A stretch of 64,000 bases of DNA, taken from Rhodocyclaceae bacterium. GTDB lineage: Bacteria; Pseudomonadota; Gammaproteobacteria; Burkholderiales; Rhodocyclaceae. The notes beneath the pieces were generated by a model. The model saw only the letters and a program-made list of their open reading frames with translations. It had not been told where the DNA came from and made no database searches. Location of the stretch: contig VMSX01000030.1 in assembly GCA_013791905.1 (NCBI GenBank), forward strand, positions 166,741 through 230,740, given 5' to 3'. The position numbers were made by a program, and so were the translations under genes. Below, one piece after another: positions 1 through 64,000 of the stretch (its first letter is position 1; each line of letters begins with the position of its first letter).

Positions 1-1
1 G

Positions 2-2113
2 CCGGGGCTGGGCAATGGCGGCCTCGGTCGCCTCGCCGCCTGTTTCATGGATTCGCTGGCGACGCTGCAGATTTCCGCGATCAGCTATGGCATCCGTTAC
101 GAGTTCGGCATCTTCACCCAGGCCATCCGCGACGGCAAGCAGGTCGAGACCACTGACAACTGGTTGCGTTACGGGAATCCCTGGGAAGTGCGGCGGCCCA
201 ATGTCGCCTATGAGGTGAAGCTCGGTGGTCACACCGAACAGTATGTCGATGAGCATGACCGCTTCCGCGTGCGCTGGGTACCTGGCGAGACCTTTCTCGG
301 CGTGGCCATCGACACGCCCATCCTCGGGCACGGTGTCAGCACGGTGAATCTGTTGCGCCTGTGGAGCGCCGAGGCCGCCGAGGGCTTTGATTTCCATGCC
401 TTCAATCGCGGTGACTACTATGGCGCGGTGACGCGCGAGGTGCGCTCGGAAACCATCAGCAAGGTGCTTTACCCCAACGACGAGCCGGAAATCGGCAAGC
501 GCCTGCGTCTCCTGCAGCAGCATTTCTTTGTCACCTGTTCGTTGCAGGACATGTTGCGCATCCATCGCAGCACCGGTCTGCCGATCGAGGACTTCCACAA
601 GAAATTCAGCGTGCAGCTCAATGACACGCATCCGGCCATCGCGGTGGCGGAACTGATGCGCCTGCTGATCGACAAGGAAGGACTGGACTGGGATGTGGCA
701 TGGAACGTGACGCGTCATACCTTTGCCTATACCAATCACACCCTGCTGCCCGAGGCGCTGGAAAAATGGTCGATCGCCCTGTTCGAGAACCTGCTGCCGC
801 GCCATCTGGAAATCATTTATGAAATCAACGCGCACTTCCTCGACGATGTGCGCCTGCATTTTCCGTTCGACAGCAGTCGCGTGGAACGACTCTCGATCAT
901 CGACGAAAGTGGCCCGCGCCATGTGCGCATGGCGCATCTGGCCTGCGCCGGCAGCTTCGCCATCAACGGCGTCGCCGAATTGCACAGTCGCCTGCTCAAG
1001 GAAACCGTGCTGCGCGATTTTTACGAGATGTGGCCGGAGAAATTCCAGAACAAGACCAATGGCGTCACGCCGCGCCGCTTCATGATGCTCAGCAACCCCG
1101 GTCTGGCCAGCCTGCTGACCGAAACCATCGGTTCCGACTGGGAAAATGACCTGTTGAAGCTGCGGGCGCTGGAAGGCTATGCCGACGATCCGGCGTTCCA
1201 GGAACGCTGGCGGCAGATCAAGCGCGAGTGCAAGCTGCGCATGGCCGCAACCATCGCTAAACGTTGCAACGTGCAGGTCGATCCGGCCAGTCTCTATGAC
1301 GTGCAGGCCAAACGCATTCATGAATACAAGCGCCAGCACCTTAATGTGCTGCACATCATCACTCTCTACAACCGCATCAAGCTCAATCCGGCTGCGGATA
1401 TCGTGCCGCGCACTTTCATCTTCGGTGGTAAATCGGCTCCGGGTTACGCGATGGCCAAGTTGATGATCCAACTGATTATCGCGGTGGGCGAGGTGGTGAA
1501 TCGAGACCCCGATGTTGCCGGCCGGCTGAAGGTGGTGTTCCTGCCCAATTTCAGCGTCAAGCTGGGGCATGGGCTCTACCCGGCCGCAGATCTGTCGCAG
1601 CAAATTTCGACCGCCGGCAAGGAGGCATCGGGCACCGGCAACATGAAGTTCTCGATGAACGGTGCACTCACCATCGGCACGCTCGATGGGGCCAATGTCG
1701 AAATTCGCGAAGAGGTTGGCGCCGACAATTTCTTCCTCTTCGGCCTCACTGCCGAGGAGGTGGAGCGCACGCTGGCTGATGGCTACCGGCCGCGGGACAT
1801 TTACAACGGCAATCCGGAACTCAAGGGCGTCATCGACCTGATCGGCAGCGGCCTGTTTTCGCACGGCGACCGCGGCGTGTTTCAGCCGCTGATCGACAAC
1901 CTGCTGCAGCATGATCCCTATCTGTTGCTTGCCGACTATGCTGCCTATATCGCCTGTCAGGAGCAGGTCAGCGCGGCTTATCGCGACCCGGTCGGCTGGA
2001 CGCGCATGTCGATCCTCAATGTCGCGCGCATGGGTAAGTTCTCTTCGGACCGCACCATCGCCGAATATTGCCGCGATATCTGGCGGGTGACGCCGACGCC
2101 GGTGGAGTTGTAG
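2..2113 (+). CDS. glgP: glycogen phosphorylase, 5' end outside window
   Basis: Releases glucose-1-phosphate from glycogen by phosphorolysis, using pyridoxal phosphate (cytoplasm). The frame is open from the left edge and starts inside the conserved block [19 protein letters not shown], so about 110-130 N-terminal residues of an approximately 820-residue enzyme are missing. About 703 residues are present. The PLP-binding block [20 protein letters not shown] lies near window residue 545, its lysine being the Schiff-base residue in this family. The gene ends 6 bp before the convergent pgl gene. Next to pgl, gnd and zwf it suggests that glycogen is broken down into the oxidative pentose phosphate pathway. 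Family assignment is certain; only the start is unknown. Confidence 0.97.
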
Positions 2114-2119
2114 TCGGTG

Positions 2120-2818
2120 CTAGATTTCCGGCAAAGGGAAGTCGAGCAGGATGTCGACGCCGTCCTCTGGCGTGATGGCGGCGGCGGGGATCGTCGCACC
2201 GGCGCGCCAGTCCGCCACGGCAGGCTGCTTGCCGGCGCCGCTGACGATAAAGAGCACCTGGCGGGCAGCGGCCAGGCGGCGGGCGGAGAGCGAAACGCGC
2301 TCCATCGGCGGCTTGGGTGCGTCGAACACCGCCAACACAGCCGGCGCAGTAGCGTCGGTGCCCCAGTCATGGCCCGGGAACAGGCTGGCGGTGTGGCCGT
2401 CCTCGCCGAGCCCGAGCAGCACCAGGTCGAAGTCGCCGAGGCCGGCCAGTATTTGCGCATAGACGTTCGCGGCAGCGACAGCGCCCAGCTCGGCGGGAAT
2501 CGGATGGATCTGCACCGGCGGAATCGGCACCTGGTCGAGCCAGGCGTCTGCCGCCATGCGGCTGTTGCGTTCCGGGTCCTGTGGCGGCAGGCAGCGCTCG
2601 TCGCCGAACCAGACATGCCAGTTTGCCCAGTCAGCCGCGGACTGCGCCAGCGCCCGATAGATGCGGCGCGGCGTGCTGCCGCCGGCCAGCACCAGATGGA
2701 AAGCGCCAGCGCGGGCAATGGCCTGTTGCGCGGCGAGCAGGATACGGGCTGTCGCGTCTTGTTCCAGCGCGTCAGTAGTGGCAAGGACATGCCAGCGGCA
2801 GGATTGTCTTGTTTGCAT
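2120..2818 (-). CDS. pgl: 6-phosphogluconolactonase
   Basis: Hydrolyses 6-phosphogluconolactone to 6-phosphogluconate, the second step of the oxidative pentose phosphate pathway. The 232-residue protein has the DevB/SOL-type blocks LAGGSTPRRIY (about residue 38), WFGDERCLPP and LLGLGEDGHTASLFPG. The ATG at 2818 is chosen because it gives the normal family length. The in-frame ATG at 2956 would add 46 residues read through a GC-rich hairpin repeat. The gene is convergent with glgP and lies opposite gnd and zwf, so all three oxidative-branch enzymes are within 3.4 kb. No strong ribosome binding site is visible. Confidence 0.93.
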   Translation of the reverse strand: MQTRQSCRWHVLATTDALEQDATARILLAAQQAIARAGAFHLVLAGGSTPRRIYRALAQSAADWANWHVWFGDERCLPPQDPERNSRMAADAWLDQVPIPPVQIHPIPAELGAVAAANVYAQILAGLGDFDLVLLGLGEDGHTASLFPGHDWGTDATAPAVLAVFDAPKPPMERVSLSARRLAAARQVLFIVSGAGKQPAVADWRAGATIPAAAITPEDGVDILLDFPLPEI

Positions 2819-2857
2819 GGCCGTTAACGTGAAAGACGAGGAGCGGCTCACACCGCT

Positions 2858-2882
2858 CCCCTCTCCCTTGATGGGAGAGGGG
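2858..2882. repeat. inverted repeat CCCCTCTCCC / GGGAGAGGGG
   Basis: A perfect 10-bp inverted repeat with a 5-base loop (TTGAT), followed by GGTTGGGGGAGAGGG. This hairpin sequence is of the kind scattered between genes in many proteobacteria. It sits between the divergent starts of pgl and gnd, so it is not a simple terminator for either. Confidence 0.75.
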
Positions 2883-2985
2883 TTGGGGGAGAGGGTGCGG
2901 GCATGGCGCGAAACTTTCATGATTTGTGGTGGTGCCAGCCCCATGACCGTTAGCATACAACTTCAATTCGATGGGAGGAAACATC

Positions 2986-3915
2986 ATGCGTATGGCAATG
3001 ATCGGTTTGGGCAAGATGGGCGGCAACATGGTGCGGCGGTTGCGGCGTGCCGGTATCGAGGTGGTCGGTTTCGATCGCGACGCCAAAACCGTCGGCGCGC
3101 TGGCCGAGGAGACGGGCATGATCGCTGCGGCATCGGTGATCGATGCGGTGGCCAAGCTTGAAGCGCCGCCGGCGCCAAAGATCGTCTGGCTGATGCTGCC
3201 GAGCGGCGCGGCGACCGAGGACCAGTTGCGCGAACTGGTGTCGAAGCTGGCGACAGGCGATATCGTCGTCGATGGCGGCAACTCGAATTACCGGGATGGC
3301 CAGCGGCGCGGTGCCATGCTGGCCGAGCAGGGCATCGGCTTCATGGACGCCGGCACTTCGGGTGGCGTGTGGGGACTGGAAAACGGCTACTGCCTGATGG
3401 TCGGCGCAACCCCCGAGGTGGCGGAGGTGGTGGAGCCCATCCTCAAGGCGCTGGCGCCAGCGCCGGACCGCGGCTGGGCGCACGTCGGGCCGGTGGGTGC
3501 GGGCCATTATTCCAAGATGATCCATAACGGCATCGAGTACGGCATGATGCAGGCGCTGGCCGAAGGGCTCGACCTGCTCAAGGGCAAGCAGGAGTTCAAT
3601 TTCGATTTGGCGCAGGTCACCGAGTTGTGGCGTCATAGTTCGGTGGTCAGAAGCTGGCTGCTCGACCTGACTGCAGAAGGGCTCAAAAATGACCAGGAAC
3701 TGGCCGACATTGCGCCCTTCGTTTCCGACTCCGGTGAAGGCCGCTGGACGGTGATCGACGCGATCGAGCAAGGCATTCCCGCGCCGGTGCTGACCATGGC
3801 ACTGCAGATGCGCTTTGCCAGCCAGGATAAAAAAGGCTACAGCTACCGCTTGCTTTCGCTGATGCGCAATGCCTTTGGCGGGCATGCGATGAAGAAAGCC
3901 GGAGAAAACAAATGA
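2986..3915 (+). CDS. gnd: 6-phosphogluconate dehydrogenase (decarboxylating), short form
   Basis: Oxidatively decarboxylates 6-phosphogluconate to ribulose-5-phosphate. The 309-residue protein has an N-terminal Rossmann motif (MIGLGKMGGNMV), the block DGGNSNYRDGQRRG near residue 94, a glycine-rich substrate loop (GTSGGVWGLENGYCLMVGA) and the catalytic segment GHYSKMIHNGIEYGMMQAL near residue 175. It is the short bacterial type of about 300 residues, not the 470-residue E. coli type. The ATG at 2986 follows GGGAGGA at 2973-2979. An ATG 15 bases upstream overlaps that site and is unlikely. zwf follows 61 bp downstream on the same strand. Short-form enzymes often prefer NAD; that is a family tendency, not shown here. 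Confidence 0.93.
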   Translation: MRMAMIGLGKMGGNMVRRLRRAGIEVVGFDRDAKTVGALAEETGMIAAASVIDAVAKLEAPPAPKIVWLMLPSGAATEDQLRELVSKLATGDIVVDGGNSNYRDGQRRGAMLAEQGIGFMDAGTSGGVWGLENGYCLMVGATPEVAEVVEPILKALAPAPDRGWAHVGPVGAGHYSKMIHNGIEYGMMQALAEGLDLLKGKQEFNFDLAQVTELWRHSSVVRSWLLDLTAEGLKNDQELADIAPFVSDSGEGRWTVIDAIEQGIPAPVLTMALQMRFASQDKKGYSYRLLSLMRNAFGGHAMKKAGENK

Positions 3916-3941
3916 GCCTCCACAGCACGCAAATCCGGCGC

Positions 3942-3960
3942 GCTGCCCCCATGGGGCAGC
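3942..3960. repeat. hairpin GCTGCCCC / GGGGCAGC between gnd and zwf
   Basis: An 8-bp perfect inverted repeat around a 3-base centre, within the 61-bp gap between gnd and zwf and ending about 16 bp before the zwf start. No T-run follows, so it is not a typical terminator. It could be an mRNA processing or stability element, or control translation of zwf. Confidence 0.6.
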
Positions 3961-3976
3961 CCTGCGGAGGCATGTC

Positions 3977-5482
3977 ATGAAAACCATTGACCCCTGCACG
4001 CTGGTCATTTTCGGCGCCGGCGGCAATCTGGCGCGGCTCAAGCTGATTCCCGCGCTGTTTCGTCTTGAACTGGCGGGTCGTCTGCCGGCAAAGATGCTGA
4101 TCCTCGCCGTCAGCATTGAGGAACGCAGCCACGAGAAATGGCTCGACGATGTCGCCGCGATGCTCGACGCCCGCTTTCCGCAGGGTTACGAGGCGGCGGT
4201 GTTCGAACGCTTCCGGGCACGGCTGTACTACCATGCCAATCCGCCGGGCGACGATGGCGCTTACGAACGCTTGCGCCAGTCGCTCGACGAGAATCCGGAC
4301 TTCCCCCCCAACGCGGTGTTCTACATGGCGGTGCGCCCCTCCATGTTTCCCAACATCATCGAAAAGCTGGGCAATGTCGGCCTGCTCAAGCAGAAGAACG
4401 GCTGGCGCCGCGTGGTGATCGAAAAGCCCTTCGGCTACGACCTGCTTTCCGCGCAGACGCTGCAGCAGAGTCTTTACAAGCACCTCAACGAGCCGCAGAT
4501 CTACCGCATCGACCATTATCTGGGTAAGGGCACGGTGCAGAACGTCATGGTGTTCCGCTTCGCCAACATCATGCTCGAACCCTTATGGAACCGGCATTAC
4601 ATCGACCACGTGCAGATCACCCACTCCGAGACGCTGGGCACTGAAGGGCGCGCCGACTATTACGAAGGGGCGGGAGCGTTGCGCGACATGATCCAGAGCC
4701 ACCTGCTGCAACTGATGGCGCTGGTGGCGATGGAGCCGCCGGTATCGATGGCGGCCGAGCATCTGCGCGACGAGAAGGTCAAAGTGCTGAAGGCGATCCG
4801 CCCGATCACCCAGAACGCCGTGCATGCCCATGCCTTTCGCGGCCAGTACGCCAGCGGCACCATTGACGGCAAGACGGTGCCCGGCTATCTCGAAGAGCCG
4901 GGCGTGGCGCCGGACAGCACTACCGAAACCTATGCCGCGCTGAAACTGTTCGTCGACAACTGGCGCTGGTCGGGCGTACCTTTCTACCTGCGCACCGGCA
5001 AGCGCATGGCCGAGGGCAGCTCGGCGATCTGCATCCGCTTCAAGAATCCGCCGCAGGATCTGCTGCGCCACACCCGCCACGACCATTCACGGCCGAACTG
5101 GATCATGCTCGGCATCCAGCCCAATGACTGCATGAAGATGGAACTGCAGGTGAAGGTGCCGGGGCTGGAACTGCAGACCCGCACCATCAGCCTCGACGCC
5201 ACCTACCGCAAGGCCAGCGAGGAGGAATACGACGCCTACGAGGGGCTGCTGCTCGATACCATGCTCGGCGACCACTCGCTGTTCCTGCGCTACGACGAGG
5301 TGGAATGGGCGTGGCGCGTGGTCGACCCGGTGCTGAAGGTCTGGTCGATGGAGCGCGAGTTCATCAATACCTACCAGGCCGGTTCCTGGGGGCCGCGCGG
5401 CACCTACCGCCTGTTCGACCGCGATGACCAGTTCTGGCGCCATTCGCTCGAAGTGGGCGGGGCCGACTTGCAGGCGTATTGA
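3977..5482 (+). CDS. zwf: glucose-6-phosphate 1-dehydrogenase
   Basis: Oxidises glucose-6-phosphate to 6-phosphogluconolactone and reduces NADP. The 501-residue protein has an N-terminal nucleotide-binding region (VIFGAGGNLARLKLIPALF) and the substrate-binding signature RIDHYLGKGTVQNVMVFRF near residue 178, whose histidine and lysine are active-site residues in the family. The usual glutamate after the lysine is replaced by Gly-Thr. Length is normal for the family. It follows gnd on the same strand. With pgl and gnd it completes the oxidative branch from glucose-6-phosphate to ribulose-5-phosphate, fed here by glycogen phosphorylase. Confidence 0.96.
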   Translation: MKTIDPCTLVIFGAGGNLARLKLIPALFRLELAGRLPAKMLILAVSIEERSHEKWLDDVAAMLDARFPQGYEAAVFERFRARLYYHANPPGDDGAYERLRQSLDENPDFPPNAVFYMAVRPSMFPNIIEKLGNVGLLKQKNGWRRVVIEKPFGYDLLSAQTLQQSLYKHLNEPQIYRIDHYLGKGTVQNVMVFRFANIMLEPLWNRHYIDHVQITHSETLGTEGRADYYEGAGALRDMIQSHLLQLMALVAMEPPVSMAAEHLRDEKVKVLKAIRPITQNAVHAHAFRGQYASGTIDGKTVPGYLEEPGVAPDSTTETYAALKLFVDNWRWSGVPFYLRTGKRMAEGSSAICIRFKNPPQDLLRHTRHDHSRPNWIMLGIQPNDCMKMELQVKVPGLELQTRTISLDATYRKASEEEYDAYEGLLLDTMLGDHSLFLRYDEVEWAWRVVDPVLKVWSMEREFINTYQAGSWGPRGTYRLFDRDDQFWRHSLEVGGADLQAY

Positions 5483-5513
5483 GCGATTGACTATCTCGGG
5501 TGATGTCGGTAAA

Positions 5514-5532
5514 GTTTATACACTGTATAAAC
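5514..5532. promoter_or_regulatory. perfect operator palindrome before the toxin-antitoxin pair
   Basis: GTTTATACACTGTATAAAC is a perfect 19-bp palindrome (9-bp arms around a central C) that ends 16 bp before the antitoxin ATG. Type II antitoxins of the MazE/AbrB fold usually bind such palindromes to repress their own operon. The AT-rich arms also contain -10-like sequence, so operator and promoter probably overlap. Confidence 0.75.
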
Positions 5533-5548
5533 ATTGAAAGGCACGACC

Positions 5549-5800
5549 ATGGCCGAAGCCATTCTCGACATCAAGCATTGGGGCAACAATCTGGGCGTGC
5601 GGCTACCGGCTGCCGTGGCGCGTGAAGCGCACCTGCATGCCGACCAGCGTGTGCGGGTAGCGGTGGAGCAGGGGCGCGTCGTAATCACCCCGCTGCAGGA
5701 CGTACCACTGACGCTCGAGCAGCGGCTGGCCCGCTTTGATCCCTTGCGTCACGGTGGCGAAGTGATGGCGGCCGAGGCCATCGGAGCCGAGCGGTGGTAG
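5549..5800 (+). CDS. MazE/AbrB-family antitoxin
   Basis: An 83-residue protein whose N-terminus (AILDIKHWGNNLGVRLPAAV) matches the swapped-hairpin AbrB fold of MazE-type antitoxins, where this segment dimerises and binds DNA. The C-terminal part (PLTLEQRLARFDPLRHGGE) would be the flexible tail that wraps the toxin. The ATG at 5549 follows GAAAGG at 5536-5541 with good spacing; a TTG 15 bases upstream is a weaker alternative. Its stop codon overlaps the toxin start, typical of a coupled toxin-antitoxin operon. The palindrome just upstream is the likely autoregulatory site. Confidence 0.88.
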   Translation: MAEAILDIKHWGNNLGVRLPAAVAREAHLHADQRVRVAVEQGRVVITPLQDVPLTLEQRLARFDPLRHGGEVMAAEAIGAERW

Positions 5801-6177
5801 CTGCAAAATCCGGAAAGAGCTGGGTACCCGAGCGGCAGGACATTATCTGGATCGACTGCAACCCGCAGGCGGGGCGGGAGATGCGCGACCGTCATCCTTT
5901 TCTTGTGCTGTCGCCGCGCGGTTTCAACGAGCGTACCTCACTCGTGATTGGCCTGCCCATGACCACTGCGGAATATAACGCCGACAATCCGTTCGCCGTA
6001 GCTTCAGGCCCGGCTGGGGGCAAGAAAACAGGCAAGACCAGTTTCGTTCTTTGCCATCAGCCGAAATCCTTTGACTGGCGTGTGCGCTCCGCTGCCGCAC
6101 ATCCCATGAAGCGGCTGCCGGACGCATGTTTTGCCGAGGTGTGCGGCGTGTTGAATCAGATTGTGCAACTGACCTGA
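5794..6177 (+). CDS. MazF/PemK-family mRNA interferase toxin
   Basis: A 127-residue protein of the MazF/PemK/ChpB endoribonuclease family, which cleaves mRNA at short sequences when free of its antitoxin. It shows the family opening (VPERQDIIWIDCNPQAGREM), the segment RHPFLVLSPRGFNERTSLVI, and a later strand GKTSFVLCHQPKSFDW. The GTG at 5794 overlaps the antitoxin stop (TAG 5798-5800), which argues for translational coupling. The cleavage sequence cannot be predicted by reading. A dispersed-repeat copy begins at the gene's last bases. Confidence 0.9.
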   Translation: MVAAKSGKSWVPERQDIIWIDCNPQAGREMRDRHPFLVLSPRGFNERTSLVIGLPMTTAEYNADNPFAVASGPAGGKKTGKTSFVLCHQPKSFDWRVRSAAAHPMKRLPDACFAEVCGVLNQIVQLT

Positions 6178-6211
6178 AAGTCGGCGCTGGTGCGACGGCG
6201 TGAGCCGTCGC
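6177..6211 (+). repeat. dispersed repeat copy 1, forming a hairpin
   Basis: A copy of the AAAGTCGGCGCTGG repeat begins at the toxin gene stop. Its second half forms an 8-bp perfect stem, GCGACGGC (6192-6199) with GCCGTCGC (6204-6211) around a GTGA loop. It lies between the convergent toxin and rdgC genes and may help end transcription, but no T-run follows. Confidence 0.7.
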
Positions 6212-6233
6212 GCCGCCAGCACGGGGACGGCGG

Positions 6234-7133
6234 CTATTCGACTTTCATCTCGCCGCCCAGCGCGATCAGCAGGTCATTGAGCAGGTGGGCCAGTTCGCCG
6301 GACATCAGGGCGAAATCGGCATCGAACTGTTCTTCGGCGTTGTCGGTCGATTCGGCCTGCTCCTTGAGGAGGTCGAGGAAGGCCAGACGCTTGAGATGCA
6401 GCTTGTCGGTGAGGACGAAGGAAATCCGGTCGTTCCAGGTCATGCCGAGTTTCGTGGCGATTTTGCCGTCAGTGATGTGGCCGGCAATTTCCGGCCCGGC
6501 CAGCGCGTGATGCACATAGCGGATGACGGCCTGCGACTCGCTGGCGGAACGCAGTTCCAGGTCGCTGTCGATGGTGAAGCTGGCGGGTGCTTCGTTGCTG
6601 GCCAGCCAGTCGGTCATGGCGGTTTGCGGTGAAACCTGGGTTTGCAGTGGGCGCGGCGCGATGTTGTCGAGGGTGGAGAGCAGCATCTCCATGAACTCGT
6701 CGGCCCGCGCATCGGAGCCGGCATCAACCACCAGCCAGCCATGCAGCGGATCGAGCCAGCCCCAGGTGGTGCGGCGCTGCGAGAACGCCTTGGGCAAAAG
6801 TTCTTCGGTCACGCGTTCGGCGATGTCGCGCATTTCCTTGCGACCCACCTTGCGGCTCTGTTCAGACTCGATCAGGGCGGCGCGTTCCTGGGCGGTTTGC
6901 CGGACGACCGCGGCGGGCAGCAGTTTTTGTTCGACGCCGAGGGCGATGAGCCACTGCCGATTGACGGCATGCGCGAACGCGCCTTCCTGACGCGGAAACA
7001 CCCAACCCCGGCTGGCCATTTCAAAGCTGCCGCAACGCGCGAGTGGGCGGCGGGACAATTGCTCGTCAAGCTGGGCCAGATCAATATCCAGCTTTCGCTG
7101 AAGACGGTAAACACGCAAGTTACGAAACCACAT
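6234..7133 (-). CDS. rdgC: recombination-associated protein RdgC
   Basis: RdgC forms a ring around double-stranded DNA and limits RecA activity in E. coli. The 299-residue protein begins MWFRNLRVYRL and contains ARCGSFEMASRGWVFP and later DGKIATKLGMTWNDRISFVL, all typical of the family (E. coli RdgC is about 303 residues). The ATG at 7133 is preceded on the minus strand by AGGAAAG at proper spacing; an ATG 21 bases upstream is less likely. It faces the toxin gene convergently. Confidence 0.95.
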   Translation of the reverse strand: MWFRNLRVYRLQRKLDIDLAQLDEQLSRRPLARCGSFEMASRGWVFPRQEGAFAHAVNRQWLIALGVEQKLLPAAVVRQTAQERAALIESEQSRKVGRKEMRDIAERVTEELLPKAFSQRRTTWGWLDPLHGWLVVDAGSDARADEFMEMLLSTLDNIAPRPLQTQVSPQTAMTDWLASNEAPASFTIDSDLELRSASESQAVIRYVHHALAGPEIAGHITDGKIATKLGMTWNDRISFVLTDKLHLKRLAFLDLLKEQAESTDNAEEQFDADFALMSGELAHLLNDLLIALGGEMKVE

Positions 7134-7203
7134 GAGCGATTCTTTCCTGAGCAAAGGGACGAAGGATACCTGTTTGCGCCGTAACGCCAGCCCCGACTTT
7201 TAG

Positions 7204-7578
7204 CTACCCATCAGCGTTCAGGTAATACCAGCGCCCGCCTTCACGCACGAAGCGGCTGATCTCATGCAGGCGCTCGGCACGGCCACCCATCTTGTGGCGG
7301 GCGATGAACTCGACGACTGCCGTTTCAGTACCGGTGCTGTCATGCCGCTTGACCGTGAGCCCGAGCCATTGGGTCGGCGGCGTAGTGGCAAGCTGCAAGT
7401 CTGCCGGTCGCGTCGTGGCATGCCAGGTGGCAAGCAGATAGTCCTCCAGCCCCAGCACATAGGCGCTGTAGCGCGAGCGCATCAGGCTTTCGGCATCGGG
7501 GGCGGACGCGCCGGCATGCCATAGGCCGCAACAGGAAGCGTAGGGTAGCGGGCGCCCGCAGGGGCAGTTTGTGACTAT
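7204..7578 (-). CDS. YchJ-like (UPF0225) SEC-C motif protein
   Basis: A small protein with an N-terminal SEC-C-type zinc motif ([14 protein letters not shown]) and a YchJ-type domain ([20 protein letters not shown], ending [15 protein letters not shown]). Its function is not established. No ATG, GTG or TTG lies between the upstream gene's stop and the zinc motif. The only natural coupling point is an ATA at 7578 overlapping that TAG stop (sequence ATAG), giving 124 residues. The next canonical in-frame start is the ATG at 7713, which would add 45 low-quality residues overlapping the HNH gene by about 140 bp. The start is therefore uncertain while the family call is good. Confidence 0.8.
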
Positions 7579-8003
7579 GGTTTTTTCCCCAGCCGCGCCT
7601 TCAGGTCGGCGAATGGGGAATGTGTGGCGCTGCCATTCTTGTTGCCGATCTCGGCAATGCCGCCGCTGGCTTCGAGCAGTCGCTGATGCTCGTTGTCGTG
7701 GCAATAGAGGCACAGCAATTCCCAGTTACTGCCGTTGGGCGGGTTGTTGTCGTGGTTGTGGTCGCGGTGGTGCACGGTGAGTTCGCGCAGGTTGGCGTTG
7801 GTGAAAGTGCGCGCGCAACGACCGCAGACCCAAGGGTAGATCTTCAGCGCCTGTTCGCGGTACCCCTGATCACGTTTTTCGGCGGCGCGCCGTGCCTCGG
7901 CGACGATTTTGTCGAGTTTGTCAGCGGAAGACGCCGTCCCTATGTTGGCGGCGGGTCGGACTGACGCCGTCCCGCCAGCGCCGACTTTTGTTTGATTGGC
8001 CAT
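7575..8003 (-). CDS. YajD-like HNH nuclease family protein
   Basis: A 142-residue protein with an HNH fold: a first zinc pair (CGRCARTF), the HNH core [14 protein letters not shown], and [16 protein letters not shown]. The layout resembles E. coli YajD, a putative HNH nuclease of unknown role. The N-terminus ([19 protein letters not shown]) is encoded by a copy of the dispersed repeat plus a direct repeat of GGGACGGCGTC, which looks like an added low-complexity leader. ATG 8003 is taken; ATG 8015 is also in frame. It is divergent from uvrB, with about 30 bp between the starts, and overlaps the YchJ-like gene downstream. Confidence 0.85.
7965..7989 (-). repeat. dispersed repeat copy 2 (in YajD-like N-terminus)
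   Basis: Minus-strand copy of the AAAGTCGGCGCTGG / GGGACGGC repeat, reading K-V-G-A-G-G-T-A in the YajD-like gene. A second GGGACGGCGTC lies 33 bp downstream on the minus strand (7930-7940), so the local unit is longer and partly tandem. Confidence 0.85.
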
Positions 8004-8034
8004 TGAATATCCCATTGAACGTTATCATCACACG

Positions 8035-10095
<2,061 letters not shown>

Positions 10096-10473
10096 CTAGC
10101 GGGAGCGGGAGCGGCGCGGCTTTTCGAGCGCGGCGGCAGCCTGCTTTTTCGTGCGCGGTACCGGCTTGCGGCGCGGTTTTGGCGCGGTGGCGGCCTCTTT
10201 CTCCGGATTCTTGCGCCACAGCACGAAGATATTGCCGATATGCTGTACCGGTGCACATTGCAGATCGGCACAGAGAGTAGCCAGCAGGGTGTCGCGCGCA
10301 TCCCGTTCGATGCCGTGCAGCTTCACTTTGATGAGTTCGTGCGCTTTCAGGGACACATCGATTTCCTTCAGCACGGCGGCTGTGAGACCATGCTGGCTGA
10401 TGGCGACGACGGGCTGGAGATGGTGGGCGGTGGCGCGCAGGGCGCGGCGCTCAATAAGAGTTAATTCAATCAT
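10096..10473 (-). CDS. yhbY: YhbY-family CRM-domain RNA-binding protein
   Basis: A 125-residue protein with an N-terminal CRM domain ([20 protein letters not shown], later [19 protein letters not shown]) and a basic C-terminal tail rich in Lys, Arg, Pro and Ala. YhbY binds ribosomal precursors in E. coli. Its stop directly abuts the uvrB stop. The start lies 15 bp from the rlmE start on the other strand. Pairing of yhbY divergent from rlmE-ftsH is common in beta- and gammaproteobacteria, which supports the call. Confidence 0.93.
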
Positions 10474-10488
10474 GTACGGATTCTACCT

Positions 10489-11118
10489 GTGAGCTGGTCA
10501 ACGAAGCAGCAAAAAAAGAGCAAGGTGTGGATGCAGCAGCACGTCAACGACCCCTATGTCCAGCAGGCCAAGAAGGAAGGCTGGCGCTCGCGGGCGGTGT
10601 TCAAGCTCCAAGAGATCGACGAAAAGGACCATCTGTTGAAGCCCGGCATGACGGTCGTTGATCTGGGCGCAACGCCGGGTAGCTGGAGTCAGTACGCCGT
10701 CAAGCGCATCCAGCCAGGTGGGCGCATGATTGCGCTTGACCTGCTTGAAATGGATCCGTTGGCAGGCGTGGATTTCATCCAGGGCGACTTTCGCGAGGAA
10801 AGCGTGCTGGAACAGCTAAAGTCGGCGCTGGCAGGACGGCAAGTTGACCTTGTTTTGTCGGACATGGCACCCAATATGACGGGTATCGCGGCAACCGATG
10901 GCGCGCAAGTTATGCTGCTGGCCGAATTGACGCTGGATTTTGCGCGTGATCACCTGAAACCTGGCGGCGCCTTGCTGGTCAAAGTATTTCAGGGTGCGGG
11001 GTTCATGGAATTGCGCAAGGCCTTGCGGGAAGGTTTCGCAACCCTGACGACCCGCAAACCGGCGGCGTCAAAGGATCGTAGTGCGGAATTGTATTTGCTG
11101 GCCAAGCAGAAAAAGTAG
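10489..11118 (+). CDS. rlmE: 23S rRNA (uridine-2'-O-)-methyltransferase
   Basis: RlmE (FtsJ/RrmJ) methylates the ribose 2'-OH of U2552 in 23S rRNA using SAM. The 209-residue protein has [14 protein letters not shown] (catalytic lysine region), the SAM site [29 protein letters not shown] with the catalytic aspartate, and [14 protein letters not shown]. The start is GTG 10489, next to the divergent yhbY start. ftsH follows 105 bp downstream in the usual order. A copy of the dispersed repeat is inside the gene at 10818-10840, reading LKSALAGRQ. Confidence 0.97.
10818..10840 (+). repeat. dispersed repeat copy 3 (inside rlmE)
   Basis: A 23-base match to the repeat with one difference (GCAGGACGGC instead of GCGGGACGGC). 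Here it is read in a different codon phase from the K-V-G-A-G copies, as K-S-A-L-A-G-R. Confidence 0.75.
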
Positions 11119-11141
11119 TTTGCTCCAAGGGTGGTTGTGAT

Positions 11142-11170
11142 TTGCGACCTAAGTAGAAGCACCATAGAAT
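11142..11170 (+). promoter_or_regulatory. predicted sigma70-type promoter for ftsH
   Basis: TTGCGA (11142-11147) and TAGAAT (11165-11170) are separated by 17 bp in the rlmE-ftsH gap. This gives a leader of roughly 45 nt before the TTG start of ftsH. Prediction from consensus only. Confidence 0.45.
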
Positions 11171-11223
11171 GAGCACCTGGTTACCCCGTCCGGGGCGAGG
11201 TATAAAGTGAGTGAGGTATCGGT

Positions 11224-13122
<1,899 letters not shown>

Positions 13123-13134
13123 TTAGATAGTCTG

Positions 13135-14307
13135 TTACGCCACTCCCGCTGCGTTCCAGTAGGGGGTGGCGATGCCGCTGCCCAGGTCTGCCTCGATCAG
13201 GCGGCGGCGCACTTCCAGCAGTTTCTCGATCAGCGCCGGCTCGGCCTTTTCATAGGCGGTCGCGTCGGGAACGCGTTTGACGACCACTCCCAGCAGTTCC
13301 GTGATCGCATTGCCAATCGAATTCTGGCTGATGGTGACAATCAGACGGCCCTCGTCGTTGCGGTAGATCAGTTGCTTGAAAGCAGGCTGCCAGCGAATCG
13401 AATTGGCATATTTGGCATCGGTGATGCAACGGTCGCGCACCATCTTCGCGGTCTTCAGGAAGTCGTTGTTGAACAGCAGCCTGGCCTCGACCAGTTCGGG
13501 GAAGTAGACGTTTTGTGGCAACGGTGCATTGCGCGTCGACACTTGGGTAAAGAAGGTGCGGTAGAAATCGATGAAGCCTTTCAGGATGGTGTCGTATTCC
13601 TGCCAGAAACGGACTTCCTTGAGTGCTGCGCCACCGCCGACGATTTCCCAACTGGGCAAGCCGTGCGGATAACCAGTGAGGGCGAGACGGCAGGTGCCGG
13701 ATTCGCTGGGCTTGAGAATCCGCAAGTCCAGTTCGTCGAAAAATGCCCGGTGGGTTTCCCGCAAATAAGCCTGAAACAGTGAATGCTGGCCACCGTCGGT
13801 TAGGTTCGGATTGTCGGGATCGGCCAGCGGTGCGGCACGCATCGCAGCCTGGTCGAACACCATGAAGTGGTTGTGCAGCATGCGGATGCTGGGCACGCCG
13901 GGCGAGGTGAGCGGCCAGGTGGCATCGAGGCTGGCTTCGCCTGCCAGCACCAGGGCTGCAGCGGGATCGGGATAGCGTTCCAGCATGAACTCGATGATGA
14001 TCTGGTTCATGCGGTTCCAGACGTTCTTCGTCGCGTCCGGCACTTGCGTGCGCCGCACCGGCCGGCCGAGCGGATCGAGAATGCTCCGCGCGGTGTTGTA
14101 GATGATCGAGCAATCGAACTCGTTGCTGTGGCCCAGCGCCTTGCGGTACAGCAGCAGGCCTTCGGGGTTCTGCAACAGGCCGTTGTTCTGTGCAAGGTCT
14201 TCCAGGTTTTCCGTACTGTTGAAAAACTCGTTGCGGGTCATGCCCTCCGGTACTTCGAGGGGGATCGGCCGGAACGGGGTAACAATTTCTCTGGGGCCAG
14301 ATGTCAT
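13135..14307 (-). CDS. protein of unknown function at the end of the glucan operon
   Basis: A 390-residue protein I do not recognise. No signal peptide or membrane segment is visible. It is mixed alpha/beta in character with conserved-looking blocks (IRMLHNHFMVFD near residue 140, RLALTGYPHGLPSWEIVGGG near residue 208, GRLIVTISQNSIGNAITELL near residue 318). The His-x-His of LHNHF is loosely reminiscent of HIT or GalT nucleotidyl enzymes, but the pattern is too weak to assign. It is the last gene of the long minus-strand unit, 37 bp after clcA, with AAGG upstream of ATG 14307. It is convergent with ftsH. The reading frame is solid; the function is not. Confidence 0.8.
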   Translation of the reverse strand: MTSGPREIVTPFRPIPLEVPEGMTRNEFFNSTENLEDLAQNNGLLQNPEGLLLYRKALGHSNEFDCSIIYNTARSILDPLGRPVRRTQVPDATKNVWNRMNQIIIEFMLERYPDPAAALVLAGEASLDATWPLTSPGVPSIRMLHNHFMVFDQAAMRAAPLADPDNPNLTDGGQHSLFQAYLRETHRAFFDELDLRILKPSESGTCRLALTGYPHGLPSWEIVGGGAALKEVRFWQEYDTILKGFIDFYRTFFTQVSTRNAPLPQNVYFPELVEARLLFNNDFLKTAKMVRDRCITDAKYANSIRWQPAFKQLIYRNDEGRLIVTISQNSIGNAITELLGVVVKRVPDATAYEKAEPALIEKLLEVRRRLIEADLGSGIATPYWNAAGVA

Positions 14308-14344
14308 TGGTTGTGCCTTGAAAAAGTTATTCGGGTAAGCGCAG

Positions 14345-15724
14345 TCAGGGAGCCTTTTTCTCGGGTGTCGGGCCTTTGGCCGGCGGTGGTGGGCTGGCAG
14401 TCAGGAAACGCTCCGCCAGGGTGCGATAGAGCGGACGCGGGCAGACCAGTCGCGAGACGGCGGTGGCGATCAGCGCAGTGGCCATCAGGGGCATCACCAT
14501 GTCGTGGTTGTCGGTCATCTCCATGACGATGACGAAAGCGGTGATGGGCGCTTGCACCACACCGGCAAAGTAAGCGACCATCGCCAGCAGCACCACGGCG
14601 CCGACCGGGGCGTAGGGCATGATCTCGGCGAGATTGAGGCCGAAGCCCGCCCCAACGGCTAGCGAAGGCGCAAAGATGCCGCCTGGAATGCCGCTGGCGT
14701 AGGAGACCAGGGTGGCGAGGAATTTCAGGACGCCATACTCCGCGGGCAACTGCTCGCTGGCTTCGAGGATGTGCCGGGCTTCGGTGTAGCCGGTGCCGTA
14801 AACGGTGCTGCCTGAAATCAGGCCGATCAAGGCCAGGACAAAACCACATGCTGCGGCGAACGCCACCGGATGCGCGCGGGCCAGTTCGCCTGGGCGTCCG
14901 GGCAGGCCGCGAGACATGGCGATGAGCAGGCGGGCGAACAATCCTCCGAGTAGTCCACAGGCGCCGCCGCACAGCACTACGGCGATCCAGGCTTGGTCAA
15001 ACGGCAGGGATGCGGAGGTTTGGCCGAAGTAGGGGTGATTGCCGAGGATGGCCATGGAGGTGATGCCGGCCAGGATAACGCCAGTGAGGATGGTGCCGTT
15101 GGTGCGGTGCTGAAACGAGGACCGGCTCATTTCCTCTATGGCAAAGACGATGCCGGCCAGCGGCGTGTTGAAGGCGGCGGCGACTCCGGCTGCACCGCCA
15201 GCGAGGATCAGCCCATTAGCCGATTGCACCCGCGAGAAGCGCACCAGGCGTCCCAGGGAGTGCATGATGGCGGCGCCGACCTGTACCGTCGGGCCCTCGC
15301 GGCCGACCGAGGCGCCGCAACTCAGCCCCACCAGTGTGAGCATGATCTTGCCGAAGGCGATGCGCAGGGACAGTACCCGGTCGCGGATCTGTGCACTGTC
15401 GAGCGCGGCGATGGTCTGGGGAATGCCGCTGCCCTGCGAGCCAACAAAGTAGCGCCGCGTTACCCAGGTGACTCCGGCCAGACCCAGCGGTGTGATGAGC
15501 AGTGGCAGGTAGGGGGAAAGTCCCAGCAGCAGGCGGTGATAGTGCTCGGCTTTCTCGGCGCCGAGGGCGAACAGCACCGCAGCCAGTCCGACACCGATCG
15601 ATCCACCCCAGAACACCATTCCCCGCAACCACAGCCGCGGCGAGAGAAAGCGGTGGCGGAAGCGCTTCAATGCCGGTGTCTGTAGCGATCGTTTCAGTTT
15701 TTCCAAGCGTGTCGTCATGTCCAT
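14345..15724 (-). CDS. ClC-family chloride channel/transporter
   Basis: A 459-residue polytopic membrane protein of the ClC family. It shows the three chloride-binding signatures: GSQGSGIPQ (about residue 96), GREGPTVQVGA with the gating glutamate (about residue 140), and GIPGGIFAPSLAVGAGFG (about residue 345). There is no C-terminal CBS domain. ClC proteins carry chloride, often in exchange for protons, and help in acid or osmotic stress. The gene starts 4 bp after the glycoside hydrolase gene ends, so it belongs to the glucan/trehalose unit, which also carries an MscS and a CmpX-like gene. Channel versus exchanger cannot be settled by eye. Confidence 0.93.
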   Translation of the reverse strand: MDMTTRLEKLKRSLQTPALKRFRHRFLSPRLWLRGMVFWGGSIGVGLAAVLFALGAEKAEHYHRLLLGLSPYLPLLITPLGLAGVTWVTRRYFVGSQGSGIPQTIAALDSAQIRDRVLSLRIAFGKIMLTLVGLSCGASVGREGPTVQVGAAIMHSLGRLVRFSRVQSANGLILAGGAAGVAAAFNTPLAGIVFAIEEMSRSSFQHRTNGTILTGVILAGITSMAILGNHPYFGQTSASLPFDQAWIAVVLCGGACGLLGGLFARLLIAMSRGLPGRPGELARAHPVAFAAACGFVLALIGLISGSTVYGTGYTEARHILEASEQLPAEYGVLKFLATLVSYASGIPGGIFAPSLAVGAGFGLNLAEIMPYAPVGAVVLLAMVAYFAGVVQAPITAFVIVMEMTDNHDMVMPLMATALIATAVSRLVCPRPLYRTLAERFLTASPPPPAKGPTPEKKAP

Positions 15725-15727
15725 TCG

Positions 15728-16894
15728 TCAAAAAACCTTCTTTTCCAATCCGGCACGGGCCAGCAGAAAAACTGCGGCATTCCAAGTCTGTCCGGCCATG
15801 CCATCGTGCGTGCCGCGCTCACCGTTAAACCATTCGGTAAACCGCCAGTCGCCGGCGGCGTTGGCCTGGGCCAGGCGTTCGAGTTCGCTGGCCGCAAGGG
15901 CTTTTCTCCCCGCCGCTGCCAATGCCAACACCCAGAACCCCCCGATCATCGGCCACACGCCACCGTTATGATAACGGTGCGGCAGGTTCTGACGGTGCCG
16001 CTCCATGTAGGGGCGCCACTGACGGCTGTCCGGTTGGATCGGGGTCAGTACGGATAGACCGGGATGGGTGGTAGGCTGTGCGGCGATGGTGTTCAGTATT
16101 CGCCGCTGGCGGTGGTCGTCGCTCAGGCCCATCAAGATGGCGAGCAGATTGCCCAGCACGTCCCCTTCCTCGCCCCAGAAGGAAAGATTGGCGAAACTCA
16201 GGTAAAGCTCACGGTTGGCGGTGCGGCGGCTTGCGTAATGGATCAGCAGACGCAGCCGCCGATAGTCCGGCAAGTGGCTGCCGGGCAGGAACAACCAGTT
16301 GGCATGTTGTTTGGTTAGCGTGAAACCCGGCAGGCGATAGAGCTTTTTCACGTAAAGCCAGAGGGCGTTGGTGTACAGCACGAAGCCCGAACGCGGCATG
16401 ATGTCGGCCCAGTCGCTGGCTTCGTTCTGTTGCAGCAGGTGGATCAGCGGGTGTTCCTGGCAGGCCAACCAGGCCAAAGCGCGCCGGACACGCGCGCGAT
16501 GACGATATGCGGAATTGCCACCGGTCGCCTGATCGACCAGTTTGATGGCAATCAGCCACCAGAGCGTGGCATCGATGCAGCCGAGGTACCAGAAGTCGCC
16601 ACGTTCCGCAGCGGGCTCGACAAACTTGGGGATCTGGCCATTGGCGGCCTGGTGCGTCGCCAAGGAAACCAGCGTGCGCCGGGCGCCGCGGATCAGCACC
16701 GGATCGCCGCTACGCGCGGCGGCAATGGCGCACAGCGCACCGTCCCGACCAAACACCCGGTCGTAGCCGCGCGCCACGGCCTTTTCGCTTGACCGCGCTG
16801 CCAGAAAGCCATGGGGGCCGAGGTTTTCGTGGAGCAGGGCAAGGGAGCGTCGCGTACATTCCTCGATCAGCGCAGCGCCCGCCGTCGCCATCAT
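15728..16894 (-). CDS. (alpha/alpha)6-barrel glycoside hydrolase, GH100/GH133/GH15-like
   Basis: A 388-residue cytoplasmic protein with blocks typical of (alpha/alpha)6 glucosidases and neutral invertases: YDRVFGRDGALCAIAAARSG (residues 43-62), FWYLGCIDATLWWLIAIKL (about 100), SDWADIMPRSGFVLYTNALW (about 160), YHNGGVWPMIGGFWVLALA (about 315) and HDGMAGQTWNAAVFLLARA near the C-terminus. The acidic residues in GRDGA and CIDATLWW are candidate substrate or catalytic contacts by analogy. It overlaps the malQ-treY stop by 4 bp (ATGA), so it is co-translated. In this setting it probably trims glucans, perhaps as an alpha-1,6-glucosidase, but invertase-like activity is also possible. Confidence 0.75.
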   Translation of the reverse strand: MMATAGAALIEECTRRSLALLHENLGPHGFLAARSSEKAVARGYDRVFGRDGALCAIAAARSGDPVLIRGARRTLVSLATHQAANGQIPKFVEPAAERGDFWYLGCIDATLWWLIAIKLVDQATGGNSAYRHRARVRRALAWLACQEHPLIHLLQQNEASDWADIMPRSGFVLYTNALWLYVKKLYRLPGFTLTKQHANWLFLPGSHLPDYRRLRLLIHYASRRTANRELYLSFANLSFWGEEGDVLGNLLAILMGLSDDHRQRRILNTIAAQPTTHPGLSVLTPIQPDSRQWRPYMERHRQNLPHRYHNGGVWPMIGGFWVLALAAAGRKALAASELERLAQANAAGDWRFTEWFNGERGTHDGMAGQTWNAAVFLLARAGLEKKVF

Positions 16895-19800
16895 GCATGG
16901 TTCTCCGCCACCAGCAGGGCCACCGGAAAACAGTTCAGCAGCTGACCCAATGCCAGATTGCGGGATGCCGGGTGGTGTTCGCCTGTCAGGGCATTATCCC
17001 ATTCGAGTTCGGCGAGATCATCCGGCAGTTCGATAGCCGTGTCGCCCCAAACCTCTGCCCCGAGGGGCAGGGCATGATGGTCACCCAGCAGTCGGGCCGG
17101 CAGGCGCGGCACGAGCGCAATCAGAGTGCGCCCGGCGTGGCGTCGGGCGAAGGCACAGGCATGCATAGCCCCCGCACCACTTACCGTCAGGGGCAGATAG
17201 TCACCGTCACGGAATACTTCCGGCCAGCGTGCACGCAGGGACAGGCTCTGCCAGTGGGTGTACAGCTTGATGCGACCATCCGCCATGTTTGTCACCAGCG
17301 GCTGCAGGCGTTGCGGCCACTGCGCGGGTGGCGCGTCGACCAGTGCCTTCACCTCGGCAAGCAATTCATTGCGACGGACGAAGTCGATCGGCCGGCGGTT
17401 ATCCGGGTCGACCAGGTTGAACTGCCATAGCTCGCAGCCTTGATAAATGTCCGGCACGCCAGGCGAGACGAGTTTGACCAGAGCCTGGGCGAGGCTGTTG
17501 ATCAGCCCGTGGCGGGCGATGGGTTGCGCAATGGGCACGAAGTCGGCCAGAAACAGGTTCTTCTCGCCGGGCGCCAACAGCGCCTGGACGAAGCTGCTCA
17601 TGGCGGCCTCGTACTCCGTATTCACATTAACCCAGCTGCTGTGCTCCTTGCCCTCGCGCAGGGCCTTGATCATGTAGGCCTCGATGCGCGCGCGGTAGTC
17701 GGCCAGCGCCGCCTCGTCGGGCAGCATGAGCGGCCAGGTACCAAGGAGGGTCTGGTACAGCAGATACTCGTCATTGCGGGAGGGCGCTTCGACGCCATCG
17801 ACGACGCGCTTGCGGCTGCGGCTCCAGCGGCTCCAGCGGCGCAACATCAGTTTCCACGCCGCAGGCATCTCGGAAAGAACGTTGATGCGGGCGCGGACAT
17901 CCTCGGAGCGTTTGCTGTCATGCGTGGAGGTGGCCAGCAGGTTGTGTGGCCAGCGCGCGGCGCGCGCGCGCGTGGCGGCGTGAAAGGCTGCCACAGAAAT
18001 GCCGAAGCGCCGCGGCTCGCCGCCGACATCGTTCAGCGAGGTCAGGCGGTGGTAGCGATAGAAAGCAGTGTCCTCCACGCCCTTGGCCATCACCGGGGAG
18101 GAAAACTGCTGGAATTTCATGGCGAAGGCCTGCACCCGCTCGCGGAACGAGGCGCTGCGGCCACGGGCGATGTCGGTGGTCAGTACATCCTGCAGGAAGT
18201 CATGGATGCCGGTATCGGCGGCCGGACTGCGCTTCTTGGCGACGGCCACGGCCCAGGCAATGTGGCGGCGGTCGTCGGCGGAAAGCTGACCGTGAGCGAC
18301 ATAACTGCGATAGACAGGGAAACAGGCCACCACTTCCACCAGGGCATCGCGCAGCCCGTTGAGGGTGAAGTCGCAGGTGTCGCGACTGGCGGTGGCGATC
18401 CGCGCCAGACGCGTCGCCAGCACATTCAGCTCGCTGGACAATGCTGTGCGCATGATCAGCTTCTTGGCTTCGTAGGCGAGCGTATCGAAGTCGTCTGCCG
18501 CGCCGCTGAAGTCGTGGTAGATGCGGGTCATGCGCCGTTCGGCGGCAGTATCGACGAACAGGTTGTTGGCCAGGTTGGCAAAGCGGTAGCCGGTGGCGCC
18601 GTGGATGGGCCAGTCGTCGGGCAGGCGTTCGTGCTCGGCGAGGATCTTTTCGATGACAAGATAGAGCGGGAGCGGATCGTCCGCGGCGAGCGGTTTGCCA
18701 CCGGCAACTTCCTGCAGGCGCCGGAAGTAGCGGCCCGGATCGTAGAGCCCGTCGGGATGGTCGATGCGCAGTCCCTCGATCTTGCCCTGGGCCAGCAGAT
18801 CGAGGACGAAACGGTGGGTGGCTTCGAATACCGCCGGTTCGTCCATGCGCAGGGCGGCCAGGTCGTTGATGTCGAAAAAACGCCGGTAGTTGATCTCGTC
18901 GGAGGCGACGCGCCAGAAGGCGAGGCGGTAACCTTGCTGTTGAATCAATTCGTGCAGCAGGTCGAAGCTGGATTCGTTGCCGGGCTGGCCGTTGAATTCC
19001 GTCAGATTTTCGGTGATGTGATGGGCAATGTCGGCACAGGACTCGCTCAACGCTGCGAGGTGACGTTTGTGCACCTCCTTGTCGCGCTGGCGTTCGCCCA
19101 TGCGCGCCGCGTTCGTGTCGGTGCGTGCCGGCAGGTGGCCGAAGGCGGTGAGCAGGGTCTGCAATTCGATGTAGCGCTCGTCATTTTCGCCGAGGGTGAT
19201 GGCCAGATGTTCGCTGTGGTGGCCGACGATATGTGGATAGCTGGCCGGGTCCACCGGCAGCCGGTGCTGATAATAGAAAATGCTGAATTCACCGTGTGCG
19301 GCGTCATATTCCAGACGGAATTCGCCACGGTTGAGCACGGTGCCGTAATGGTCACCCAGCAGGGGCAGCAGTACTTTGCCCCTGAGGATCGGGTTGAGCG
19401 GCTCCCAGTCAATGTCGAAGAAGTTGCCCCAGGCAGAAGCCGGACCATTCTCCAGCACGTCCAGCCACCACGCGTTGTCAGCGCCCATGATGCCCATGTG
19501 ATTGGGCACGACGTCGAGGATTTGACCCAGATCATGGGCCTTGAGCGCTGCGACGAAATTATCGTAGTCCTGTGGCGAGCCGATTTCGGGGTTGAGGGCA
19601 GCATGGTCAACGATGTCGTAGCCGTGGCCACTGCCCGCGCGTGCCTTGAGATAGGGCGAGGCGTAGCAGTGGCTGACGCCCAGGTCGGCGAGATAGGGCG
19701 CGAGTGTCGTCGCCTGGGCGAAGGTAAACTCGTTATTGAACTGGAGCCGGTAGGTGGCGCGCGGGATGACGGCCAGCCGGGGTGCCGGCGGTTCTTCGTC

Positions 19801-22029
19801 GTGGGGCGCTACCGCGCTACCACGCTCACGGCGTAGTGCCTCGCCTACCGTGGTGAAGCGGCTGTCGTTCCGCCAATCTTCGAGATCCAGGGGCAGACGC
19901 CGCCGCCAGTTGGCATGCTGGTCGTCGCGGCTACCAGGCAGGTTGGTCTGCTCGACGATGCCGAGGATGTCCTCGGGTTGCACTAACAGAAGCTGCGCCG
20001 GCGTCCGCGCCAGATAGGTGTGGATGGCGACCACGAAGGGCAGTGTAATGTCGGGCATGGAAACCGGATGGACGCCCACGCCCGCCGGCAGCAGACCCTC
20101 ACGCTCCAGCGCCATCAGGAAGCGGGCGCGATCCTGGGCACGTTCCATCACGCGCTGGTCACGCTGTTCCGTAGAGGGAAACAGTTGCAGGCTGGCGCGG
20201 GTATCGAGGTCGTCGCCCTTCCAGAAGCCGCGCAAAGTTGGCAGATCGTGGGTACTGACGGCCACCAACGCCTGCTGCGGATAATCGGCTGGCGGCTTGA
20301 AGCTGCCATCGGTTGTACGTTCGAACAGGAAGGGCCGATAGGAAAGAATTCCGGTCTCGATCAGGCGGGTTCTGAAGCCCGCTGGCACTGTGCCCAAATC
20401 TTCGCCGATCACCAGGCAGTGGTTGCGCTGGCTCTCCAGCGCGAGGATGCCGAGCAGGTCATCGAGTGGGTAGGCGACGTAGGTGCCCTGTTCCGGCGAC
20501 AGCCCGGCGGGTACCCAGAATACGCGGGTGAGCGCCATGGCGTGATCGATGCGCAGTGCGCCGCAGTGACGCATATTGGCGCGCATCACGGCGATGAAGG
20601 GGGCGTAGGCTGCTTCACGCAAATGATGTGGCACGAAGGGCGGCAGTCCCCAGTCCTGGCCGAAGGGATTGACGTCATCGGGTGGCGCACCGGCGTAAGC
20701 GCCCGCAGCAAAGGCATTCTGCCAAGACCAGGCTTCAGAGCCACCCGGATGCATCCCCAGCGCCATGTCCTGATAGAGGCCCACCCCCAGGCCGTGGCGC
20801 CAGGATTGCAGACCTACTGTGGCAAGCTGCTCGTCGGCCAGCCACTGCAGCCAGGCGAAGAATTCGACGGCAGCGGCATGTTCAGTCGCGAACGCCGCCA
20901 CCGCGGGGGCCTCGGGCTGTCGATATTCCTCCGGCCAGGCCGGCCAGCCCCAGACACCCGGATTTTCGCGCCGAAAGTGCGCTTGCAGGGCCTCGAAGCG
21001 CGCGTGGCGTTCCAGGGCTTCGCCACCTTCCTCGCGAAACCGTCGGAAGGCACGCGCGCGATCGCTGTCGTTAACGAGGTGGTGATCGCGAAAATGGTGA
21101 TGGAGCAGGGCGAGTACCTCGCGCTTGGCGCCCGCTACCTCCGGATAGCTAACCAGTTCGCTGGCACGCAACCGTCGCAGCCGCGCCTGAAAACGCTCGG
21201 AGGCGACCAGATCGCGCGCCGTGCCGCACTCGGAAAATTCCGGCACGGCCTCCACATCAAGGTAAAGAAAGTTGACGAAGCAGCGGTTCGATGGGCTGTA
21301 GGGGCTGATCCGCCCGGGGTCGTCGGGGAAGAGGGCATGCAGGGGATTGACGCCGACCACGCCGCCGCCACTCTCTGCCGTCAGGTCCACCAGCGTGCGC
21401 AGATCGCCGAAATCGCCGATGCCCCAGTTGCGTTGCGAGCGCAGTCCGTAGAGTTGCACCGACGGGCCCCAAGCGCGGTTTTCACCCGATATGGCTGCGG
21501 GCTGGTAGCAAGTTCGCGGCGCGATGATGAGCGTCATGGCCGCCTGCGGCTGGACCTCATGTCCTGGTTGTTCGACTTCAACGCGATAGTAACCGGGCGT
21601 AGTGAATGGCGGCAGCTTCAGTTCCATGCGCTGGAACTCGACACCATCCAGACGCTGGTCTTGTATGCGCAGCAGATCGGCGGGAAAGAATTCTTCCGTT
21701 GTCGTCGTGCCGTCCTCTCGCGTCAGTATCCAGCGATACCGTTGCTGTATCAGTGCTGCGGACAATGTGAGCGGAATGGCCGGGGTCGCGTCGACACGCA
21801 ATACCATGACCGGTGGCAGCGGCCGCCGCCATTCACGTTGCTCCATCTCGCGCAGTAACGTGGCCGGGTCGGCTTCAGTCGGAAAGTGCATGGCCGCCAG
21901 CAACGCGCGTCGGGTGGCGTCGGTGGTGGCGTGACGCTTGTTCCAGATGTCGCGATACTCGGTGGCGATGCCGCAGTGGGCGGCGAGTTGCACCAGTGCG
22001 TCTGAACTGCTTCGGGCAGGACGCGTCAT
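16891..22029 (-). CDS. fusion: 4-alpha-glucanotransferase (MalQ) + malto-oligosyltrehalose synthase (TreY)
   Basis: A 1712-residue fusion of two GH77/GH13 enzymes. Residues about 1-740 are MalQ, with SVQLYGLRSQRNWGIGDFGD, the nucleophile block RIDHAMALTRVFWVPAG, CLVIGEDLGTVP and STHDLPTLRGFW. Residues about 750-1712 are TreY: ATYRLQFNNEFTFAQATTL, GSGHGYDIVDH, DVVPNHMGI, nucleophile block GLRIDHPDGLYDPG, LYLVIEKILA and TSTHDSKRSEDVRARI. MalQ lengthens glucan chains by disproportionation; TreY turns the reducing end into an alpha,alpha-1,1 linkage for TreZ. The joint lies near base 19775. Both ends overlap neighbours by ATGA (treZ upstream, glycoside hydrolase downstream). Both halves keep their catalytic triads. 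Confidence 0.95.
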   Translation of the reverse strand: MTRPARSSSDALVQLAAHCGIATEYRDIWNKRHATTDATRRALLAAMHFPTEADPATLLREMEQREWRRPLPPVMVLRVDATPAIPLTLSAALIQQRYRWILTREDGTTTTEEFFPADLLRIQDQRLDGVEFQRMELKLPPFTTPGYYRVEVEQPGHEVQPQAAMTLIIAPRTCYQPAAISGENRAWGPSVQLYGLRSQRNWGIGDFGDLRTLVDLTAESGGGVVGVNPLHALFPDDPGRISPYSPSNRCFVNFLYLDVEAVPEFSECGTARDLVASERFQARLRRLRASELVSYPEVAGAKREVLALLHHHFRDHHLVNDSDRARAFRRFREEGGEALERHARFEALQAHFRRENPGVWGWPAWPEEYRQPEAPAVAAFATEHAAAVEFFAWLQWLADEQLATVGLQSWRHGLGVGLYQDMALGMHPGGSEAWSWQNAFAAGAYAGAPPDDVNPFGQDWGLPPFVPHHLREAAYAPFIAVMRANMRHCGALRIDHAMALTRVFWVPAGLSPEQGTYVAYPLDDLLGILALESQRNHCLVIGEDLGTVPAGFRTRLIETGILSYRPFLFERTTDGSFKPPADYPQQALVAVSTHDLPTLRGFWKGDDLDTRASLQLFPSTEQRDQRVMERAQDRARFLMALEREGLLPAGVGVHPVSMPDITLPFVVAIHTYLARTPAQLLLVQPEDILGIVEQTNLPGSRDDQHANWRRRLPLDLEDWRNDSRFTTVGEALRRERGSAVAPHDEEPPAPRLAVIPRATYRLQFNNEFTFAQATTLAPYLADLGVSHCYASPYLKARAGSGHGYDIVDHAALNPEIGSPQDYDNFVAALKAHDLGQILDVVPNHMGIMGADNAWWLDVLENGPASAWGNFFDIDWEPLNPILRGKVLLPLLGDHYGTVLNRGEFRLEYDAAHGEFSIFYYQHRLPVDPASYPHIVGHHSEHLAITLGENDERYIELQTLLTAFGHLPARTDTNAARMGERQRDKEVHKRHLAALSESCADIAHHITENLTEFNGQPGNESSFDLLHELIQQQGYRLAFWRVASDEINYRRFFDINDLAALRMDEPAVFEATHRFVLDLLAQGKIEGLRIDHPDGLYDPGRYFRRLQEVAGGKPLAADDPLPLYLVIEKILAEHERLPDDWPIHGATGYRFANLANNLFVDTAAERRMTRIYHDFSGAADDFDTLAYEAKKLIMRTALSSELNVLATRLARIATASRDTCDFTLNGLRDALVEVVACFPVYRSYVAHGQLSADDRRHIAWAVAVAKKRSPAADTGIHDFLQDVLTTDIARGRSASFRERVQAFAMKFQQFSSPVMAKGVEDTAFYRYHRLTSLNDVGGEPRRFGISVAAFHAATRARAARWPHNLLATSTHDSKRSEDVRARINVLSEMPAAWKLMLRRWSRWSRSRKRVVDGVEAPSRNDEYLLYQTLLGTWPLMLPDEAALADYRARIEAYMIKALREGKEHSSWVNVNTEYEAAMSSFVQALLAPGEKNLFLADFVPIAQPIARHGLINSLAQALVKLVSPGVPDIYQGCELWQFNLVDPDNRRPIDFVRRNELLAEVKALVDAPPAQWPQRLQPLVTNMADGRIKLYTHWQSLSLRARWPEVFRDGDYLPLTVSGAGAMHACAFARRHAGRTLIALVPRLPARLLGDHHALPLGAEVWGDTAIELPDDLAELEWDNALTGEHHPASRNLALGQLLNCFPVALLVAENHA

Positions 22030-23861
22030 GAGGTTTTCACCGCCTGCAGGTACCAGCTTGCCGACCAGGGAGGGCGTTGCCCGCTGGCCAAGGCGGCATC
22101 ATCAAGGTTGGCGGTGGCGAAGAGCCTGGTACCGGATGCGGGCGCGGCAGTCGCGGCGCTGTTCCCCAGATTGGCGCAGAGCGACAGCCGGCTGCCGTCG
22201 CCGAAGTGCCAGTGCACGGCCAGCGCGCGCTCCGCCAGCATCTCCAGCTTTGGTTGCCCGTTATCCATGCCGGCCAGGCGCGGAACGATCCACTGCCGGC
22301 GCAAGGCGAGCAGCTGCCGGTGCAACGTCAGCACGGATCGGTGGGGCTCTTTTTCGATGGCATTCCAGTCGAGAACGCAGGTGGCAAAAGTGGCGACGGC
22401 GTTGGGATCGGGAATGCGCTCTCGCGCGGCAGGATTGGCGAAGCGCGTGAACTGTGCGAACTCGCGCCGCCGGCCTTCGGTCACGGCGCGGGCGAGTTCC
22501 GGGCCGAAGTCGCAGAAGAACAGGAAGGGCTGCTCTGCGGCGAATTCTTCACCCATAAACAACATGGGGGTCTGTGGCGCGAGCAGCAACACCGCCGTGA
22601 CAGCCTCCATTGCAGCCGGCGTGGCGAGGTGACAGAGCCGTTCGCCAAAGGCGCGGTTGCCGATCTGGTCGTGGGTCTGCAAAAAGTTGATAAAGGCTGT
22701 GGGGGGCAGGTGTTTGCTCGATTCGCCCCGCAGTTCGCCGTTGCGAAAGGGGGAAGGGTCGTTCTGGAAGGCAAAGCCCTCAGTCAGGCAGCGGCCCAGC
22801 TGGTGTGCGGGGGCGGCCGCATAGTCGGCGTAATAACCGTCGATTTCGCCGCTGGCGAGCACGTGGAAAGTGTGGTGGATATCGTCATTCCATTGCGCGG
22901 TGCCGTCCCGCCAGCGCCGACTTTCGTCGCGAGCCAGATAATGGGCTGCGTTGCGGTCGTTTTCCAGCACGATGTGTACCTGGCGCTCGCGGCCGGGTCC
23001 GTTGCGCACGGCGGCCCCGAGCTCTTCGACGATGTCGGGCGAGCTGTCGTCGCAGATGGCGTGGATGGCATCCAGACGCAGACCGTCGAGGTGATACTCC
23101 TCAAGCCAGTAGAGAGCATTGTGGATGAAGAAATCGCGCACCGTGCGCGCGCCGGGGCCGTCGAAGTTGATGGCCGCGCCCCAGGGCGTCGCATGGCGCG
23201 GGTTGAAGAAGTCCGGCGCATAGGCATGCAGATAGTTGCCCTCGGGCCCGAAGTGGTTGTAGACCACGTCGAGCAGCACCATCAGACCACGCGCGTGGGC
23301 GGCGGCGATCAGGCGCTTGAAGTCTTCCGGACGGCCGTAGGCGGTGTCCGGCGCGAAAGGCAGCACGCCGTCATAACCCCAGTTATGGCGACCGGGAAAG
23401 TCCGCCACGGGCATGATTTCCAGCGCGGTCACGCCGAGGTCGACGAGATAATCGAGCCGTTCCTCGACCCCGGCGAAATTTCCGGCCTGCGTGAAGCTGC
23501 CGACATGCAATTCATAAATCACTGCCTCTTCCCAGGGGCGGCCGCGCCAGTTGTTATCGGGCCAGTCGAAGGCAGTCGGGTCGACGACCTCCGACGGGCC
23601 ATGGATGTCTTCGGGATTGCGGCGCGAGGCCGGGTCGGGCACCAGCAATCCATCAGGGAGCCGAAACCGGTAGCGGCTGCCGGCACACGCTGTCGGTACC
23701 GTTAGTTCGTATCTGCCGCCACCGACGGCCGCCATCGGCAAGTCCTGCTGCTCATCGAGTTGCAGTGCGACAGTAGCGACGCCAGGCGCCCAGAGACGGA
23801 AGCAGACACCGCCACTGTCGAGCAGTTCGGCGCCAAAGGGCATGGTGTGGCGGCGTTTCAT
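22026..23861 (-). CDS. treZ: malto-oligosyltrehalose trehalohydrolase
   Basis: Releases trehalose from the maltooligosyl-trehalose made by TreY. The 611-residue protein has an N-terminal beta-sandwich (FGAELLDSGGVCFRLWAPG), then a GH13 barrel with the TreZ pattern: LEIMPVADFPGRHNWGYDG (about 145), GLRLDAIHAICDDSSPDIVE with the nucleophile (about 260), HIVLENDRNAAH with the acid (about 293), and INFLQTHDQIGNRAFGERL (about 390). A copy of the dispersed repeat encodes the loop ESRRWRDGTAQW right after the acid block. It overlaps glgX (ATGA upstream) and malQ-treY (ATGA downstream). The start may be Met1 or Met7. Confidence 0.96.
   Translation of the reverse strand: MKRRHTMPFGAELLDSGGVCFRLWAPGVATVALQLDEQQDLPMAAVGGGRYELTVPTACAGSRYRFRLPDGLLVPDPASRRNPEDIHGPSEVVDPTAFDWPDNNWRGRPWEEAVIYELHVGSFTQAGNFAGVEERLDYLVDLGVTALEIMPVADFPGRHNWGYDGVLPFAPDTAYGRPEDFKRLIAAAHARGLMVLLDVVYNHFGPEGNYLHAYAPDFFNPRHATPWGAAINFDGPGARTVRDFFIHNALYWLEEYHLDGLRLDAIHAICDDSSPDIVEELGAAVRNGPGRERQVHIVLENDRNAAHYLARDESRRWRDGTAQWNDDIHHTFHVLASGEIDGYYADYAAAPAHQLGRCLTEGFAFQNDPSPFRNGELRGESSKHLPPTAFINFLQTHDQIGNRAFGERLCHLATPAAMEAVTAVLLLAPQTPMLFMGEEFAAEQPFLFFCDFGPELARAVTEGRRREFAQFTRFANPAARERIPDPNAVATFATCVLDWNAIEKEPHRSVLTLHRQLLALRRQWIVPRLAGMDNGQPKLEMLAERALAVHWHFGDGSRLSLCANLGNSAATAAPASGTRLFATANLDDAALASGQRPPWSASWYLQAVKTS
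22902..22925 (-). repeat. dispersed repeat copy 4 (inside treZ)
   Basis: Exact consensus copy on the minus strand, AAAGTCGGCGCTGG then CGGGACGGC. In the treZ frame it reads E-S-R-R-W-R-D-G-T-A. It falls between the catalytic-acid block and the QWNDD block, where TreZ proteins vary. Confidence 0.9.
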
Positions 23862-25990
23862 GATTTCTTCCTTTGGATCAACAGGGCGAGCGAACGGCTT
23901 TCAAGCGGATAGGTGTCGCCACCCTGGAAATAACCGTCCGGTTCGAGGCCGCCGGTGAGATGGGTGTCGAGCAGGCTTTGCCACGCGCAGCCCTCGCACA
24001 GTATCGGCAGTCGAAAATCAATGGCTTCGTGGTGACTATTGAAAAGCAACAGAAAATTGTCATCGTGAATGGCGTTGCCGCGCTGGTCGCGCTCTTCCAT
24101 GGCTTCGCCGCTCAGAAAGACGCCAAGGCAGCGGGCGAAATCATGCGCCCATTCGTCGTCACTCATCTCGTTGCCATCGGGCTTGAACCAGTGAATGTCC
24201 TTGACGTCCGAACCACGGATGGCGCGACCCTGAAAAAAGTTGCGGCGGCGAAATACAGGATGCTCGCGCCGCAGGCCGATCAGGCGTTGCACGAAGGCCA
24301 GGAACTCCTGGTCGTCTGTCGATAGATCCCAGTTCACCCAGCTGATCGCGTTGTCCTGGCAATAGGCGTTGTTGTTGCCCTGCTGGGTACGGCCCATCTC
24401 GTCACCGGCCACCAGCATGGGCACCCCCTGGGAGAAAAACAGGGTGGCCAGCAGGTTGCGTTTCTGGCGGGCGCGCAGGGTGTTGATGTCGGCATCCTCG
24501 GTCGTGCCTTCGGCGCCGCAGTTCCACGAATGATTGTTGTCGGTGCCATCGCGGTTGTCCTCGCCGTTGGCCTCGTTATGCTTGTCGTTGTAACTCACCA
24601 GGTCGTGCAGTGTGAAGCCGTCATGGGCGGTGATGAAGTTCACGCTGGCGTAGGGTTTGCGGCCGCTGTGCTCGTAGAAGTCGCTGGAGCCGGTAAGCCG
24701 GCAGGCAAAGTCGCCGATCAGGCCACCGTCGCCCTTCCAGTAGGCGCGCATAGTGTCGCGGTAGCGGTCGTTCCATTCCCCCCAGCCGGCAGGAAAGTTG
24801 CCGACCTGATAGCCACCTTCGCCGAGATCCCAGGGTTCGGCGATCAGCTTGACTTGGGAGAGCACGGGATCCTGCAGCAGAATGTCGAAGAAGGCGCCGA
24901 GACGGTCGACCTCATGCAGTTCGCGCGCCAGCGCCGATGCCAGATCGAAACGGAAGCCATCGACGTGCATTTCCAGCACCCAGTAGCGCAGCGAATCCAT
25001 GATCATCTGTAGCACGCGCGGCTGTTGCAGGTTGAGTGTATTGCCGCAGCCCGTGTAGTCCATGTAATAGCGCTGGTTGTCGCCGACCAGCCGGTAGTAG
25101 GCAGCGTTGTCTACGCCACGGAAGCAGAGCGACGGGCCAAGCTGGTTACCTTCGGCGGTGTGGTTGTAGACCACGTCGAGGATGACCTCGATGCCATTAG
25201 AGTGGAAGGTCTTGACCATGGTCTTGAACTCGCTCACCACCCCGCTGGAACTGAAGCGTTGATCGGGGGCAAAGAAGCCGATGGAGTTGTAGCCCCAGTA
25301 GTTGGTGAGGCCGCGCTCGATAAGATGGCGATCATTGATGAAGGCGTGCACCGGCATCAGTTCCACCGAGGTGACGCCCAGTCGCTTGAGGTGGTTGATC
25401 ACCGGTGCGGTGGCCAGTCCGGCATAGGTGCCGCGCAGTGGCGGCGGAACCTCGGGATGGTTGATGGTGAAGCCACGCACGTGCAGTTCGTACACCACCA
25501 TGTCGGACCATGGAACGTTGGGCGCCCGGTCCTCGCCCCAGGTGAACGCCGGATCGATGACGCGGCACTTCGGCATGCCGGCGGCGTTGTCGCGGCGGTC
25601 GAAGGACAGATCTTCATTGCGGTGGCCGATGCGGTAACCGAAATGGGCATCGCTCCAGCGCACCTGGCCGACGATGTCCTTGGCATAGGGTTCGATCAGC
25701 AGCTTGTTGGGGTTGAAGCGGTGACCACGGGCCGGGTCGTAAGGGCCGTGCACCCGATAGCCGTAAAGCAGGCCGGGACGCGCTTCGGGCAGATAGCAAT
25801 GCCAGATCAGGTCGGTTTGCTCGCGCAATTCGATGCGCTGCACTTCGCGCCGCCCGGTCGGATCGAACAGGCAGAGCTCGACGCGCTCCGCATGCTCGGA
25901 AAAGATGGCGAAATTGACGCCTTCGCCATCCCAGCTGGCGCCGCGGGGAAAGGGTGTGCCGGGCCAGACAGCACTGATGGGATGATTCAT
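23858..25990 (-). CDS. glgX: glycogen debranching enzyme GlgX
   Basis: Hydrolyses alpha-1,6 branches in phosphorylase-limit glycogen. The 710-residue protein begins with a CBM48-like beta domain (PFPRGASWDGEGVNFAIFSE) and a GH13_11 barrel: VIDPAFTWGEDRAPNVPW, VELMPVHAFINDRHLIERGL, VILDVVYNHTAEGNQLGPSL, HVDGFRFDLASALARELHEV (nucleophile, about 350), VKLIAEPWDLGEGGYQVGNF (acid, about 385) and FITAHDGFTLHDLVSYNDKH (about 450). Length matches isoamylase-type GlgX. It lies 15 bp after glgC and overlaps treZ by 4 bp. It would supply the linear maltodextrins that TreY prefers. Confidence 0.96.
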   Translation of the reverse strand: MNHPISAVWPGTPFPRGASWDGEGVNFAIFSEHAERVELCLFDPTGRREVQRIELREQTDLIWHCYLPEARPGLLYGYRVHGPYDPARGHRFNPNKLLIEPYAKDIVGQVRWSDAHFGYRIGHRNEDLSFDRRDNAAGMPKCRVIDPAFTWGEDRAPNVPWSDMVVYELHVRGFTINHPEVPPPLRGTYAGLATAPVINHLKRLGVTSVELMPVHAFINDRHLIERGLTNYWGYNSIGFFAPDQRFSSSGVVSEFKTMVKTFHSNGIEVILDVVYNHTAEGNQLGPSLCFRGVDNAAYYRLVGDNQRYYMDYTGCGNTLNLQQPRVLQMIMDSLRYWVLEMHVDGFRFDLASALARELHEVDRLGAFFDILLQDPVLSQVKLIAEPWDLGEGGYQVGNFPAGWGEWNDRYRDTMRAYWKGDGGLIGDFACRLTGSSDFYEHSGRKPYASVNFITAHDGFTLHDLVSYNDKHNEANGEDNRDGTDNNHSWNCGAEGTTEDADINTLRARQKRNLLATLFFSQGVPMLVAGDEMGRTQQGNNNAYCQDNAISWVNWDLSTDDQEFLAFVQRLIGLRREHPVFRRRNFFQGRAIRGSDVKDIHWFKPDGNEMSDDEWAHDFARCLGVFLSGEAMEERDQRGNAIHDDNFLLLFNSHHEAIDFRLPILCEGCAWQSLLDTHLTGGLEPDGYFQGGDTYPLESRSLALLIQRKKS

Positions 25991-26005
25991 GGTGTGTAGG
26001 TCTTT

Positions 26006-27229
26006 CTATATGCGGTAGCGTGTCACGTCTGGCACGTCGGGTCCTTTGGGTACCACGACCACGCCGCCTTCACTGACCGTATAGCGAGCGCGATCTGCCG
26101 CCGCATCGAAGCCGATTTGGCTGTTCGCCACGATTTCGTTGCAGCGGTCGACGATGACGCGCTTGAGGCGTGTGCCGCGACGGATTACGGTGTAGTCCAT
26201 GATGATGCAGTCATCGATTTCAACATCCTCTTCCACGATCACCTCACGGCGCAGGATGGAGTTACGGATGCGTGCACCCTTGACCAGCGAGCCGGCGCCG
26301 ATCACGCTATTCTCGATTACACCCGAGGCGATACGCGGCGATGGGCCCTGGTAATTGCTGGAATTGATGAACCACTGCGGGTTGAAGAGATCGAAGCGGG
26401 GTTGGGCGCCCATTACATCGTGGTGGGCGGCGTAATAGGCGTCAAGGGTGCCAACGTCACGCCAGTAGGCCTGATCTTCATAAGCGGAGATGCCCGGAAT
26501 GCGGTTGTCGGCGAAGTTGTAGGCGAAAACCTGATGCGTATGGATGAGACGCGGCAGGATATGTCGCCCGAAGTCGTGTTCATCGCGTGCTTTCGCCTCG
26601 CGTAAGGCATCCAGAAGGACATCGGTGTCGAACAGATAGTTGCCCATGGAACCGAAAGCCTGGTTCGGGTCGTTAGGCATGGGCGGCGGGATTTCCGGCT
26701 TCTCCAGAAAGCCGCGAATGCGGCCCTGCTTGTCGGTGTCAATGATGCCGAAAGCCGAGGCTTGGTCCAGCGGTACTGGAATCGCCGCTACCGATACCTG
26801 TGCCGAGTTCTGGCGGTGGAAGTCGATCATCTGCCGCACGTCCATGCGGTAGATGTGATCGGCGCCAAACACGGCGACCATGTCGGGGGCATGACGCTCG
26901 ATCAGGTTGATGTTCTGGAAGACGGCGTCGGAGGTACCCTGAAACCATTCCGCGCCTTCACGCATCTGGGGCGGCACGATGGTGACGAACTGACCGGGAA
27001 ATGAGCTGATGTGCCCCCAGGCCTTGTTGACATGCTCGATCAATGACTGTGACTTGTACTGCACCAGCAGGTAGATGCCGCGTATCTCCGAATTCACCAG
27101 ATTGCTGAGGACGAAATCGGCGACCCGGTAACGGCTGCCAAAAGGTACGGCCGGTTTGGATCGTTCCGCCGTCAGTGGATGCAGGCGGGATCCCTGACCG
27201 CCTGCCAGTACCATCGCTAGCACTTTCAT
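26006..27229 (-). CDS. glgC: glucose-1-phosphate adenylyltransferase
   Basis: Makes ADP-glucose from glucose-1-phosphate and ATP, the committed step of bacterial glycogen synthesis. The 407-residue protein has the N-terminal nucleotide loop MVLAGGQGSRLHPLTAERSK, EWFQGTSDAVFQN, DHIYRMDVRQMIDFH, and GFLEKPEIPPPMP with the glucose-1-phosphate lysine. The C-terminal left-handed beta-helix (SVIGAGSLVKGARIRNSILR) is the allosteric and oligomer domain. It sits 17 bp after treS-mak and 15 bp before glgX. No glycogen synthase is in the window, so the ADP-glucose user lies elsewhere. Confidence 0.96.
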   Translation of the reverse strand: MKVLAMVLAGGQGSRLHPLTAERSKPAVPFGSRYRVADFVLSNLVNSEIRGIYLLVQYKSQSLIEHVNKAWGHISSFPGQFVTIVPPQMREGAEWFQGTSDAVFQNINLIERHAPDMVAVFGADHIYRMDVRQMIDFHRQNSAQVSVAAIPVPLDQASAFGIIDTDKQGRIRGFLEKPEIPPPMPNDPNQAFGSMGNYLFDTDVLLDALREAKARDEHDFGRHILPRLIHTHQVFAYNFADNRIPGISAYEDQAYWRDVGTLDAYYAAHHDVMGAQPRFDLFNPQWFINSSNYQGPSPRIASGVIENSVIGAGSLVKGARIRNSILRREVIVEEDVEIDDCIIMDYTVIRRGTRLKRVIVDRCNEIVANSQIGFDAAADRARYTVSEGGVVVVPKGPDVPDVTRYRI

Positions 27230-27246
27230 GCTATTCCTCCTTTTTG

Positions 27247-30200
27247 TTAAATCATTTTCTCATGATGATCAAGTACTCTCAGCAGACTGAAGAGCGGGAT
27301 GGATAGCCAGTCGGGCCGGTTGTCCATTTCGTAGCGTAACTCATAGAGCGCCTTATCGATGATGAAAAATTCGATCAGTTTCTCGGCCATGGCGGGGTCG
27401 TCCGGCCAGGCGGCACAGCCCTGAATGGCTTCGCGATAACCATTGAGGAATGCCTCGTTCGTCTTGTGCTCCCAGGCTTGCACCAGCGGGCCGAAACGGT
27501 GACGGTCGGCGGGACGCTCGGTGGTAGCGCGATTGGTGGCCACTGCTGCAACATAGCTGAACGACCGCAGCATGCCGGCGATGTCGCGCAACGGCGAATG
27601 CTTCTGCCGCCGTTCATCCAGTGGCCGGGCCGGTTCGCCTTCGAAGTCGGTGATGATGAAATCGTTATCCACCAGCAATACCTGGCCGAGATGGTAGTCG
27701 CCGTGATAGCGCATCTTGGCAGCGGCAATCCCTTTCAGGGCCGCAGGTGAAATCCGGTCGAGGACGGCAGGGCGCAGCGAAAGAAGCCGGCTGCTGGCGC
27801 TGCGCAAGTCCGTTGGCAGATCGTTGCGGCGGCGTTCGAGTTTGTCGAGCGTGGCAATCGCCTCGGCTTGCAGTTGCACCGACCAGGCCGCGACATCCTC
27901 CGGGGTGATCGGCTCCGGTTCGAAGGCGAGGTTGCCCGTGGTGCGGCAGAAGGCCTGATGCAACTCTGCGGTACGGCGACCGAGCAATTTCATCAAGGTG
28001 AGGAAGTAGCCATGCTGGCTGTTTTCCTTTTCCTCAGGATGGGGAGGCGATTCGGCCATCTGCTCGGCCAGGAAGCGGTCGAGGTAATCCACGGCAAAGT
28101 TCCAGAGCGATCCCTGATTTTCCACGTAGGCTTGGAGCAGCGCCATCGTCAGCGTTTGCCCGTCCTGGCGGTGGAACTCCACGGACCCGGCCACGGGCAC
28201 GATGTGCTTGAAGGGTGACTCTTCGGTGAGGAAGCGGCCCACTTCCACCTCGGGATTGGCACCAGGCTGGAGGCGGCGATAGCCCTTGAGGAACAGCTGG
28301 TTGCCGAAATAAACGGCGGTGTTGCTTTGTTCCAGCGCCGGGTGGTGCACCGGGGCTTCGATGCCGTCAGCCAGTGCCTCGAATGCTTTGCAGGAAGTGA
28401 ATTTGACTTGTCCCTTGCCCAACGGAATGTCGATGTTCTTGCCGATCCCATCGACCAGCGCCCGGCAGAAACGATCATCGCCAAAGGCGCCGTAAAGCAG
28501 GCCGGTACGTTCCTTTTGCCTGACCCTTGCCAGCGTCCAGGGCGCCAGCGTCTGCAGCCTTTCCTCGCTGATTTCTTCATCCCAGCAGATGGCCAGCGGC
28601 AGGAAATAGGTCTGCGGCGGCAGGTCGGCGCAATGCACCTCGATGATGGTCATCAGCCAGCTACCCTCGGTAGTATTCCACTCATCCTGTTCCAGAATTT
28701 CAATGTGGGTGATGGCATGCCCTTTGGCGGCGAACCAGCGTTTCGTGGCTAGATAGGGCGCCAGCACCTTTTGCTGGAACTTGTCCTGGGTGGTGGCGGT
28801 GATGGCGCGGCGGACGGTGGAGGCATTGGCCCGTCCACCCGAGAAAGTGAGCCAGCCTTCGGTAAGGACCAGCACCGGCAACTCGGAGCGTACCAGGCGC
28901 TCCTCATGCCAGTAAGGCACTTCGGCATCGGTGGCCAGGCGGAAACTGTAGGTGCCGTAACCCTTGAGCGTCAGCAGATAGGGCAGGTCACCGATGGGCG
29001 GGAAGGCTGCGCGTCCGAGCAGTTCGACCGGCACGCGGCCCTTGAAGGAAGAGAGATCGAGTTCCACCGGCTGTGCCGTGCGTGACAGATTCACCACGCA
29101 AAGAATGATCTCTTTCTCCCACTCGCGCACATAGGCGAGGATCTTGCGATTGCCGGGTTCGAGAAACTTGATACTGCCGCGTCCGAAGGCCTTGTAATTC
29201 TTCCGCACGGCGATCAGGCGCTTGGTCCAGTTCAGCAATGATGAGGGATTGCGTGACTGGGCCTCGACGTTGATTGCTTCATAGCCGTAGATCGGGTCCA
29301 TGTTGGGCGGCAGGTAGAGCCGCTGGGGGTCGGCCTTGGAAAAGCCGGCGTTGCGATCGGGGCTCCACTGCATCGGGGTACGCACCCCGTTGCGGTCGCC
29401 CAGATAGATGTTGTCGCCCATGCCGATTTCGTCGCCGTAGTAGAGGATCGGCGATCCCGGCATGGTCATCAGCATGAAGGTGAGCAACTCGACCTTCTCG
29501 CGGTTGTTGTCCATCAACGGTGCCAGACGGCGGCGGATGCCGACATTGACGCGCATGCGCGGGTCGCCGGCATACATCTGGTACATGTAGTCGCGTTCCC
29601 GGCTGGTGACCATTTCCAGGGTCAGTTCGTCGTGGTTGCGCAGGAATATCGCCCACTGGCAGCTTTCCGGGATGTCCGGCGTCTGGCGCAGGATGTCGAC
29701 GATCGGATGGCGATCCTCCTGGGCCACGGCCATGAACATGCGCGGCATCAACGGGAAGTTGTAGGCGACGTGGCATTCGTCGCCGTCGCCGAAATATTCG
29801 CGTACGTCTTCCGGCCACTGGTTGGCTTCCGCCAGCAGCATGCGATTCTTGTAGCGGGCATCGATCACTGCACGCATCTGCCTGATGACCGCGTGTGTCT
29901 CAGGCAGGTTCTCGTTGCTGGTGCCGTCAGCCACGCACAGATAGGGAATGGCATCGAGGCGCAGGCCGTCGACACCCAGGTCGAGCCAGAAGCGCATGAC
30001 GCGGATTACCGCCTTCACGACTTCTGGATTGTTGTGGTTCAGGTCGGGCTGATGAGAAAAGAAACGGTGCCAGTAATAGGCTTGGGCGACCTCGTCCCAG
30101 GCCCAGTTCGATTTTTCGCTGTCGGTGAAGATGATGCGGGTTTCCGGAAACTTTTTGTCAGTATCGCTCCAGACATAGAAATTACGCTTCTTCGAGCCAG

Positions 30201-30618
30201 GCGGCGCACGCCGCGCTGCCTGAAACCACGGATGCTGATCCGAAGTGTGGTTGATGACCAGTTCGGTAATGACGCGCAGGCCGCGACGGTGTGCCTCGCG
30301 GATGAAGTTGCGCACGTCGGCACGCGTGCCGTAGTCCGGATGTACGTTGCGATAGTCGGCGATGTCGTAGCCGTCATCTTTGAAGGGAGACGGGTAGAAA
30401 GGCAGCAGCCAGAGGGTATTGACGCCGAGATCCTGCAGATAGTCGAGTTTGTCGGTGAGGCCTTTGAAGTCGCCCATGCCGTTGCCGTCGCTATCGAAGA
30501 AGGCCTTGACATGCAATTCATAAATGATGGCGTCCTTGTACCAGAGCGGATCGTTTCCCCAGTCCGTGCCGGCCCCGGACGCGCCATTTTGCTGTTTTTT
30601 GTCGGTACTGGGCATCAC
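27247..30618 (-). CDS. trehalose synthase-maltokinase fusion (TreS-Mak), copy A
   Basis: A 1123-residue fusion. Residues about 25-580 are trehalose synthase (GH13_16), which interconverts trehalose and maltose: WYKDAIIYELHVKAFFDSDG, VITELVINHTSDQHPWFQ, VDGLRLDAIPYLCVADGTSN (nucleophile), MLLAEANQWPEDV (acid), IFLRNHDELTLEMV. Residues about 620-1120 are maltokinase, which makes maltose-1-phosphate from maltose and ATP; the kinase-like core is MRYHGDYHLGQVLLVDNDF (about 970) and ITDFEGEPARPLDERR (about 987). Fusion of these two is common in bacteria with GlgE. The start is Met 30618 or 30615. About 118 bp separates it from the upstream membrane gene, so it may have its own promoter. Confidence 0.96.
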   Translation of the reverse strand: MMPSTDKKQQNGASGAGTDWGNDPLWYKDAIIYELHVKAFFDSDGNGMGDFKGLTDKLDYLQDLGVNTLWLLPFYPSPFKDDGYDIADYRNVHPDYGTRADVRNFIREAHRRGLRVITELVINHTSDQHPWFQAARRAPPGSKKRNFYVWSDTDKKFPETRIIFTDSEKSNWAWDEVAQAYYWHRFFSHQPDLNHNNPEVVKAVIRVMRFWLDLGVDGLRLDAIPYLCVADGTSNENLPETHAVIRQMRAVIDARYKNRMLLAEANQWPEDVREYFGDGDECHVAYNFPLMPRMFMAVAQEDRHPIVDILRQTPDIPESCQWAIFLRNHDELTLEMVTSRERDYMYQMYAGDPRMRVNVGIRRRLAPLMDNNREKVELLTFMLMTMPGSPILYYGDEIGMGDNIYLGDRNGVRTPMQWSPDRNAGFSKADPQRLYLPPNMDPIYGYEAINVEAQSRNPSSLLNWTKRLIAVRKNYKAFGRGSIKFLEPGNRKILAYVREWEKEIILCVVNLSRTAQPVELDLSSFKGRVPVELLGRAAFPPIGDLPYLLTLKGYGTYSFRLATDAEVPYWHEERLVRSELPVLVLTEGWLTFSGGRANASTVRRAITATTQDKFQQKVLAPYLATKRWFAAKGHAITHIEILEQDEWNTTEGSWLMTIIEVHCADLPPQTYFLPLAICWDEEISEERLQTLAPWTLARVRQKERTGLLYGAFGDDRFCRALVDGIGKNIDIPLGKGQVKFTSCKAFEALADGIEAPVHHPALEQSNTAVYFGNQLFLKGYRRLQPGANPEVEVGRFLTEESPFKHIVPVAGSVEFHRQDGQTLTMALLQAYVENQGSLWNFAVDYLDRFLAEQMAESPPHPEEKENSQHGYFLTLMKLLGRRTAELHQAFCRTTGNLAFEPEPITPEDVAAWSVQLQAEAIATLDKLERRRNDLPTDLRSASSRLLSLRPAVLDRISPAALKGIAAAKMRYHGDYHLGQVLLVDNDFIITDFEGEPARPLDERRQKHSPLRDIAGMLRSFSYVAAVATNRATTERPADRHRFGPLVQAWEHKTNEAFLNGYREAIQGCAAWPDDPAMAEKLIEFFIIDKALYELRYEMDNRPDWLSIPLFSLLRVLDHHEKMI

Positions 30619-30736
30619 GGTCGACTCCGGATAGGGTCAGGGGCGCGCGCGGCGTCGATGCGTGCTGTGCGCGGCGGAGGATCGCGAGTTTGATCCGGTG
30701 TATACATGTTCTGCATTGCGGCCTCGATTTTCGCTG

Positions 30737-31420
30737 TCAGGGCTTGCGATCGGCACGGTCTTGCGGAAACCAGCGGTCGAGCAGGGTTGCCGCGTGACGG
30801 CGGGCGCCGAGGCCGAAGGCCAGCGCGGCGGCGAATACCAGACCGGCCAGCAGGATCAGGAAAGTCTGCTGAATCAGGCCGCCGCTGATATCCAGATGAT
30901 CGATCGCCAGCAACAGGACGAATGTCAGCACCGCGTAGCGCGCCACGCGTCCGAGCAACTCGCCATCACTGATGGCGGCGCTGCGGCAATAACTCTGTAC
31001 CGTGGTGCCGACGAAGCGCGCGAAGTAGCTGCCGAACACGATGACCAGCAAAGCCACCAGAAGCTTGGGCGCGAACAGCAGCAACTTGCTCAGCAGATCG
31101 GTGACCTGCGTCAGGCCCAGACTGTTGAAGGCAATGATCAGGGAAAGCAGCAGCGCGATTGCATAAGCGATCCAGCCGACCAACTCGGTGGTGTCACGTT
31201 CGGTGCCACCCTGCTGCAAAAACCCGTCGATGCCGGCGCGTTCGGTCAGTACGTTGAAATTGAGCGCGCGCAAGGCCTTGACGGTGCTGTAGCGAACAAG
31301 TTTGGCCAGCAACCAGCCGACAATCAGTACGCCGATGGCGATCGCCAGGCGTGGCATGTAGCTACCGACTTGATTCAAAAACGCTTGCACAGGTTCCAGC
31401 AGGACGTTGATTTCATTCAT
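30737..31420 (-). CDS. CmpX-like small mechanosensitive-type membrane protein
   Basis: A 227-residue membrane protein with about five hydrophobic helices (near residues 22-42, 80-102, 112-135, 160-178 and 185-205). It carries the TM-helix repeat pattern (LAIAIGVLIVGWLLAKLVRY, then LLLFAPKLLVALLVIVFGSY). This matches CmpX-type conserved TM-helix proteins related to MscS channels but lacking the MscS beta domain. It overlaps the stop of the preceding treS-mak by 4 bp (ATGA), so it is translated together with a trehalose enzyme. A role in sensing membrane tension or turgor is inferred from family and context. It could instead be a simple membrane scaffold. Confidence 0.8.
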   Translation of the reverse strand: MNEINVLLEPVQAFLNQVGSYMPRLAIAIGVLIVGWLLAKLVRYSTVKALRALNFNVLTERAGIDGFLQQGGTERDTTELVGWIAYAIALLLSLIIAFNSLGLTQVTDLLSKLLLFAPKLLVALLVIVFGSYFARFVGTTVQSYCRSAAISDGELLGRVARYAVLTFVLLLAIDHLDISGGLIQQTFLILLAGLVFAAALAFGLGARRHAATLLDRWFPQDRADRKP

Positions 31421-34400
31421 GGCAGATCTCCCTTGGCTTGCGATGAGACGCCGGCCAGCGCGGCAATTCCCACGAGGGGAACGCCGATCCAGTCGGGTCG
31501 ATTGTCCATTTCGTAACGCAGTTCGTAAAAGGCCTTCTCCAGCTCGAACAGGTCAATGAGGCTTTTCGCCGCCGCGAATTCCGCAGCGTCGGCATACAGG
31601 CCGCCATCCACGGCAACCTGACCGTAGGTTTGCAGGAAGCCTTCGCGCATGCTGCGTTCCCATTGGCGCGCCGAGATCGCCAGCCGCTCGAAGTCGGCTC
31701 CGGTTGCAGCACTCTGGTGCAAAGCGGCGTGGCGGGCATAGTCGAACGAGCGCAGCATGCCAGCGACATCGCGCAATGCACTGTGCTTGGCGCGGCGCTC
31801 TGCAAGCGTGCGCTTTGGCTCGCCTTCGAAATCAATCAGCAGGAAATCATCATGGCAAATCAGCACCTGACCGAGGTGAAGATCGCCATGCAGGCGCGTC
31901 TTCACACCGGGGGGCGGCGAATGTGCGGCCCGATTGATGGCCGTGACCAGCGCGGGAAGCGCCTCGACAATCCGCGCCCCCAGTTCGGCCAGCGGTTTTT
32001 CCCAGGCCGCGGCGCGTTGCGTCATTGTCTCCAGCGTGCCACGGCACTCGTCTTCCACGGCGGCGACCCAACTCGTCAGATCAAGGGGCTGAATCGGCTC
32101 GGGATCGAATGCCGGATCGCCGGTGGGGCGCGCCAGGGCGATATGAAGTTGGGCAATCCGGCGTGCCAGCACCTGCATGCGCTCGACCAGTGGCCCGGCA
32201 TCATCGTGGGTTTCGTCGCCAATGGCGCCGCTGGAATCCAGCAGGCGGGCGAACTGGCCAACCGTATGGCTCCACGCGTCACCCTGGTTGGTCACCTGTT
32301 CTTGCAGCAATGCCAGGGTATATATCGCACCGTTTGCCGCGTGGAAGTCGACGCTGCCCGCGACCGGCACACAGTGCTTGAAACCGACCGCATCGGTGAG
32401 GAATCGTCCCATCTCGAGTTCGGGGCTGATGCCGTCGTGCAGGTGGCGGTAAGCCTTGAGGAAGAGCCGGTCGCCCAGCAGACTGACCGAGTTGCTGCTG
32501 GCGGTCAGCCGCGTCAGGGGCGTCGCATTCTTGAGGGTGTCACCGACAATCTTGACGAAGGAGTCGCTTGGTGAAAAGCGCAGTGTGCCGCCTTCCGCTT
32601 TCAGCTCACGCTTCGCGCCGATGGCATTGACCATGGCGCGACAAAAATCCTCGTCGGCCATGGCGTCGGCCAGCACGCCGGTATTGGCCTGCTGGCGCAC
32701 CTTGGCGATCGCCACGGCGGAAAGCGCATGTGTTCTTTCGCTTTCCGATTCCTCAAGCGAGAGCGCCAGCGGGACGAAATAGCGCGCCGGTTTGGCAGCC
32801 CCGTGGATATCCACCAGCGCCATGAGCCATTGTGTCTCGCCGGCCTGCAGCATGGCGTATTCGGCAATTGCCGCGTGCTGCAGCGGCTCGGTTTTTGCGG
32901 CGTACCAGCGTTGCCTCAACAGGAAGCGCGGCAGGATCTGACTTTCCAGTTGGGCGCGGGTCTTTTCCGCCATGGCGATGCGCCAGGGCACGACACGGTT
33001 GCGAAAGAAGCTGTTCCATTCATCGAACAGCACCACCACGGCCAGATCTTCGACCGGGGTGCGGTCGGTATGCCATTCCGGTGGCTCGGTGTCCAACGAA
33101 AGCCGGAACCAGAAAAAACCATAGGCCATCAGGGTCAGGAAATAGGGCTCTTTGCCAATCGGCGGAAAGGCGCTGCGCCCGGTCATTTCGACTGGAACGC
33201 GCCCCTTGTAGGCGCCCAGATCGAGCTCCACGGATTGGGCCACTCGACTGACGTTGGCGACGCAGAGGATGACTTCGCCCTGATACTCGCGCAGATAGGC
33301 CAGGATCTTGCGGTTGCCCGGGTGCATCATGGTCACGCTGCCGCGCCCGAAGGCTTGTGTGGTTGCGCGAATCGCCAGCAGATGCCGGGTCCAGGACAGC
33401 AGCGACGAAGGTTCGCGCGCTTGCGCCTCGACATTGACCGCCTCGAAGCCATAGATCGGGTCTTGTATCGGCGGCAGGTAAAGGCGCTGCGGGTCGGCAC
33501 GGGAAAAGCCGCCATTGCGGTCCGTGCTCCATTGCATCGGGGTGCGTACGCCATCGCGGTCGCCGAGAAAAATGTTGTCGCCCATGCCTATTTCGTCGCC
33601 GTAGTACAGCACCGGCGTGCCAAGCATGGAGAGCAGCATGCTGTTCATCAGCTTGATGCGGTCGGGATTGTTTTCGAGCAACGGAGCGAGCCGGCGGCGA
33701 ATGCCGATATTGATTCGCGCGCGTGACTCGGCGGCATACATGTTGTACATGTAATCGCGTTCTTTGCTGGTCACCATTTCCAGCGTCAACTCGTCGTGAT
33801 TGCGCAGAAACACCGCCCACTGGCAGTTCGCCGGAATGTCCGGTGTCTGGGCGAGGATCTCCACCACCGGATGGCGATCTTCCTGGGCGATGGCCATATA
33901 CAGGCGCGGCATGAGGGGAAAGTGGTAGGCCATCTGGCATTCATCACCGTCGCCGAAATACTCGTGCACGTCTTCGGGCCACATGTTGGCCTCGGCCAGC
34001 AATAGGCGACCTGGATATTTCGCTTCCAGGCGGCGGCGTATCTCCTTGATGACATCGTGGGTCTCGCGCAGATTTTCGTTGCTGGTGCCGTCGCGCTCGA
34101 TCAGGTAGGGAATTGCATCGAGCCGAAAACCATCCACGCCCATTTCCAGCCAGAACTCCATGGTGTTCAAGACCGCCTGCAGTACCGCCGGATTGTCAAA
34201 GTTCAAGTCGGGCTGGTGGCTGAAAAAGCGGTGCCAGAAATACTGCTGCGCGACCTCGTCCCAGGTCCAGTTGGATTTCTCCGTGTCGGTGAAAATAATG
34301 CGCGTACCGGAATATTTCTTCGGGTCGTCGCTCCAGACATAGAAGTTGCGCTCCGGCGAATCCTTCGGCGCGCTGCGCGCGGCCTGGAACCAGGGGTGCT

Positions 34401-34782
34401 GGTCCGAGGTATGGTTGACCACCAGTTCGGTGATGACGCGCAGCTTGCGCCGGTGCGCTTCATTGACGAAGGCACGGAAGTCGTCGAGCGTGCCGTATGA
34501 CGGATGCACGTTCTCGTAATCCGCTACGTCGTAGCCGTCGTCGCGCTGCGGCGAAGGGTAGAAGGGCAGCAGCCAGATGGTATTGACGCCGAGCGACTGG
34601 ACATGATCGAGTCGCTCGGTCAGGCCGCGAAAATCGCCGATGCCGTCGCCGTTGCCGTCGGCATAGGCCTTGATGTGCAGTTCATAAATGACCGCATCCT
34701 TGTACCAGAGGGTGTCGCCTTCCAGGTCGGCGGCTATCGCCGTCGCGGTGCCGAGGGCCGTGTCAGTCTGAATATGCATCAT
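31417..34782 (-). CDS. trehalose synthase-maltokinase fusion (TreS-Mak), copy B
   Basis: A 1121-residue paralogue of the fusion at 27.2-30.6 kb with the same domain order. The TreS part keeps WYKDAVIYELHIKAYADGNG, VITELVVNHTSDQHPWFQ, VDGFRLDAIPYLIERDGTSN, LLLAEANMWPEDV and VFLRNHDELTLEMV. The maltokinase part keeps RLHGDLHLGQVLICHDDF and LIDFEGEPKRTLAERRAKHS. The TreS halves are close by eye, while the linkers and kinase halves have diverged more. All catalytic blocks are present, so both copies should be active. It lies 9 bp after glgE and overlaps the CmpX-like gene. Start Met 34782 or 34779. Confidence 0.95.
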   Translation of the reverse strand: MMHIQTDTALGTATAIAADLEGDTLWYKDAVIYELHIKAYADGNGDGIGDFRGLTERLDHVQSLGVNTIWLLPFYPSPQRDDGYDVADYENVHPSYGTLDDFRAFVNEAHRRKLRVITELVVNHTSDQHPWFQAARSAPKDSPERNFYVWSDDPKKYSGTRIIFTDTEKSNWTWDEVAQQYFWHRFFSHQPDLNFDNPAVLQAVLNTMEFWLEMGVDGFRLDAIPYLIERDGTSNENLRETHDVIKEIRRRLEAKYPGRLLLAEANMWPEDVHEYFGDGDECQMAYHFPLMPRLYMAIAQEDRHPVVEILAQTPDIPANCQWAVFLRNHDELTLEMVTSKERDYMYNMYAAESRARINIGIRRRLAPLLENNPDRIKLMNSMLLSMLGTPVLYYGDEIGMGDNIFLGDRDGVRTPMQWSTDRNGGFSRADPQRLYLPPIQDPIYGFEAVNVEAQAREPSSLLSWTRHLLAIRATTQAFGRGSVTMMHPGNRKILAYLREYQGEVILCVANVSRVAQSVELDLGAYKGRVPVEMTGRSAFPPIGKEPYFLTLMAYGFFWFRLSLDTEPPEWHTDRTPVEDLAVVVLFDEWNSFFRNRVVPWRIAMAEKTRAQLESQILPRFLLRQRWYAAKTEPLQHAAIAEYAMLQAGETQWLMALVDIHGAAKPARYFVPLALSLEESESERTHALSAVAIAKVRQQANTGVLADAMADEDFCRAMVNAIGAKRELKAEGGTLRFSPSDSFVKIVGDTLKNATPLTRLTASSNSVSLLGDRLFLKAYRHLHDGISPELEMGRFLTDAVGFKHCVPVAGSVDFHAANGAIYTLALLQEQVTNQGDAWSHTVGQFARLLDSSGAIGDETHDDAGPLVERMQVLARRIAQLHIALARPTGDPAFDPEPIQPLDLTSWVAAVEDECRGTLETMTQRAAAWEKPLAELGARIVEALPALVTAINRAAHSPPPGVKTRLHGDLHLGQVLICHDDFLLIDFEGEPKRTLAERRAKHSALRDVAGMLRSFDYARHAALHQSAATGADFERLAISARQWERSMREGFLQTYGQVAVDGGLYADAAEFAAAKSLIDLFELEKAFYELRYEMDNRPDWIGVPLVGIAALAGVSSQAKGDLP

Positions 34783-34791
34783 GCGCCTTGC

Positions 34792-36780
34792 TTAAAGGAA
34801 ATAGTCGAAGTCGCGTTCGCTGCGCAGGCGGCGCCGCAAGCGCAGGATATGCACCGGCGAGGATTGCGGGTCGAGACGGACAAAATTGCGTTCTCCCTGC
34901 CAGAGGAAGCGGGCGCCCGAGAGCAAATCGTGCGCCTGATAGGGCGCATCAGCCGGAACACCCAGCTTGTCCAGCGGCAGTTCGATCCAGCCGGCCTGGA
35001 CGTTATGCGGGTCCAGGTTGGCAACCATGACCAGGGTGTCGTCCTCGGTTGTCTTGCTGTAGCAAAGCATGAGGGGGTTGTCGATGGTGTGAAAGCGCAG
35101 GTTCCAGTCCGATTGCAGGGCCGGGTTTTCGCGGCGGATGCGGTTGAGGCGCGTGATGAAACCGCGCAGGCTGTCGGGCCGGTCGATATCCCAGTGGCGC
35201 AACTGATATTTCTCCGAATCGAGGTATTCCTCGCCACCCGGATCGCGTGGCTCATGCTCCATCAACTCGTAGGCCGGGCCGTAGATGCCGTAGCTGGCGC
35301 CCAGCGTTGCCGCCAGTGCCACGCGCAGCAGAAAAGCGGGGCGACCGCCATATTGCAGAAACTCGGGCAGGATGTCCGGGGTGTTGGGCCAGAGGTTGGG
35401 CCGGAAATACTCGCGCGAATCGTGACGGGCGAGTTCGGTGAAGTACTCCATCAGTTCCTGCTGCGTATTCCGCCAGGTGAAATAGGTGTAGGACTGCGTG
35501 AAGCCGAGTTTTGCCAGCCGGTGCATGATTCTCGGCCGGGTAAACGCCTCGGCGAGGAAGATGATTTCCGGGTGTTCGGCCTTGATGGCACCGATCAGCC
35601 ACTCCCAGAAGGGGAAGGGTTTGGTATGGGGGTTGTCCACGCGAAAAATGCGCACACCCTCGCCGATCCAGTGATCGACCACATCCTTCAATTCGTTCCA
35701 CAGCGCCTGCCAGTCTTCGCACTCGAAATCGAAAGGGTAGATGTCCTGGTATTTCTTCGGCGGGTTCTCGGCATACTGGATGCTGCCGTCGGGACGATGG
35801 CGGAACCATTCGGGGTGCTGCTTCACATAGGGATGGTCAGGCGAGCACTGGAAGGCGATGTCCAGGGCGACTTCCATGCCCTGCGCGCGGGATTCCTTGA
35901 CCAGCCGGCGAAAATCTGCGGCGCTGCCGAGTTGGGGATGAATGTCGTGGTGACCGCCTTCGCTTGCACCAATCGCCCATGGACTGCCATGGTCGTCCGG
36001 TCCGGCGGTGAGGCTGTTGTTGGGTCCCTTGCGAAAGGCGCGGCCGATGGGATGAATCGGTGGCAGGTAGAGCACGTCGAAGCCCATGGCGGCAATGTCG
36101 GGCAGTCGTTCGATGACGCCGGCAAAGTTGCCGTGGGTCGCTTCATCCGTGGAGCAGGAGCGGGGGAACAGCTCATACCAGGCAGAGAAGCGACCGCGTA
36201 TCGGGTCGACGGTGACTTCCAGCACGCGGTGGTATTCGGTGACGAAAAGCCGTTCCGCATGTGCGGCCATGAGCGCGGCCAGGCTTTCGTTCTGCGCCAA
36301 TAGACGTCCGGCTTCCGGCGTAGCGGCCTGCAGTTTGGCTGCCCAGTCTTTGAGTGCCAGTGCGGTAGCGCCGTCGGTGCGTTGCGCCGTGGCTTTGATC
36401 AGTGTGATGCCGACCAGCAAGGCGACGCTGATGTCGGCTGGCTCCTGCCGGCGGGCCAGATCGTGGCGCCAGGTGAGGAAACGATCCACCCAGGCGATGA
36501 CGGTGTAGCCATGCCGGCCCAGCGTCGTGACGTTGAAGTGACCCTGCCAGCGATCGTTGCCGAGCGGCACCATGGCGACTTCTTCCCAGGCTGGCGTGCC
36601 GGCTGGCCGATGCAGCAACAGGCAGCGCAACTGGTCATGGCCGTCGGTAAAGACATCTGCCTCGACAATGACTTCCTCGCCTTCGGTGCGTTTGATCGGG
36701 AAACTGCCGCCATCGACCTCGGGGCGGACCCGTTCGATCATGGCGCGGGAACGGCTGGTGCGGGAAAGCGTGTCTGTCAT
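34792..36780 (-). CDS. glgE: alpha-1,4-glucan:maltose-1-phosphate maltosyltransferase
   Basis: Transfers maltosyl units from maltose-1-phosphate to alpha-1,4-glucan, releasing phosphate. The 662-residue GH13_3 enzyme opens with RVRPEVDGGSFPIKRTEGEE and a beta domain, a helical dimer domain, then the barrel: YLPPIHPIGRAFRKGPNNSL, MEVALDIAFQCSPDHPYVKQ, VRIFRVDNPHTKPFPFWEWL with the nucleophile Asp (about 380), and EIIFLAEAFTRPRIMHRLAK with the acid (about 410). It keeps the GlgE-type asparagine and histidine after the nucleophile. The glgB stop shares one base with its start. Together with the two TreS-Mak fusions it makes the GlgE pathway complete. Confidence 0.96.
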   Translation of the reverse strand: MTDTLSRTSRSRAMIERVRPEVDGGSFPIKRTEGEEVIVEADVFTDGHDQLRCLLLHRPAGTPAWEEVAMVPLGNDRWQGHFNVTTLGRHGYTVIAWVDRFLTWRHDLARRQEPADISVALLVGITLIKATAQRTDGATALALKDWAAKLQAATPEAGRLLAQNESLAALMAAHAERLFVTEYHRVLEVTVDPIRGRFSAWYELFPRSCSTDEATHGNFAGVIERLPDIAAMGFDVLYLPPIHPIGRAFRKGPNNSLTAGPDDHGSPWAIGASEGGHHDIHPQLGSAADFRRLVKESRAQGMEVALDIAFQCSPDHPYVKQHPEWFRHRPDGSIQYAENPPKKYQDIYPFDFECEDWQALWNELKDVVDHWIGEGVRIFRVDNPHTKPFPFWEWLIGAIKAEHPEIIFLAEAFTRPRIMHRLAKLGFTQSYTYFTWRNTQQELMEYFTELARHDSREYFRPNLWPNTPDILPEFLQYGGRPAFLLRVALAATLGASYGIYGPAYELMEHEPRDPGGEEYLDSEKYQLRHWDIDRPDSLRGFITRLNRIRRENPALQSDWNLRFHTIDNPLMLCYSKTTEDDTLVMVANLDPHNVQAGWIELPLDKLGVPADAPYQAHDLLSGARFLWQGERNFVRLDPQSSPVHILRLRRRLRSERDFDYFL

Positions 36781-38738
36781 TATGGCGTTCCTCCGTTTCC
36801 GGCAGCCGGTTTCAGATACATCACGCTCAAGGGTGGCAGGATGAGCGAAAGGGAATGATAGTGTCCTTGCGCCGCAACCGGTGAGGCTTCAACGCCGCCC
36901 AGATTGCCGATGCCGCTGCCGCCGTACAGGCTGACGTCGCTGTTGAGGATCTCCTGCCAGTAACCACCGCGTGAGACGCCGACGATGTAGTTATGTCGAA
37001 CCACCGGCGTGAAGTTGCAAACAACCAGCACGCTGTCCTCGGGTCGGTGGCCATGCCGCATGAAGGTGATCACGCTTTCTTCCCAGTCGCGGAAATCTAC
37101 CCAGCTGAAGCCGTCGCCGGAAAAATCCTTCTCGTAAAGCGCGGGTTCATTGCGGTAGCAGCGGTTCAGGTCGCTCATCCAGCGTTGCAGGCCGGCGTGC
37201 AGCGGGTATTCCAGGACATGCCATTCCAAGCTTTCATCGTGCTGCCATTCGCGGCGCTGCCCGAACTCCCCGCCCATGAACAAGAGGTTCTTGCCGGGAT
37301 GCGCCCACATGTGCCCGTAGAGCAGGCGCAGGTTGGCAAACTGCTGCCATTCGTCGCCCGGCATCTTGCCGATCAGCGAGCCCTTGCCGTGCACCACCTC
37401 GTCGTGCGACAACGGCAGGACGAAGTTTTCAGTGAAGGCATACCAGATGCTGAAAGTGAGTTTGTCGTGGTTGAACTTGCGGAACACCGGATCCAGCTGG
37501 TAGTATTTCAAGGTGTCGTGCATCCAGCCCATGTTCCATTTCATGCCGAAGCCCAGCCCGCCGGCATAGGTCGGGCGCGAGACCATCGGCCAGGCGGTGG
37601 ATTCCTCGGCGATCGTCAGCGTGTCGGGATGGTCGCGATAGACTGCCTCGTTGAGAGTGCGCAGGAACTGCATGGCGGCAAGGTTTTCGCGCCCGCCATG
37701 TTCATTGGGAATCCATTCACCTTCCTTGCGACCGTAGTCGAGGTAGAGCATCGAGGCAACGCCGTCGACGCGCAGCCCGTCGATATGGTACTTGTCGAGC
37801 CAGAACAGGGCACTGGATATCAGGAAGGCGCGCACTTCGTTGCGGCCATAGTTGAAGATGGCGCTTTTCCACTCGGGATGGAAACCCTGGCGCGGGTCGG
37901 CGTGCTCATACAGGTGGGTGCCGTCAAAGTAGGCTAGCCCGTGTTCGTCGCTGGGAAAGTGCGATGGGACCCAGTCGAGAATCACGCCGATGCCGGCCTG
38001 ATGCAGATGGTCGACCAGGGCCATGAAATCCTGCGGCGTGCCCTGGCGCGAAGTCGGGGCAAAGTATCCCGTCGTCTGGTAACCCCAGGAGCCGAAGAAC
38101 GGATGTTCCGTGACGGGCATCAGCTCGACGTGCGTGAAGCCCAGTTCGCGCACATGGTCCGCCAGAAGCGGGGCGATTTCCCGGTAGCTGAGGGACCGAT
38201 TGTCTTCTTCGGGCACCCGGCGCCATGAGCCCAGATGCACTTCATATATCGACATCGGCGCATCGAGCGCGTTGGCGGCCTTGCGCCGCGCCATCCATTC
38301 TGCATCATTCCAGGTGTACGCCAGATCCCAGACGCGCGAACCTGTGCGTGGCGGCAGTTCGCTGAACAGGCCACAGGGATCGGCCTTGTCAACCTGGTGG
38401 TTTCCCTCGCGCGAGGTGATGTGATACTTGTAGCACTCGCCGTTGCCGATCTCCGGCACGAAGCCTTCCCAGACACCGGAGCCATCCGCGCGTGCTTTCA
38501 ATGGCTGGGAGGCCTTGTCCCAGCCATTGAAATCGCCGATCACCGTTACTGCGGCGGCATTCGGCGCCCAGACGGCGAAATGCACGCCCTGCTGGCCGTC
38601 GCGGTGAATGAGGTGGGCGCCCAGTTTTTCGGCAAGCCGGGCATGGGTGCCTTCCTTGAAGAGGAATATGTCGTGTTCGCTTAGCGGGTTGGGGGTGACT
38701 TGCTGGCCGTCTGTCTGTTGCGTGGCGGTCTTTATCAT
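36780..38738 (-). CDS. glgB: 1,4-alpha-glucan branching enzyme, operon copy
   Basis: Introduces alpha-1,6 branches into glucan. The 652-residue protein has one N-terminal CBM48 ([20 protein letters not shown]) and a GH13_9 barrel: [40 protein letters not shown] (nucleophile), [20 protein letters not shown] (acid), [20 protein letters not shown]. It lacks the extra N1 module of the 728-residue E. coli form, like many GlgB proteins paired with GlgE. It lies 18 bp after mscS and directly before glgE. A second branching enzyme is at 60.6-62.5 kb. Confidence 0.96.
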
Positions 38739-38756
38739 GGGGATCTCCGTGGCGGG

Positions 38757-39680
38757 TTATTCGAGTTTGTCGGCGAATGCGTTGGCGCTACCGGCAAGTT
38801 TCAGGGGGAACGGTGGGGCAGCGCCATCCTTGGCCTGCCCGGCATAGAGGGTGAGGTGCGGGAACGGAATTTCGATGCCGGCGGCGTCGAAGGCTGCCTT
38901 CAGGCGTTTGAGGTATTCGCGGCGCACATTCCATTGCTCGATCGGCATCACTTTGAAACGGCAGCGCAGGATCACCGCCGAATCGGCCCACTTCTCGACA
39001 CCGACCATTTCGATGTCCTCAATGATCTTGACGCCGAAGACTGGATCAGCGCGCAGCTCATCGCCAACGCGGCGCATGACTGCCAGTGCCTGATCGACGT
39101 TTTCACGGTACGCCACACCCACATCCACCACCGCAAAAGCGAAGCCGCGCGTCATGTTGGTGACCGTGGTAATGCTGCCGTTGGGGACAAAATGGACATT
39201 GCCGTCGTAATCGCGCATCCGGACGTAGCGCAAGGTGATTTCCTCGACCACACCGGCCTTGCCGCCCGCCTGGATCACGTCGCCCTGACGCATCTGATTT
39301 TCGAGCAGGATGAAAAATCCGGTGAAGTAGTCCTTGATCAGGCTCTGCGCACCGAAGCCGACCGCCACGCCGACCACCCCGGCGGCGCCCAGCAGCGGCG
39401 CCACGGAAATGCCCAGTTCGCCGAGGATCAGGATGCCGGTGAGGAGGGATATGACGACCGAAGCGGTATAGCGGAACACCCGGCCCAGCGTGGCAATCCG
39501 CTTGACCTCTTCGGCGTCTGCGAGGTTGCGCGAAACGTAAATGCGAAAGCTGATTATCAGCTTGTGGGAGAAAACCACACCCACCCACGCCAGAGCGAGG
39601 ATCAGGACAATCCGCAGTCCCGATGCCATAGCCGGCGTAAGCTGTTGAAAAACAGAAGAAATATGATCGAATACGGCCAT
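38757..39680 (-). CDS. MscS-family mechanosensitive channel
   Basis: A 307-residue small-conductance mechanosensitive channel protein that releases solutes on hypo-osmotic shock. Three N-terminal hydrophobic helices are followed by the glycine/alanine-rich pore helix LLGAAGVVGVAVGFGAQSLI (about residue 90), FILLENQMRQGDVIQAGGK, and the MscS beta domain (VEEITLRYVRMRDYDGNVHF, then VPNGSITTVTNMTRG). ATG 39680 is chosen because the longer reading frame runs backwards through the promoter region and the divergent MarR-type gene. It is the first gene of the long glucan/trehalose unit, 18 bp before glgB. Confidence 0.94.
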   Translation of the reverse strand: MAVFDHISSVFQQLTPAMASGLRIVLILALAWVGVVFSHKLIISFRIYVSRNLADAEEVKRIATLGRVFRYTASVVISLLTGILILGELGISVAPLLGAAGVVGVAVGFGAQSLIKDYFTGFFILLENQMRQGDVIQAGGKAGVVEEITLRYVRMRDYDGNVHFVPNGSITTVTNMTRGFAFAVVDVGVAYRENVDQALAVMRRVGDELRADPVFGVKIIEDIEMVGVEKWADSAVILRCRFKVMPIEQWNVRREYLKRLKAAFDAAGIEIPFPHLTLYAGQAKDGAAPPFPLKLAGSANAFADKLE

Positions 39681-39801
39681 GTCCACCCTAGTCTCTGTGT
39701 TGAGGCAATGAGCCAAGAATGCACTTGACTGTGTAATATTATTAGGCAAAACATTATTGCACAAATATAATACACTGGCAAGCCTGCAGAGGATCAAAGC
39801 A
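39681..39801. promoter_or_regulatory. divergent promoter region, mscS-glycogen unit / marR-type gene
   Basis: A 121-bp AT-rich gap between divergent genes. An imperfect inverted repeat spans 39731-39775 (GTGTAATATT opposite AATATAATACAC), a plausible site for the MarR-type protein. Minus strand: TTGTGC, 17 bp, TAATAT fits a promoter for mscS. Plus strand: TATAAT at 39766-39771 fits a -10 for the regulator gene. AGAGGA at 39788-39793 is the regulator's ribosome binding site. Any transcript of the 25-kb unit would start here. Confidence 0.5.
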
Positions 39802-40347
39802 ATGACAAGTGAAAGTAAGTATGGCAGCGAAAAGGCGCCGCGCAAGGCGGCCAGCGGCGATCTGGCCAGCGGCGCGCGAATGAAACAGGATATCCCGGAC
39901 GAGGCGTTCAGCAAGTTGCTGCAGCTGGTGCGCACGGTGCAGACCGGCATGCAGAGCATTGACGGCAGCTTCGGCTTGAGCGGTTCGCAGTTGTGGGCCT
40001 TATGGCAGATTTCAGCAGAGCCCGGGTTGCGTGTCACTGCATTGGCCAAGGCACTGCACATCCAGCCCTCGACCGCCAGCAACCTCCTCGACAAGCTCGA
40101 AACACGCGGGCTGGTCCGCCGTGAGCGGCTGGATAGCGATTCGCGTGTGGTGCGTCTGTTCCTCACCGACCAGGGCGTCGACCTGGTCGGCAAGATTCCC
40201 GGCCCGATGCGGGGGCGGCTGCGTCAGACCTTGCAGCGGGTTCCCGTGGCCACGCTGCAAGGCCTCGTCGTGGGATTGTCTACAGTTCTGGAACTGATGG
40301 GCGAAACCCCGGCCTCCGCTGACCAGGAGGTCAGCGGAGGCTCCTGA
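39802..40347 (+). CDS. MarR-family transcriptional regulator
   Basis: A 181-residue winged-helix regulator. The core is LSGSQLWALWQISAEPGLRV, TALAKALHIQPSTASNLLDK (recognition helix, about residues 78-97), LETRGLVRRERLDSDSRVVR (wing) and LFLTDQGVDLVGKIPGP. The N-terminal 40 residues are charged and probably disordered. ATG 39802 follows AGAGGA at good spacing; a frame extending upstream to 39757 has no such site. MarR proteins usually repress their own and neighbouring genes until a small ligand or oxidation releases them. Its position divergent from mscS-glgB makes that unit a candidate target. Confidence 0.9.
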   Translation: MTSESKYGSEKAPRKAASGDLASGARMKQDIPDEAFSKLLQLVRTVQTGMQSIDGSFGLSGSQLWALWQISAEPGLRVTALAKALHIQPSTASNLLDKLETRGLVRRERLDSDSRVVRLFLTDQGVDLVGKIPGPMRGRLRQTLQRVPVATLQGLVVGLSTVLELMGETPASADQEVSGGS

Positions 40348-40356
40348 CCAAGCAGG

Positions 40357-41475
<1,119 letters not shown>

Positions 41476-41487
41476 TCAGACGGAAAC

Positions 41488-42771
41488 TTAAACCAGACCG
41501 CTCATCAGTTGCACCTGCACCGTCTCGCCAGCGCCGACTTTCTCGCGCTCGGGTTCGAGCACGATGAAGCAGTCGGCACGGGCCATCGAACTGAGGATGC
41601 CCGAGCCTTGTGTGCCGGTCGGCCGCACGCACCATTCGCCATTTTCCTGGAACAGCACGCCACGCTGGAATTCGGTGCGGCCGCGACCTTTTTTCATGGC
41701 ATCGACACAGCGTGCCGGAAAGCTCGGGAAGGGCGGCACGGGATTGACGCCCGCAAGCTTGAGGATGGCGGGGCGGACAAACTGGTAGAAGGTGACCATC
41801 ACCGCCACCGGGTTGCCGGGCAGGCCGAAGAGCCAGGCGCCGGCATCGTTCTCCCCGCCGGGCTGGATGCGGCCGAAAGCCATCGGCCGGCCGGGTTTCA
41901 TGGCGATCTTCCAGAACGCGACCTCGCCCAGTTGTGCCATCAATTGCTTGATGAAATCGGCCTCGCCGACGGAAACGCCGCCACTGGTGATGATGGCGTC
42001 GGCACAACCAGCAGCTTCCCGGAAGGCCGCTTCGAGCGCGGCCGGATCGTCCCTGACTACGCCCATGTCAATGACGTCGCAGCCCAGTCGGGTGAGCATG
42101 CCCCACAGGGTATAGCGGTTGCTGTCATACACCGCGCCGGAGAGCAGCGGCGTGCCGACAGAACAGAGTTCGTCACCGGTCGAGAACAGTGCGACACGCA
42201 CGCGGCGGCGCAGCGAAACTTCGGCCAGTCCCAGTGAGGCGATGATGCCAAGCTCTGCCGGCCGCAGTTGCTTGCCGGCAGAGAGGGCCGGTTTGCCAGC
42301 CTGAAGATCTTCGCCGGCACGACGGATGTGTTGTTCAAGACGCTGGCCGGGCGGGATGATGACTGCATCGCCGTCGACGCGTACGACTTCCTGCACGACC
42401 ACGCTATCGACGCCCTCGGGCAGCGCGGCGCCTGTCATGATGCGCGCCGTCTCGCCAGCGCCGACTTTTGCCGTGCAGGGGCGGCCGGCAAAGGCGGTGC
42501 CGATGTTCTTCAGGCGTGTCTCGCCGCTGACGGCAAGATCGGCATGGCGCACTGCCCAGCCGTCCATGGCGGAGTTGTCATGCGCCGGCACATTGAACGG
42601 CGCAATGACATCCTCCACCAGTACCCGGTCCAGCGCCTGATGCACGGGCAGCCGTTCATGTCCGGCAACCGGCTGCAGCGTATCGAGGATCAGTTGGCGG
42701 GCACGCTCTACCGGGAGGGAATCGGGGTCGTAATCGTCGGTGCAGGAAAAGGTCTTGAGCAGGGAGGTCAT
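41488..42771 (-). CDS. aorE: MoeA-family molybdenum/tungsten cofactor insertion protein (AorE-like)
   Basis: MoeA proteins insert molybdate or tungstate into adenylated molybdopterin. The 427-residue protein has the expected layout: LPVHQALDRVLVEDVIAPF, PAHDNSAMDGWAVR, RIMTGAALPEGVDSVVVQE, VALFSTGDELCSVG, YDSNRYTLWGMLTRLG, DAIITSGGVSVGEADFIKQL, KPGRPMAFGRI and LFGLPGNPVAVMVTFYQFV. As the fifth gene of an aorABCDE operon it is most likely dedicated to tungsten cofactor for the aldehyde oxidoreductase, by analogy with Aromatoleum. Metal choice is inferred from context. Two copies of the dispersed repeat lie inside it and read K-V-G-A-G-E-T. Confidence 0.9.
   Translation of the reverse strand: MTSLLKTFSCTDDYDPDSLPVERARQLILDTLQPVAGHERLPVHQALDRVLVEDVIAPFNVPAHDNSAMDGWAVRHADLAVSGETRLKNIGTAFAGRPCTAKVGAGETARIMTGAALPEGVDSVVVQEVVRVDGDAVIIPPGQRLEQHIRRAGEDLQAGKPALSAGKQLRPAELGIIASLGLAEVSLRRRVRVALFSTGDELCSVGTPLLSGAVYDSNRYTLWGMLTRLGCDVIDMGVVRDDPAALEAAFREAAGCADAIITSGGVSVGEADFIKQLMAQLGEVAFWKIAMKPGRPMAFGRIQPGGENDAGAWLFGLPGNPVAVMVTFYQFVRPAILKLAGVNPVPPFPSFPARCVDAMKKGRGRTEFQRGVLFQENGEWCVRPTGTQGSGILSSMARADCFIVLEPEREKVGAGETVQVQLMSGLV
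41520..41542 (-). repeat. dispersed repeat copy 5 (MoeA-like C-terminus)
   Basis: AAAGTCGGCGCTGG then CGAGACGG on the minus strand, one base different from consensus in the second half. It reads E-K-V-G-A-G-E-T-V in the C-terminal domain of the MoeA-like protein. Confidence 0.8.
42446..42469 (-). repeat. dispersed repeat copy 6 (MoeA-like N-terminal half)
   Basis: AAAGTCGGCGCTGG then CGAGACGGC on the minus strand. It reads A-K-V-G-A-G-E-T-A just before the conserved RIMTGAALP block. It shares the GAGACGG variant with copy 5, 0.9 kb away in the same gene. Confidence 0.8.
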
Positions 42772-42819
42772 GGTGTTTCTTGAAGTGGGTTGGCGGGTGA
42801 CGGCAGCGTGCCCGCCAGT

Positions 42820-43083
42820 CTACCCCCCAGCGATGGGTGGCCAGATGGCCAGGGTTTCCCCTGCTTGCAGTGCCCGCGTCGCGCGCGCCGCAGGGGGGAT
42901 GAAAGCGCCGTCGATCAGCACCAGATGACACAGCTTTTGCGGCAGGCCAAAGCGCTCGATCACCTGCTGAACGGTGGTGCCCGCCTCCAGTTCGAGCGCC
43001 AGGGCGTTGGTTTTCTTTGCTTCCAAAGGCAGATAGTCCTGCAGCGTGGCAAAGAGCTTGAGCGTGACTTGCACCGCTGTCAC
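42820..43083 (-). CDS. aorD: MoaD-like sulfur carrier (AorD-like)
   Basis: An 87-residue ubiquitin-fold protein ending in Gly-Gly (TLAIWPPIAGG), the C-terminus that MoaD thiocarboxylates and uses to deliver sulfur to molybdopterin. Earlier blocks are VTLKLFATLQDYLPLEAKKT and VIERFGLPQKLCHLVLIDGA. No ATG fits. GTG 43083 lies 10 bp after the FAD-subunit stop; GTG 43074 is an alternative. It sits between the FAD subunit gene and the MoeA-like gene, as in aorABCDE operons, so it probably serves the tungsten pterin cofactor specifically. Confidence 0.85.
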   Translation of the reverse strand: MTAVQVTLKLFATLQDYLPLEAKKTNALALELEAGTTVQQVIERFGLPQKLCHLVLIDGAFIPPAARATRALQAGETLAIWPPIAGG

Positions 43084-43093
43084 CGAGTACGGC

Positions 43094-44347
43094 TCATGCC
43101 GCCTGCTGTGCGGTCGCCAGATAGGCCGCCATGAAGTCGGTGGGATCATCCAGCAACCGCTCATGCCAGGCGCCGAGCCGCGCCCGGGTCTGGATCAGGC
43201 CGCGCAGGGCACCGACGTGATCGGTCCAGCCGATGCTGGTCGCGCCGATCAGCACGTCATCTTCGAACTGCAGCGACAGGTAGCGAAACCGTTCCTCATC
43301 GAGCAGTTCGGCAGTCGTGCCGCCGGCTGCCTGTGCCACGCCCGACCATTGGCCGAACGAGGTGGAAATCAGGCCCAGGGTGTCAAGGACGTTGATCGCC
43401 AGGCTGCCCTGCGAAACGGCGTTGTTGCCGGCCATGTTCTTGGCGGCAATTTGCGCCTGCTCGGCGGCATTCGGCTGTATCGCATTGAGTTGGGGTTGGC
43501 CGGAATGGAATCCGGGCGCCTCGGTGACATCGCCTGCGGCAAAGACGTCGGGCAGGTTGCTGCGCATGGCCGTGTCGACGCGGATGCCGCGTTCCATGGC
43601 GATGCCGCTCTCGGCAAGAAAATCGATGGCCGGCTTGACCCCGGCGGCACAGATCACCAGGTCGGCGGCAATGGCAGTGCCGTTGTTCAGTTGCACGGCC
43701 AGTGCGCCATCTTTTTCCGTGATCGAGCTGACTGCTGCATTGACATGCACGGCAACACCTTTTTGCTCGACCCAGCGCTTGATCATGGCGCCGGCCTTGG
43801 CGGTCATCATGCGCGGCACCATACGGTCGCCCATTTCCACCACGGTGAGCTTGACGCCCCGGGCGGCAAGCGCCTCCATGATGATGCAGCCGATGAAACC
43901 GGCGCCGAGTTGCAGCACGCGGCTGCCCGGTTGCGCCTTGTCGGCAATCGCGCGGGCATCCTCGATGGTCCAGCAGGTATGCACATTGGGCAGGTCGATG
44001 CCCGGCACGGGCGGCCGGATCGGCTGCGAACCGGTGGCGATCAGCAACTTGTCGTAGGGCAGCCGTTCGCCGTCCGCGAACTCGACCTGTTTCGCCTGCG
44101 CATCAAGCTTCGTCACGCGGCCCTGGATCAGGTGGATCTTGTGCCGCACGTAATGATCGTGCGCCTTGCGCAGATGGGTGCCGGCATCGCTAATGTGCCC
44201 TTGCAGGAAATAGGGAATGGCCATGCGCGAATACGGCGGTTCCTTCTCGTCGCCAATCAATGCGATTTCAGCGTCGGGTTGCAGCCGGCGCAAGGTTTCG
44301 GCGGCAATCAGGCCCGTCGGGCCGTTGCCGATGATGATGTGTTTCAT
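43094..44347 (-). CDS. aorC: FAD/NADH-binding subunit of aldehyde oxidoreductase (AorC-like)
   Basis: A 417-residue pyridine nucleotide-disulphide oxidoreductase-type flavoprotein. FAD site HIIIGNGPTGLIAAETLRRL at the N-terminus, LLIATGSQPIRPPVPGIDLP, NAD site VLQLGAGFIGCIIMEALAAR (about residue 150), and the second FAD contact LPDVFAAGDVTEAPGFHSG (about residue 262). No redox-active CxxxxC pair is visible after the first motif. In AorABC complexes this subunit passes electrons between NAD(H) and the ferredoxin-like subunit. It lies 61 bp after the catalytic subunit gene and 10 bp before the MoaD-like gene. Confidence 0.9.
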   Translation of the reverse strand: MKHIIIGNGPTGLIAAETLRRLQPDAEIALIGDEKEPPYSRMAIPYFLQGHISDAGTHLRKAHDHYVRHKIHLIQGRVTKLDAQAKQVEFADGERLPYDKLLIATGSQPIRPPVPGIDLPNVHTCWTIEDARAIADKAQPGSRVLQLGAGFIGCIIMEALAARGVKLTVVEMGDRMVPRMMTAKAGAMIKRWVEQKGVAVHVNAAVSSITEKDGALAVQLNNGTAIAADLVICAAGVKPAIDFLAESGIAMERGIRVDTAMRSNLPDVFAAGDVTEAPGFHSGQPQLNAIQPNAAEQAQIAAKNMAGNNAVSQGSLAINVLDTLGLISTSFGQWSGVAQAAGGTTAELLDEERFRYLSLQFEDDVLIGATSIGWTDHVGALRGLIQTRARLGAWHERLLDDPTDFMAAYLATAQQAA

Positions 44348-44408
44348 TGCGGCTCCTTATGCGGGCAAGGAACCGGCATGGCCGGCCCCTTGCTTCGCGG
44401 TAGCAGGA

Positions 44409-46256
44409 TTACAAGCCGAGGCGCTTGAGCGTTTCCTTGCTGGGAACGCCGTTGGCATCCCAGCCGCGTGCCTGGTAATACTCTGGAAGCATCTTGTCGA
44501 TGCCGCTCACCAGACCCTTGGCCGGGCCGGTTTTGACCGGTTCAGTCTTGAGGCGGGGTGGCAGATCGTCATCCTTGGCGGTGAAGCCCGCAGCGTTGTT
44601 GAACTGGCGCTCCATGTTCCAGATGCGCTCGCCCATTGCGGCGAGCTTTTCCATGGTCCAGTCGCCCTCGCAGGCGGCAGCGAGTTGCGGTTGCAGATCA
44701 GCCAGGGTCCAGGCGAAGGTGGTGAAGATGCAGACCCCGGCCGAGTCGAACACCGCAGTGGCGTCCTGGAAGGCCTTGACCAGGTCGGCCTTGCCTTCGG
44801 TGACGAGCGGGTCGGTCTTGACCGGAATGCCCAGCACCTCGGACGCCACGGTGTAGCCGCGCAGGTGGCAGGCGCCGCGGTTGGAGGTCGCATAAGCCAG
44901 GCCCATGCCCTGAATGCCGCGCGAATCGTAGGCGGGGAATTCCTGTTTCTTCACGCCCATCGAGAGTTCCGGCTTGCCGTACTTTTCGCACAAGCGTGCC
45001 GAGCCCAATCCGAGTTCCTTGCCGAAACCTTCGCCGCGCGCGGTCATCTGCGCCAGATCGCACAGCGCCTTGGCCGAACCGAAGGGCGCCTCCATGCCAA
45101 TTATCTTCTCGGTAAGAATGCCCAACTCATAGAGTTCCATGGCCGCGCCGACGGTGGCGCCAAAGGAAATCGGGTCGAAGCCGTCCTCGTTGCAGATCAG
45201 GTTGGCATACTGCAGGGCTTCCAGGTCGCCCACGCCGTTGGCGGCGCCAAGCGCCCAGGCCGCTTCGTATTCCAGGCCGCCGGACGCACCCCAGTACTCG
45301 GGCTTGTTAACGACGCTGAAGTGCGTCTCGTCGATCCTCGATATGCGGCCGCAGGCGATCGTGCAGCCGAAGCAGGCCGCATTGGTGACAAGATGGCTCT
45401 TGCCATCGCTGGGGCGTTTCTCGATCATTGCCTCGGCCGAAATCTTGCGCGCATCCTCGAACTGCGAGTCGCGGTGGTTGCGCGTGGGCAGGGCGCCCAT
45501 TTCGTTGATGACGTTCATCAGCACCTGGGTGCCATAGGTCGGCAGCCCCTGGCCGGTGACGGCGTTTTCGGCCAGAACTTTCTTGGCGGCGGTGGCGGCG
45601 CTCATGAAGGCCTTGGCGTCCTTCATGATGCTCACGCCCTGGGTGCCGCGCACGGCGACCGCCTTGAGGTTCTTCGAGCCCATCACGGTTCCGACGCCGG
45701 AACGGCCCGCGGCCCGATGCAGGTCATTGACGATGCAGGCGTACATCACGCCGTTCTCGCCGGCGCGGCCGATGCTGCAGACGCGGGTTTGCGGGTCCTG
45801 ATGGCTTTTCTTGATGATCTCTTCGGTCTGCCAGACCGTCTTGCCCCACAGGTGGGCGGCATCCTTCAGTTCGGCCTTGTCGTTCTCGATTGCGAGGTAA
45901 ACCGGCTTCGCGCTCTTGCCCTCGAAAATGATCATGTCCCAGCCGGCGAACTTCAGCTCGGCGCCAAAATAGCCGCCGGAGTTGGAGCAGGCGATCGCGC
46001 CGGTCAGTGCGCCCTTGGTGATGACCGAATAGCGCCCGCCGGTCGAGGCCGGCGTGCCGGTCAGCGGGCCGGTGGTCATGATCAGCTTGTTGTCCGGCGA
46101 AAGCGGATCGACCTTGGGATCGACTTCGCTGATGAAATACTTGGTGGCCAGACCGCGCTGGCCGAGATATTGCTGTGCCCACTCCATGTTGAGGGGTTCG
46201 GATTTGCAGGTGCCGTTGTTCAGATCAACGCGCAGAATCTTGCGGGTCCATGCCAT
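44409..46256 (-). CDS. aorB: tungsten-dependent aldehyde:ferredoxin oxidoreductase, catalytic subunit (AorB-like)
   Basis: Oxidises aldehydes to carboxylic acids at a tungsten bis-pterin centre. The 615-residue protein begins AWTRKILRVDLNNG and has the GRYSVITKGALTGAIACSNS and RSGVGTVMGSKNLKAVAVRG blocks of the pterin-binding domain. The cubane ligands are CFGCTIAC (CxxCxxxC, near residue 290) with a fourth cysteine in DSAGVCIF (DxxGxC motif), and CNEDGFDPISFGATVGAAME contacts the cofactor in the family. ATG 46256 is the family start; longer frames run into the ferredoxin gene. It lies 22 bp after aorA. Tungsten, not molybdenum, is inferred from family and the adjacent tup genes. Confidence 0.95.
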   Translation of the reverse strand: MAWTRKILRVDLNNGTCKSEPLNMEWAQQYLGQRGLATKYFISEVDPKVDPLSPDNKLIMTTGPLTGTPASTGGRYSVITKGALTGAIACSNSGGYFGAELKFAGWDMIIFEGKSAKPVYLAIENDKAELKDAAHLWGKTVWQTEEIIKKSHQDPQTRVCSIGRAGENGVMYACIVNDLHRAAGRSGVGTVMGSKNLKAVAVRGTQGVSIMKDAKAFMSAATAAKKVLAENAVTGQGLPTYGTQVLMNVINEMGALPTRNHRDSQFEDARKISAEAMIEKRPSDGKSHLVTNAACFGCTIACGRISRIDETHFSVVNKPEYWGASGGLEYEAAWALGAANGVGDLEALQYANLICNEDGFDPISFGATVGAAMELYELGILTEKIIGMEAPFGSAKALCDLAQMTARGEGFGKELGLGSARLCEKYGKPELSMGVKKQEFPAYDSRGIQGMGLAYATSNRGACHLRGYTVASEVLGIPVKTDPLVTEGKADLVKAFQDATAVFDSAGVCIFTTFAWTLADLQPQLAAACEGDWTMEKLAAMGERIWNMERQFNNAAGFTAKDDDLPPRLKTEPVKTGPAKGLVSGIDKMLPEYYQARGWDANGVPSKETLKRLGL

Positions 46257-46278
46257 GGTGTCTTCTCCTATGTCGAGG

Positions 46279-46758
46279 TCAGGCGCTGGCGCGCGTGGCG
46301 TTGTCTGTCTTGCCGGCCCAGGCGCGCATTTTGTCGAGTCCCGTCCAGTCGGCATCGACATAGGTAATGGCACCGGTCGGGCAGGCCGTGGCGCAGGCTG
46401 GATCGCCGCCGCAGAGGTCGCACTTCTGAACCTTGCCGGTCTCGGCGACGTAATTCACCGTGCCGAACGGGCAGGCGATGGTGCAGACCTTGCAGCCGAC
46501 GCAGTTGGCTTCATTGACGACCTTGGCGCCCGTGGCGGCATCGACGCGGATGGCATCGACCGGGCAGGCATTCATGCACCACGCTTCCGCGCACTGGGTA
46601 CAGGTGTACGGCACCATGCGGCCCGCATGCTCGAAGTTGAAAATCTTGATGCGCGACTTGGCGATGTTGAATACGCCATAATTTTCGTAGGAGCACGCCA
46701 TTTCGCACTGCAGACAGCCGGTGCATTTGTTTGCGTCTATGTGCAACGATTTTTGCAT
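46279..46758 (-). CDS. aorA: four-cluster ferredoxin-like electron transfer subunit (AorA-like)
   Basis: A 159-residue polyferredoxin. Sixteen cysteines fall into four groups (CTGCLQCEMAC, CTQCAEAWCMNACP, CVGCKVCTIACP, CDLCGGDPACATACP), enough for four [4Fe-4S] clusters, in the layout of DmsB/HycB-type subunits. It would carry electrons between the tungsten subunit and the FAD/NADH subunit. ATG 46758 follows a strong GGAGGG; upstream in-frame codons run back through the divergent promoter region. It is the first gene of the aor operon. In Aromatoleum such subunits build filaments of varying length; whether that holds here is unknown. Confidence 0.94.
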   Translation of the reverse strand: MQKSLHIDANKCTGCLQCEMACSYENYGVFNIAKSRIKIFNFEHAGRMVPYTCTQCAEAWCMNACPVDAIRVDAATGAKVVNEANCVGCKVCTIACPFGTVNYVAETGKVQKCDLCGGDPACATACPTGAITYVDADWTGLDKMRAWAGKTDNATRASA

Positions 46759-46820
46759 TTTCGACCCTCCAGTCACTTGATTGTTCTTGGTTAAGATCTG
46801 TTCGCCCGGTCTGGCGATGC

Positions 46821-46847
46821 TGGAATTTGTCGCTGGCTTAAATTCCA
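46821..46847. promoter_or_regulatory. inverted repeat in the aor/tup control region
   Basis: TGGAATTT (46821-46828) and AAATTCCA (46840-46847) form a perfect 8-bp inverted repeat with an 11-bp spacer. It lies in the 153-bp gap between aorA and the rightward tup unit, 63 bp from the aorA ATG and 65 bp from the first rightward gene. Centre-to-centre geometry of about 19 bp (two turns) suits a dimeric regulator acting on both sides. No regulator gene is adjacent. Confidence 0.5.
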
Positions 46848-46911
46848 CATGTGTCATTATTAAGCAAATCCGCAATGAGCTGCAACATAACGAAACATTA
46901 ATTTGACCATC

Positions 46912-47238
46912 ATGCAGAAAGGGAATCTGGGGCCGGGAACGGTCAGTCCGGACACGGCGGCCAGTCTGGAACGGGAAGTGTCGGCTCATCCGGGGGAGTT
47001 CCGCCACGGGCTGCTGCTGGCTTTTCCGGGTTGCGTCACCGAAAATGACGGCATGCTGCGCGTCGCCGCTGGCCCGGCGGCGATGGAAATATTGCTCACG
47101 CCCAAGGCGCCGCGCGTCATCGCTTCGTTACGGCTGCCCAACCTCCAGGTCAATATCCGTTTTACTGCCGGCACCCCGGCCGAGCAGCAAGCCATGCTGG
47201 CGCACATGGATCGAGCCATGCACCGGGGCGGCGGCTGA
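46912..47238 (+). CDS. small protein of unknown function leading the tungstate transporter operon
   Basis: A 108-residue protein I do not recognise. It has no signal peptide or membrane helix. The middle is a mixed alpha/beta stretch (GLLLAFPGCVTENDGMLRVA, then AAMEILLTPKAPRVIASLRL) and the end is a charged helix (AEQQAMLAHMDRAMHRGG). There is one cysteine, in FPGCVTE. The stop is 1 bp before the tupB ATG, so translation is coupled. TTG 46903 is another in-frame start. Its place, first in the tup unit and divergent from aorABCDE, suggests a part in tungsten handling or regulation. That is inference only. Confidence 0.75.
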   Translation: MQKGNLGPGTVSPDTAASLEREVSAHPGEFRHGLLLAFPGCVTENDGMLRVAAGPAAMEILLTPKAPRVIASLRLPNLQVNIRFTAGTPAEQQAMLAHMDRAMHRGGG

Positions 47239-47239
47239 C

Positions 47240-47944
47240 ATGGGAGAAATCACCACGAGCCTAGTGCTGGCCGGGGAACTGGTTGCGACCGGTGATGCGC
47301 GGTTGGCCTCCATCGTCACGCTGAGCCTGCAGGTCAGCCTCACCGCCACGCTGCTCGCCTGCCTGATCGGCATGCCGCTCGGCGCGCTGCTGGCGGTCGG
47401 CCGCTTTCCCGGGCGGCATACGCTGATCGTGTTGTTCAACGGGCTGATGGGCCTGCCACCAGTGGTGGTCGGCCTGCTGGTCTATCTGCTGCTGTCCCGT
47501 GCCGGCCCGCTGGGACAGTTCGGTTTGCTGTTCACCCCGGCCGCCATGATCATCGCGCAGACCATATTGATTGTGCCCATTGTCGCCGCACTGGCGCGGC
47601 AGGTGATCGAGGATGCCTGGCGCGAATATCGGGAACAGTTGCGCAGCCTCGGCGCGAGCCGGCTGCGCGCCGCCATGACGCTGCTCTGGGATGGCCGCTT
47701 TTCGCTCACCACTGCGGGGCTGGCAGGCTTCGGGCGGGCCATTGCCGAAGTCGGGGCGGTGATGATTGTCGGCGGCAACATCGATGGCGTCACCCGCGTC
47801 ATGACCACCACCATCGCACTCGAAACGAGCAAGGGCGATCTGCCGCTGGCGCTGGCCCTCGGGCTGATCCTGATCGCCGTGGTACTGGCGGTGAATACAG
47901 CAGCCTTCATGCTGCGCCAATGGGCGGAAAAGCGATGGGGATAG
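47240..47944 (+). CDS. tupB: tungstate ABC transporter permease
   Basis: A 234-residue inner membrane permease with five to six hydrophobic helices. The EAA-type loop for the ATPase is REYREQLRSLGASRLRAAMT (about residues 130-150), and GFGRAIAEVGAVMIVGGNI is typical of TupB/ModB permeases. TupB with TupC and TupA imports tungstate at very low concentration; closely related systems carry molybdate. It overlaps the ATPase gene downstream and is 1 bp from the unknown gene upstream. Tungstate specificity is inferred from the TupA protein and the neighbouring tungsten enzyme. Confidence 0.93.
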   Translation: MGEITTSLVLAGELVATGDARLASIVTLSLQVSLTATLLACLIGMPLGALLAVGRFPGRHTLIVLFNGLMGLPPVVVGLLVYLLLSRAGPLGQFGLLFTPAAMIIAQTILIVPIVAALARQVIEDAWREYREQLRSLGASRLRAAMTLLWDGRFSLTTAGLAGFGRAIAEVGAVMIVGGNIDGVTRVMTTTIALETSKGDLPLALALGLILIAVVLAVNTAAFMLRQWAEKRWG

Positions 47945-48630
47945 GAATGGCGTGGCTGGTGCTCGATCGGCTCGGGCTGACCGAGAACGGCGTCTGCATC
48001 ATCAATGACGTCAGCCTGAAAGTCGGCGCTGGCAGAACGGCGATTCTCGGCCCCAATGGCGCCGGCAAGAGCACCTTGCTGCGCCTGATGCATGGGCTGC
48101 TGCGTCCCAGCGCAGGTGCGCAACACTGGCCCGCCCCGCTGACGCAGGGCATGGTGTTTCAGCGCCCGGTGATGCTGCGCACCACCGCTTTGGCCAATGT
48201 CGAATACGGGCTCAAGCTGCGCGGGATCAAGACGCCTGAGCGACGGCAGCGGGCCATGGCGGCGCTGGAGCGTGTGGGGCTGCCAGCGATTGCCGAGCGT
48301 CCCGCCCGCCGCCTGTCCGGCGGCGAACAACAACGCGTGGCGCTGGCACGCGCCTGGGCGCTGGAACCGCAAGTGCTGTTTCTCGACGAACCCACCGCCA
48401 GCCTCGACCCTGCCAGCAGCCGCGAGGTCGAGCGCATCATCCGTGAGATTGCTGCATCCGGCACCCGCATTGTGATGACGACCCATAATCTCGGCCAGGC
48501 ACGACGCATCGCCGAGGAGGTGCTTTTCATCGACAGTGGCCGGGTGGTCGAGCAGAGCCCCGTCGAAGAATTTTTCACCCGGCCGCGCCATGTGGCCGCG
48601 CAACGTTTTCTTGAGGAGGAAACCCCATGA
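47935..48630 (+). CDS. tupC: tungstate ABC transporter ATP-binding protein
   Basis: A 231-residue ABC ATPase with Walker A ILGPNGAGKSTLLRLMHGLL, Q-loop VFQRPVMLRTTAL, signature RRLSGGEQQRVALARAWALE, Walker B VLFLDEPTASLDPASS and the switch histidine in VMTTHNLGQARRIAEE. There is no C-terminal regulatory domain, consistent with TupC rather than ModC. The start overlaps the tupB stop (ATG 47935; 47920 and 47947 are alternatives). A copy of the dispersed repeat encodes LKVGAGRTA just before Walker A. The stop overlaps tupA by ATGA. Confidence 0.94.
   Translation: MGIGMAWLVLDRLGLTENGVCIINDVSLKVGAGRTAILGPNGAGKSTLLRLMHGLLRPSAGAQHWPAPLTQGMVFQRPVMLRTTALANVEYGLKLRGIKTPERRQRAMAALERVGLPAIAERPARRLSGGEQQRVALARAWALEPQVLFLDEPTASLDPASSREVERIIREIAASGTRIVMTTHNLGQARRIAEEVLFIDSGRVVEQSPVEEFFTRPRHVAAQRFLEEETP
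48019..48042 (+). repeat. dispersed repeat copy 7 (inside tupC)
   Basis: AAAGTCGGCGCTGG then CAGAACGGCG. It reads K-V-G-A-G-R-T-A, occupying the position where ABC ATPases have a Gly-Glu turn before Walker A, so the gene length is not changed. Confidence 0.75.
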
Positions 48631-49448
48631 CACGTCTTCGCACATTTCTGGCCGTCTGCTGCACGACTTTATTGCTGGTGGCGACCGGAACGCAGGCGCA
48701 GGAGCGCTTCATCACCGTCGCTTCCACGACCTCGACTGAGCAGTCGGGGCTATTCGGCCATCTGTTACCAGCCTTCACCAAGGCGTCCGGTATCAAAGTG
48801 CGGGTCGTCGCCCTCGGCACTGGCCAGGCGCTGGACATGGCCCGGCGCGGCGATGCCGATGTGGTCTTCGTCCATGACCAGGCGGCGGAAGAAAAATTCA
48901 TCGCCGAAGGTTACGGCGTCAGTCGTCAGGGCGTGATGTACAACGACTTCGTGCTGATCGGTCCCAAGACAGACCCGGCCAAAGCAATCGGCAAGGACAT
49001 CCTTGAAGGCCTGCGGCGCATCGAGACGGCACGGTCGCCCTTTGTCTCGCGCGGCGACAAGAGCGGCACCCACGCCGCCGAACTGCGCTACTGGAAAGCC
49101 GCCGGCGTCGACCTGGAAGCAAAAAAAGGTCCCTGGTACCGTGATACCGGCTCCGGCATGGGGTCGGCGCTCAATACCGCCGCCTCGATGAACGCCTATC
49201 TCCTGGCCGACCGCGGCACCTGGCTGGCCTTCAAGAACCGCGGCGAACTGGGCATCGTCGTCCAAGGCGACACGCGGCTGTTCAATCAATACGGCGTGAT
49301 CCTGGTCAATCCCGTCAGACATCCGCACGTCAAGCAGGCCGACAGTCAGAAATTCATCGACTGGCTGGTGTCTGCCGCCGGCCAGAAAATGATTGCCGAC
49401 TACAAAATCGACGGCGAACAGCTGTTCTTTCCCAACGCCGGGCGTTGA
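48627..49448 (+). CDS. tupA: tungstate-binding periplasmic protein
   Basis: A 273-residue periplasmic solute-binding protein. An N-terminal signal peptide (RTFLAVCCTTLLLVATGTQA, cleavage probably after AQA) is followed by ITVASTTSTEQSGLFGHLLP, the TTSTxxSGL anion-binding signature of TupA. Later come GQALDMARRGDADVVFVHD, SPFVSRGDKSGTHAAELRYW (second anion contact) and a C-terminal FIDWLVSAAGQKMIADYKI. TupA proteins bind tungstate far more tightly than molybdate. The ATG overlaps the tupC stop. The order B-C-A differs from the A-B-C order often seen. Confidence 0.95.
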   Translation: MTRLRTFLAVCCTTLLLVATGTQAQERFITVASTTSTEQSGLFGHLLPAFTKASGIKVRVVALGTGQALDMARRGDADVVFVHDQAAEEKFIAEGYGVSRQGVMYNDFVLIGPKTDPAKAIGKDILEGLRRIETARSPFVSRGDKSGTHAAELRYWKAAGVDLEAKKGPWYRDTGSGMGSALNTAASMNAYLLADRGTWLAFKNRGELGIVVQGDTRLFNQYGVILVNPVRHPHVKQADSQKFIDWLVSAAGQKMIADYKIDGEQLFFPNAGR

Positions 49449-49506
49449 AATGGACGCTGGACGTTGACGCGTCCTGGAGAAGTCCATATCATTCGCGCCT
49501 CATCAT

Positions 49507-49582
49507 TCCTCGATAGCTCAGTTGGTAGAGCGTCGGACTGTTAATCCGCAGGTCCCTGGTTCGAGTCCAGGTCGAGGAGCCA
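49507..49582 (+). tRNA. tRNA-Asn (anticodon GTT)
   Basis: A 76-nt cloverleaf with acceptor arm TCCTCGA (49507-49513) paired to TCGAGGA (49572-49578), discriminator G and an encoded CCA (49580-49582). The D arm contains AGCTCAGTTGGTAGAGC, the anticodon loop is ACTGTTAAT, and the T loop is GGTTCGAGTCC. tRNA-Asn genes are common integration sites, and a low-GC island follows directly. Confidence 0.97.
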
Positions 49583-49591
49583 AACAAAAAC

Positions 49592-49622
49592 AAGGCCCGC
49601 AGCGCTGCGGGCCTTGTCGTTT
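49592..49622 (+). terminator. terminator after tRNA-Asn
   Basis: AAGGCCCGCAGC and GCTGCGGGCCTT form a perfect 24-base palindrome (49592-49615) ten bases after the tRNA, followed by a short T-containing tail (GTCGTTTTC). This is a strong rho-independent terminator candidate. Confidence 0.85.
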
Positions 49623-49964
49623 TCTGGTGATTGGTTTTGTGTAGGCCACCGGCAGGCCACTCTTTCAAGAGCGCATGAAATCCTCCCGAGCGAATAGCAC
49701 CCTTTGCTCACACCCGAGCAGGTGGCCGCAATTTTTCGCCATTGGTGCAATTTATCCAACTTGCAATCGGGAAATCCATCGCGGACAAAATGGAATGGCA
49801 AAGAACGATGCCTTGGCAAGTTACGTTCTCTCAATCGTGTAGTAGTAACGGGCGGGAAACGACCCACTGCCGTCATTCGGTGGATTCAAGGTTCTACGGC
49901 AGGTATCTGATTGCTGCAGTCGTTCCATCCGAAAACTCACGGACAAGTCCTCGGCCTTAACAGA
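49623..49964. other. non-coding junction between tRNA-Asn and the island
   Basis: 342 bp without a credible gene. Short reading frames here lack ribosome binding sites and family-like sequence. Base composition drops here compared with the genes to the left. No integrase fragment or copy of the tRNA 3' end was seen, so the left edge of the island cannot be placed exactly. Confidence 0.6.
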
Positions 49965-50489
49965 CTACCCAGCCGACGGGCCGTCCCGACCGCTATAGGC
50001 TTCCGACCGGACATTGACTGTACGTAGGAGGTTCGCCGCAATTTCTGCTTCAGCAACGGCGAGAAAGTGCGTGCCATCGCATAGCTGCATCGTCAGCCAC
50101 TGCATGGTCTTGGGATTCTCGGGCTCCTCCATTTCGCGCCGCAGGGCATCAGATTTCTCAGTAAGCGCCTTCTTCCTTGCCATGTATAGCGGGACGCCAA
50201 TGATCGGCAAGGCAAACATCCCGACAATCAGCGCCATCTCTTCCTTAGACATTACGCTGGAAAGCGCTTGAAGTCGCGCATCACCCCACCTATCGACAGC
50301 CCGATCGTATGGAATCGAGTTGATTTTCGCAACGTCCTTCCGTATACGGATCTTCGACTCAAAAAGCACGCCGTCGTGACGGAGAACGTCATCGGTCCAG
50401 AGTGTCCAACACTCCCCCGTCTCGTTTCCGTCTTTCAACAGATATACGTTTCCAACAAGCTTGTAGGCCAACCCCTGCAAGAAACCCAT
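49965..50489 (-). CDS. island gene 6: unknown protein with one membrane segment
   Basis: A 174-residue protein I do not recognise. The N-terminal part (LAYKLVGNVYLLKDGNETGE) looks like beta strands. One hydrophobic helix, MALIVGMFALPIIGVPLYMA (about residues 85-105), is followed by a charged segment ARKKALTEKSDALRREMEEP. The C-terminal part (MQLCDGTHFLAVAEAEIAAN) is soluble. The strong GGAGG before ATG 50489 supports the start. It is the last gene of the six-gene minus-strand island unit, 72 bp after the previous gene. Confidence 0.75.
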   Translation of the reverse strand: MGFLQGLAYKLVGNVYLLKDGNETGECWTLWTDDVLRHDGVLFESKIRIRKDVAKINSIPYDRAVDRWGDARLQALSSVMSKEEMALIVGMFALPIIGVPLYMARKKALTEKSDALRREMEEPENPKTMQWLTMQLCDGTHFLAVAEAEIAANLLRTVNVRSEAYSGRDGPSAG

Positions 50490-50561
50490 GGTGATACCTC
50501 CATAAGGCGTTTTTGAGACGGCCACGAGAATCGAGGCCAAGTGCTTGCCGGTCTTACTCAG

Positions 50562-51218
50562 TTACTCTTCTACGAATGGCACGGCACGCAGCAACTGGTA
50601 CCCGATCACCCCTCCGAATTCGCCGGCGATGCAGTCGAAATCGTGGAGCATTGCCTCCCGGACATTGCCCCAGGTTGCCGCCCCCAGTTGGTTTGTGGAG
50701 AAGAATTCCGCGAGATCGCGGACGACAAACGATGCCCATAGCTCAAATCGTTCCAAGGTTGTGACGTGATTGATGCTGCGGGACGCAAGCACATTGGGCC
50801 CGAACGCTTCGTAAGGGTTCGCCATCATCATGGTTCGTGCCCATCCGATAGACCTGTCCATTTTTGGATAGCGGGTCATGGCCTGGAATGCTGCGTAGTC
50901 GGGTCGAAAGTGTGAGTACATGACCTGATCGATCAATATTACGTAGCAAAGGGCGCACAGGAAATCCGATTGCTGTTCGCGCGGAACATGCGTCAGATGG
51001 TCTGGCAATCCCTCGCCGGGTGCGGAAATGAGATCGCCCACCGAAAAGTAGATTCCGGCGTCCAATGCCGAACCCACTGCTGACACGACTGGCGCTCCCC
51101 AAAAGCTCTGTCTATGGTGCGCACGCATTCGTGAACAGGATCCCAGCCGGTCCAGGGAATCGACGAAGCCGTTCAGGTGCCCCGGCCATACTTCGCGGAA
51201 ATTGCGCGCGGGCTCCAT
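50562..51218 (-). CDS. island gene 5: unknown 218-residue protein
   Basis: A soluble, aromatic-rich protein without a recognised domain. Blocks include SFWGAPVVSAVGSALDAGIY (about 38-57), FLCALCYVILIDQVMYSHFR (about 85-105), SIGWARTMMMANPYEAFGPN and LGAATWGNVREAMLHDFDCI. Several helices are likely. ATG 51218 has only a weak GGGA upstream. It begins 15 bp after the previous small gene, so it is part of the same unit. Codon choice is less GC-biased at third positions than in the flanking chromosome. Confidence 0.7.
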   Translation of the reverse strand: MEPARNFREVWPGHLNGFVDSLDRLGSCSRMRAHHRQSFWGAPVVSAVGSALDAGIYFSVGDLISAPGEGLPDHLTHVPREQQSDFLCALCYVILIDQVMYSHFRPDYAAFQAMTRYPKMDRSIGWARTMMMANPYEAFGPNVLASRSINHVTTLERFELWASFVVRDLAEFFSTNQLGAATWGNVREAMLHDFDCIAGEFGGVIGYQLLRAVPFVEE

Positions 51219-51233
51219 GTTCCCGGGATGTTC

Positions 51234-51509
51234 CTACCGAGTCTCCGGCCGGTCCTTGCACACCAGGAAACCGGCTCCTGGAAACGTGCTAGGGTCGTCG
51301 TTCTCGAAGGCAAGCGCACTTGGGACGCTAGTTCTGACCTCTGCCGTGTATCTTCGAGCTTCATTGAATGCATTGATCGAGGTGTCCGCATGTGCCGTGT
51401 CGCGAAGCTGGACAACGATAGCAAGGAATGCGAGCACTAGGACCGTTGAGGAAGCGTGCAACGATCGCGTTGCCGACCCGCAAGGCCGAGGCGATGTAAT
51501 GGAGAACAC
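51234..51509 (-). CDS. island gene 4: small protein with N-terminal membrane or signal segment
   Basis: A 91-residue protein starting with GTG 51509. Hydrophobic segment TVLVLAFLAIVVQLRDTAHA (about residues 23-42) could be a membrane anchor or a signal peptide, followed by a polar domain (SINAFNEARRYTAEVRTSVP). It starts 6 bp after gene 3 ends and stops 15 bp before gene 5, and this tight packing is the main reason to accept it. No family recognised. An opposite-strand frame exists over the same bases but has no operon context. Confidence 0.6.
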   Translation of the reverse strand: MFSITSPRPCGSATRSLHASSTVLVLAFLAIVVQLRDTAHADTSINAFNEARRYTAEVRTSVPSALAFENDDPSTFPGAGFLVCKDRPETR

Positions 51510-51515
51510 GGTCTC

Positions 51516-52100
51516 TCAGCCTTTCGAATCGACGAGAATGACATCGGCACCGCACTGGAGTTTGACACAAGCGCAGAGCATTTTGATCAGGGTCTCTATC
51601 TTCTTCTTGCTCAGACTTTGTTTGCTGACATACCAGCCGCCTCCGATGGACTCGGTTGCCGCACGCAGCAAATCCGCAGAGAGATTGGGCAGCAAAGCCT
51701 CGCGCGATTGGGCGACGCGCAGCGTCGCATTGCAACCCGAGTTCAGACTAGCAACGGCCGCGCCCCATTGGCTCGGATAGTCTTCGCGCACTTGTCGGCA
51801 AAGGCGGATGAACCAATCCTTGTAGTGACGACACGGGTAGCGTGTTTCCTTGTAGATCAGCGCGCGCTGGCCGTGAGCCGAGCGAACGGGGTGGCGTACC
51901 TTTTGTGCGTTGCTCACTATCAGCGCGAGGGGTCTTGGAATGGGACGGGTGTGCCTGTCCAGAATCGCAAGGTCCGAATACATCTGGCTGCGTTTATCCT
52001 CCACGAGCGTTTCGAGTGCACGAATCTGCGAATCCGTCTGCTCAATTCGCGTGAGAAAACCGTTCCAATCAGTACCTACAGGTTTGAAATGGGCGTTCAT
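51516..52100 (-). CDS. island gene 3: unknown basic protein
   Basis: A 194-residue protein with no recognised domain. It has an N-terminal coiled-coil-like stretch (RIEQTDSQIRALETLVEDKR), a basic middle (ALIVSNAQKVRHPVRSAHGQ, then KDWFIRLCRQVREDYPSQW), and a cysteine-containing end (IETLIKMLCACVKLQCGADV). The conserved-looking block AVASLNSGCNATLRVAQSRE is near residue 115. Two ATG codons are adjacent (52103, 52100). The second has better spacing from GGAGG. The stop of gene 2 overlaps the start (ATGATGA), so translation is coupled. Confidence 0.7.
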   Translation of the reverse strand: MNAHFKPVGTDWNGFLTRIEQTDSQIRALETLVEDKRSQMYSDLAILDRHTRPIPRPLALIVSNAQKVRHPVRSAHGQRALIYKETRYPCRHYKDWFIRLCRQVREDYPSQWGAAVASLNSGCNATLRVAQSREALLPNLSADLLRAATESIGGGWYVSKQSLSKKKIETLIKMLCACVKLQCGADVILVDSKG

Positions 52101-52375
52101 CATTTCCTCCGTACGTGGTAATGGCGATGGCCTACGGTGACAGTGGCGCCATCGCAGGTGCTGACAATCTTGAAACAGCGGAAGTACGACTCCATGCGGC
52201 GGACAGGTTCGCGACCTAGGTCCCGCTCCATCGAACGGATACTGTGTTTGTCGAAGTAGAGGCGCACTGCTCCTCGTCCGTCATACTCTTCGCGGCCGTA
52301 CTGGTCCAACCACTGACTGACGAGCGGCGGTATCCCGCGCTGCTGTGATCGAGTATTAGCGTGACGCGTGTTCAT
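52100..52375 (-). CDS. island gene 2: small DUF4258-like protein
   Basis: A 91-residue protein with QQRGIPPLVSQWLDQYGREE, LYFDKHSIRSMERDLGREPV and DGATVTVGHRHYHVRRK at the end. The pattern (helical start, then strands ending in T-V-x-H-R) resembles small RelE-like or DUF4258-like proteins, some of which are toxins. That resemblance is by eye and modest. ATG 52375 overlaps the stop of gene 1 (ATGA), and its stop overlaps the start of gene 3. With the ribbon-helix-helix-like gene 1 directly upstream it could form a toxin-antitoxin-like pair. Confidence 0.65.
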   Translation of the reverse strand: MNTRHANTRSQQRGIPPLVSQWLDQYGREEYDGRGAVRLYFDKHSIRSMERDLGREPVRRMESYFRCFKIVSTCDGATVTVGHRHYHVRRK

Positions 52376-52911
52376 GGCTCCGCCCTCGCGCCCCGTTTGA
52401 TCTGTTCCCAATGGGCACGTTCCTGTTTCAAGCGTTCCTTGGTCCAAATCAGTTGTCGGTAATAGTCCGGGTCGAGCGCGCCATCGATCTCGAACTGGTC
52501 AACCCCCAAGACGGATCGGATGGTCTTTTCGGTCTCTTCGCGCGAAAGACCTAGGGACGTTCTTGGATTGGCGATGATCAACGCCGGTTCGATCAGGCGC
52601 ACGCACAGGAACCAGATGAACGCGTCGAAGAAGGCATTTCGCGGGATGTTCCTTTCGGCGCAAACCCTGCTAAGACGCTCGGCTGTCGCGTCGTCCAGCG
52701 ATAGCGTCACACGTGTGCTTTCGCCTCCAAGGTTGGCTAGCGCACGCGCATGCTTTGCCCCTTCTGCGTCACTGGCGGGCAACAATTCGATCGCATCGAT
52801 TTCCGCCGGCAGGCACCCGTTCAAGTAGGCGTCGCGTCTAAGCTTGAGAACCTCAAATATCTCTGTGAGCGTCTGCCAAGGCCTCGTGTGAACATTAGCG
52901 GTGATATCCAT
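52372..52911 (-). CDS. island gene 1: ribbon-helix-helix-like protein
   Basis: A 179-residue protein. Residues about 70-105 (STRVTLSLDDATAERLSRVC, then AERNIPRNAFFDAFIWFLCV) resemble a ribbon-helix-helix DNA-binding unit: one polar strand followed by two helices. The rest is helical (IFEVLKLRRDAYLNGCLPAE; YYRQLIWTKERLKQERAHWE). ATG 52911 follows AGGAAAAAGAC. It heads the six-gene unit behind a promoter with a perfect -35. As a DNA-binding-like first gene it is a plausible autoregulator. The family is not identified. Confidence 0.7.
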   Translation of the reverse strand: MDITANVHTRPWQTLTEIFEVLKLRRDAYLNGCLPAEIDAIELLPASDAEGAKHARALANLGGESTRVTLSLDDATAERLSRVCAERNIPRNAFFDAFIWFLCVRLIEPALIIANPRTSLGLSREETEKTIRSVLGVDQFEIDGALDPDYYRQLIWTKERLKQERAHWEQIKRGARAEP

Positions 52912-52942
52912 GTCTTTTTCCTTTAAAAACGTCATAGATGTA

Positions 52943-52984
52943 CTTTTACACCGGTAACGCGGTAATGTCAAGCCGCATATGCGG
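52943..52984 (-). promoter_or_regulatory. predicted promoter and palindrome of the island unit
   Basis: On the minus strand TTGACA (52971-52966) and TAAAAG (52948-52943) are 17 bp apart, about 32 bp before the first ATG. A perfect palindrome CCGCATATGCGG (52973-52984) abuts the -35, and GGTAACGCGGTAA repeats lie in the spacer. These are candidate operators for the ribbon-helix-helix-like protein encoded next. Confidence 0.6.
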
Positions 52985-53043
52985 GATGCAACCGTCGAAT
53001 CACGAGGTATGTCATAAATACAAATAGATACAGTTGTACGCAA

Positions 53044-53426
53044 TTAGGGCCAGCGCGGCTACGTCGCAACGTTTTCGCTTTGTTGCCCCTCAAGCTCACT
53101 GGAAAGGCTTAATAGCGCCGCCTGGCTTCCACTACAAACAAGTTCAAGGGGGTTCCACGCCAGCGTTCTGGCAGGCGGCCGCAAGGTGGCGCGTACCGGA
53201 CAATTCGCTGTAAATGATCGAGCGACAGCTATGGCCGAGTTGTGTTAATTGGTCTTCTGGCAGGTGCCGAGGTACAGCAGTCGTCCGGATGTCAGCTATC
53301 CGGAATCATCGAGCGGCGGCAGTTGGCCGACAGCCCGCGTACAGCATGAAGCCGGGCGCCTCCAGCGTTATTTCGCCTATTCAATCTGATTCGGTCCGTC
53401 CTGCCCAGGTCAGTTCAGTCTGAGCC
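53044..53426. other. non-coding gap upstream of the Fic gene's 3' end
   Basis: About 380 bp between the island unit and the Fic gene. I see no convincing gene. A 69-codon frame on the plus strand is too short and lacks a ribosome binding site. The sequence may be a decayed gene or element remnant, but nothing identifiable is left. Confidence 0.5.
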
Positions 53427-54848
53427 TTAATTATTCTTGCCCCCCTCTGACTTCTCAGCCTGTTGCAGCGGTTGCCACGTGCGGTACTCAGACAGTCGCA
53501 ACCGGTAACGGGTGACGTTGCCTTCATGTAGATTCCGCAGGTCGTCCAGGGCCAATTCGATGATTTTATCCAGGTCCTCTGATGGCACCAGCGCCGCTGC
53601 CACGGCGCGCACGGCCGCTTCGCCGGAAGGCTGCTGGCCGCGCACGATCTCAGCCACCACGGCAATCAGTGCTTCGCGGTAGCGCAGGCGCACGGGGTCG
53701 GGCTCGGCGACGGTTTCGCGAATGGCCATGTAGCGTTGGCAGGAGCGCTCGTAGGCCCACACGAACACATCGCGCAGGAGATCGACTTGTTTCATCTCGT
53801 ACACGCCCAGTGTGCCTTCCACATAAGCCCGTTCGGGTACATCGATGAAGGACAGTGGGCAAAGGTTGTGCCGGATGAGCGGGATGTTGGCGCCCAGCCG
53901 GGATACCCGCTTGTTCACGTCGACGAACGGTTGCAAGTAGGGGATATGGACCATGATGAAAAAGGCTTGCTCGAAGGGGTCTTCGATCGCGCCGGCCTTT
54001 TCCAGGATCATGCGGAAATAGGCGTCGATCTGCTGCGGGATGCCCAGAGGGTGAAACACCGTGCCGCTGACCTCGACAATGCGACTGCGAAGCCTCCCGC
54101 TCTCGCTCGGGTCGGCGAGCAGGTTTTCCGACAGCAGCGCGTGCAGGTTGTGGAAGGTGAAGGTGTTGAAGCCGATGTCCTCGGTCTCGTTCACCAGCAA
54201 CTCGATGGCCGCCTTGTGGTTCAAGATCATCTGCGCTTCGCGGCGATCCTTCCCTGCGGCGGCCTGACCTCTCTCGATCAGGTTTTGCGTATCGAGGCGG
54301 GTATAGGTGTTGCCTTCGAGCTGGCTCGATGCCCAGGACAGATCGATCAGCAGTCGCCCCAGGATGTCGCGCGCATAGGTGCCGGCCGGACGCTCACCGT
54401 CGGGAGAGCGCCCGATGTTGTGCAGGTGATCGCGAATTTCCGGGGATAGGTAGCTGGACGCGTTGGGGCGATACGCTGCCAGAAAATTTCGGTCATAGCC
54501 CACCGGCTTGCGGCCTTGGATGGGTTGGCTGACGTAGGCCTTGATTTCCGCACCCTCGGGTGAAGTGGGCACATATATTTCGAAGCTGCCCGCACTTACG
54601 GTGTTGATCTGGACAGAATTGCCCCCCCTAACCAAGACGGGCGCAAACAGATATCGGATTGCTTTCCCTTCGCCCTTGACTTGAATTCTCTGGTGCCCGA
54701 CCAAGTTAGCCAGGCGCCGCTGCAGGGTGCGGCGGCTGACGATATCGGCCAAAACGGTATGCAGATCGTCGATGCCGACTCCATCCGGATGTTGGGCAAT
54801 CTCGGCTTCTATTCTTGCGTGCAAATCCTCGGGGAGTTTTTTTGGCAT
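53427..54848 (-). CDS. Fic-domain protein with N-terminal winged helix, atypical Fic core
   Basis: A 473-residue protein. The N-terminal 70 residues form a probable winged helix (ADIVSRRTLQRRLANLVGHQ). An inhibitory helix motif SSQLEGN (about residues 173-180) precedes the Fic domain, whose core reads PYLQPFVDVNKRVSR near residue 303. Standard Fic AMP-transferases have HPFxDGNGR; here the catalytic His is Gln and DGN is DVN, while Asn-Lys-Arg is kept. A C-terminal helical tail follows (RYREALIAVVAEIVRGQQPS). ATP use or transfer activity may be altered or lost. ATG 54848 follows AAGAAGG. Three palindromes lie immediately upstream. Confidence 0.88.
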   Translation of the reverse strand: MPKKLPEDLHARIEAEIAQHPDGVGIDDLHTVLADIVSRRTLQRRLANLVGHQRIQVKGEGKAIRYLFAPVLVRGGNSVQINTVSAGSFEIYVPTSPEGAEIKAYVSQPIQGRKPVGYDRNFLAAYRPNASSYLSPEIRDHLHNIGRSPDGERPAGTYARDILGRLLIDLSWASSQLEGNTYTRLDTQNLIERGQAAAGKDRREAQMILNHKAAIELLVNETEDIGFNTFTFHNLHALLSENLLADPSESGRLRSRIVEVSGTVFHPLGIPQQIDAYFRMILEKAGAIEDPFEQAFFIMVHIPYLQPFVDVNKRVSRLGANIPLIRHNLCPLSFIDVPERAYVEGTLGVYEMKQVDLLRDVFVWAYERSCQRYMAIRETVAEPDPVRLRYREALIAVVAEIVRGQQPSGEAAVRAVAAALVPSEDLDKIIELALDDLRNLHEGNVTRYRLRLSEYRTWQPLQQAEKSEGGKNN

Positions 54849-54859
54849 GTGGCACCTTC

Positions 54860-54963
54860 TTTTGGCGCGTAACTGGTTATTCGCGCCAAAAGACTAACTG
54901 TATTGGCGCGTTTTGTCAAAATACGCGCCATTGTGTGGCGCGATAAATGAGTATCGCGCCACA
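54860..54963. promoter_or_regulatory. three tandem GGCGCG...CGCGCC palindromes upstream of fic
   Basis: Site 1: TTTTGGCGCG (54860-54869) with CGCGCCAAAA (54882-54891), 10-bp perfect arms. Site 2: TGGCGCG (54904-54910) with CGCGCCA (54924-54930). Site 3: TGTGGCGCGAT (54934-54944) with ATCGCGCCACA (54953-54963), 11-bp perfect arms. Site 1 touches the fic ribosome binding site. Shared half-sites and close packing suggest cooperative operators, most simply for the winged helix of the Fic protein itself. Confidence 0.75.
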
Positions 54964-54993
54964 ATTTCCCGGCAGATTGTTCTACCCCACCCC

Positions 54994-55018
54994 GAAAGTC
55001 GGCGCTGGCGGGACGGCG
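54994..55018 (+). repeat. dispersed repeat copy 8 (intergenic)
   Basis: GAAAGTCGGCGCTGG then CGGGACGGCGG, an exact consensus copy in the 75-bp gap between the fic operators and the amtB stop. This and the copy at 6177 lie essentially outside coding sequence. Confidence 0.9.
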
Positions 55019-55038
55019 GCTGCCTGCGCCGGGACGAC

Positions 55039-56244
55039 TTACCAGAGCGTTTCACGCTCGGCGCTGGCCGAGATCTTGTGGATGGCGAGGTCGGCGCCGT
55101 TGAATTCGTCTTCGGGGTCGAGGCGGATGCCGACAGCCAGCTTGACCGCGCCATAGACGGCCAGGCCGCCGACAAAGGCGATGGACACGCCGAGCAGGGT
55201 GCCGGCGAGCTGGCTCATGAAGGTGACGCCGCCCATGCCACCCAGTTCCTTCAGCCCGAAGATGCCGGCGGCGATGCCGCCCCAGGCGCCGCACAGGCCA
55301 TGCAGCGGCCAGACGCCAAGCACATCGTCGATTTTCCAGCGGTTCTGGCTCAGGGTGAACATCACGACGAACAGGCCGCCGGCTATGCCGCCGGTGAGGA
55401 GCGCACCGAGCGGGTGCATCAGGTCGGAGCCGGCGCAGATGGCGACCAGTCCGGCCAGCGGTCCGTTGTGGGCGAAGCCCGGGTCGTTCCTGCCCAAGGC
55501 CAGAGCCACCAAGGTGCCGCCGGCCATGGCCAGCAAGGAGTTCATGGCGACCAGACCGGAGACTTTTTCGAGCGTTTGTGCACTCATGACATTGAAGCCG
55601 AACCAGCCGACGATGAGGATCCATGCGCCCAATGCGAGGAAGGGAATCGAGGACGGCGGGTGCGCGCCGGCGATGCGGCCATCCTTGTGATAGCGACCAC
55701 GCCGCGCACCGAGCAGCAGCACGGCCGCCAAGCCGACCCAGCCGCCCACCGCATGCACCACCACCGAGCCGGCAAAGTCGTGGAACTCTGCACCGAAGGT
55801 GGCATTGAGCCAGCCCTGAATGCCGTAAGCCTGGTTCCAGGCGATGCCCTCGAAGAACGGATAGAGAAAGCCGACCAGCAGGAATGTGGCCACCAGTTGC
55901 GGCCCGAAGCGTGCGCGCTCGGCGATGCCGCCCGAGACAATGGCGGGAATCGCCGCGGCAAAAGTCAGCAGGAAGAAAAACTTGGTCAGTTCGTAGCCGC
56001 TCTTCTGCGTCAGTTCCTCGGCACCGACAAAGAAGTGCACCCCGTAGGCGATGCCGTAGCCGATGAAGAAATAGGCCAGCGTCGAGACCGCAAAGTCGGA
56101 AAGGATCTTGACCAGCGCATTGACCTGGTTCTTGCGCCGGACCGTGCCGAGTTCAAGGAAGGCGAAGCCGGCATGCATCGCCAGGATCATGATGGCGCCG
56201 AGCAGGATGAACAGCACGTCGGCGGAAGTTTTGAAGTTGTCCAT
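55039..56244 (-). CDS. amtB: ammonium transporter
   Basis: A 401-residue polytopic membrane protein of the Amt/Mep/Rh family with about 11 helices. It keeps MILAMHAGFAFLELGTVRRK, IPAIVSGGIAERARFGPQLV (the GGIAER block), FAGSVVVHAVGGWVGLAAVL with the first pore histidine, and GVWPLHGLCGAWGGIAAGIF with the second pore histidine slightly shifted compared with E. coli. No cleavable signal is obvious. ATG 56244 follows GGGGCACCC. No glnK gene is adjacent, although the cytoplasmic tail (LDPEDEFNGADLAIHKISAS) has the Asp-Glu-Glu-x-x-Gly-like stretch usual near PII contacts. Confidence 0.96.
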   Translation of the reverse strand: MDNFKTSADVLFILLGAIMILAMHAGFAFLELGTVRRKNQVNALVKILSDFAVSTLAYFFIGYGIAYGVHFFVGAEELTQKSGYELTKFFFLLTFAAAIPAIVSGGIAERARFGPQLVATFLLVGFLYPFFEGIAWNQAYGIQGWLNATFGAEFHDFAGSVVVHAVGGWVGLAAVLLLGARRGRYHKDGRIAGAHPPSSIPFLALGAWILIVGWFGFNVMSAQTLEKVSGLVAMNSLLAMAGGTLVALALGRNDPGFAHNGPLAGLVAICAGSDLMHPLGALLTGGIAGGLFVVMFTLSQNRWKIDDVLGVWPLHGLCGAWGGIAAGIFGLKELGGMGGVTFMSQLAGTLLGVSIAFVGGLAVYGAVKLAVGIRLDPEDEFNGADLAIHKISASAERETLW

Positions 56245-56475
56245 TGGGTGCCCCAGAGTTGTGAATCCGGGACAATGAAGCAACAAGCGTTCCTGCCGGG
56301 TTATTGTGTCGAATCAATGACCCGGCGCACCAATATCGCGCCCGATCATCTATCAAGCACCTGAATGGTGCCTGGCATGCACCTTTTCGATGCAAACACC
56401 CTGATGGATTGCCGCAAGAAAAAGCGGGCTACCGTTGGCTGGACGGCGCCCGCTCAGGTCAGAGTCGAAACACCA

Positions 56476-57651
56476 TCAGTTCGGCATCTTGCACTCGCCG
56501 ACATAGGCATCGGCGTGATCGGTGAAGATGGTGCCCATCAGCTTGTTGGTAATGCGGCCTTTTTCGTCCTTGCGCACGACGCGCAGGAAGTAGTCCTGTA
56601 CCGGGAAGTGGTTGGTGTTGAACTTGAACTTGCCGCGCACCGAGGTGAACTTTGCGGCTTCGAGGGCCTTGCGCACGGCGGCCTTGTCTTCGAGCTTGCC
56701 CTTGGTGTTGCGCACCGCGGCGTCCATCAGCATGGCGGCGTCGTAGCCCTGCGAGGCATACAGCGAAGGCAGGCGCTTGTACTCTTTTTCGAAATCGGCG
56801 ACAAATTTCTTGTTGGCGGCATTGTTCAGGTCGTGCGCCCAGTGGGATGAATTGAACAGGCCGAGCATCGGCTCGCCGACGGCCGGGATGGTGTCTTCGT
56901 CGGCGGAAAATCCGGAAGTGATCAGGCGCATGTCTTTTGACAAACCGGCAGCGACGAATTGCTTGATGAAGTTGATGCCCATGCCGCCGGGCAGGAAGAA
57001 GAACACAGCATCGGGCTTGGCGGCACGCAGTTGCGCGAGTTCGGCGGCATAGTCGAGCTGGCCCAGCTTGGTGTACATCTCTTCATCAACTTTGCCCTTG
57101 AAGAAACGCTTGAATCCGTTGATGGAGTCCTTGCCGGCCGGATAGTTGGGGGCGATGGCGACGACAGTCTTGTAACCCTCGTCGCTGGCCCATTTGCCCA
57201 TGGCTTCTGCCACGTTGTCGTTTTGCCAGGCAACGTTGAAGAAGTAGGGGTTGCATTCCTTGCCGGCGAGTGCCGATGGGCCGGCATTGGCAGAAATGTA
57301 AAAGGTCTGGCTGTCGAAGACCGGCTTGGCAACGGTGAGCAGGATGTTCGAGAAGATGATGCCGGTCATGAAGTCGACCTTGTCCTTCTTGAGGAAGCGT
57401 TCGGTGGTCTGCTTGGCGGTGTTCGGATTCTGCTGATCGTCGGCGACGATGATTTCGGCCGGCAGCCCGCCCAGCTTGCCGTTCAAATGCTGCATGGCCA
57501 GCTGAAAGCCGTCGCGGATGTCGACGCCGAGACCGGCGGCGGGGCCGGACAAGGTTGAGAGGAAGCCGACTTTGACAGTGTCAGCAGCCTGGGCGGCCTG
57601 GGCGGCGCAGAGGGCGGTGGCGAGTAGGGTGGCCAGCAGGGTATTTTTCAT
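56476..57651 (-). CDS. branched-chain amino acid-type ABC transporter substrate-binding protein
   Basis: A 391-residue periplasmic-binding protein of the LivJ/LivK/peripla_BP_6 type. Signal peptide LLATLLATALCAAQAAQA, then TVKVGFLSTLSGPAAGLGVD and IIVADDQQNPNTAKQTTERF, typical of the class. The ligand could be an amino acid, amide, urea or an aromatic acid; sequence alone does not say. It begins 22 bp after gloB on the same strand, but no permease or ATPase genes are near, so it is an orphan. ATG 57651 gives a proper signal sequence; a longer frame runs into gloB. Confidence 0.92.
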   Translation of the reverse strand: MKNTLLATLLATALCAAQAAQAADTVKVGFLSTLSGPAAGLGVDIRDGFQLAMQHLNGKLGGLPAEIIVADDQQNPNTAKQTTERFLKKDKVDFMTGIIFSNILLTVAKPVFDSQTFYISANAGPSALAGKECNPYFFNVAWQNDNVAEAMGKWASDEGYKTVVAIAPNYPAGKDSINGFKRFFKGKVDEEMYTKLGQLDYAAELAQLRAAKPDAVFFFLPGGMGINFIKQFVAAGLSKDMRLITSGFSADEDTIPAVGEPMLGLFNSSHWAHDLNNAANKKFVADFEKEYKRLPSLYASQGYDAAMLMDAAVRNTKGKLEDKAAVRKALEAAKFTSVRGKFKFNTNHFPVQDYFLRVVRKDEKGRITNKLMGTIFTDHADAYVGECKMPN

Positions 57652-57673
57652 GGGGTTTCCTCTTGATGAATGG

Positions 57674-58435
57674 TTAAAGGCTGTCCCGCCACAGGCGGAT
57701 TGCACCGAAGGTGGCGACGTCGTTCGCCGGCGCATGGCCCAGACGTGCGGCGGCGGCGGCGATGACGGCTGGGGATTGCCAGCGCAGGAAGGGATTCGTG
57801 GCCAGTTCTTCGGCGAGCGTGGAGGGCACGGAGGGCCGGTCGCTGGCACGCAGTTGGGCGACCTGCGCACTGCGGGCGGCGATGGTCGCGTTGTCCGGTT
57901 CGACCATGTGCGCAAAGTTCAGACAGGATTGCGTATATTCGTGGGCGCAATAGACCAGCGTCTCAGGCGGCAGGGCCGTCAGGCGGGCGAGCGATGACTG
58001 CATCTGGGCCATCGTGCCCTCGAAGACGCGGCCACAACCGGCGCCGAACACGGTATCGCCACAGAACAGGATCCCCAAGCGATAATAGGCAATATGACCC
58101 AGCGTATGTCCCGGCACCTCGATCACCGTGAATTCCTCGCCCAGTCCCGGAATGTGCATGGTGGCGCCATCGCGCAGGGGATGGGTGACGACTTCGCCGG
58201 CTTCCCGCGTCGGGCCGAACACGGGCACCGGATAACGGGCGACGAGTTCGGCGATGCCGCCGATGTGGTCGCCATGCCGGTGCGTGACCAGGATCGCACA
58301 GAGGCGGTCGCCGGTTTGCTCGATGAAGCGCAGCACCGGAGCCGCATCGCCCGGGTCGACGACCACAAGCTGGCCGTCCTGGCGCAAGGCCCAGATGTAG
58401 TTGTCTTCAAATGCTTTGATCGGTTCGATTTGCAT
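57674..58435 (-). CDS. gloB: hydroxyacylglutathione hydrolase (glyoxalase II)
   Basis: Hydrolyses S-lactoylglutathione to lactate and glutathione, finishing methylglyoxal detoxification. The 253-residue metallo-beta-lactamase-fold protein has the two-metal motif LVTHRHGDHIGG (THxHxDH, near residue 54), further ligands in EVPGHTLGHIAYY and FCGDTVFGAGCGRVFEGT, and the C-terminal family block VYCAHEYTQSCLNFAHMVEP. ATG 58435 starts at the family N-terminus IEPIKAFEDNYIWALR. It is divergent from the methyltransferase-rnhA-dnaQ block, a conserved arrangement in proteobacteria. Confidence 0.96.
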   Translation of the reverse strand: MQIEPIKAFEDNYIWALRQDGQLVVVDPGDAAPVLRFIEQTGDRLCAILVTHRHGDHIGGIAELVARYPVPVFGPTREAGEVVTHPLRDGATMHIPGLGEEFTVIEVPGHTLGHIAYYRLGILFCGDTVFGAGCGRVFEGTMAQMQSSLARLTALPPETLVYCAHEYTQSCLNFAHMVEPDNATIAARSAQVAQLRASDRPSVPSTLAEELATNPFLRWQSPAVIAAAAARLGHAPANDVATFGAIRLWRDSL

Positions 58436-58452
58436 GGTGATCTCAAGAAATA

Positions 58453-58469
58453 CGCCGGGCCGCCCCAAG
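58453..58469 (+). repeat. repeat CGCCGGGCCGCCCCAAG, copy 1
   Basis: A 17-base sequence in the gloB-methyltransferase gap, followed by further hairpin-forming GC-rich sequence (CTTGGCCCCTTGGGG). An identical copy is at 60407-60423, so the two copies bracket the methyltransferase-rnhA-dnaQ block in direct orientation. Confidence 0.75.
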
Positions 58470-58533
58470 TATTTCTTGGCCCCTTGGGGGGGGAATGCCG
58501 CACGGCGGCGTTCTCGGGGGGAGCTTTATTCTA

Positions 58534-59265
58534 ATGGCGATTAATGGTTTTGCCGAATGGCTGGAAACACCCCTGGGAAAATATGTGCTGGCGTGGGAAC
58601 AACGCAAGCTCGATATTCTGCTGGCGGATATTTTTGGTTTCAATGCAGTGCAGGTTGGTTTTCCGCATCTCAATATGCTGCGGGCCAATCGCATGCCATT
58701 CCATGTGCTCTGTTGCGACCGGGGTGGTGTAATGGTGCAAAGCGATCCCCGCTTTCTACCCTTTGCATCGAACAGCATCGACCTGATCGTCCTGCCGCAT
58801 GTGCTCGAATTCAATGCCAACCCACACCAGGTTTTGCGTGAAGTGGAGCGGGTACTGGTGCCGGAAGGTAGCGTGGTGGTGATCGGGTTCAATCCCTACA
58901 GCTTCTGGGGGCTGCGGCGCGCCATAGCCCGGCATGCCGGTCGCCCGCCCTGGCAGGGACGCTATCTCAGCGTGCCACGGCTGCGTGACTGGTTCACCTT
59001 GCTGGGTTTCGAGACCCGCAGTGGCGCCTTCGGTTGTTATATCCCGCCGGTGCGTCAGGAAAAATGGTTGAAGCGCTGGCGCTTCATGGATGCCGCCGGC
59101 GATCGCTGGTGGCCAATTGCGGGCGGGGTGTATGTTGTCCAGGCGATCAAGCGCCAGCAAGGCATGCGGCTGATCATGCCGAAATGGCATGAGCGCATGG
59201 CGGCCGCCCGCGCCATGGCTGCGGTGACACGCAAGCCGCTGACACAAAAAACGAAAGAACAATGA
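58534..59265 (+). CDS. class I SAM-dependent methyltransferase (YafS-like)
   Basis: A 243-residue protein of the methyltransferase type that sits between gloB and rnhA in many proteobacteria (YafS in E. coli); substrate unknown. Core blocks are [40 protein letters not shown] and [13 protein letters not shown]. The glycine-rich SAM loop is degenerate ([13 protein letters not shown] in place of a VLExGCG-type motif), which is usual in this subgroup. ATG 58534 is the family start. The stop overlaps the rnhA start (ATGA). Confidence 0.88.
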
Positions 59266-59699
59266 GCGATACCGTTGATATCTATACCGATGGCGCGTGC
59301 AGCGGCAATCCCGGCCCCGGTGGCTGGGGGGCTTTGCTGCGGGTGGGGGGCAAGGAGAAGGAACTGTCGGGCTATGACCCGGCCACCACGAACAACCGCA
59401 TGGAGCTGATGGCAGTCATCGAGGCACTGCGTTCTCTCAAGCGTCCAGTGGCGGCACGCGTGCATACCGATTCGCAATATGTGCAAAAGGGCATCAGCGA
59501 GTGGATCCACGGCTGGAAAAAACGCGGCTGGAAAACCGCCGGTCGCCAGCCCGTGAAGAATGTCGACCTCTGGCAGGCGCTCGACGCTGCCACGGTCGGC
59601 CACAAAATCGAATGGCTGTGGGTGCGCGGCCATTCCGGACATGTGGAGAACGAGCGCGTCGATGTATTGGCCCGCCGCGCCATCGAGGAACATGTATGA
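59262..59699 (+). CDS. rnhA: ribonuclease HI
   Basis: Cleaves RNA in RNA-DNA hybrids. The 145-residue protein carries all four acidic catalytic residues: Asp in [16 protein letters not shown], Glu in [13 protein letters not shown], Asp in [12 protein letters not shown], and Asp in [12 protein letters not shown], plus the flexible-loop histidine region [10 protein letters not shown]. It overlaps the genes on both sides by 4 bp (ATGA), so methyltransferase, rnhA and dnaQ are translated as one unit. Confidence 0.98.
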
Positions 59700-60403
59700 G
59701 CATTATTCGCCAGGTCATGCTGGACACCGAAACCACCGGACTCGAATGGCGTCAGGGTGAACGGGTCATCGAGATTGCTTGTGTCGAGATGGTGAGCCGC
59801 AAGCTGACCGGCCGGCATTTTCATTGTTATCTGAATCCCGGGCGCGCCATTGGCGCGGGGGCTCAGGCCGTGCATGGGTTGACCGACGAGTTTCTTGCCG
59901 ACAAGCCGAAATTTGCCGATGTTGCCGAGGAGTTGCTCGAATTTGTGTGCGATGCCGAAGTCATCATTCACAACGCGCCCTTCGATGTCGGCTTTCTCGA
60001 CAATGAACTGGAATTGATCGACCGGGAACCGCTGAAGTCCGGCTGCAATTGCATTACCGATACGCTCAAAATGGCGCGCGAATTGCGGCCCGGTAAAAAG
60101 AACAACCTCGATGCGCTGTGCAGCGAATTCGGGGTTGATAACTCAAGCCGGCAGTTGCATGGCGCCTTGCTCGACGCCGAGCTGCTGGCCGAGGTCTATC
60201 TGGCGATGACGCGCGGCCAGGAAAGCCTGATGATGGATCTGGAAATGGGTTCGGCAGAAATGGTCGCCCTGATGGCCGGCGAACGTCCGCCAGTGCGCGT
60301 GCTGGCCGCGACTGCCGACGAGTTGGCCGAGCATGAACGCGTGCTGGCCGAGATCGACAAGGAAAGCAAGGGCAAGACGCTGTGGAGAATGTTGGCGGCC
60401 TGA
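59696..60403 (+). CDS. dnaQ: DNA polymerase III epsilon subunit (3'-5' exonuclease)
   Basis: Proofreading subunit of the replicative polymerase. The 235-residue protein has Exo [13 protein letters not shown], Exo [18 protein letters not shown] and Exo III epsilon [17 protein letters not shown] (His and Asp of the DEDDh class). The C-terminal tail ([20 protein letters not shown]) is where epsilon binds the alpha subunit. I see no standard QL-x-LF-type clamp motif, but the region before the tail is short. ATG 59696 overlaps the rnhA stop. Confidence 0.97.
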
Positions 60404-60406
60404 TAC

Positions 60407-60423
60407 CGCCGGGCCGCCCCAAG
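60407..60423 (+). repeat. repeat CGCCGGGCCGCCCCAAG, copy 2
   Basis: Identical to 58453-58469 and in the same orientation, immediately after the dnaQ stop. The following 130 bp are GC-rich and repetitive, without a credible gene. Confidence 0.75.
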
Positions 60424-60578
60424 ACAAGGCCGTAGGCCGCAGGACAGCCGAAGGCTGGTTCCGCAAAGCGGAATGCGACTTTGTCGCACACAAGGCGGCA
60501 CGCGGCGCCAGCCGCAACCCGTACCACAACCTAGAACAACCCTCCCCGTAACAAACGAGCGCAGCGATCCGTCTGGAA

Positions 60579-60592
60579 CCCCCGCGAGGGGG
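60579..60592. terminator. possible bidirectional terminator, dnaQ / glgB
   Basis: CCCCC-GCGA-GGGGG hairpin 10 bp from the convergent glgB stop at 60603. The stem is short and no T-run follows on either strand, so strength is doubtful. Confidence 0.35.
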
Positions 60593-60602
60593 GCGGGCTT
60601 AT

Positions 60603-62522
<1,920 letters not shown>

Positions 62523-62867
62523 ATGTGCTCCGTCCTGAGTGGCAGGATTGGCGTGACGATCTGCGCCTGACATCACGGATTGCTGGATGAAGGGTCAGGT
62601 TCAAACGGAAATTCAGCGAATGTTCGATGCGCGCATCGGAGAACTCCGCGCCGACCTGTTAGACCGTTTCTTCTACCATACTTTTTCAGGGATGGGGTGA
62701 CCTGCTACTGTAGCCGTACTGCGCGGAGCAGGCGGTCGATGCCCCCGTGCTGATTGTTCGGGTTGCGTCATGACCATGATGCCGTATCGATGACAAAACA
62801 TTATTGCGCCTTGATTCTGGGCGCGATAATACCTATATGAACACCCATCACCGGAACGTCACCGCAC
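62523..62867. promoter_or_regulatory. divergent promoter gap between glgB copy 2 and the FemAB-like gene
   Basis: 345 bp. A -10-like GATAAT at 62825-62830 with TTGCGC 15 bp upstream could serve the rightward gene. ACAAAACATTATTGC at 62794-62807 closely resembles CAAAACATTATTGC in the mscS/marR control region (39747-39760), so both sites may bind the same factor. A 37-codon frame at 62587-62700 (starts [20 protein letters not shown]) has no clear ribosome binding site and is not called. Confidence 0.4.
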
Positions 62868-64000
62868 ATGCTTGACGCCACACTTCTTACGAGCGCGCTT
62901 GACCTCGACGAGGCCGACTGGCAGGGGCTGGCCACGGCCGGCGATCCCTTCGTCAGCCGAGCGTTCCTCGGCGCGGCCGAGCAATGCGTCACCGCACGCG
63001 GCCCGCTGGGCTGGAAGCCGATGCACCTTGTGCTGCGCGCCGATGAAGGGCGGATCGCCGGCTTGTTGCCCATGTATGAACGCCATCACTGGTACGGCGA
63101 TTTCGCGATGGATTACAGCTGGGGAGCAGCCTGGCAGCAGGCCGGACTGAGTTACTTTCCGAAATTCGTCACCGGCGTGCCCTTCACGCCGTCACCGGGA
63201 CCGCGCCTGCTGGTGGCGGGCAATGGCGGTTCCGAGGTTGCTGCTGCACTGATCGCCGCCGCCAGAGATCTCACCGTCGCTTCGGGCGCCTCCAACTGGC
63301 AATGCCTGTATGTGCGCGAACCCGAGCGCGCGATGCTTGAAGCGGCCGGGCTGCTGGTGCGGCGCGGCGTGCAGTTCCACTGGCTCAATCGCGGCTATCG
63401 CGATTTCACCGATTTTCTGGGCACCTTCACGGCCGAGAAGCGCAAGAAGCTGAAGCGCGAGCGGCGCGCGGTGGCCGATGCGGGATTGCGTGTCGAAGTG
63501 CTCCACGGCGACGAGATCGAAGATGCGCAGTGGTCGGTCATCCACCGCCATTACCAATGTACTTTCGAGCGGCTGGGTGGCTACGCCGTGTTCACTGCCG
63601 ATTTCTTCCGCAGCGTCGGCGCCGCGCTGGGTCGGCAGATGGTGGTGTTCTGCGCGTTCGACAGAGCGCGGCCCGAACAACCCGTGGCCTCGGCGATTTG
63701 CTACCGCGACGCCGCGGCGCTCTACGGTCGCCACTGGGGCACCGAGATCGACTGTCCCGGCCTGCATTTCGAGCTGTGCTACCACGCGGGCATCGAATAC
63801 GCGATCGGCCACGGCCTGCAGCGCTTCGAGCCCGGTGCGCAGGGCGAGCACAAGCTCGCCCGCGGCTTCGAGCCGGTGCCGACCTGGTCCGCCTTCTGGA
63901 TCGCCGATCCGCGCCTGCGCGACGCGGTGGCGCGCTACCTGGCGCGCGAAGAGGGCGCGATGCTGGACTACCAGACCGCGATGGCGGGGCACCTGCCGTA
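62868..64000 (+). CDS. FemAB-like/GNAT-fold acyltransferase (COG3146, DUF482 type), 3' end outside window
   Basis: The frame is open from ATG 62868 to the right edge (377 complete codons). The protein matches the DUF482/FemAB-like predicted N-acyltransferase group: MDYSWGAAWQQAGLSYFPKF followed by VTGVPFTPSPGPRLLVAG near residue 90, then LGTFTAEKRKKLKRERRAV, ATAVVFTADFFRSVG-like FTADFFRSVGAALGRQMVVF, ASAICYRDAAALYGRHWGTE, and GLQRFEPGAQGEHKLARGFE near the end. The reaction is unknown. It is divergent from glgB copy 2. Only a few residues are likely to be missing at the C-terminus. Confidence 0.9.
   Translation, partial: MLDATLLTSALDLDEADWQGLATAGDPFVSRAFLGAAEQCVTARGPLGWKPMHLVLRADEGRIAGLLPMYERHHWYGDFAMDYSWGAAWQQAGLSYFPKFVTGVPFTPSPGPRLLVAGNGGSEVAAALIAAARDLTVASGASNWQCLYVREPERAMLEAAGLLVRRGVQFHWLNRGYRDFTDFLGTFTAEKRKKLKRERRAVADAGLRVEVLHGDEIEDAQWSVIHRHYQCTFERLGGYAVFTADFFRSVGAALGRQMVVFCAFDRARPEQPVASAICYRDAAALYGRHWGTEIDCPGLHFELCYHAGIEYAIGHGLQRFEPGAQGEHKLARGFEPVPTWSAFWIADPRLRDAVARYLAREEGAMLDYQTAMAGHLP

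Follow-up and report, generated by a model that had tools for sequence, protein, structure and literature searches.

What does a short sequence do that recurs on both strands of a bacterial chromosome, inside genes as well as between them? The question is raised by a 64,000-nucleotide stretch of a Rhodocyclaceae contig (the window), which carries eight exact copies of the 14-mer core AAAGTCGGCGCTGG, on both strands and at every position where a sequence-only reading had placed a dispersed repeat. Allowing up to two mismatches gives nine core matches against 1.06 expected from dinucleotide shuffling, the ninth being a core with one mismatch at 7187-7200. For the 23-mer AAAGTCGGCGCTGGCGGGACGGC at up to three mismatches the count is nine against 0.01 expected, and the earlier judgement that chance could not account for the copies thus stands. 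The full motif is a non-palindromic 25-bp site, RAAAGTCGGCGCTGGCGGGACGGCG, and its two conserved blocks are separated by about one and a half turns of the helix.

Three copies are intergenic. One (6176-6200, plus strand; three mismatches to the 25-mer) lies between a MazE-like gene (5534-5800, plus) and rdgC (6234-7154, minus), a degenerate one, AAAGTCGGGGCTGGCGTTACGGC (7177-7201, minus), falls between rdgC and an HNH gene, and the third (54994-55018, plus) adjoins an ammonium transporter gene (55039-56286, minus). The tail of the first, GACGGCGTGAGCCGTC, is capable of forming a hairpin. The other copies are in genes whose earlier assignments agree with Pfam: HNH (copy at 7965-7989 in 7575-8015, both minus); rlmE, an FtsJ match (10817-10841 in 10489-11118, both plus); a treZ-like gene with alpha-amylase and DUF3459 domains (22901-22925 in 22026-23861, both minus); moeA (41488-42771, minus), a single gene that holds two copies on its own strand, at 41518-41542 in the C-terminal domain and at 42445-42469; and a tupC-like ABC ATPase gene (48018-48042 in about 47920-48630, both plus), where the copy stands directly before GPNGAGKS. 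The peptide K-V-G-A-G is read at four copies, as had been noticed: HNH, the ABC ATPase and MoeA twice (EKVGAGETVQ and, in the second copy, AKVGAGETAR). The RlmE copy translates as KSALAGRQ and the TreZ-like copy as ESRRWRDGTA.

The whole genome contains 383 exact 14-mer cores (184 and 199 by strand) against 0 and 0 for the reversed pattern, and 426 copies of the 23-mer at up to two mismatches, again with none for the control. At up to five mismatches, 152 copies were found in 864 kb, about one per 5.7 kb. Genes contain 93 of these (61%), a further 52 are intergenic and 7 lie at gene edges. With edge copies scored as coding, and a coding share of 86% taken from our own ORF caller, intergenic DNA is enriched 2.46-fold (P 3e-10). 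A hairpin partner lies downstream of 6 of the 52 intergenic and 5 of the 93 coding copies, and a terminator role looks unlikely on that ground.

Could such a repeat arise from coding alone, through codon bias or a conserved peptide of the KVGAG type? A single frame, KVGAGGTA, does account for 42 of the 93 coding copies. The rest are spread over the five other frames and both strands (23 AVPPAPTF, 13 RRxASADF, 11 KSALAGRR, then 3 and 1), with a bias to small flexible peptides; the reversed controls are empty; and the 52 intergenic copies among the 152 refute a coding artefact, to which we give practically no credence.

The motif has no preferred replication strand (76 of 150 copies in one orientation against local GC skew). 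Spacing is more even than random in contig C4 (CV 0.76, P 0.006) and less clearly so in C1 (CV 0.82, P 0.08), and thus significantly even in one contig only. Genes of the most atypical codon-usage quartile carry fewer copies, 7.0 per 100 kb versus 15.2, 16.2 and 11.7 in the others (P 0.02).

How copies come to be in genes was judged from rlmE, moeA and three clean pairs of filled and empty sites. In the rlmE orthologue alignment the motif replaces codons without a gap, and at that place relatives from other genera for the most part carry unrelated codons, rather than the identical bases that, in repeat-free relatives, would have spoken against the repeat. Both moeA sites are likewise gap-free against E. 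coli MoeA (1fc5). Going by these alignments, the 25-bp motif is one that arises in genes by point changes and not by insertion, at the three gene sites checked. The sequence-only reading had the repeat entering coding sequence without changing protein length: copies do lie in genes and length is kept, codons having been exchanged without gaps at all three, but entry is a misleading word for a motif whose codons were replaced in place. At intergenic sites the longer blastn alignments, made to distant relatives, were set aside in this judgement because they are gap-rich; in one such comparison a gap falls within the motif at 33 of the 84 aligned sites.

Insertion does appear to have occurred within the motif. 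Hairpin modules of 21, 24 or 27 bp are nested in some copies, in frame in TrpC and RsmA by comparison with solved homologues and, as judged from the open frame and Pfam matches, in other genes too; three filled/empty site pairs were found, and the position of the module within the motif differs between dialects (see below). The word AGGAAATC, which led to the discovery of these modules, was itself rejected as part of a long repeat, its contexts being mostly ordinary genes. Inserted, in-frame modules, along with the genome's single gene for a RAYT-like Y1 transposase, are what would be expected if the motif were a mobile or selfish palindromic element of the REP/RAYT, MITE or Rickettsia-palindromic-element type, with the short form a minimal or decayed insertion. 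We regard this as very improbable. The short motif is non-palindromic and replaces codons gap-free at rlmE and both moeA sites, where a 25-bp insertion would break the frame. Nor does any module adjoin the one Y1 gene, for which reason RAYT was also dropped as mobiliser of the modules. The short motif needs no mobilising enzyme, which the sequence-only reading had advised looking for; only the hairpin modules look inserted.

Among 199 genomes of the family, 21 carry 56-439 cores; in relatives the reversed-pattern control gives 0-2. Sister genera have hundreds of sites with another spelling of the same architecture: where CTGG stands in dialect 1, there is mostly CGTGG in dialect 2 and mostly CCCGG in dialect 3. 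The rlmE orthologue of one dialect-2 genome (G114) has its own dialect at the motif's position. Ten distinct places align a dialect-2, dialect-3 or G023 site to a dialect-1 genome, and at five of them both genomes have the motif. Outside the Rhodocyclaceae copies are few and often clustered.

Positions held in common by different dialects, a long and specific site, fairly even spacing and the placing of the two blocks on the helix would all suit a site bound by some abundant protein of the chromosome (a nucleoid, segregation, repair or recombination factor) selected at roughly regular spacing. We consider this unlikely. Chi and KOPS have strong polarity with replication, unlike the motif, and the other known chromosomal sites of this length occur in much smaller numbers. 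Sister genera, moreover, spell their hundreds of sites differently, which should suit an external receptor more readily than a chromosomal factor that is essential.

We think it probable that the repeat is a recognition sequence of the DNA-uptake type, and the uptake signal named among the candidates of the sequence-only reading was apt. In its favour are the abundance of the motif, its indifference to strand, its use of frames that the proteins tolerate, its origin in place at the three gene sites, its dialects, the positions that different dialects share, the spacing, and the lower density in codon-atypical genes. We infer an uptake preference, a receptor and a drive as follows. The natural-transformation machinery would have a surface receptor, probably one of the type IV minor pilins, with a preference for DNA bearing the site; DNA of kin that carries it would then be imported and recombined more often; and over time this drive would write the site, and keep it, wherever the demands of protein sequence and regulation leave room. 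Genera would have drifted apart in dialect, presumably along with the receptor. Counting against the uptake reading are the rarity of close inverted pairs (one among 152 copies), spacing that is significantly even in one contig only, the other five of the ten cross-dialect places, at which the partner genome is without the motif, and the distributions of ComEC and of the minor-pilin operon.

The motif-bearing genome has ComEC as an intact open frame, and comEC itself holds two motif copies. ComEC occurs in 194 of the 199 genomes (27 of 28 motif-rich, 167 of 171 others); being nearly universal in the family it does not discriminate motif-rich genomes, and was discarded as an indicator. A PilE-FimT-PilW-type minor-pilin operon is present in motif-rich and motif-poor genomes alike, and its presence was set aside as a pointer to a motif-specific receptor; among the minor-pilin genes compared between the two groups, none correlates with the motif. 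Against PDB and NCBIfam the PilE-like and FimT-like pilins (genes at C4:263672 and C4:264106) gave general pilin matches only, with no ComP among the matches listed.

A wider reading, which we offer tentatively and ourselves rather doubt, is that of a third independent sequence-specific uptake system, served by a receptor of its own, written in no fewer than three dialects and parasitised by the 21-27-bp hairpin modules, which would insert inside the motif of any dialect, stay in frame and ride with preferentially imported DNA. As stated in 2025, DUS/USS-type sequences are known only in Neisseriaceae and Pasteurellaceae. We found no literature match for a Rhodocyclaceae uptake sequence by family or motif spelling in a collection of published, mostly open-access papers; one motif-discovery paper (PMC5217627) contains none of the Rhodocyclaceae terms looked for. 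A third family would mean that the trait of sequence-tagged uptake evolves repeatedly. It would also give those who study specificity a new receptor-motif pair that comes with natural dialects, and would guide the design of DNA for transforming Rhodocyclaceae. As something inherited, the motif can serve as a label too: where other genomes have copies, few and often in clusters, these point to the probable donors of DNA that was transferred.

The reading that we find best for the motif is that of an uptake-type sequence of a third and longer kind. Like DUS it is abundant, non-palindromic, on both strands, genic and intergenic, and divided into lineage dialects; DUS dialects follow phylogeny in Neisseriaceae, and an N. 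meningitidis genome has about 1900 copies (PMC3630211), while DUS are missing from recently acquired genes and frequent as inverted pairs (PMC2397512), such pairs making up about 10% of uptake sequences (PMC1939737). It differs in being 25 bp and bipartite where DUS is a continuous 10-13 nt, in dialects 2 and 3 missing the CTG that all DUS dialects have as their core, and in lower density and rare inverted pairs. On the USS side, the motif start AAAGTCGG resembles AAAGTGCGG minus one base, likely a coincidence. With USS (PMC1939737) it shares a long site (core plus extension), a similar ORF share (65% of USS in H. influenzae), even spacing and a history of point mutations, not insertions; its consensus, however, has no AAGTGCGGT or ACAAGCGGT core, and its extension is G+C-rich and specific whereas that of USS is AT-rich (PMC12616744). 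The hairpin modules, and not the 25-bp motif, compare with RPEs, which also sit in frame within housekeeping proteins (PMC10969869); the modules are 21-27 bp as against about 150 bp and, unlike RPEs, are nested inside another repeated motif.

The window holds eight exact copies of the motif core AAAGTCGGCGCTGG, just as the sequence-only reading had counted, and a ninth with a single mismatch; with the 23-mer AAAGTCGGCGCTGGCGGGACGGC at up to three mismatches there are nine matches where 0.01 are expected. The genome-wide count which that reading had proposed gives 184 + 199 exact cores in the 3.64 Mb and 30 contigs of this genome (G000), and 209 + 217 matches to the 23-mer at up to two mismatches, with zero for the reversed pattern in both searches. 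Motif anatomy was read from 864 kb, comprising the window and 800 kb from contigs C1 and C4, where 152 sites have at most five mismatches to the 25-mer (18, 39, 41, 21, 19 and 14 sites with zero to five, respectively) and the reversed control finds no match at up to six. Their consensus is RAAAGTCGGCGCTGGCGGGACGGCG, at about 37 bits, a figure somewhat inflated by the choice of sites for closeness to consensus. The motif ends are sharp, and conservation is weakest at the initial R and at the two positions ahead of ACGGCG. Spacing of sites is somewhat more even than random (P 0.006 for C4, P 0.08 for C1).

Coding regions, taken from our own ORF caller (coding fraction 0.861 of the 864 kb), contain 93 of the 152 sites, with 52 intergenic and 7 at gene edges, a 2.46-fold intergenic enrichment. 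Coding sites are read on the same strand as KVGAGGTA (42), KSALAGRR (11) or one further frame (3), and on the opposite strand as AVPPAPTF (23), RRxASADF (13) or one further frame (1); the core at the start of a pilin-like gene (L198) reads AVPPAPTF. Orientation is independent of the replication strand as judged by GC skew (76/150). The intergenic sites lie between tandem (34), convergent (13) or divergent (5) genes, an excess of convergent and deficit of divergent that does not reach P 0.05. One inverted pair with starts 33 bp apart (G000:C4:437439-437496) lies between convergent genes and is terminator-like, as are DUS pairs. Among genes of at least 450 bp, site density is lowest in the most codon-atypical quarter (11 sites in 157 kb vs 80 in 560 kb, P 0.02).

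The sequence-only reading had the repeat entering coding sequence; presence within genes is borne out by the 93 sites, while insertion is not at the three sites examined by alignment. The rlmE site (window 10817-10841) has the motif in two genomes of the same genus (G126 and G187) and partial matches in G159, G080 and G019; the other genomes mostly have unrelated codons there, and not the same bases, which that reading had named as its refuting result. The rlmE stretch from VL to SDMAP is of equal length in all 19 loci read (of 30), and neither moeA site shows a gap when aligned to E. coli MoeA. Judged from this constant length and these gap-free alignments, the motif at these three sites arose by substitution or homologous DNA replacement, without insertion.

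Part of the G000 motif copies are themselves interrupted by hairpin modules. Module 1, TGACCGAAGGRAATCCCC(TTTTC or GT)GGGA, is 24 or 27 bp long and lies after GGCG and before CTGG; module 2, TGAAATGCCCCGCAGCGGGTA, is 21 bp, sometimes tandem, and lies between GGGA and CGGCG. The left motif arm stands beside 17 of the 20 module-1 copies in the 864 kb, and the remaining three are in a second repeat, GAGCCGGGTTTG^CGAGCGTGGGG, which also occurs uninterrupted. This second dispersed repeat, around GAGCCGGGTTTGCGAGCGTGGGG, is unrelated to the 25-bp motif; it is uninterrupted at G000:C1:330213 and C4:355618 and has module 1 at C4:55928 and C4:248629. At three places G000 has a module where a relative has the uninterrupted motif, with gap-free flanks at two and gaps downstream at the third. 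We infer that the modules were gained rather than lost, since the motif usually occurs uninterrupted and module 1 is found inside a second repeat as well. Within proteins, TrpC has a nine-residue gap across the module region relative to 6y88, RsmA, which contains both modules (15 residues in all), aligns to 3uzu with 16 gap columns in that region, and for an HI0933-like gene the relative at L037 has the motif without the module; by open frame with Pfam support, modules also lie within HypF, CheA, QueG, an epimerase, a PMT-like transferase and the UvrA end. In-frame examples on C1 and C4 are at C4:175182, C4:408024 and C1:347351 (L174, L186, L165).

Among 199 whole genomes, GTGACCGNAGGNNATCCC was counted 62 times in G000, 29 in G168, 23 in G149, 13 each in G008 and G138, 12 in G126, four each in G038, G040 and G066, and once in 15 others, with none in 175 and zero for the control. 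Module contexts in relatives come from 20 fetched copies: all eight from G149 lie in the dialect-2 motif of that genome but at a different position, where they follow GGTG or GGCG and precede GTACGCC, 11 from G168, G008, G126 and G138 are within dialect-1-like motifs, some with degenerate arms and one from G008 at a shifted position, and the single G040 copy is outside any such motif. G000 has a single RAYT-like Y1 transposase gene (C25:293915, L313), with no motif module adjoining.

The count in relatives, likewise proposed by the sequence-only reading, found at least one exact core in 77 of the 199 Rhodocyclaceae genomes, G000 included; 21 have 56 to 439, the next highest counts are 12 and 10, and the reversed pattern gives 0 to 2. 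Among the matches listed, most named-genome contigs that have the exact 23-mer bear the title Rhodocyclaceae, a number of them Sulfuritalea, and four align to G000 at 91-93% over 1.6-2.4 kb, which points to Rhodocyclaceae as the host family. In an RlmE and FtsH tree of 50 genomes (four by RlmE alone, genus g11 left out), one side of a branch with support 79 holds all 21 genomes with the G000 spelling (dialect 1), together with G114, G023 and the motif-poor G029, G045, G065 and G083; no motif copy at up to seven mismatches occurs in 58 kb sampled from G065. Outside the family, 22 of 386 genomes of the order have 1 to 5 copies (23-mer, at most two mismatches), several clustered within kilobases. 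Some draft genomes may be contaminated; G083 is one contig. Its five exact cores all lie within 41 kb, the generic pattern adding one degenerate site elsewhere, and 10 ORFs scanned over 40 kb of this stretch include CopB, a multicopper oxidase, a DDE transposase, RND pumps and a P-type ATPase. A Casimicrobiaceae contig is 87% identical to it over 963 bp and has a motif copy at the corresponding position. The stretch (G083:C1:1461-1502 kb; L258, L259) is a copper/heavy-metal resistance island with a transposase, partly common with that contig.

Other spellings were found in relatives. Dialect 2, AAAGTCAGNNNNGGCNNNACGCC, has 172, 232 and 90 copies in three genus-g66 genomes, one in the fourth (80% complete) and at most three in every other genome. 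The generic pattern AAAGTCNGNNNNGGNNNNACGNCG has 82, 64 and 37 sites in three g11 genomes, one in the fourth, and 42 in G023; dialect 3 was read as AAAGTCAGTCSCGGCG-N2-ACGGCG from the listed g11 sites and 120 kb of sampled sequence. G019, G080 and G159 have 102 to 272 cores yet only 2 to 6 generic-pattern sites, because the motif, at least in G080, ends ACGGCA. The motif of genus g2 begins GGAGAGTC, and g64 shows GGTGA. Sampled dialects share ARAGTC-R-G, GG and ACG-S-C in fixed register, partly by construction, as sites were gathered with the generic pattern allowing one mismatch (reversed-pattern control 0 to 2). When G114, G010 or G023 sites were aligned to a dialect-1 genome, five of ten distinct places had the motif in both partners, two of them with 1 or 2 mismatches and three exact to the generic pattern in both, including rlmE (AAAGTCGGCGCTGGCAGGACGGC in G000, AAAGTCAGTCTTGGCGGGACGCC in G114); at the other five the partner was without the motif. 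The otherwise motif-poor G041 has copies of dialects 1 and 2 less than 7 kb apart (C16:3862-10711), as if imported from two donor kinds. An unrelated word, TGTCGTTGCC, is overrepresented in a G046 sample (L285-L288; 18 copies in 80 kb).

By its measured traits the 25-bp motif resembles an uptake sequence and is a putative member of that kind; we rate the reading slightly lower, as five of the ten places that could be compared across dialects have no partner motif. G000 ComEC has an open frame of 829 codons, and its gene (L252) bears the motif twice, once with one mismatch and once with three. ComEC was found in 194 of 199 family genomes; of the 28 motif-rich genomes, 27 have it and G149, at 85% completeness, lacks it. 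It is therefore necessary at most. The pilin N-terminal family has 14 matches in G000, among them PilE-like (C4:263672) and FimT-like (C4:264106) minor pilins, whose operon occurs in motif-poor genomes too. The measured traits match those of the Neisseriaceae DUS and Pasteurellaceae USS as described in the sources compared (PMC12616744, PMC3630211, PMC2397512, PMC1939737), although inverted pairs are rare for the 25-bp motif. By its sequence it is neither of the two, since two of its dialects have lost the CTG of the DUS core and the USS core is absent.
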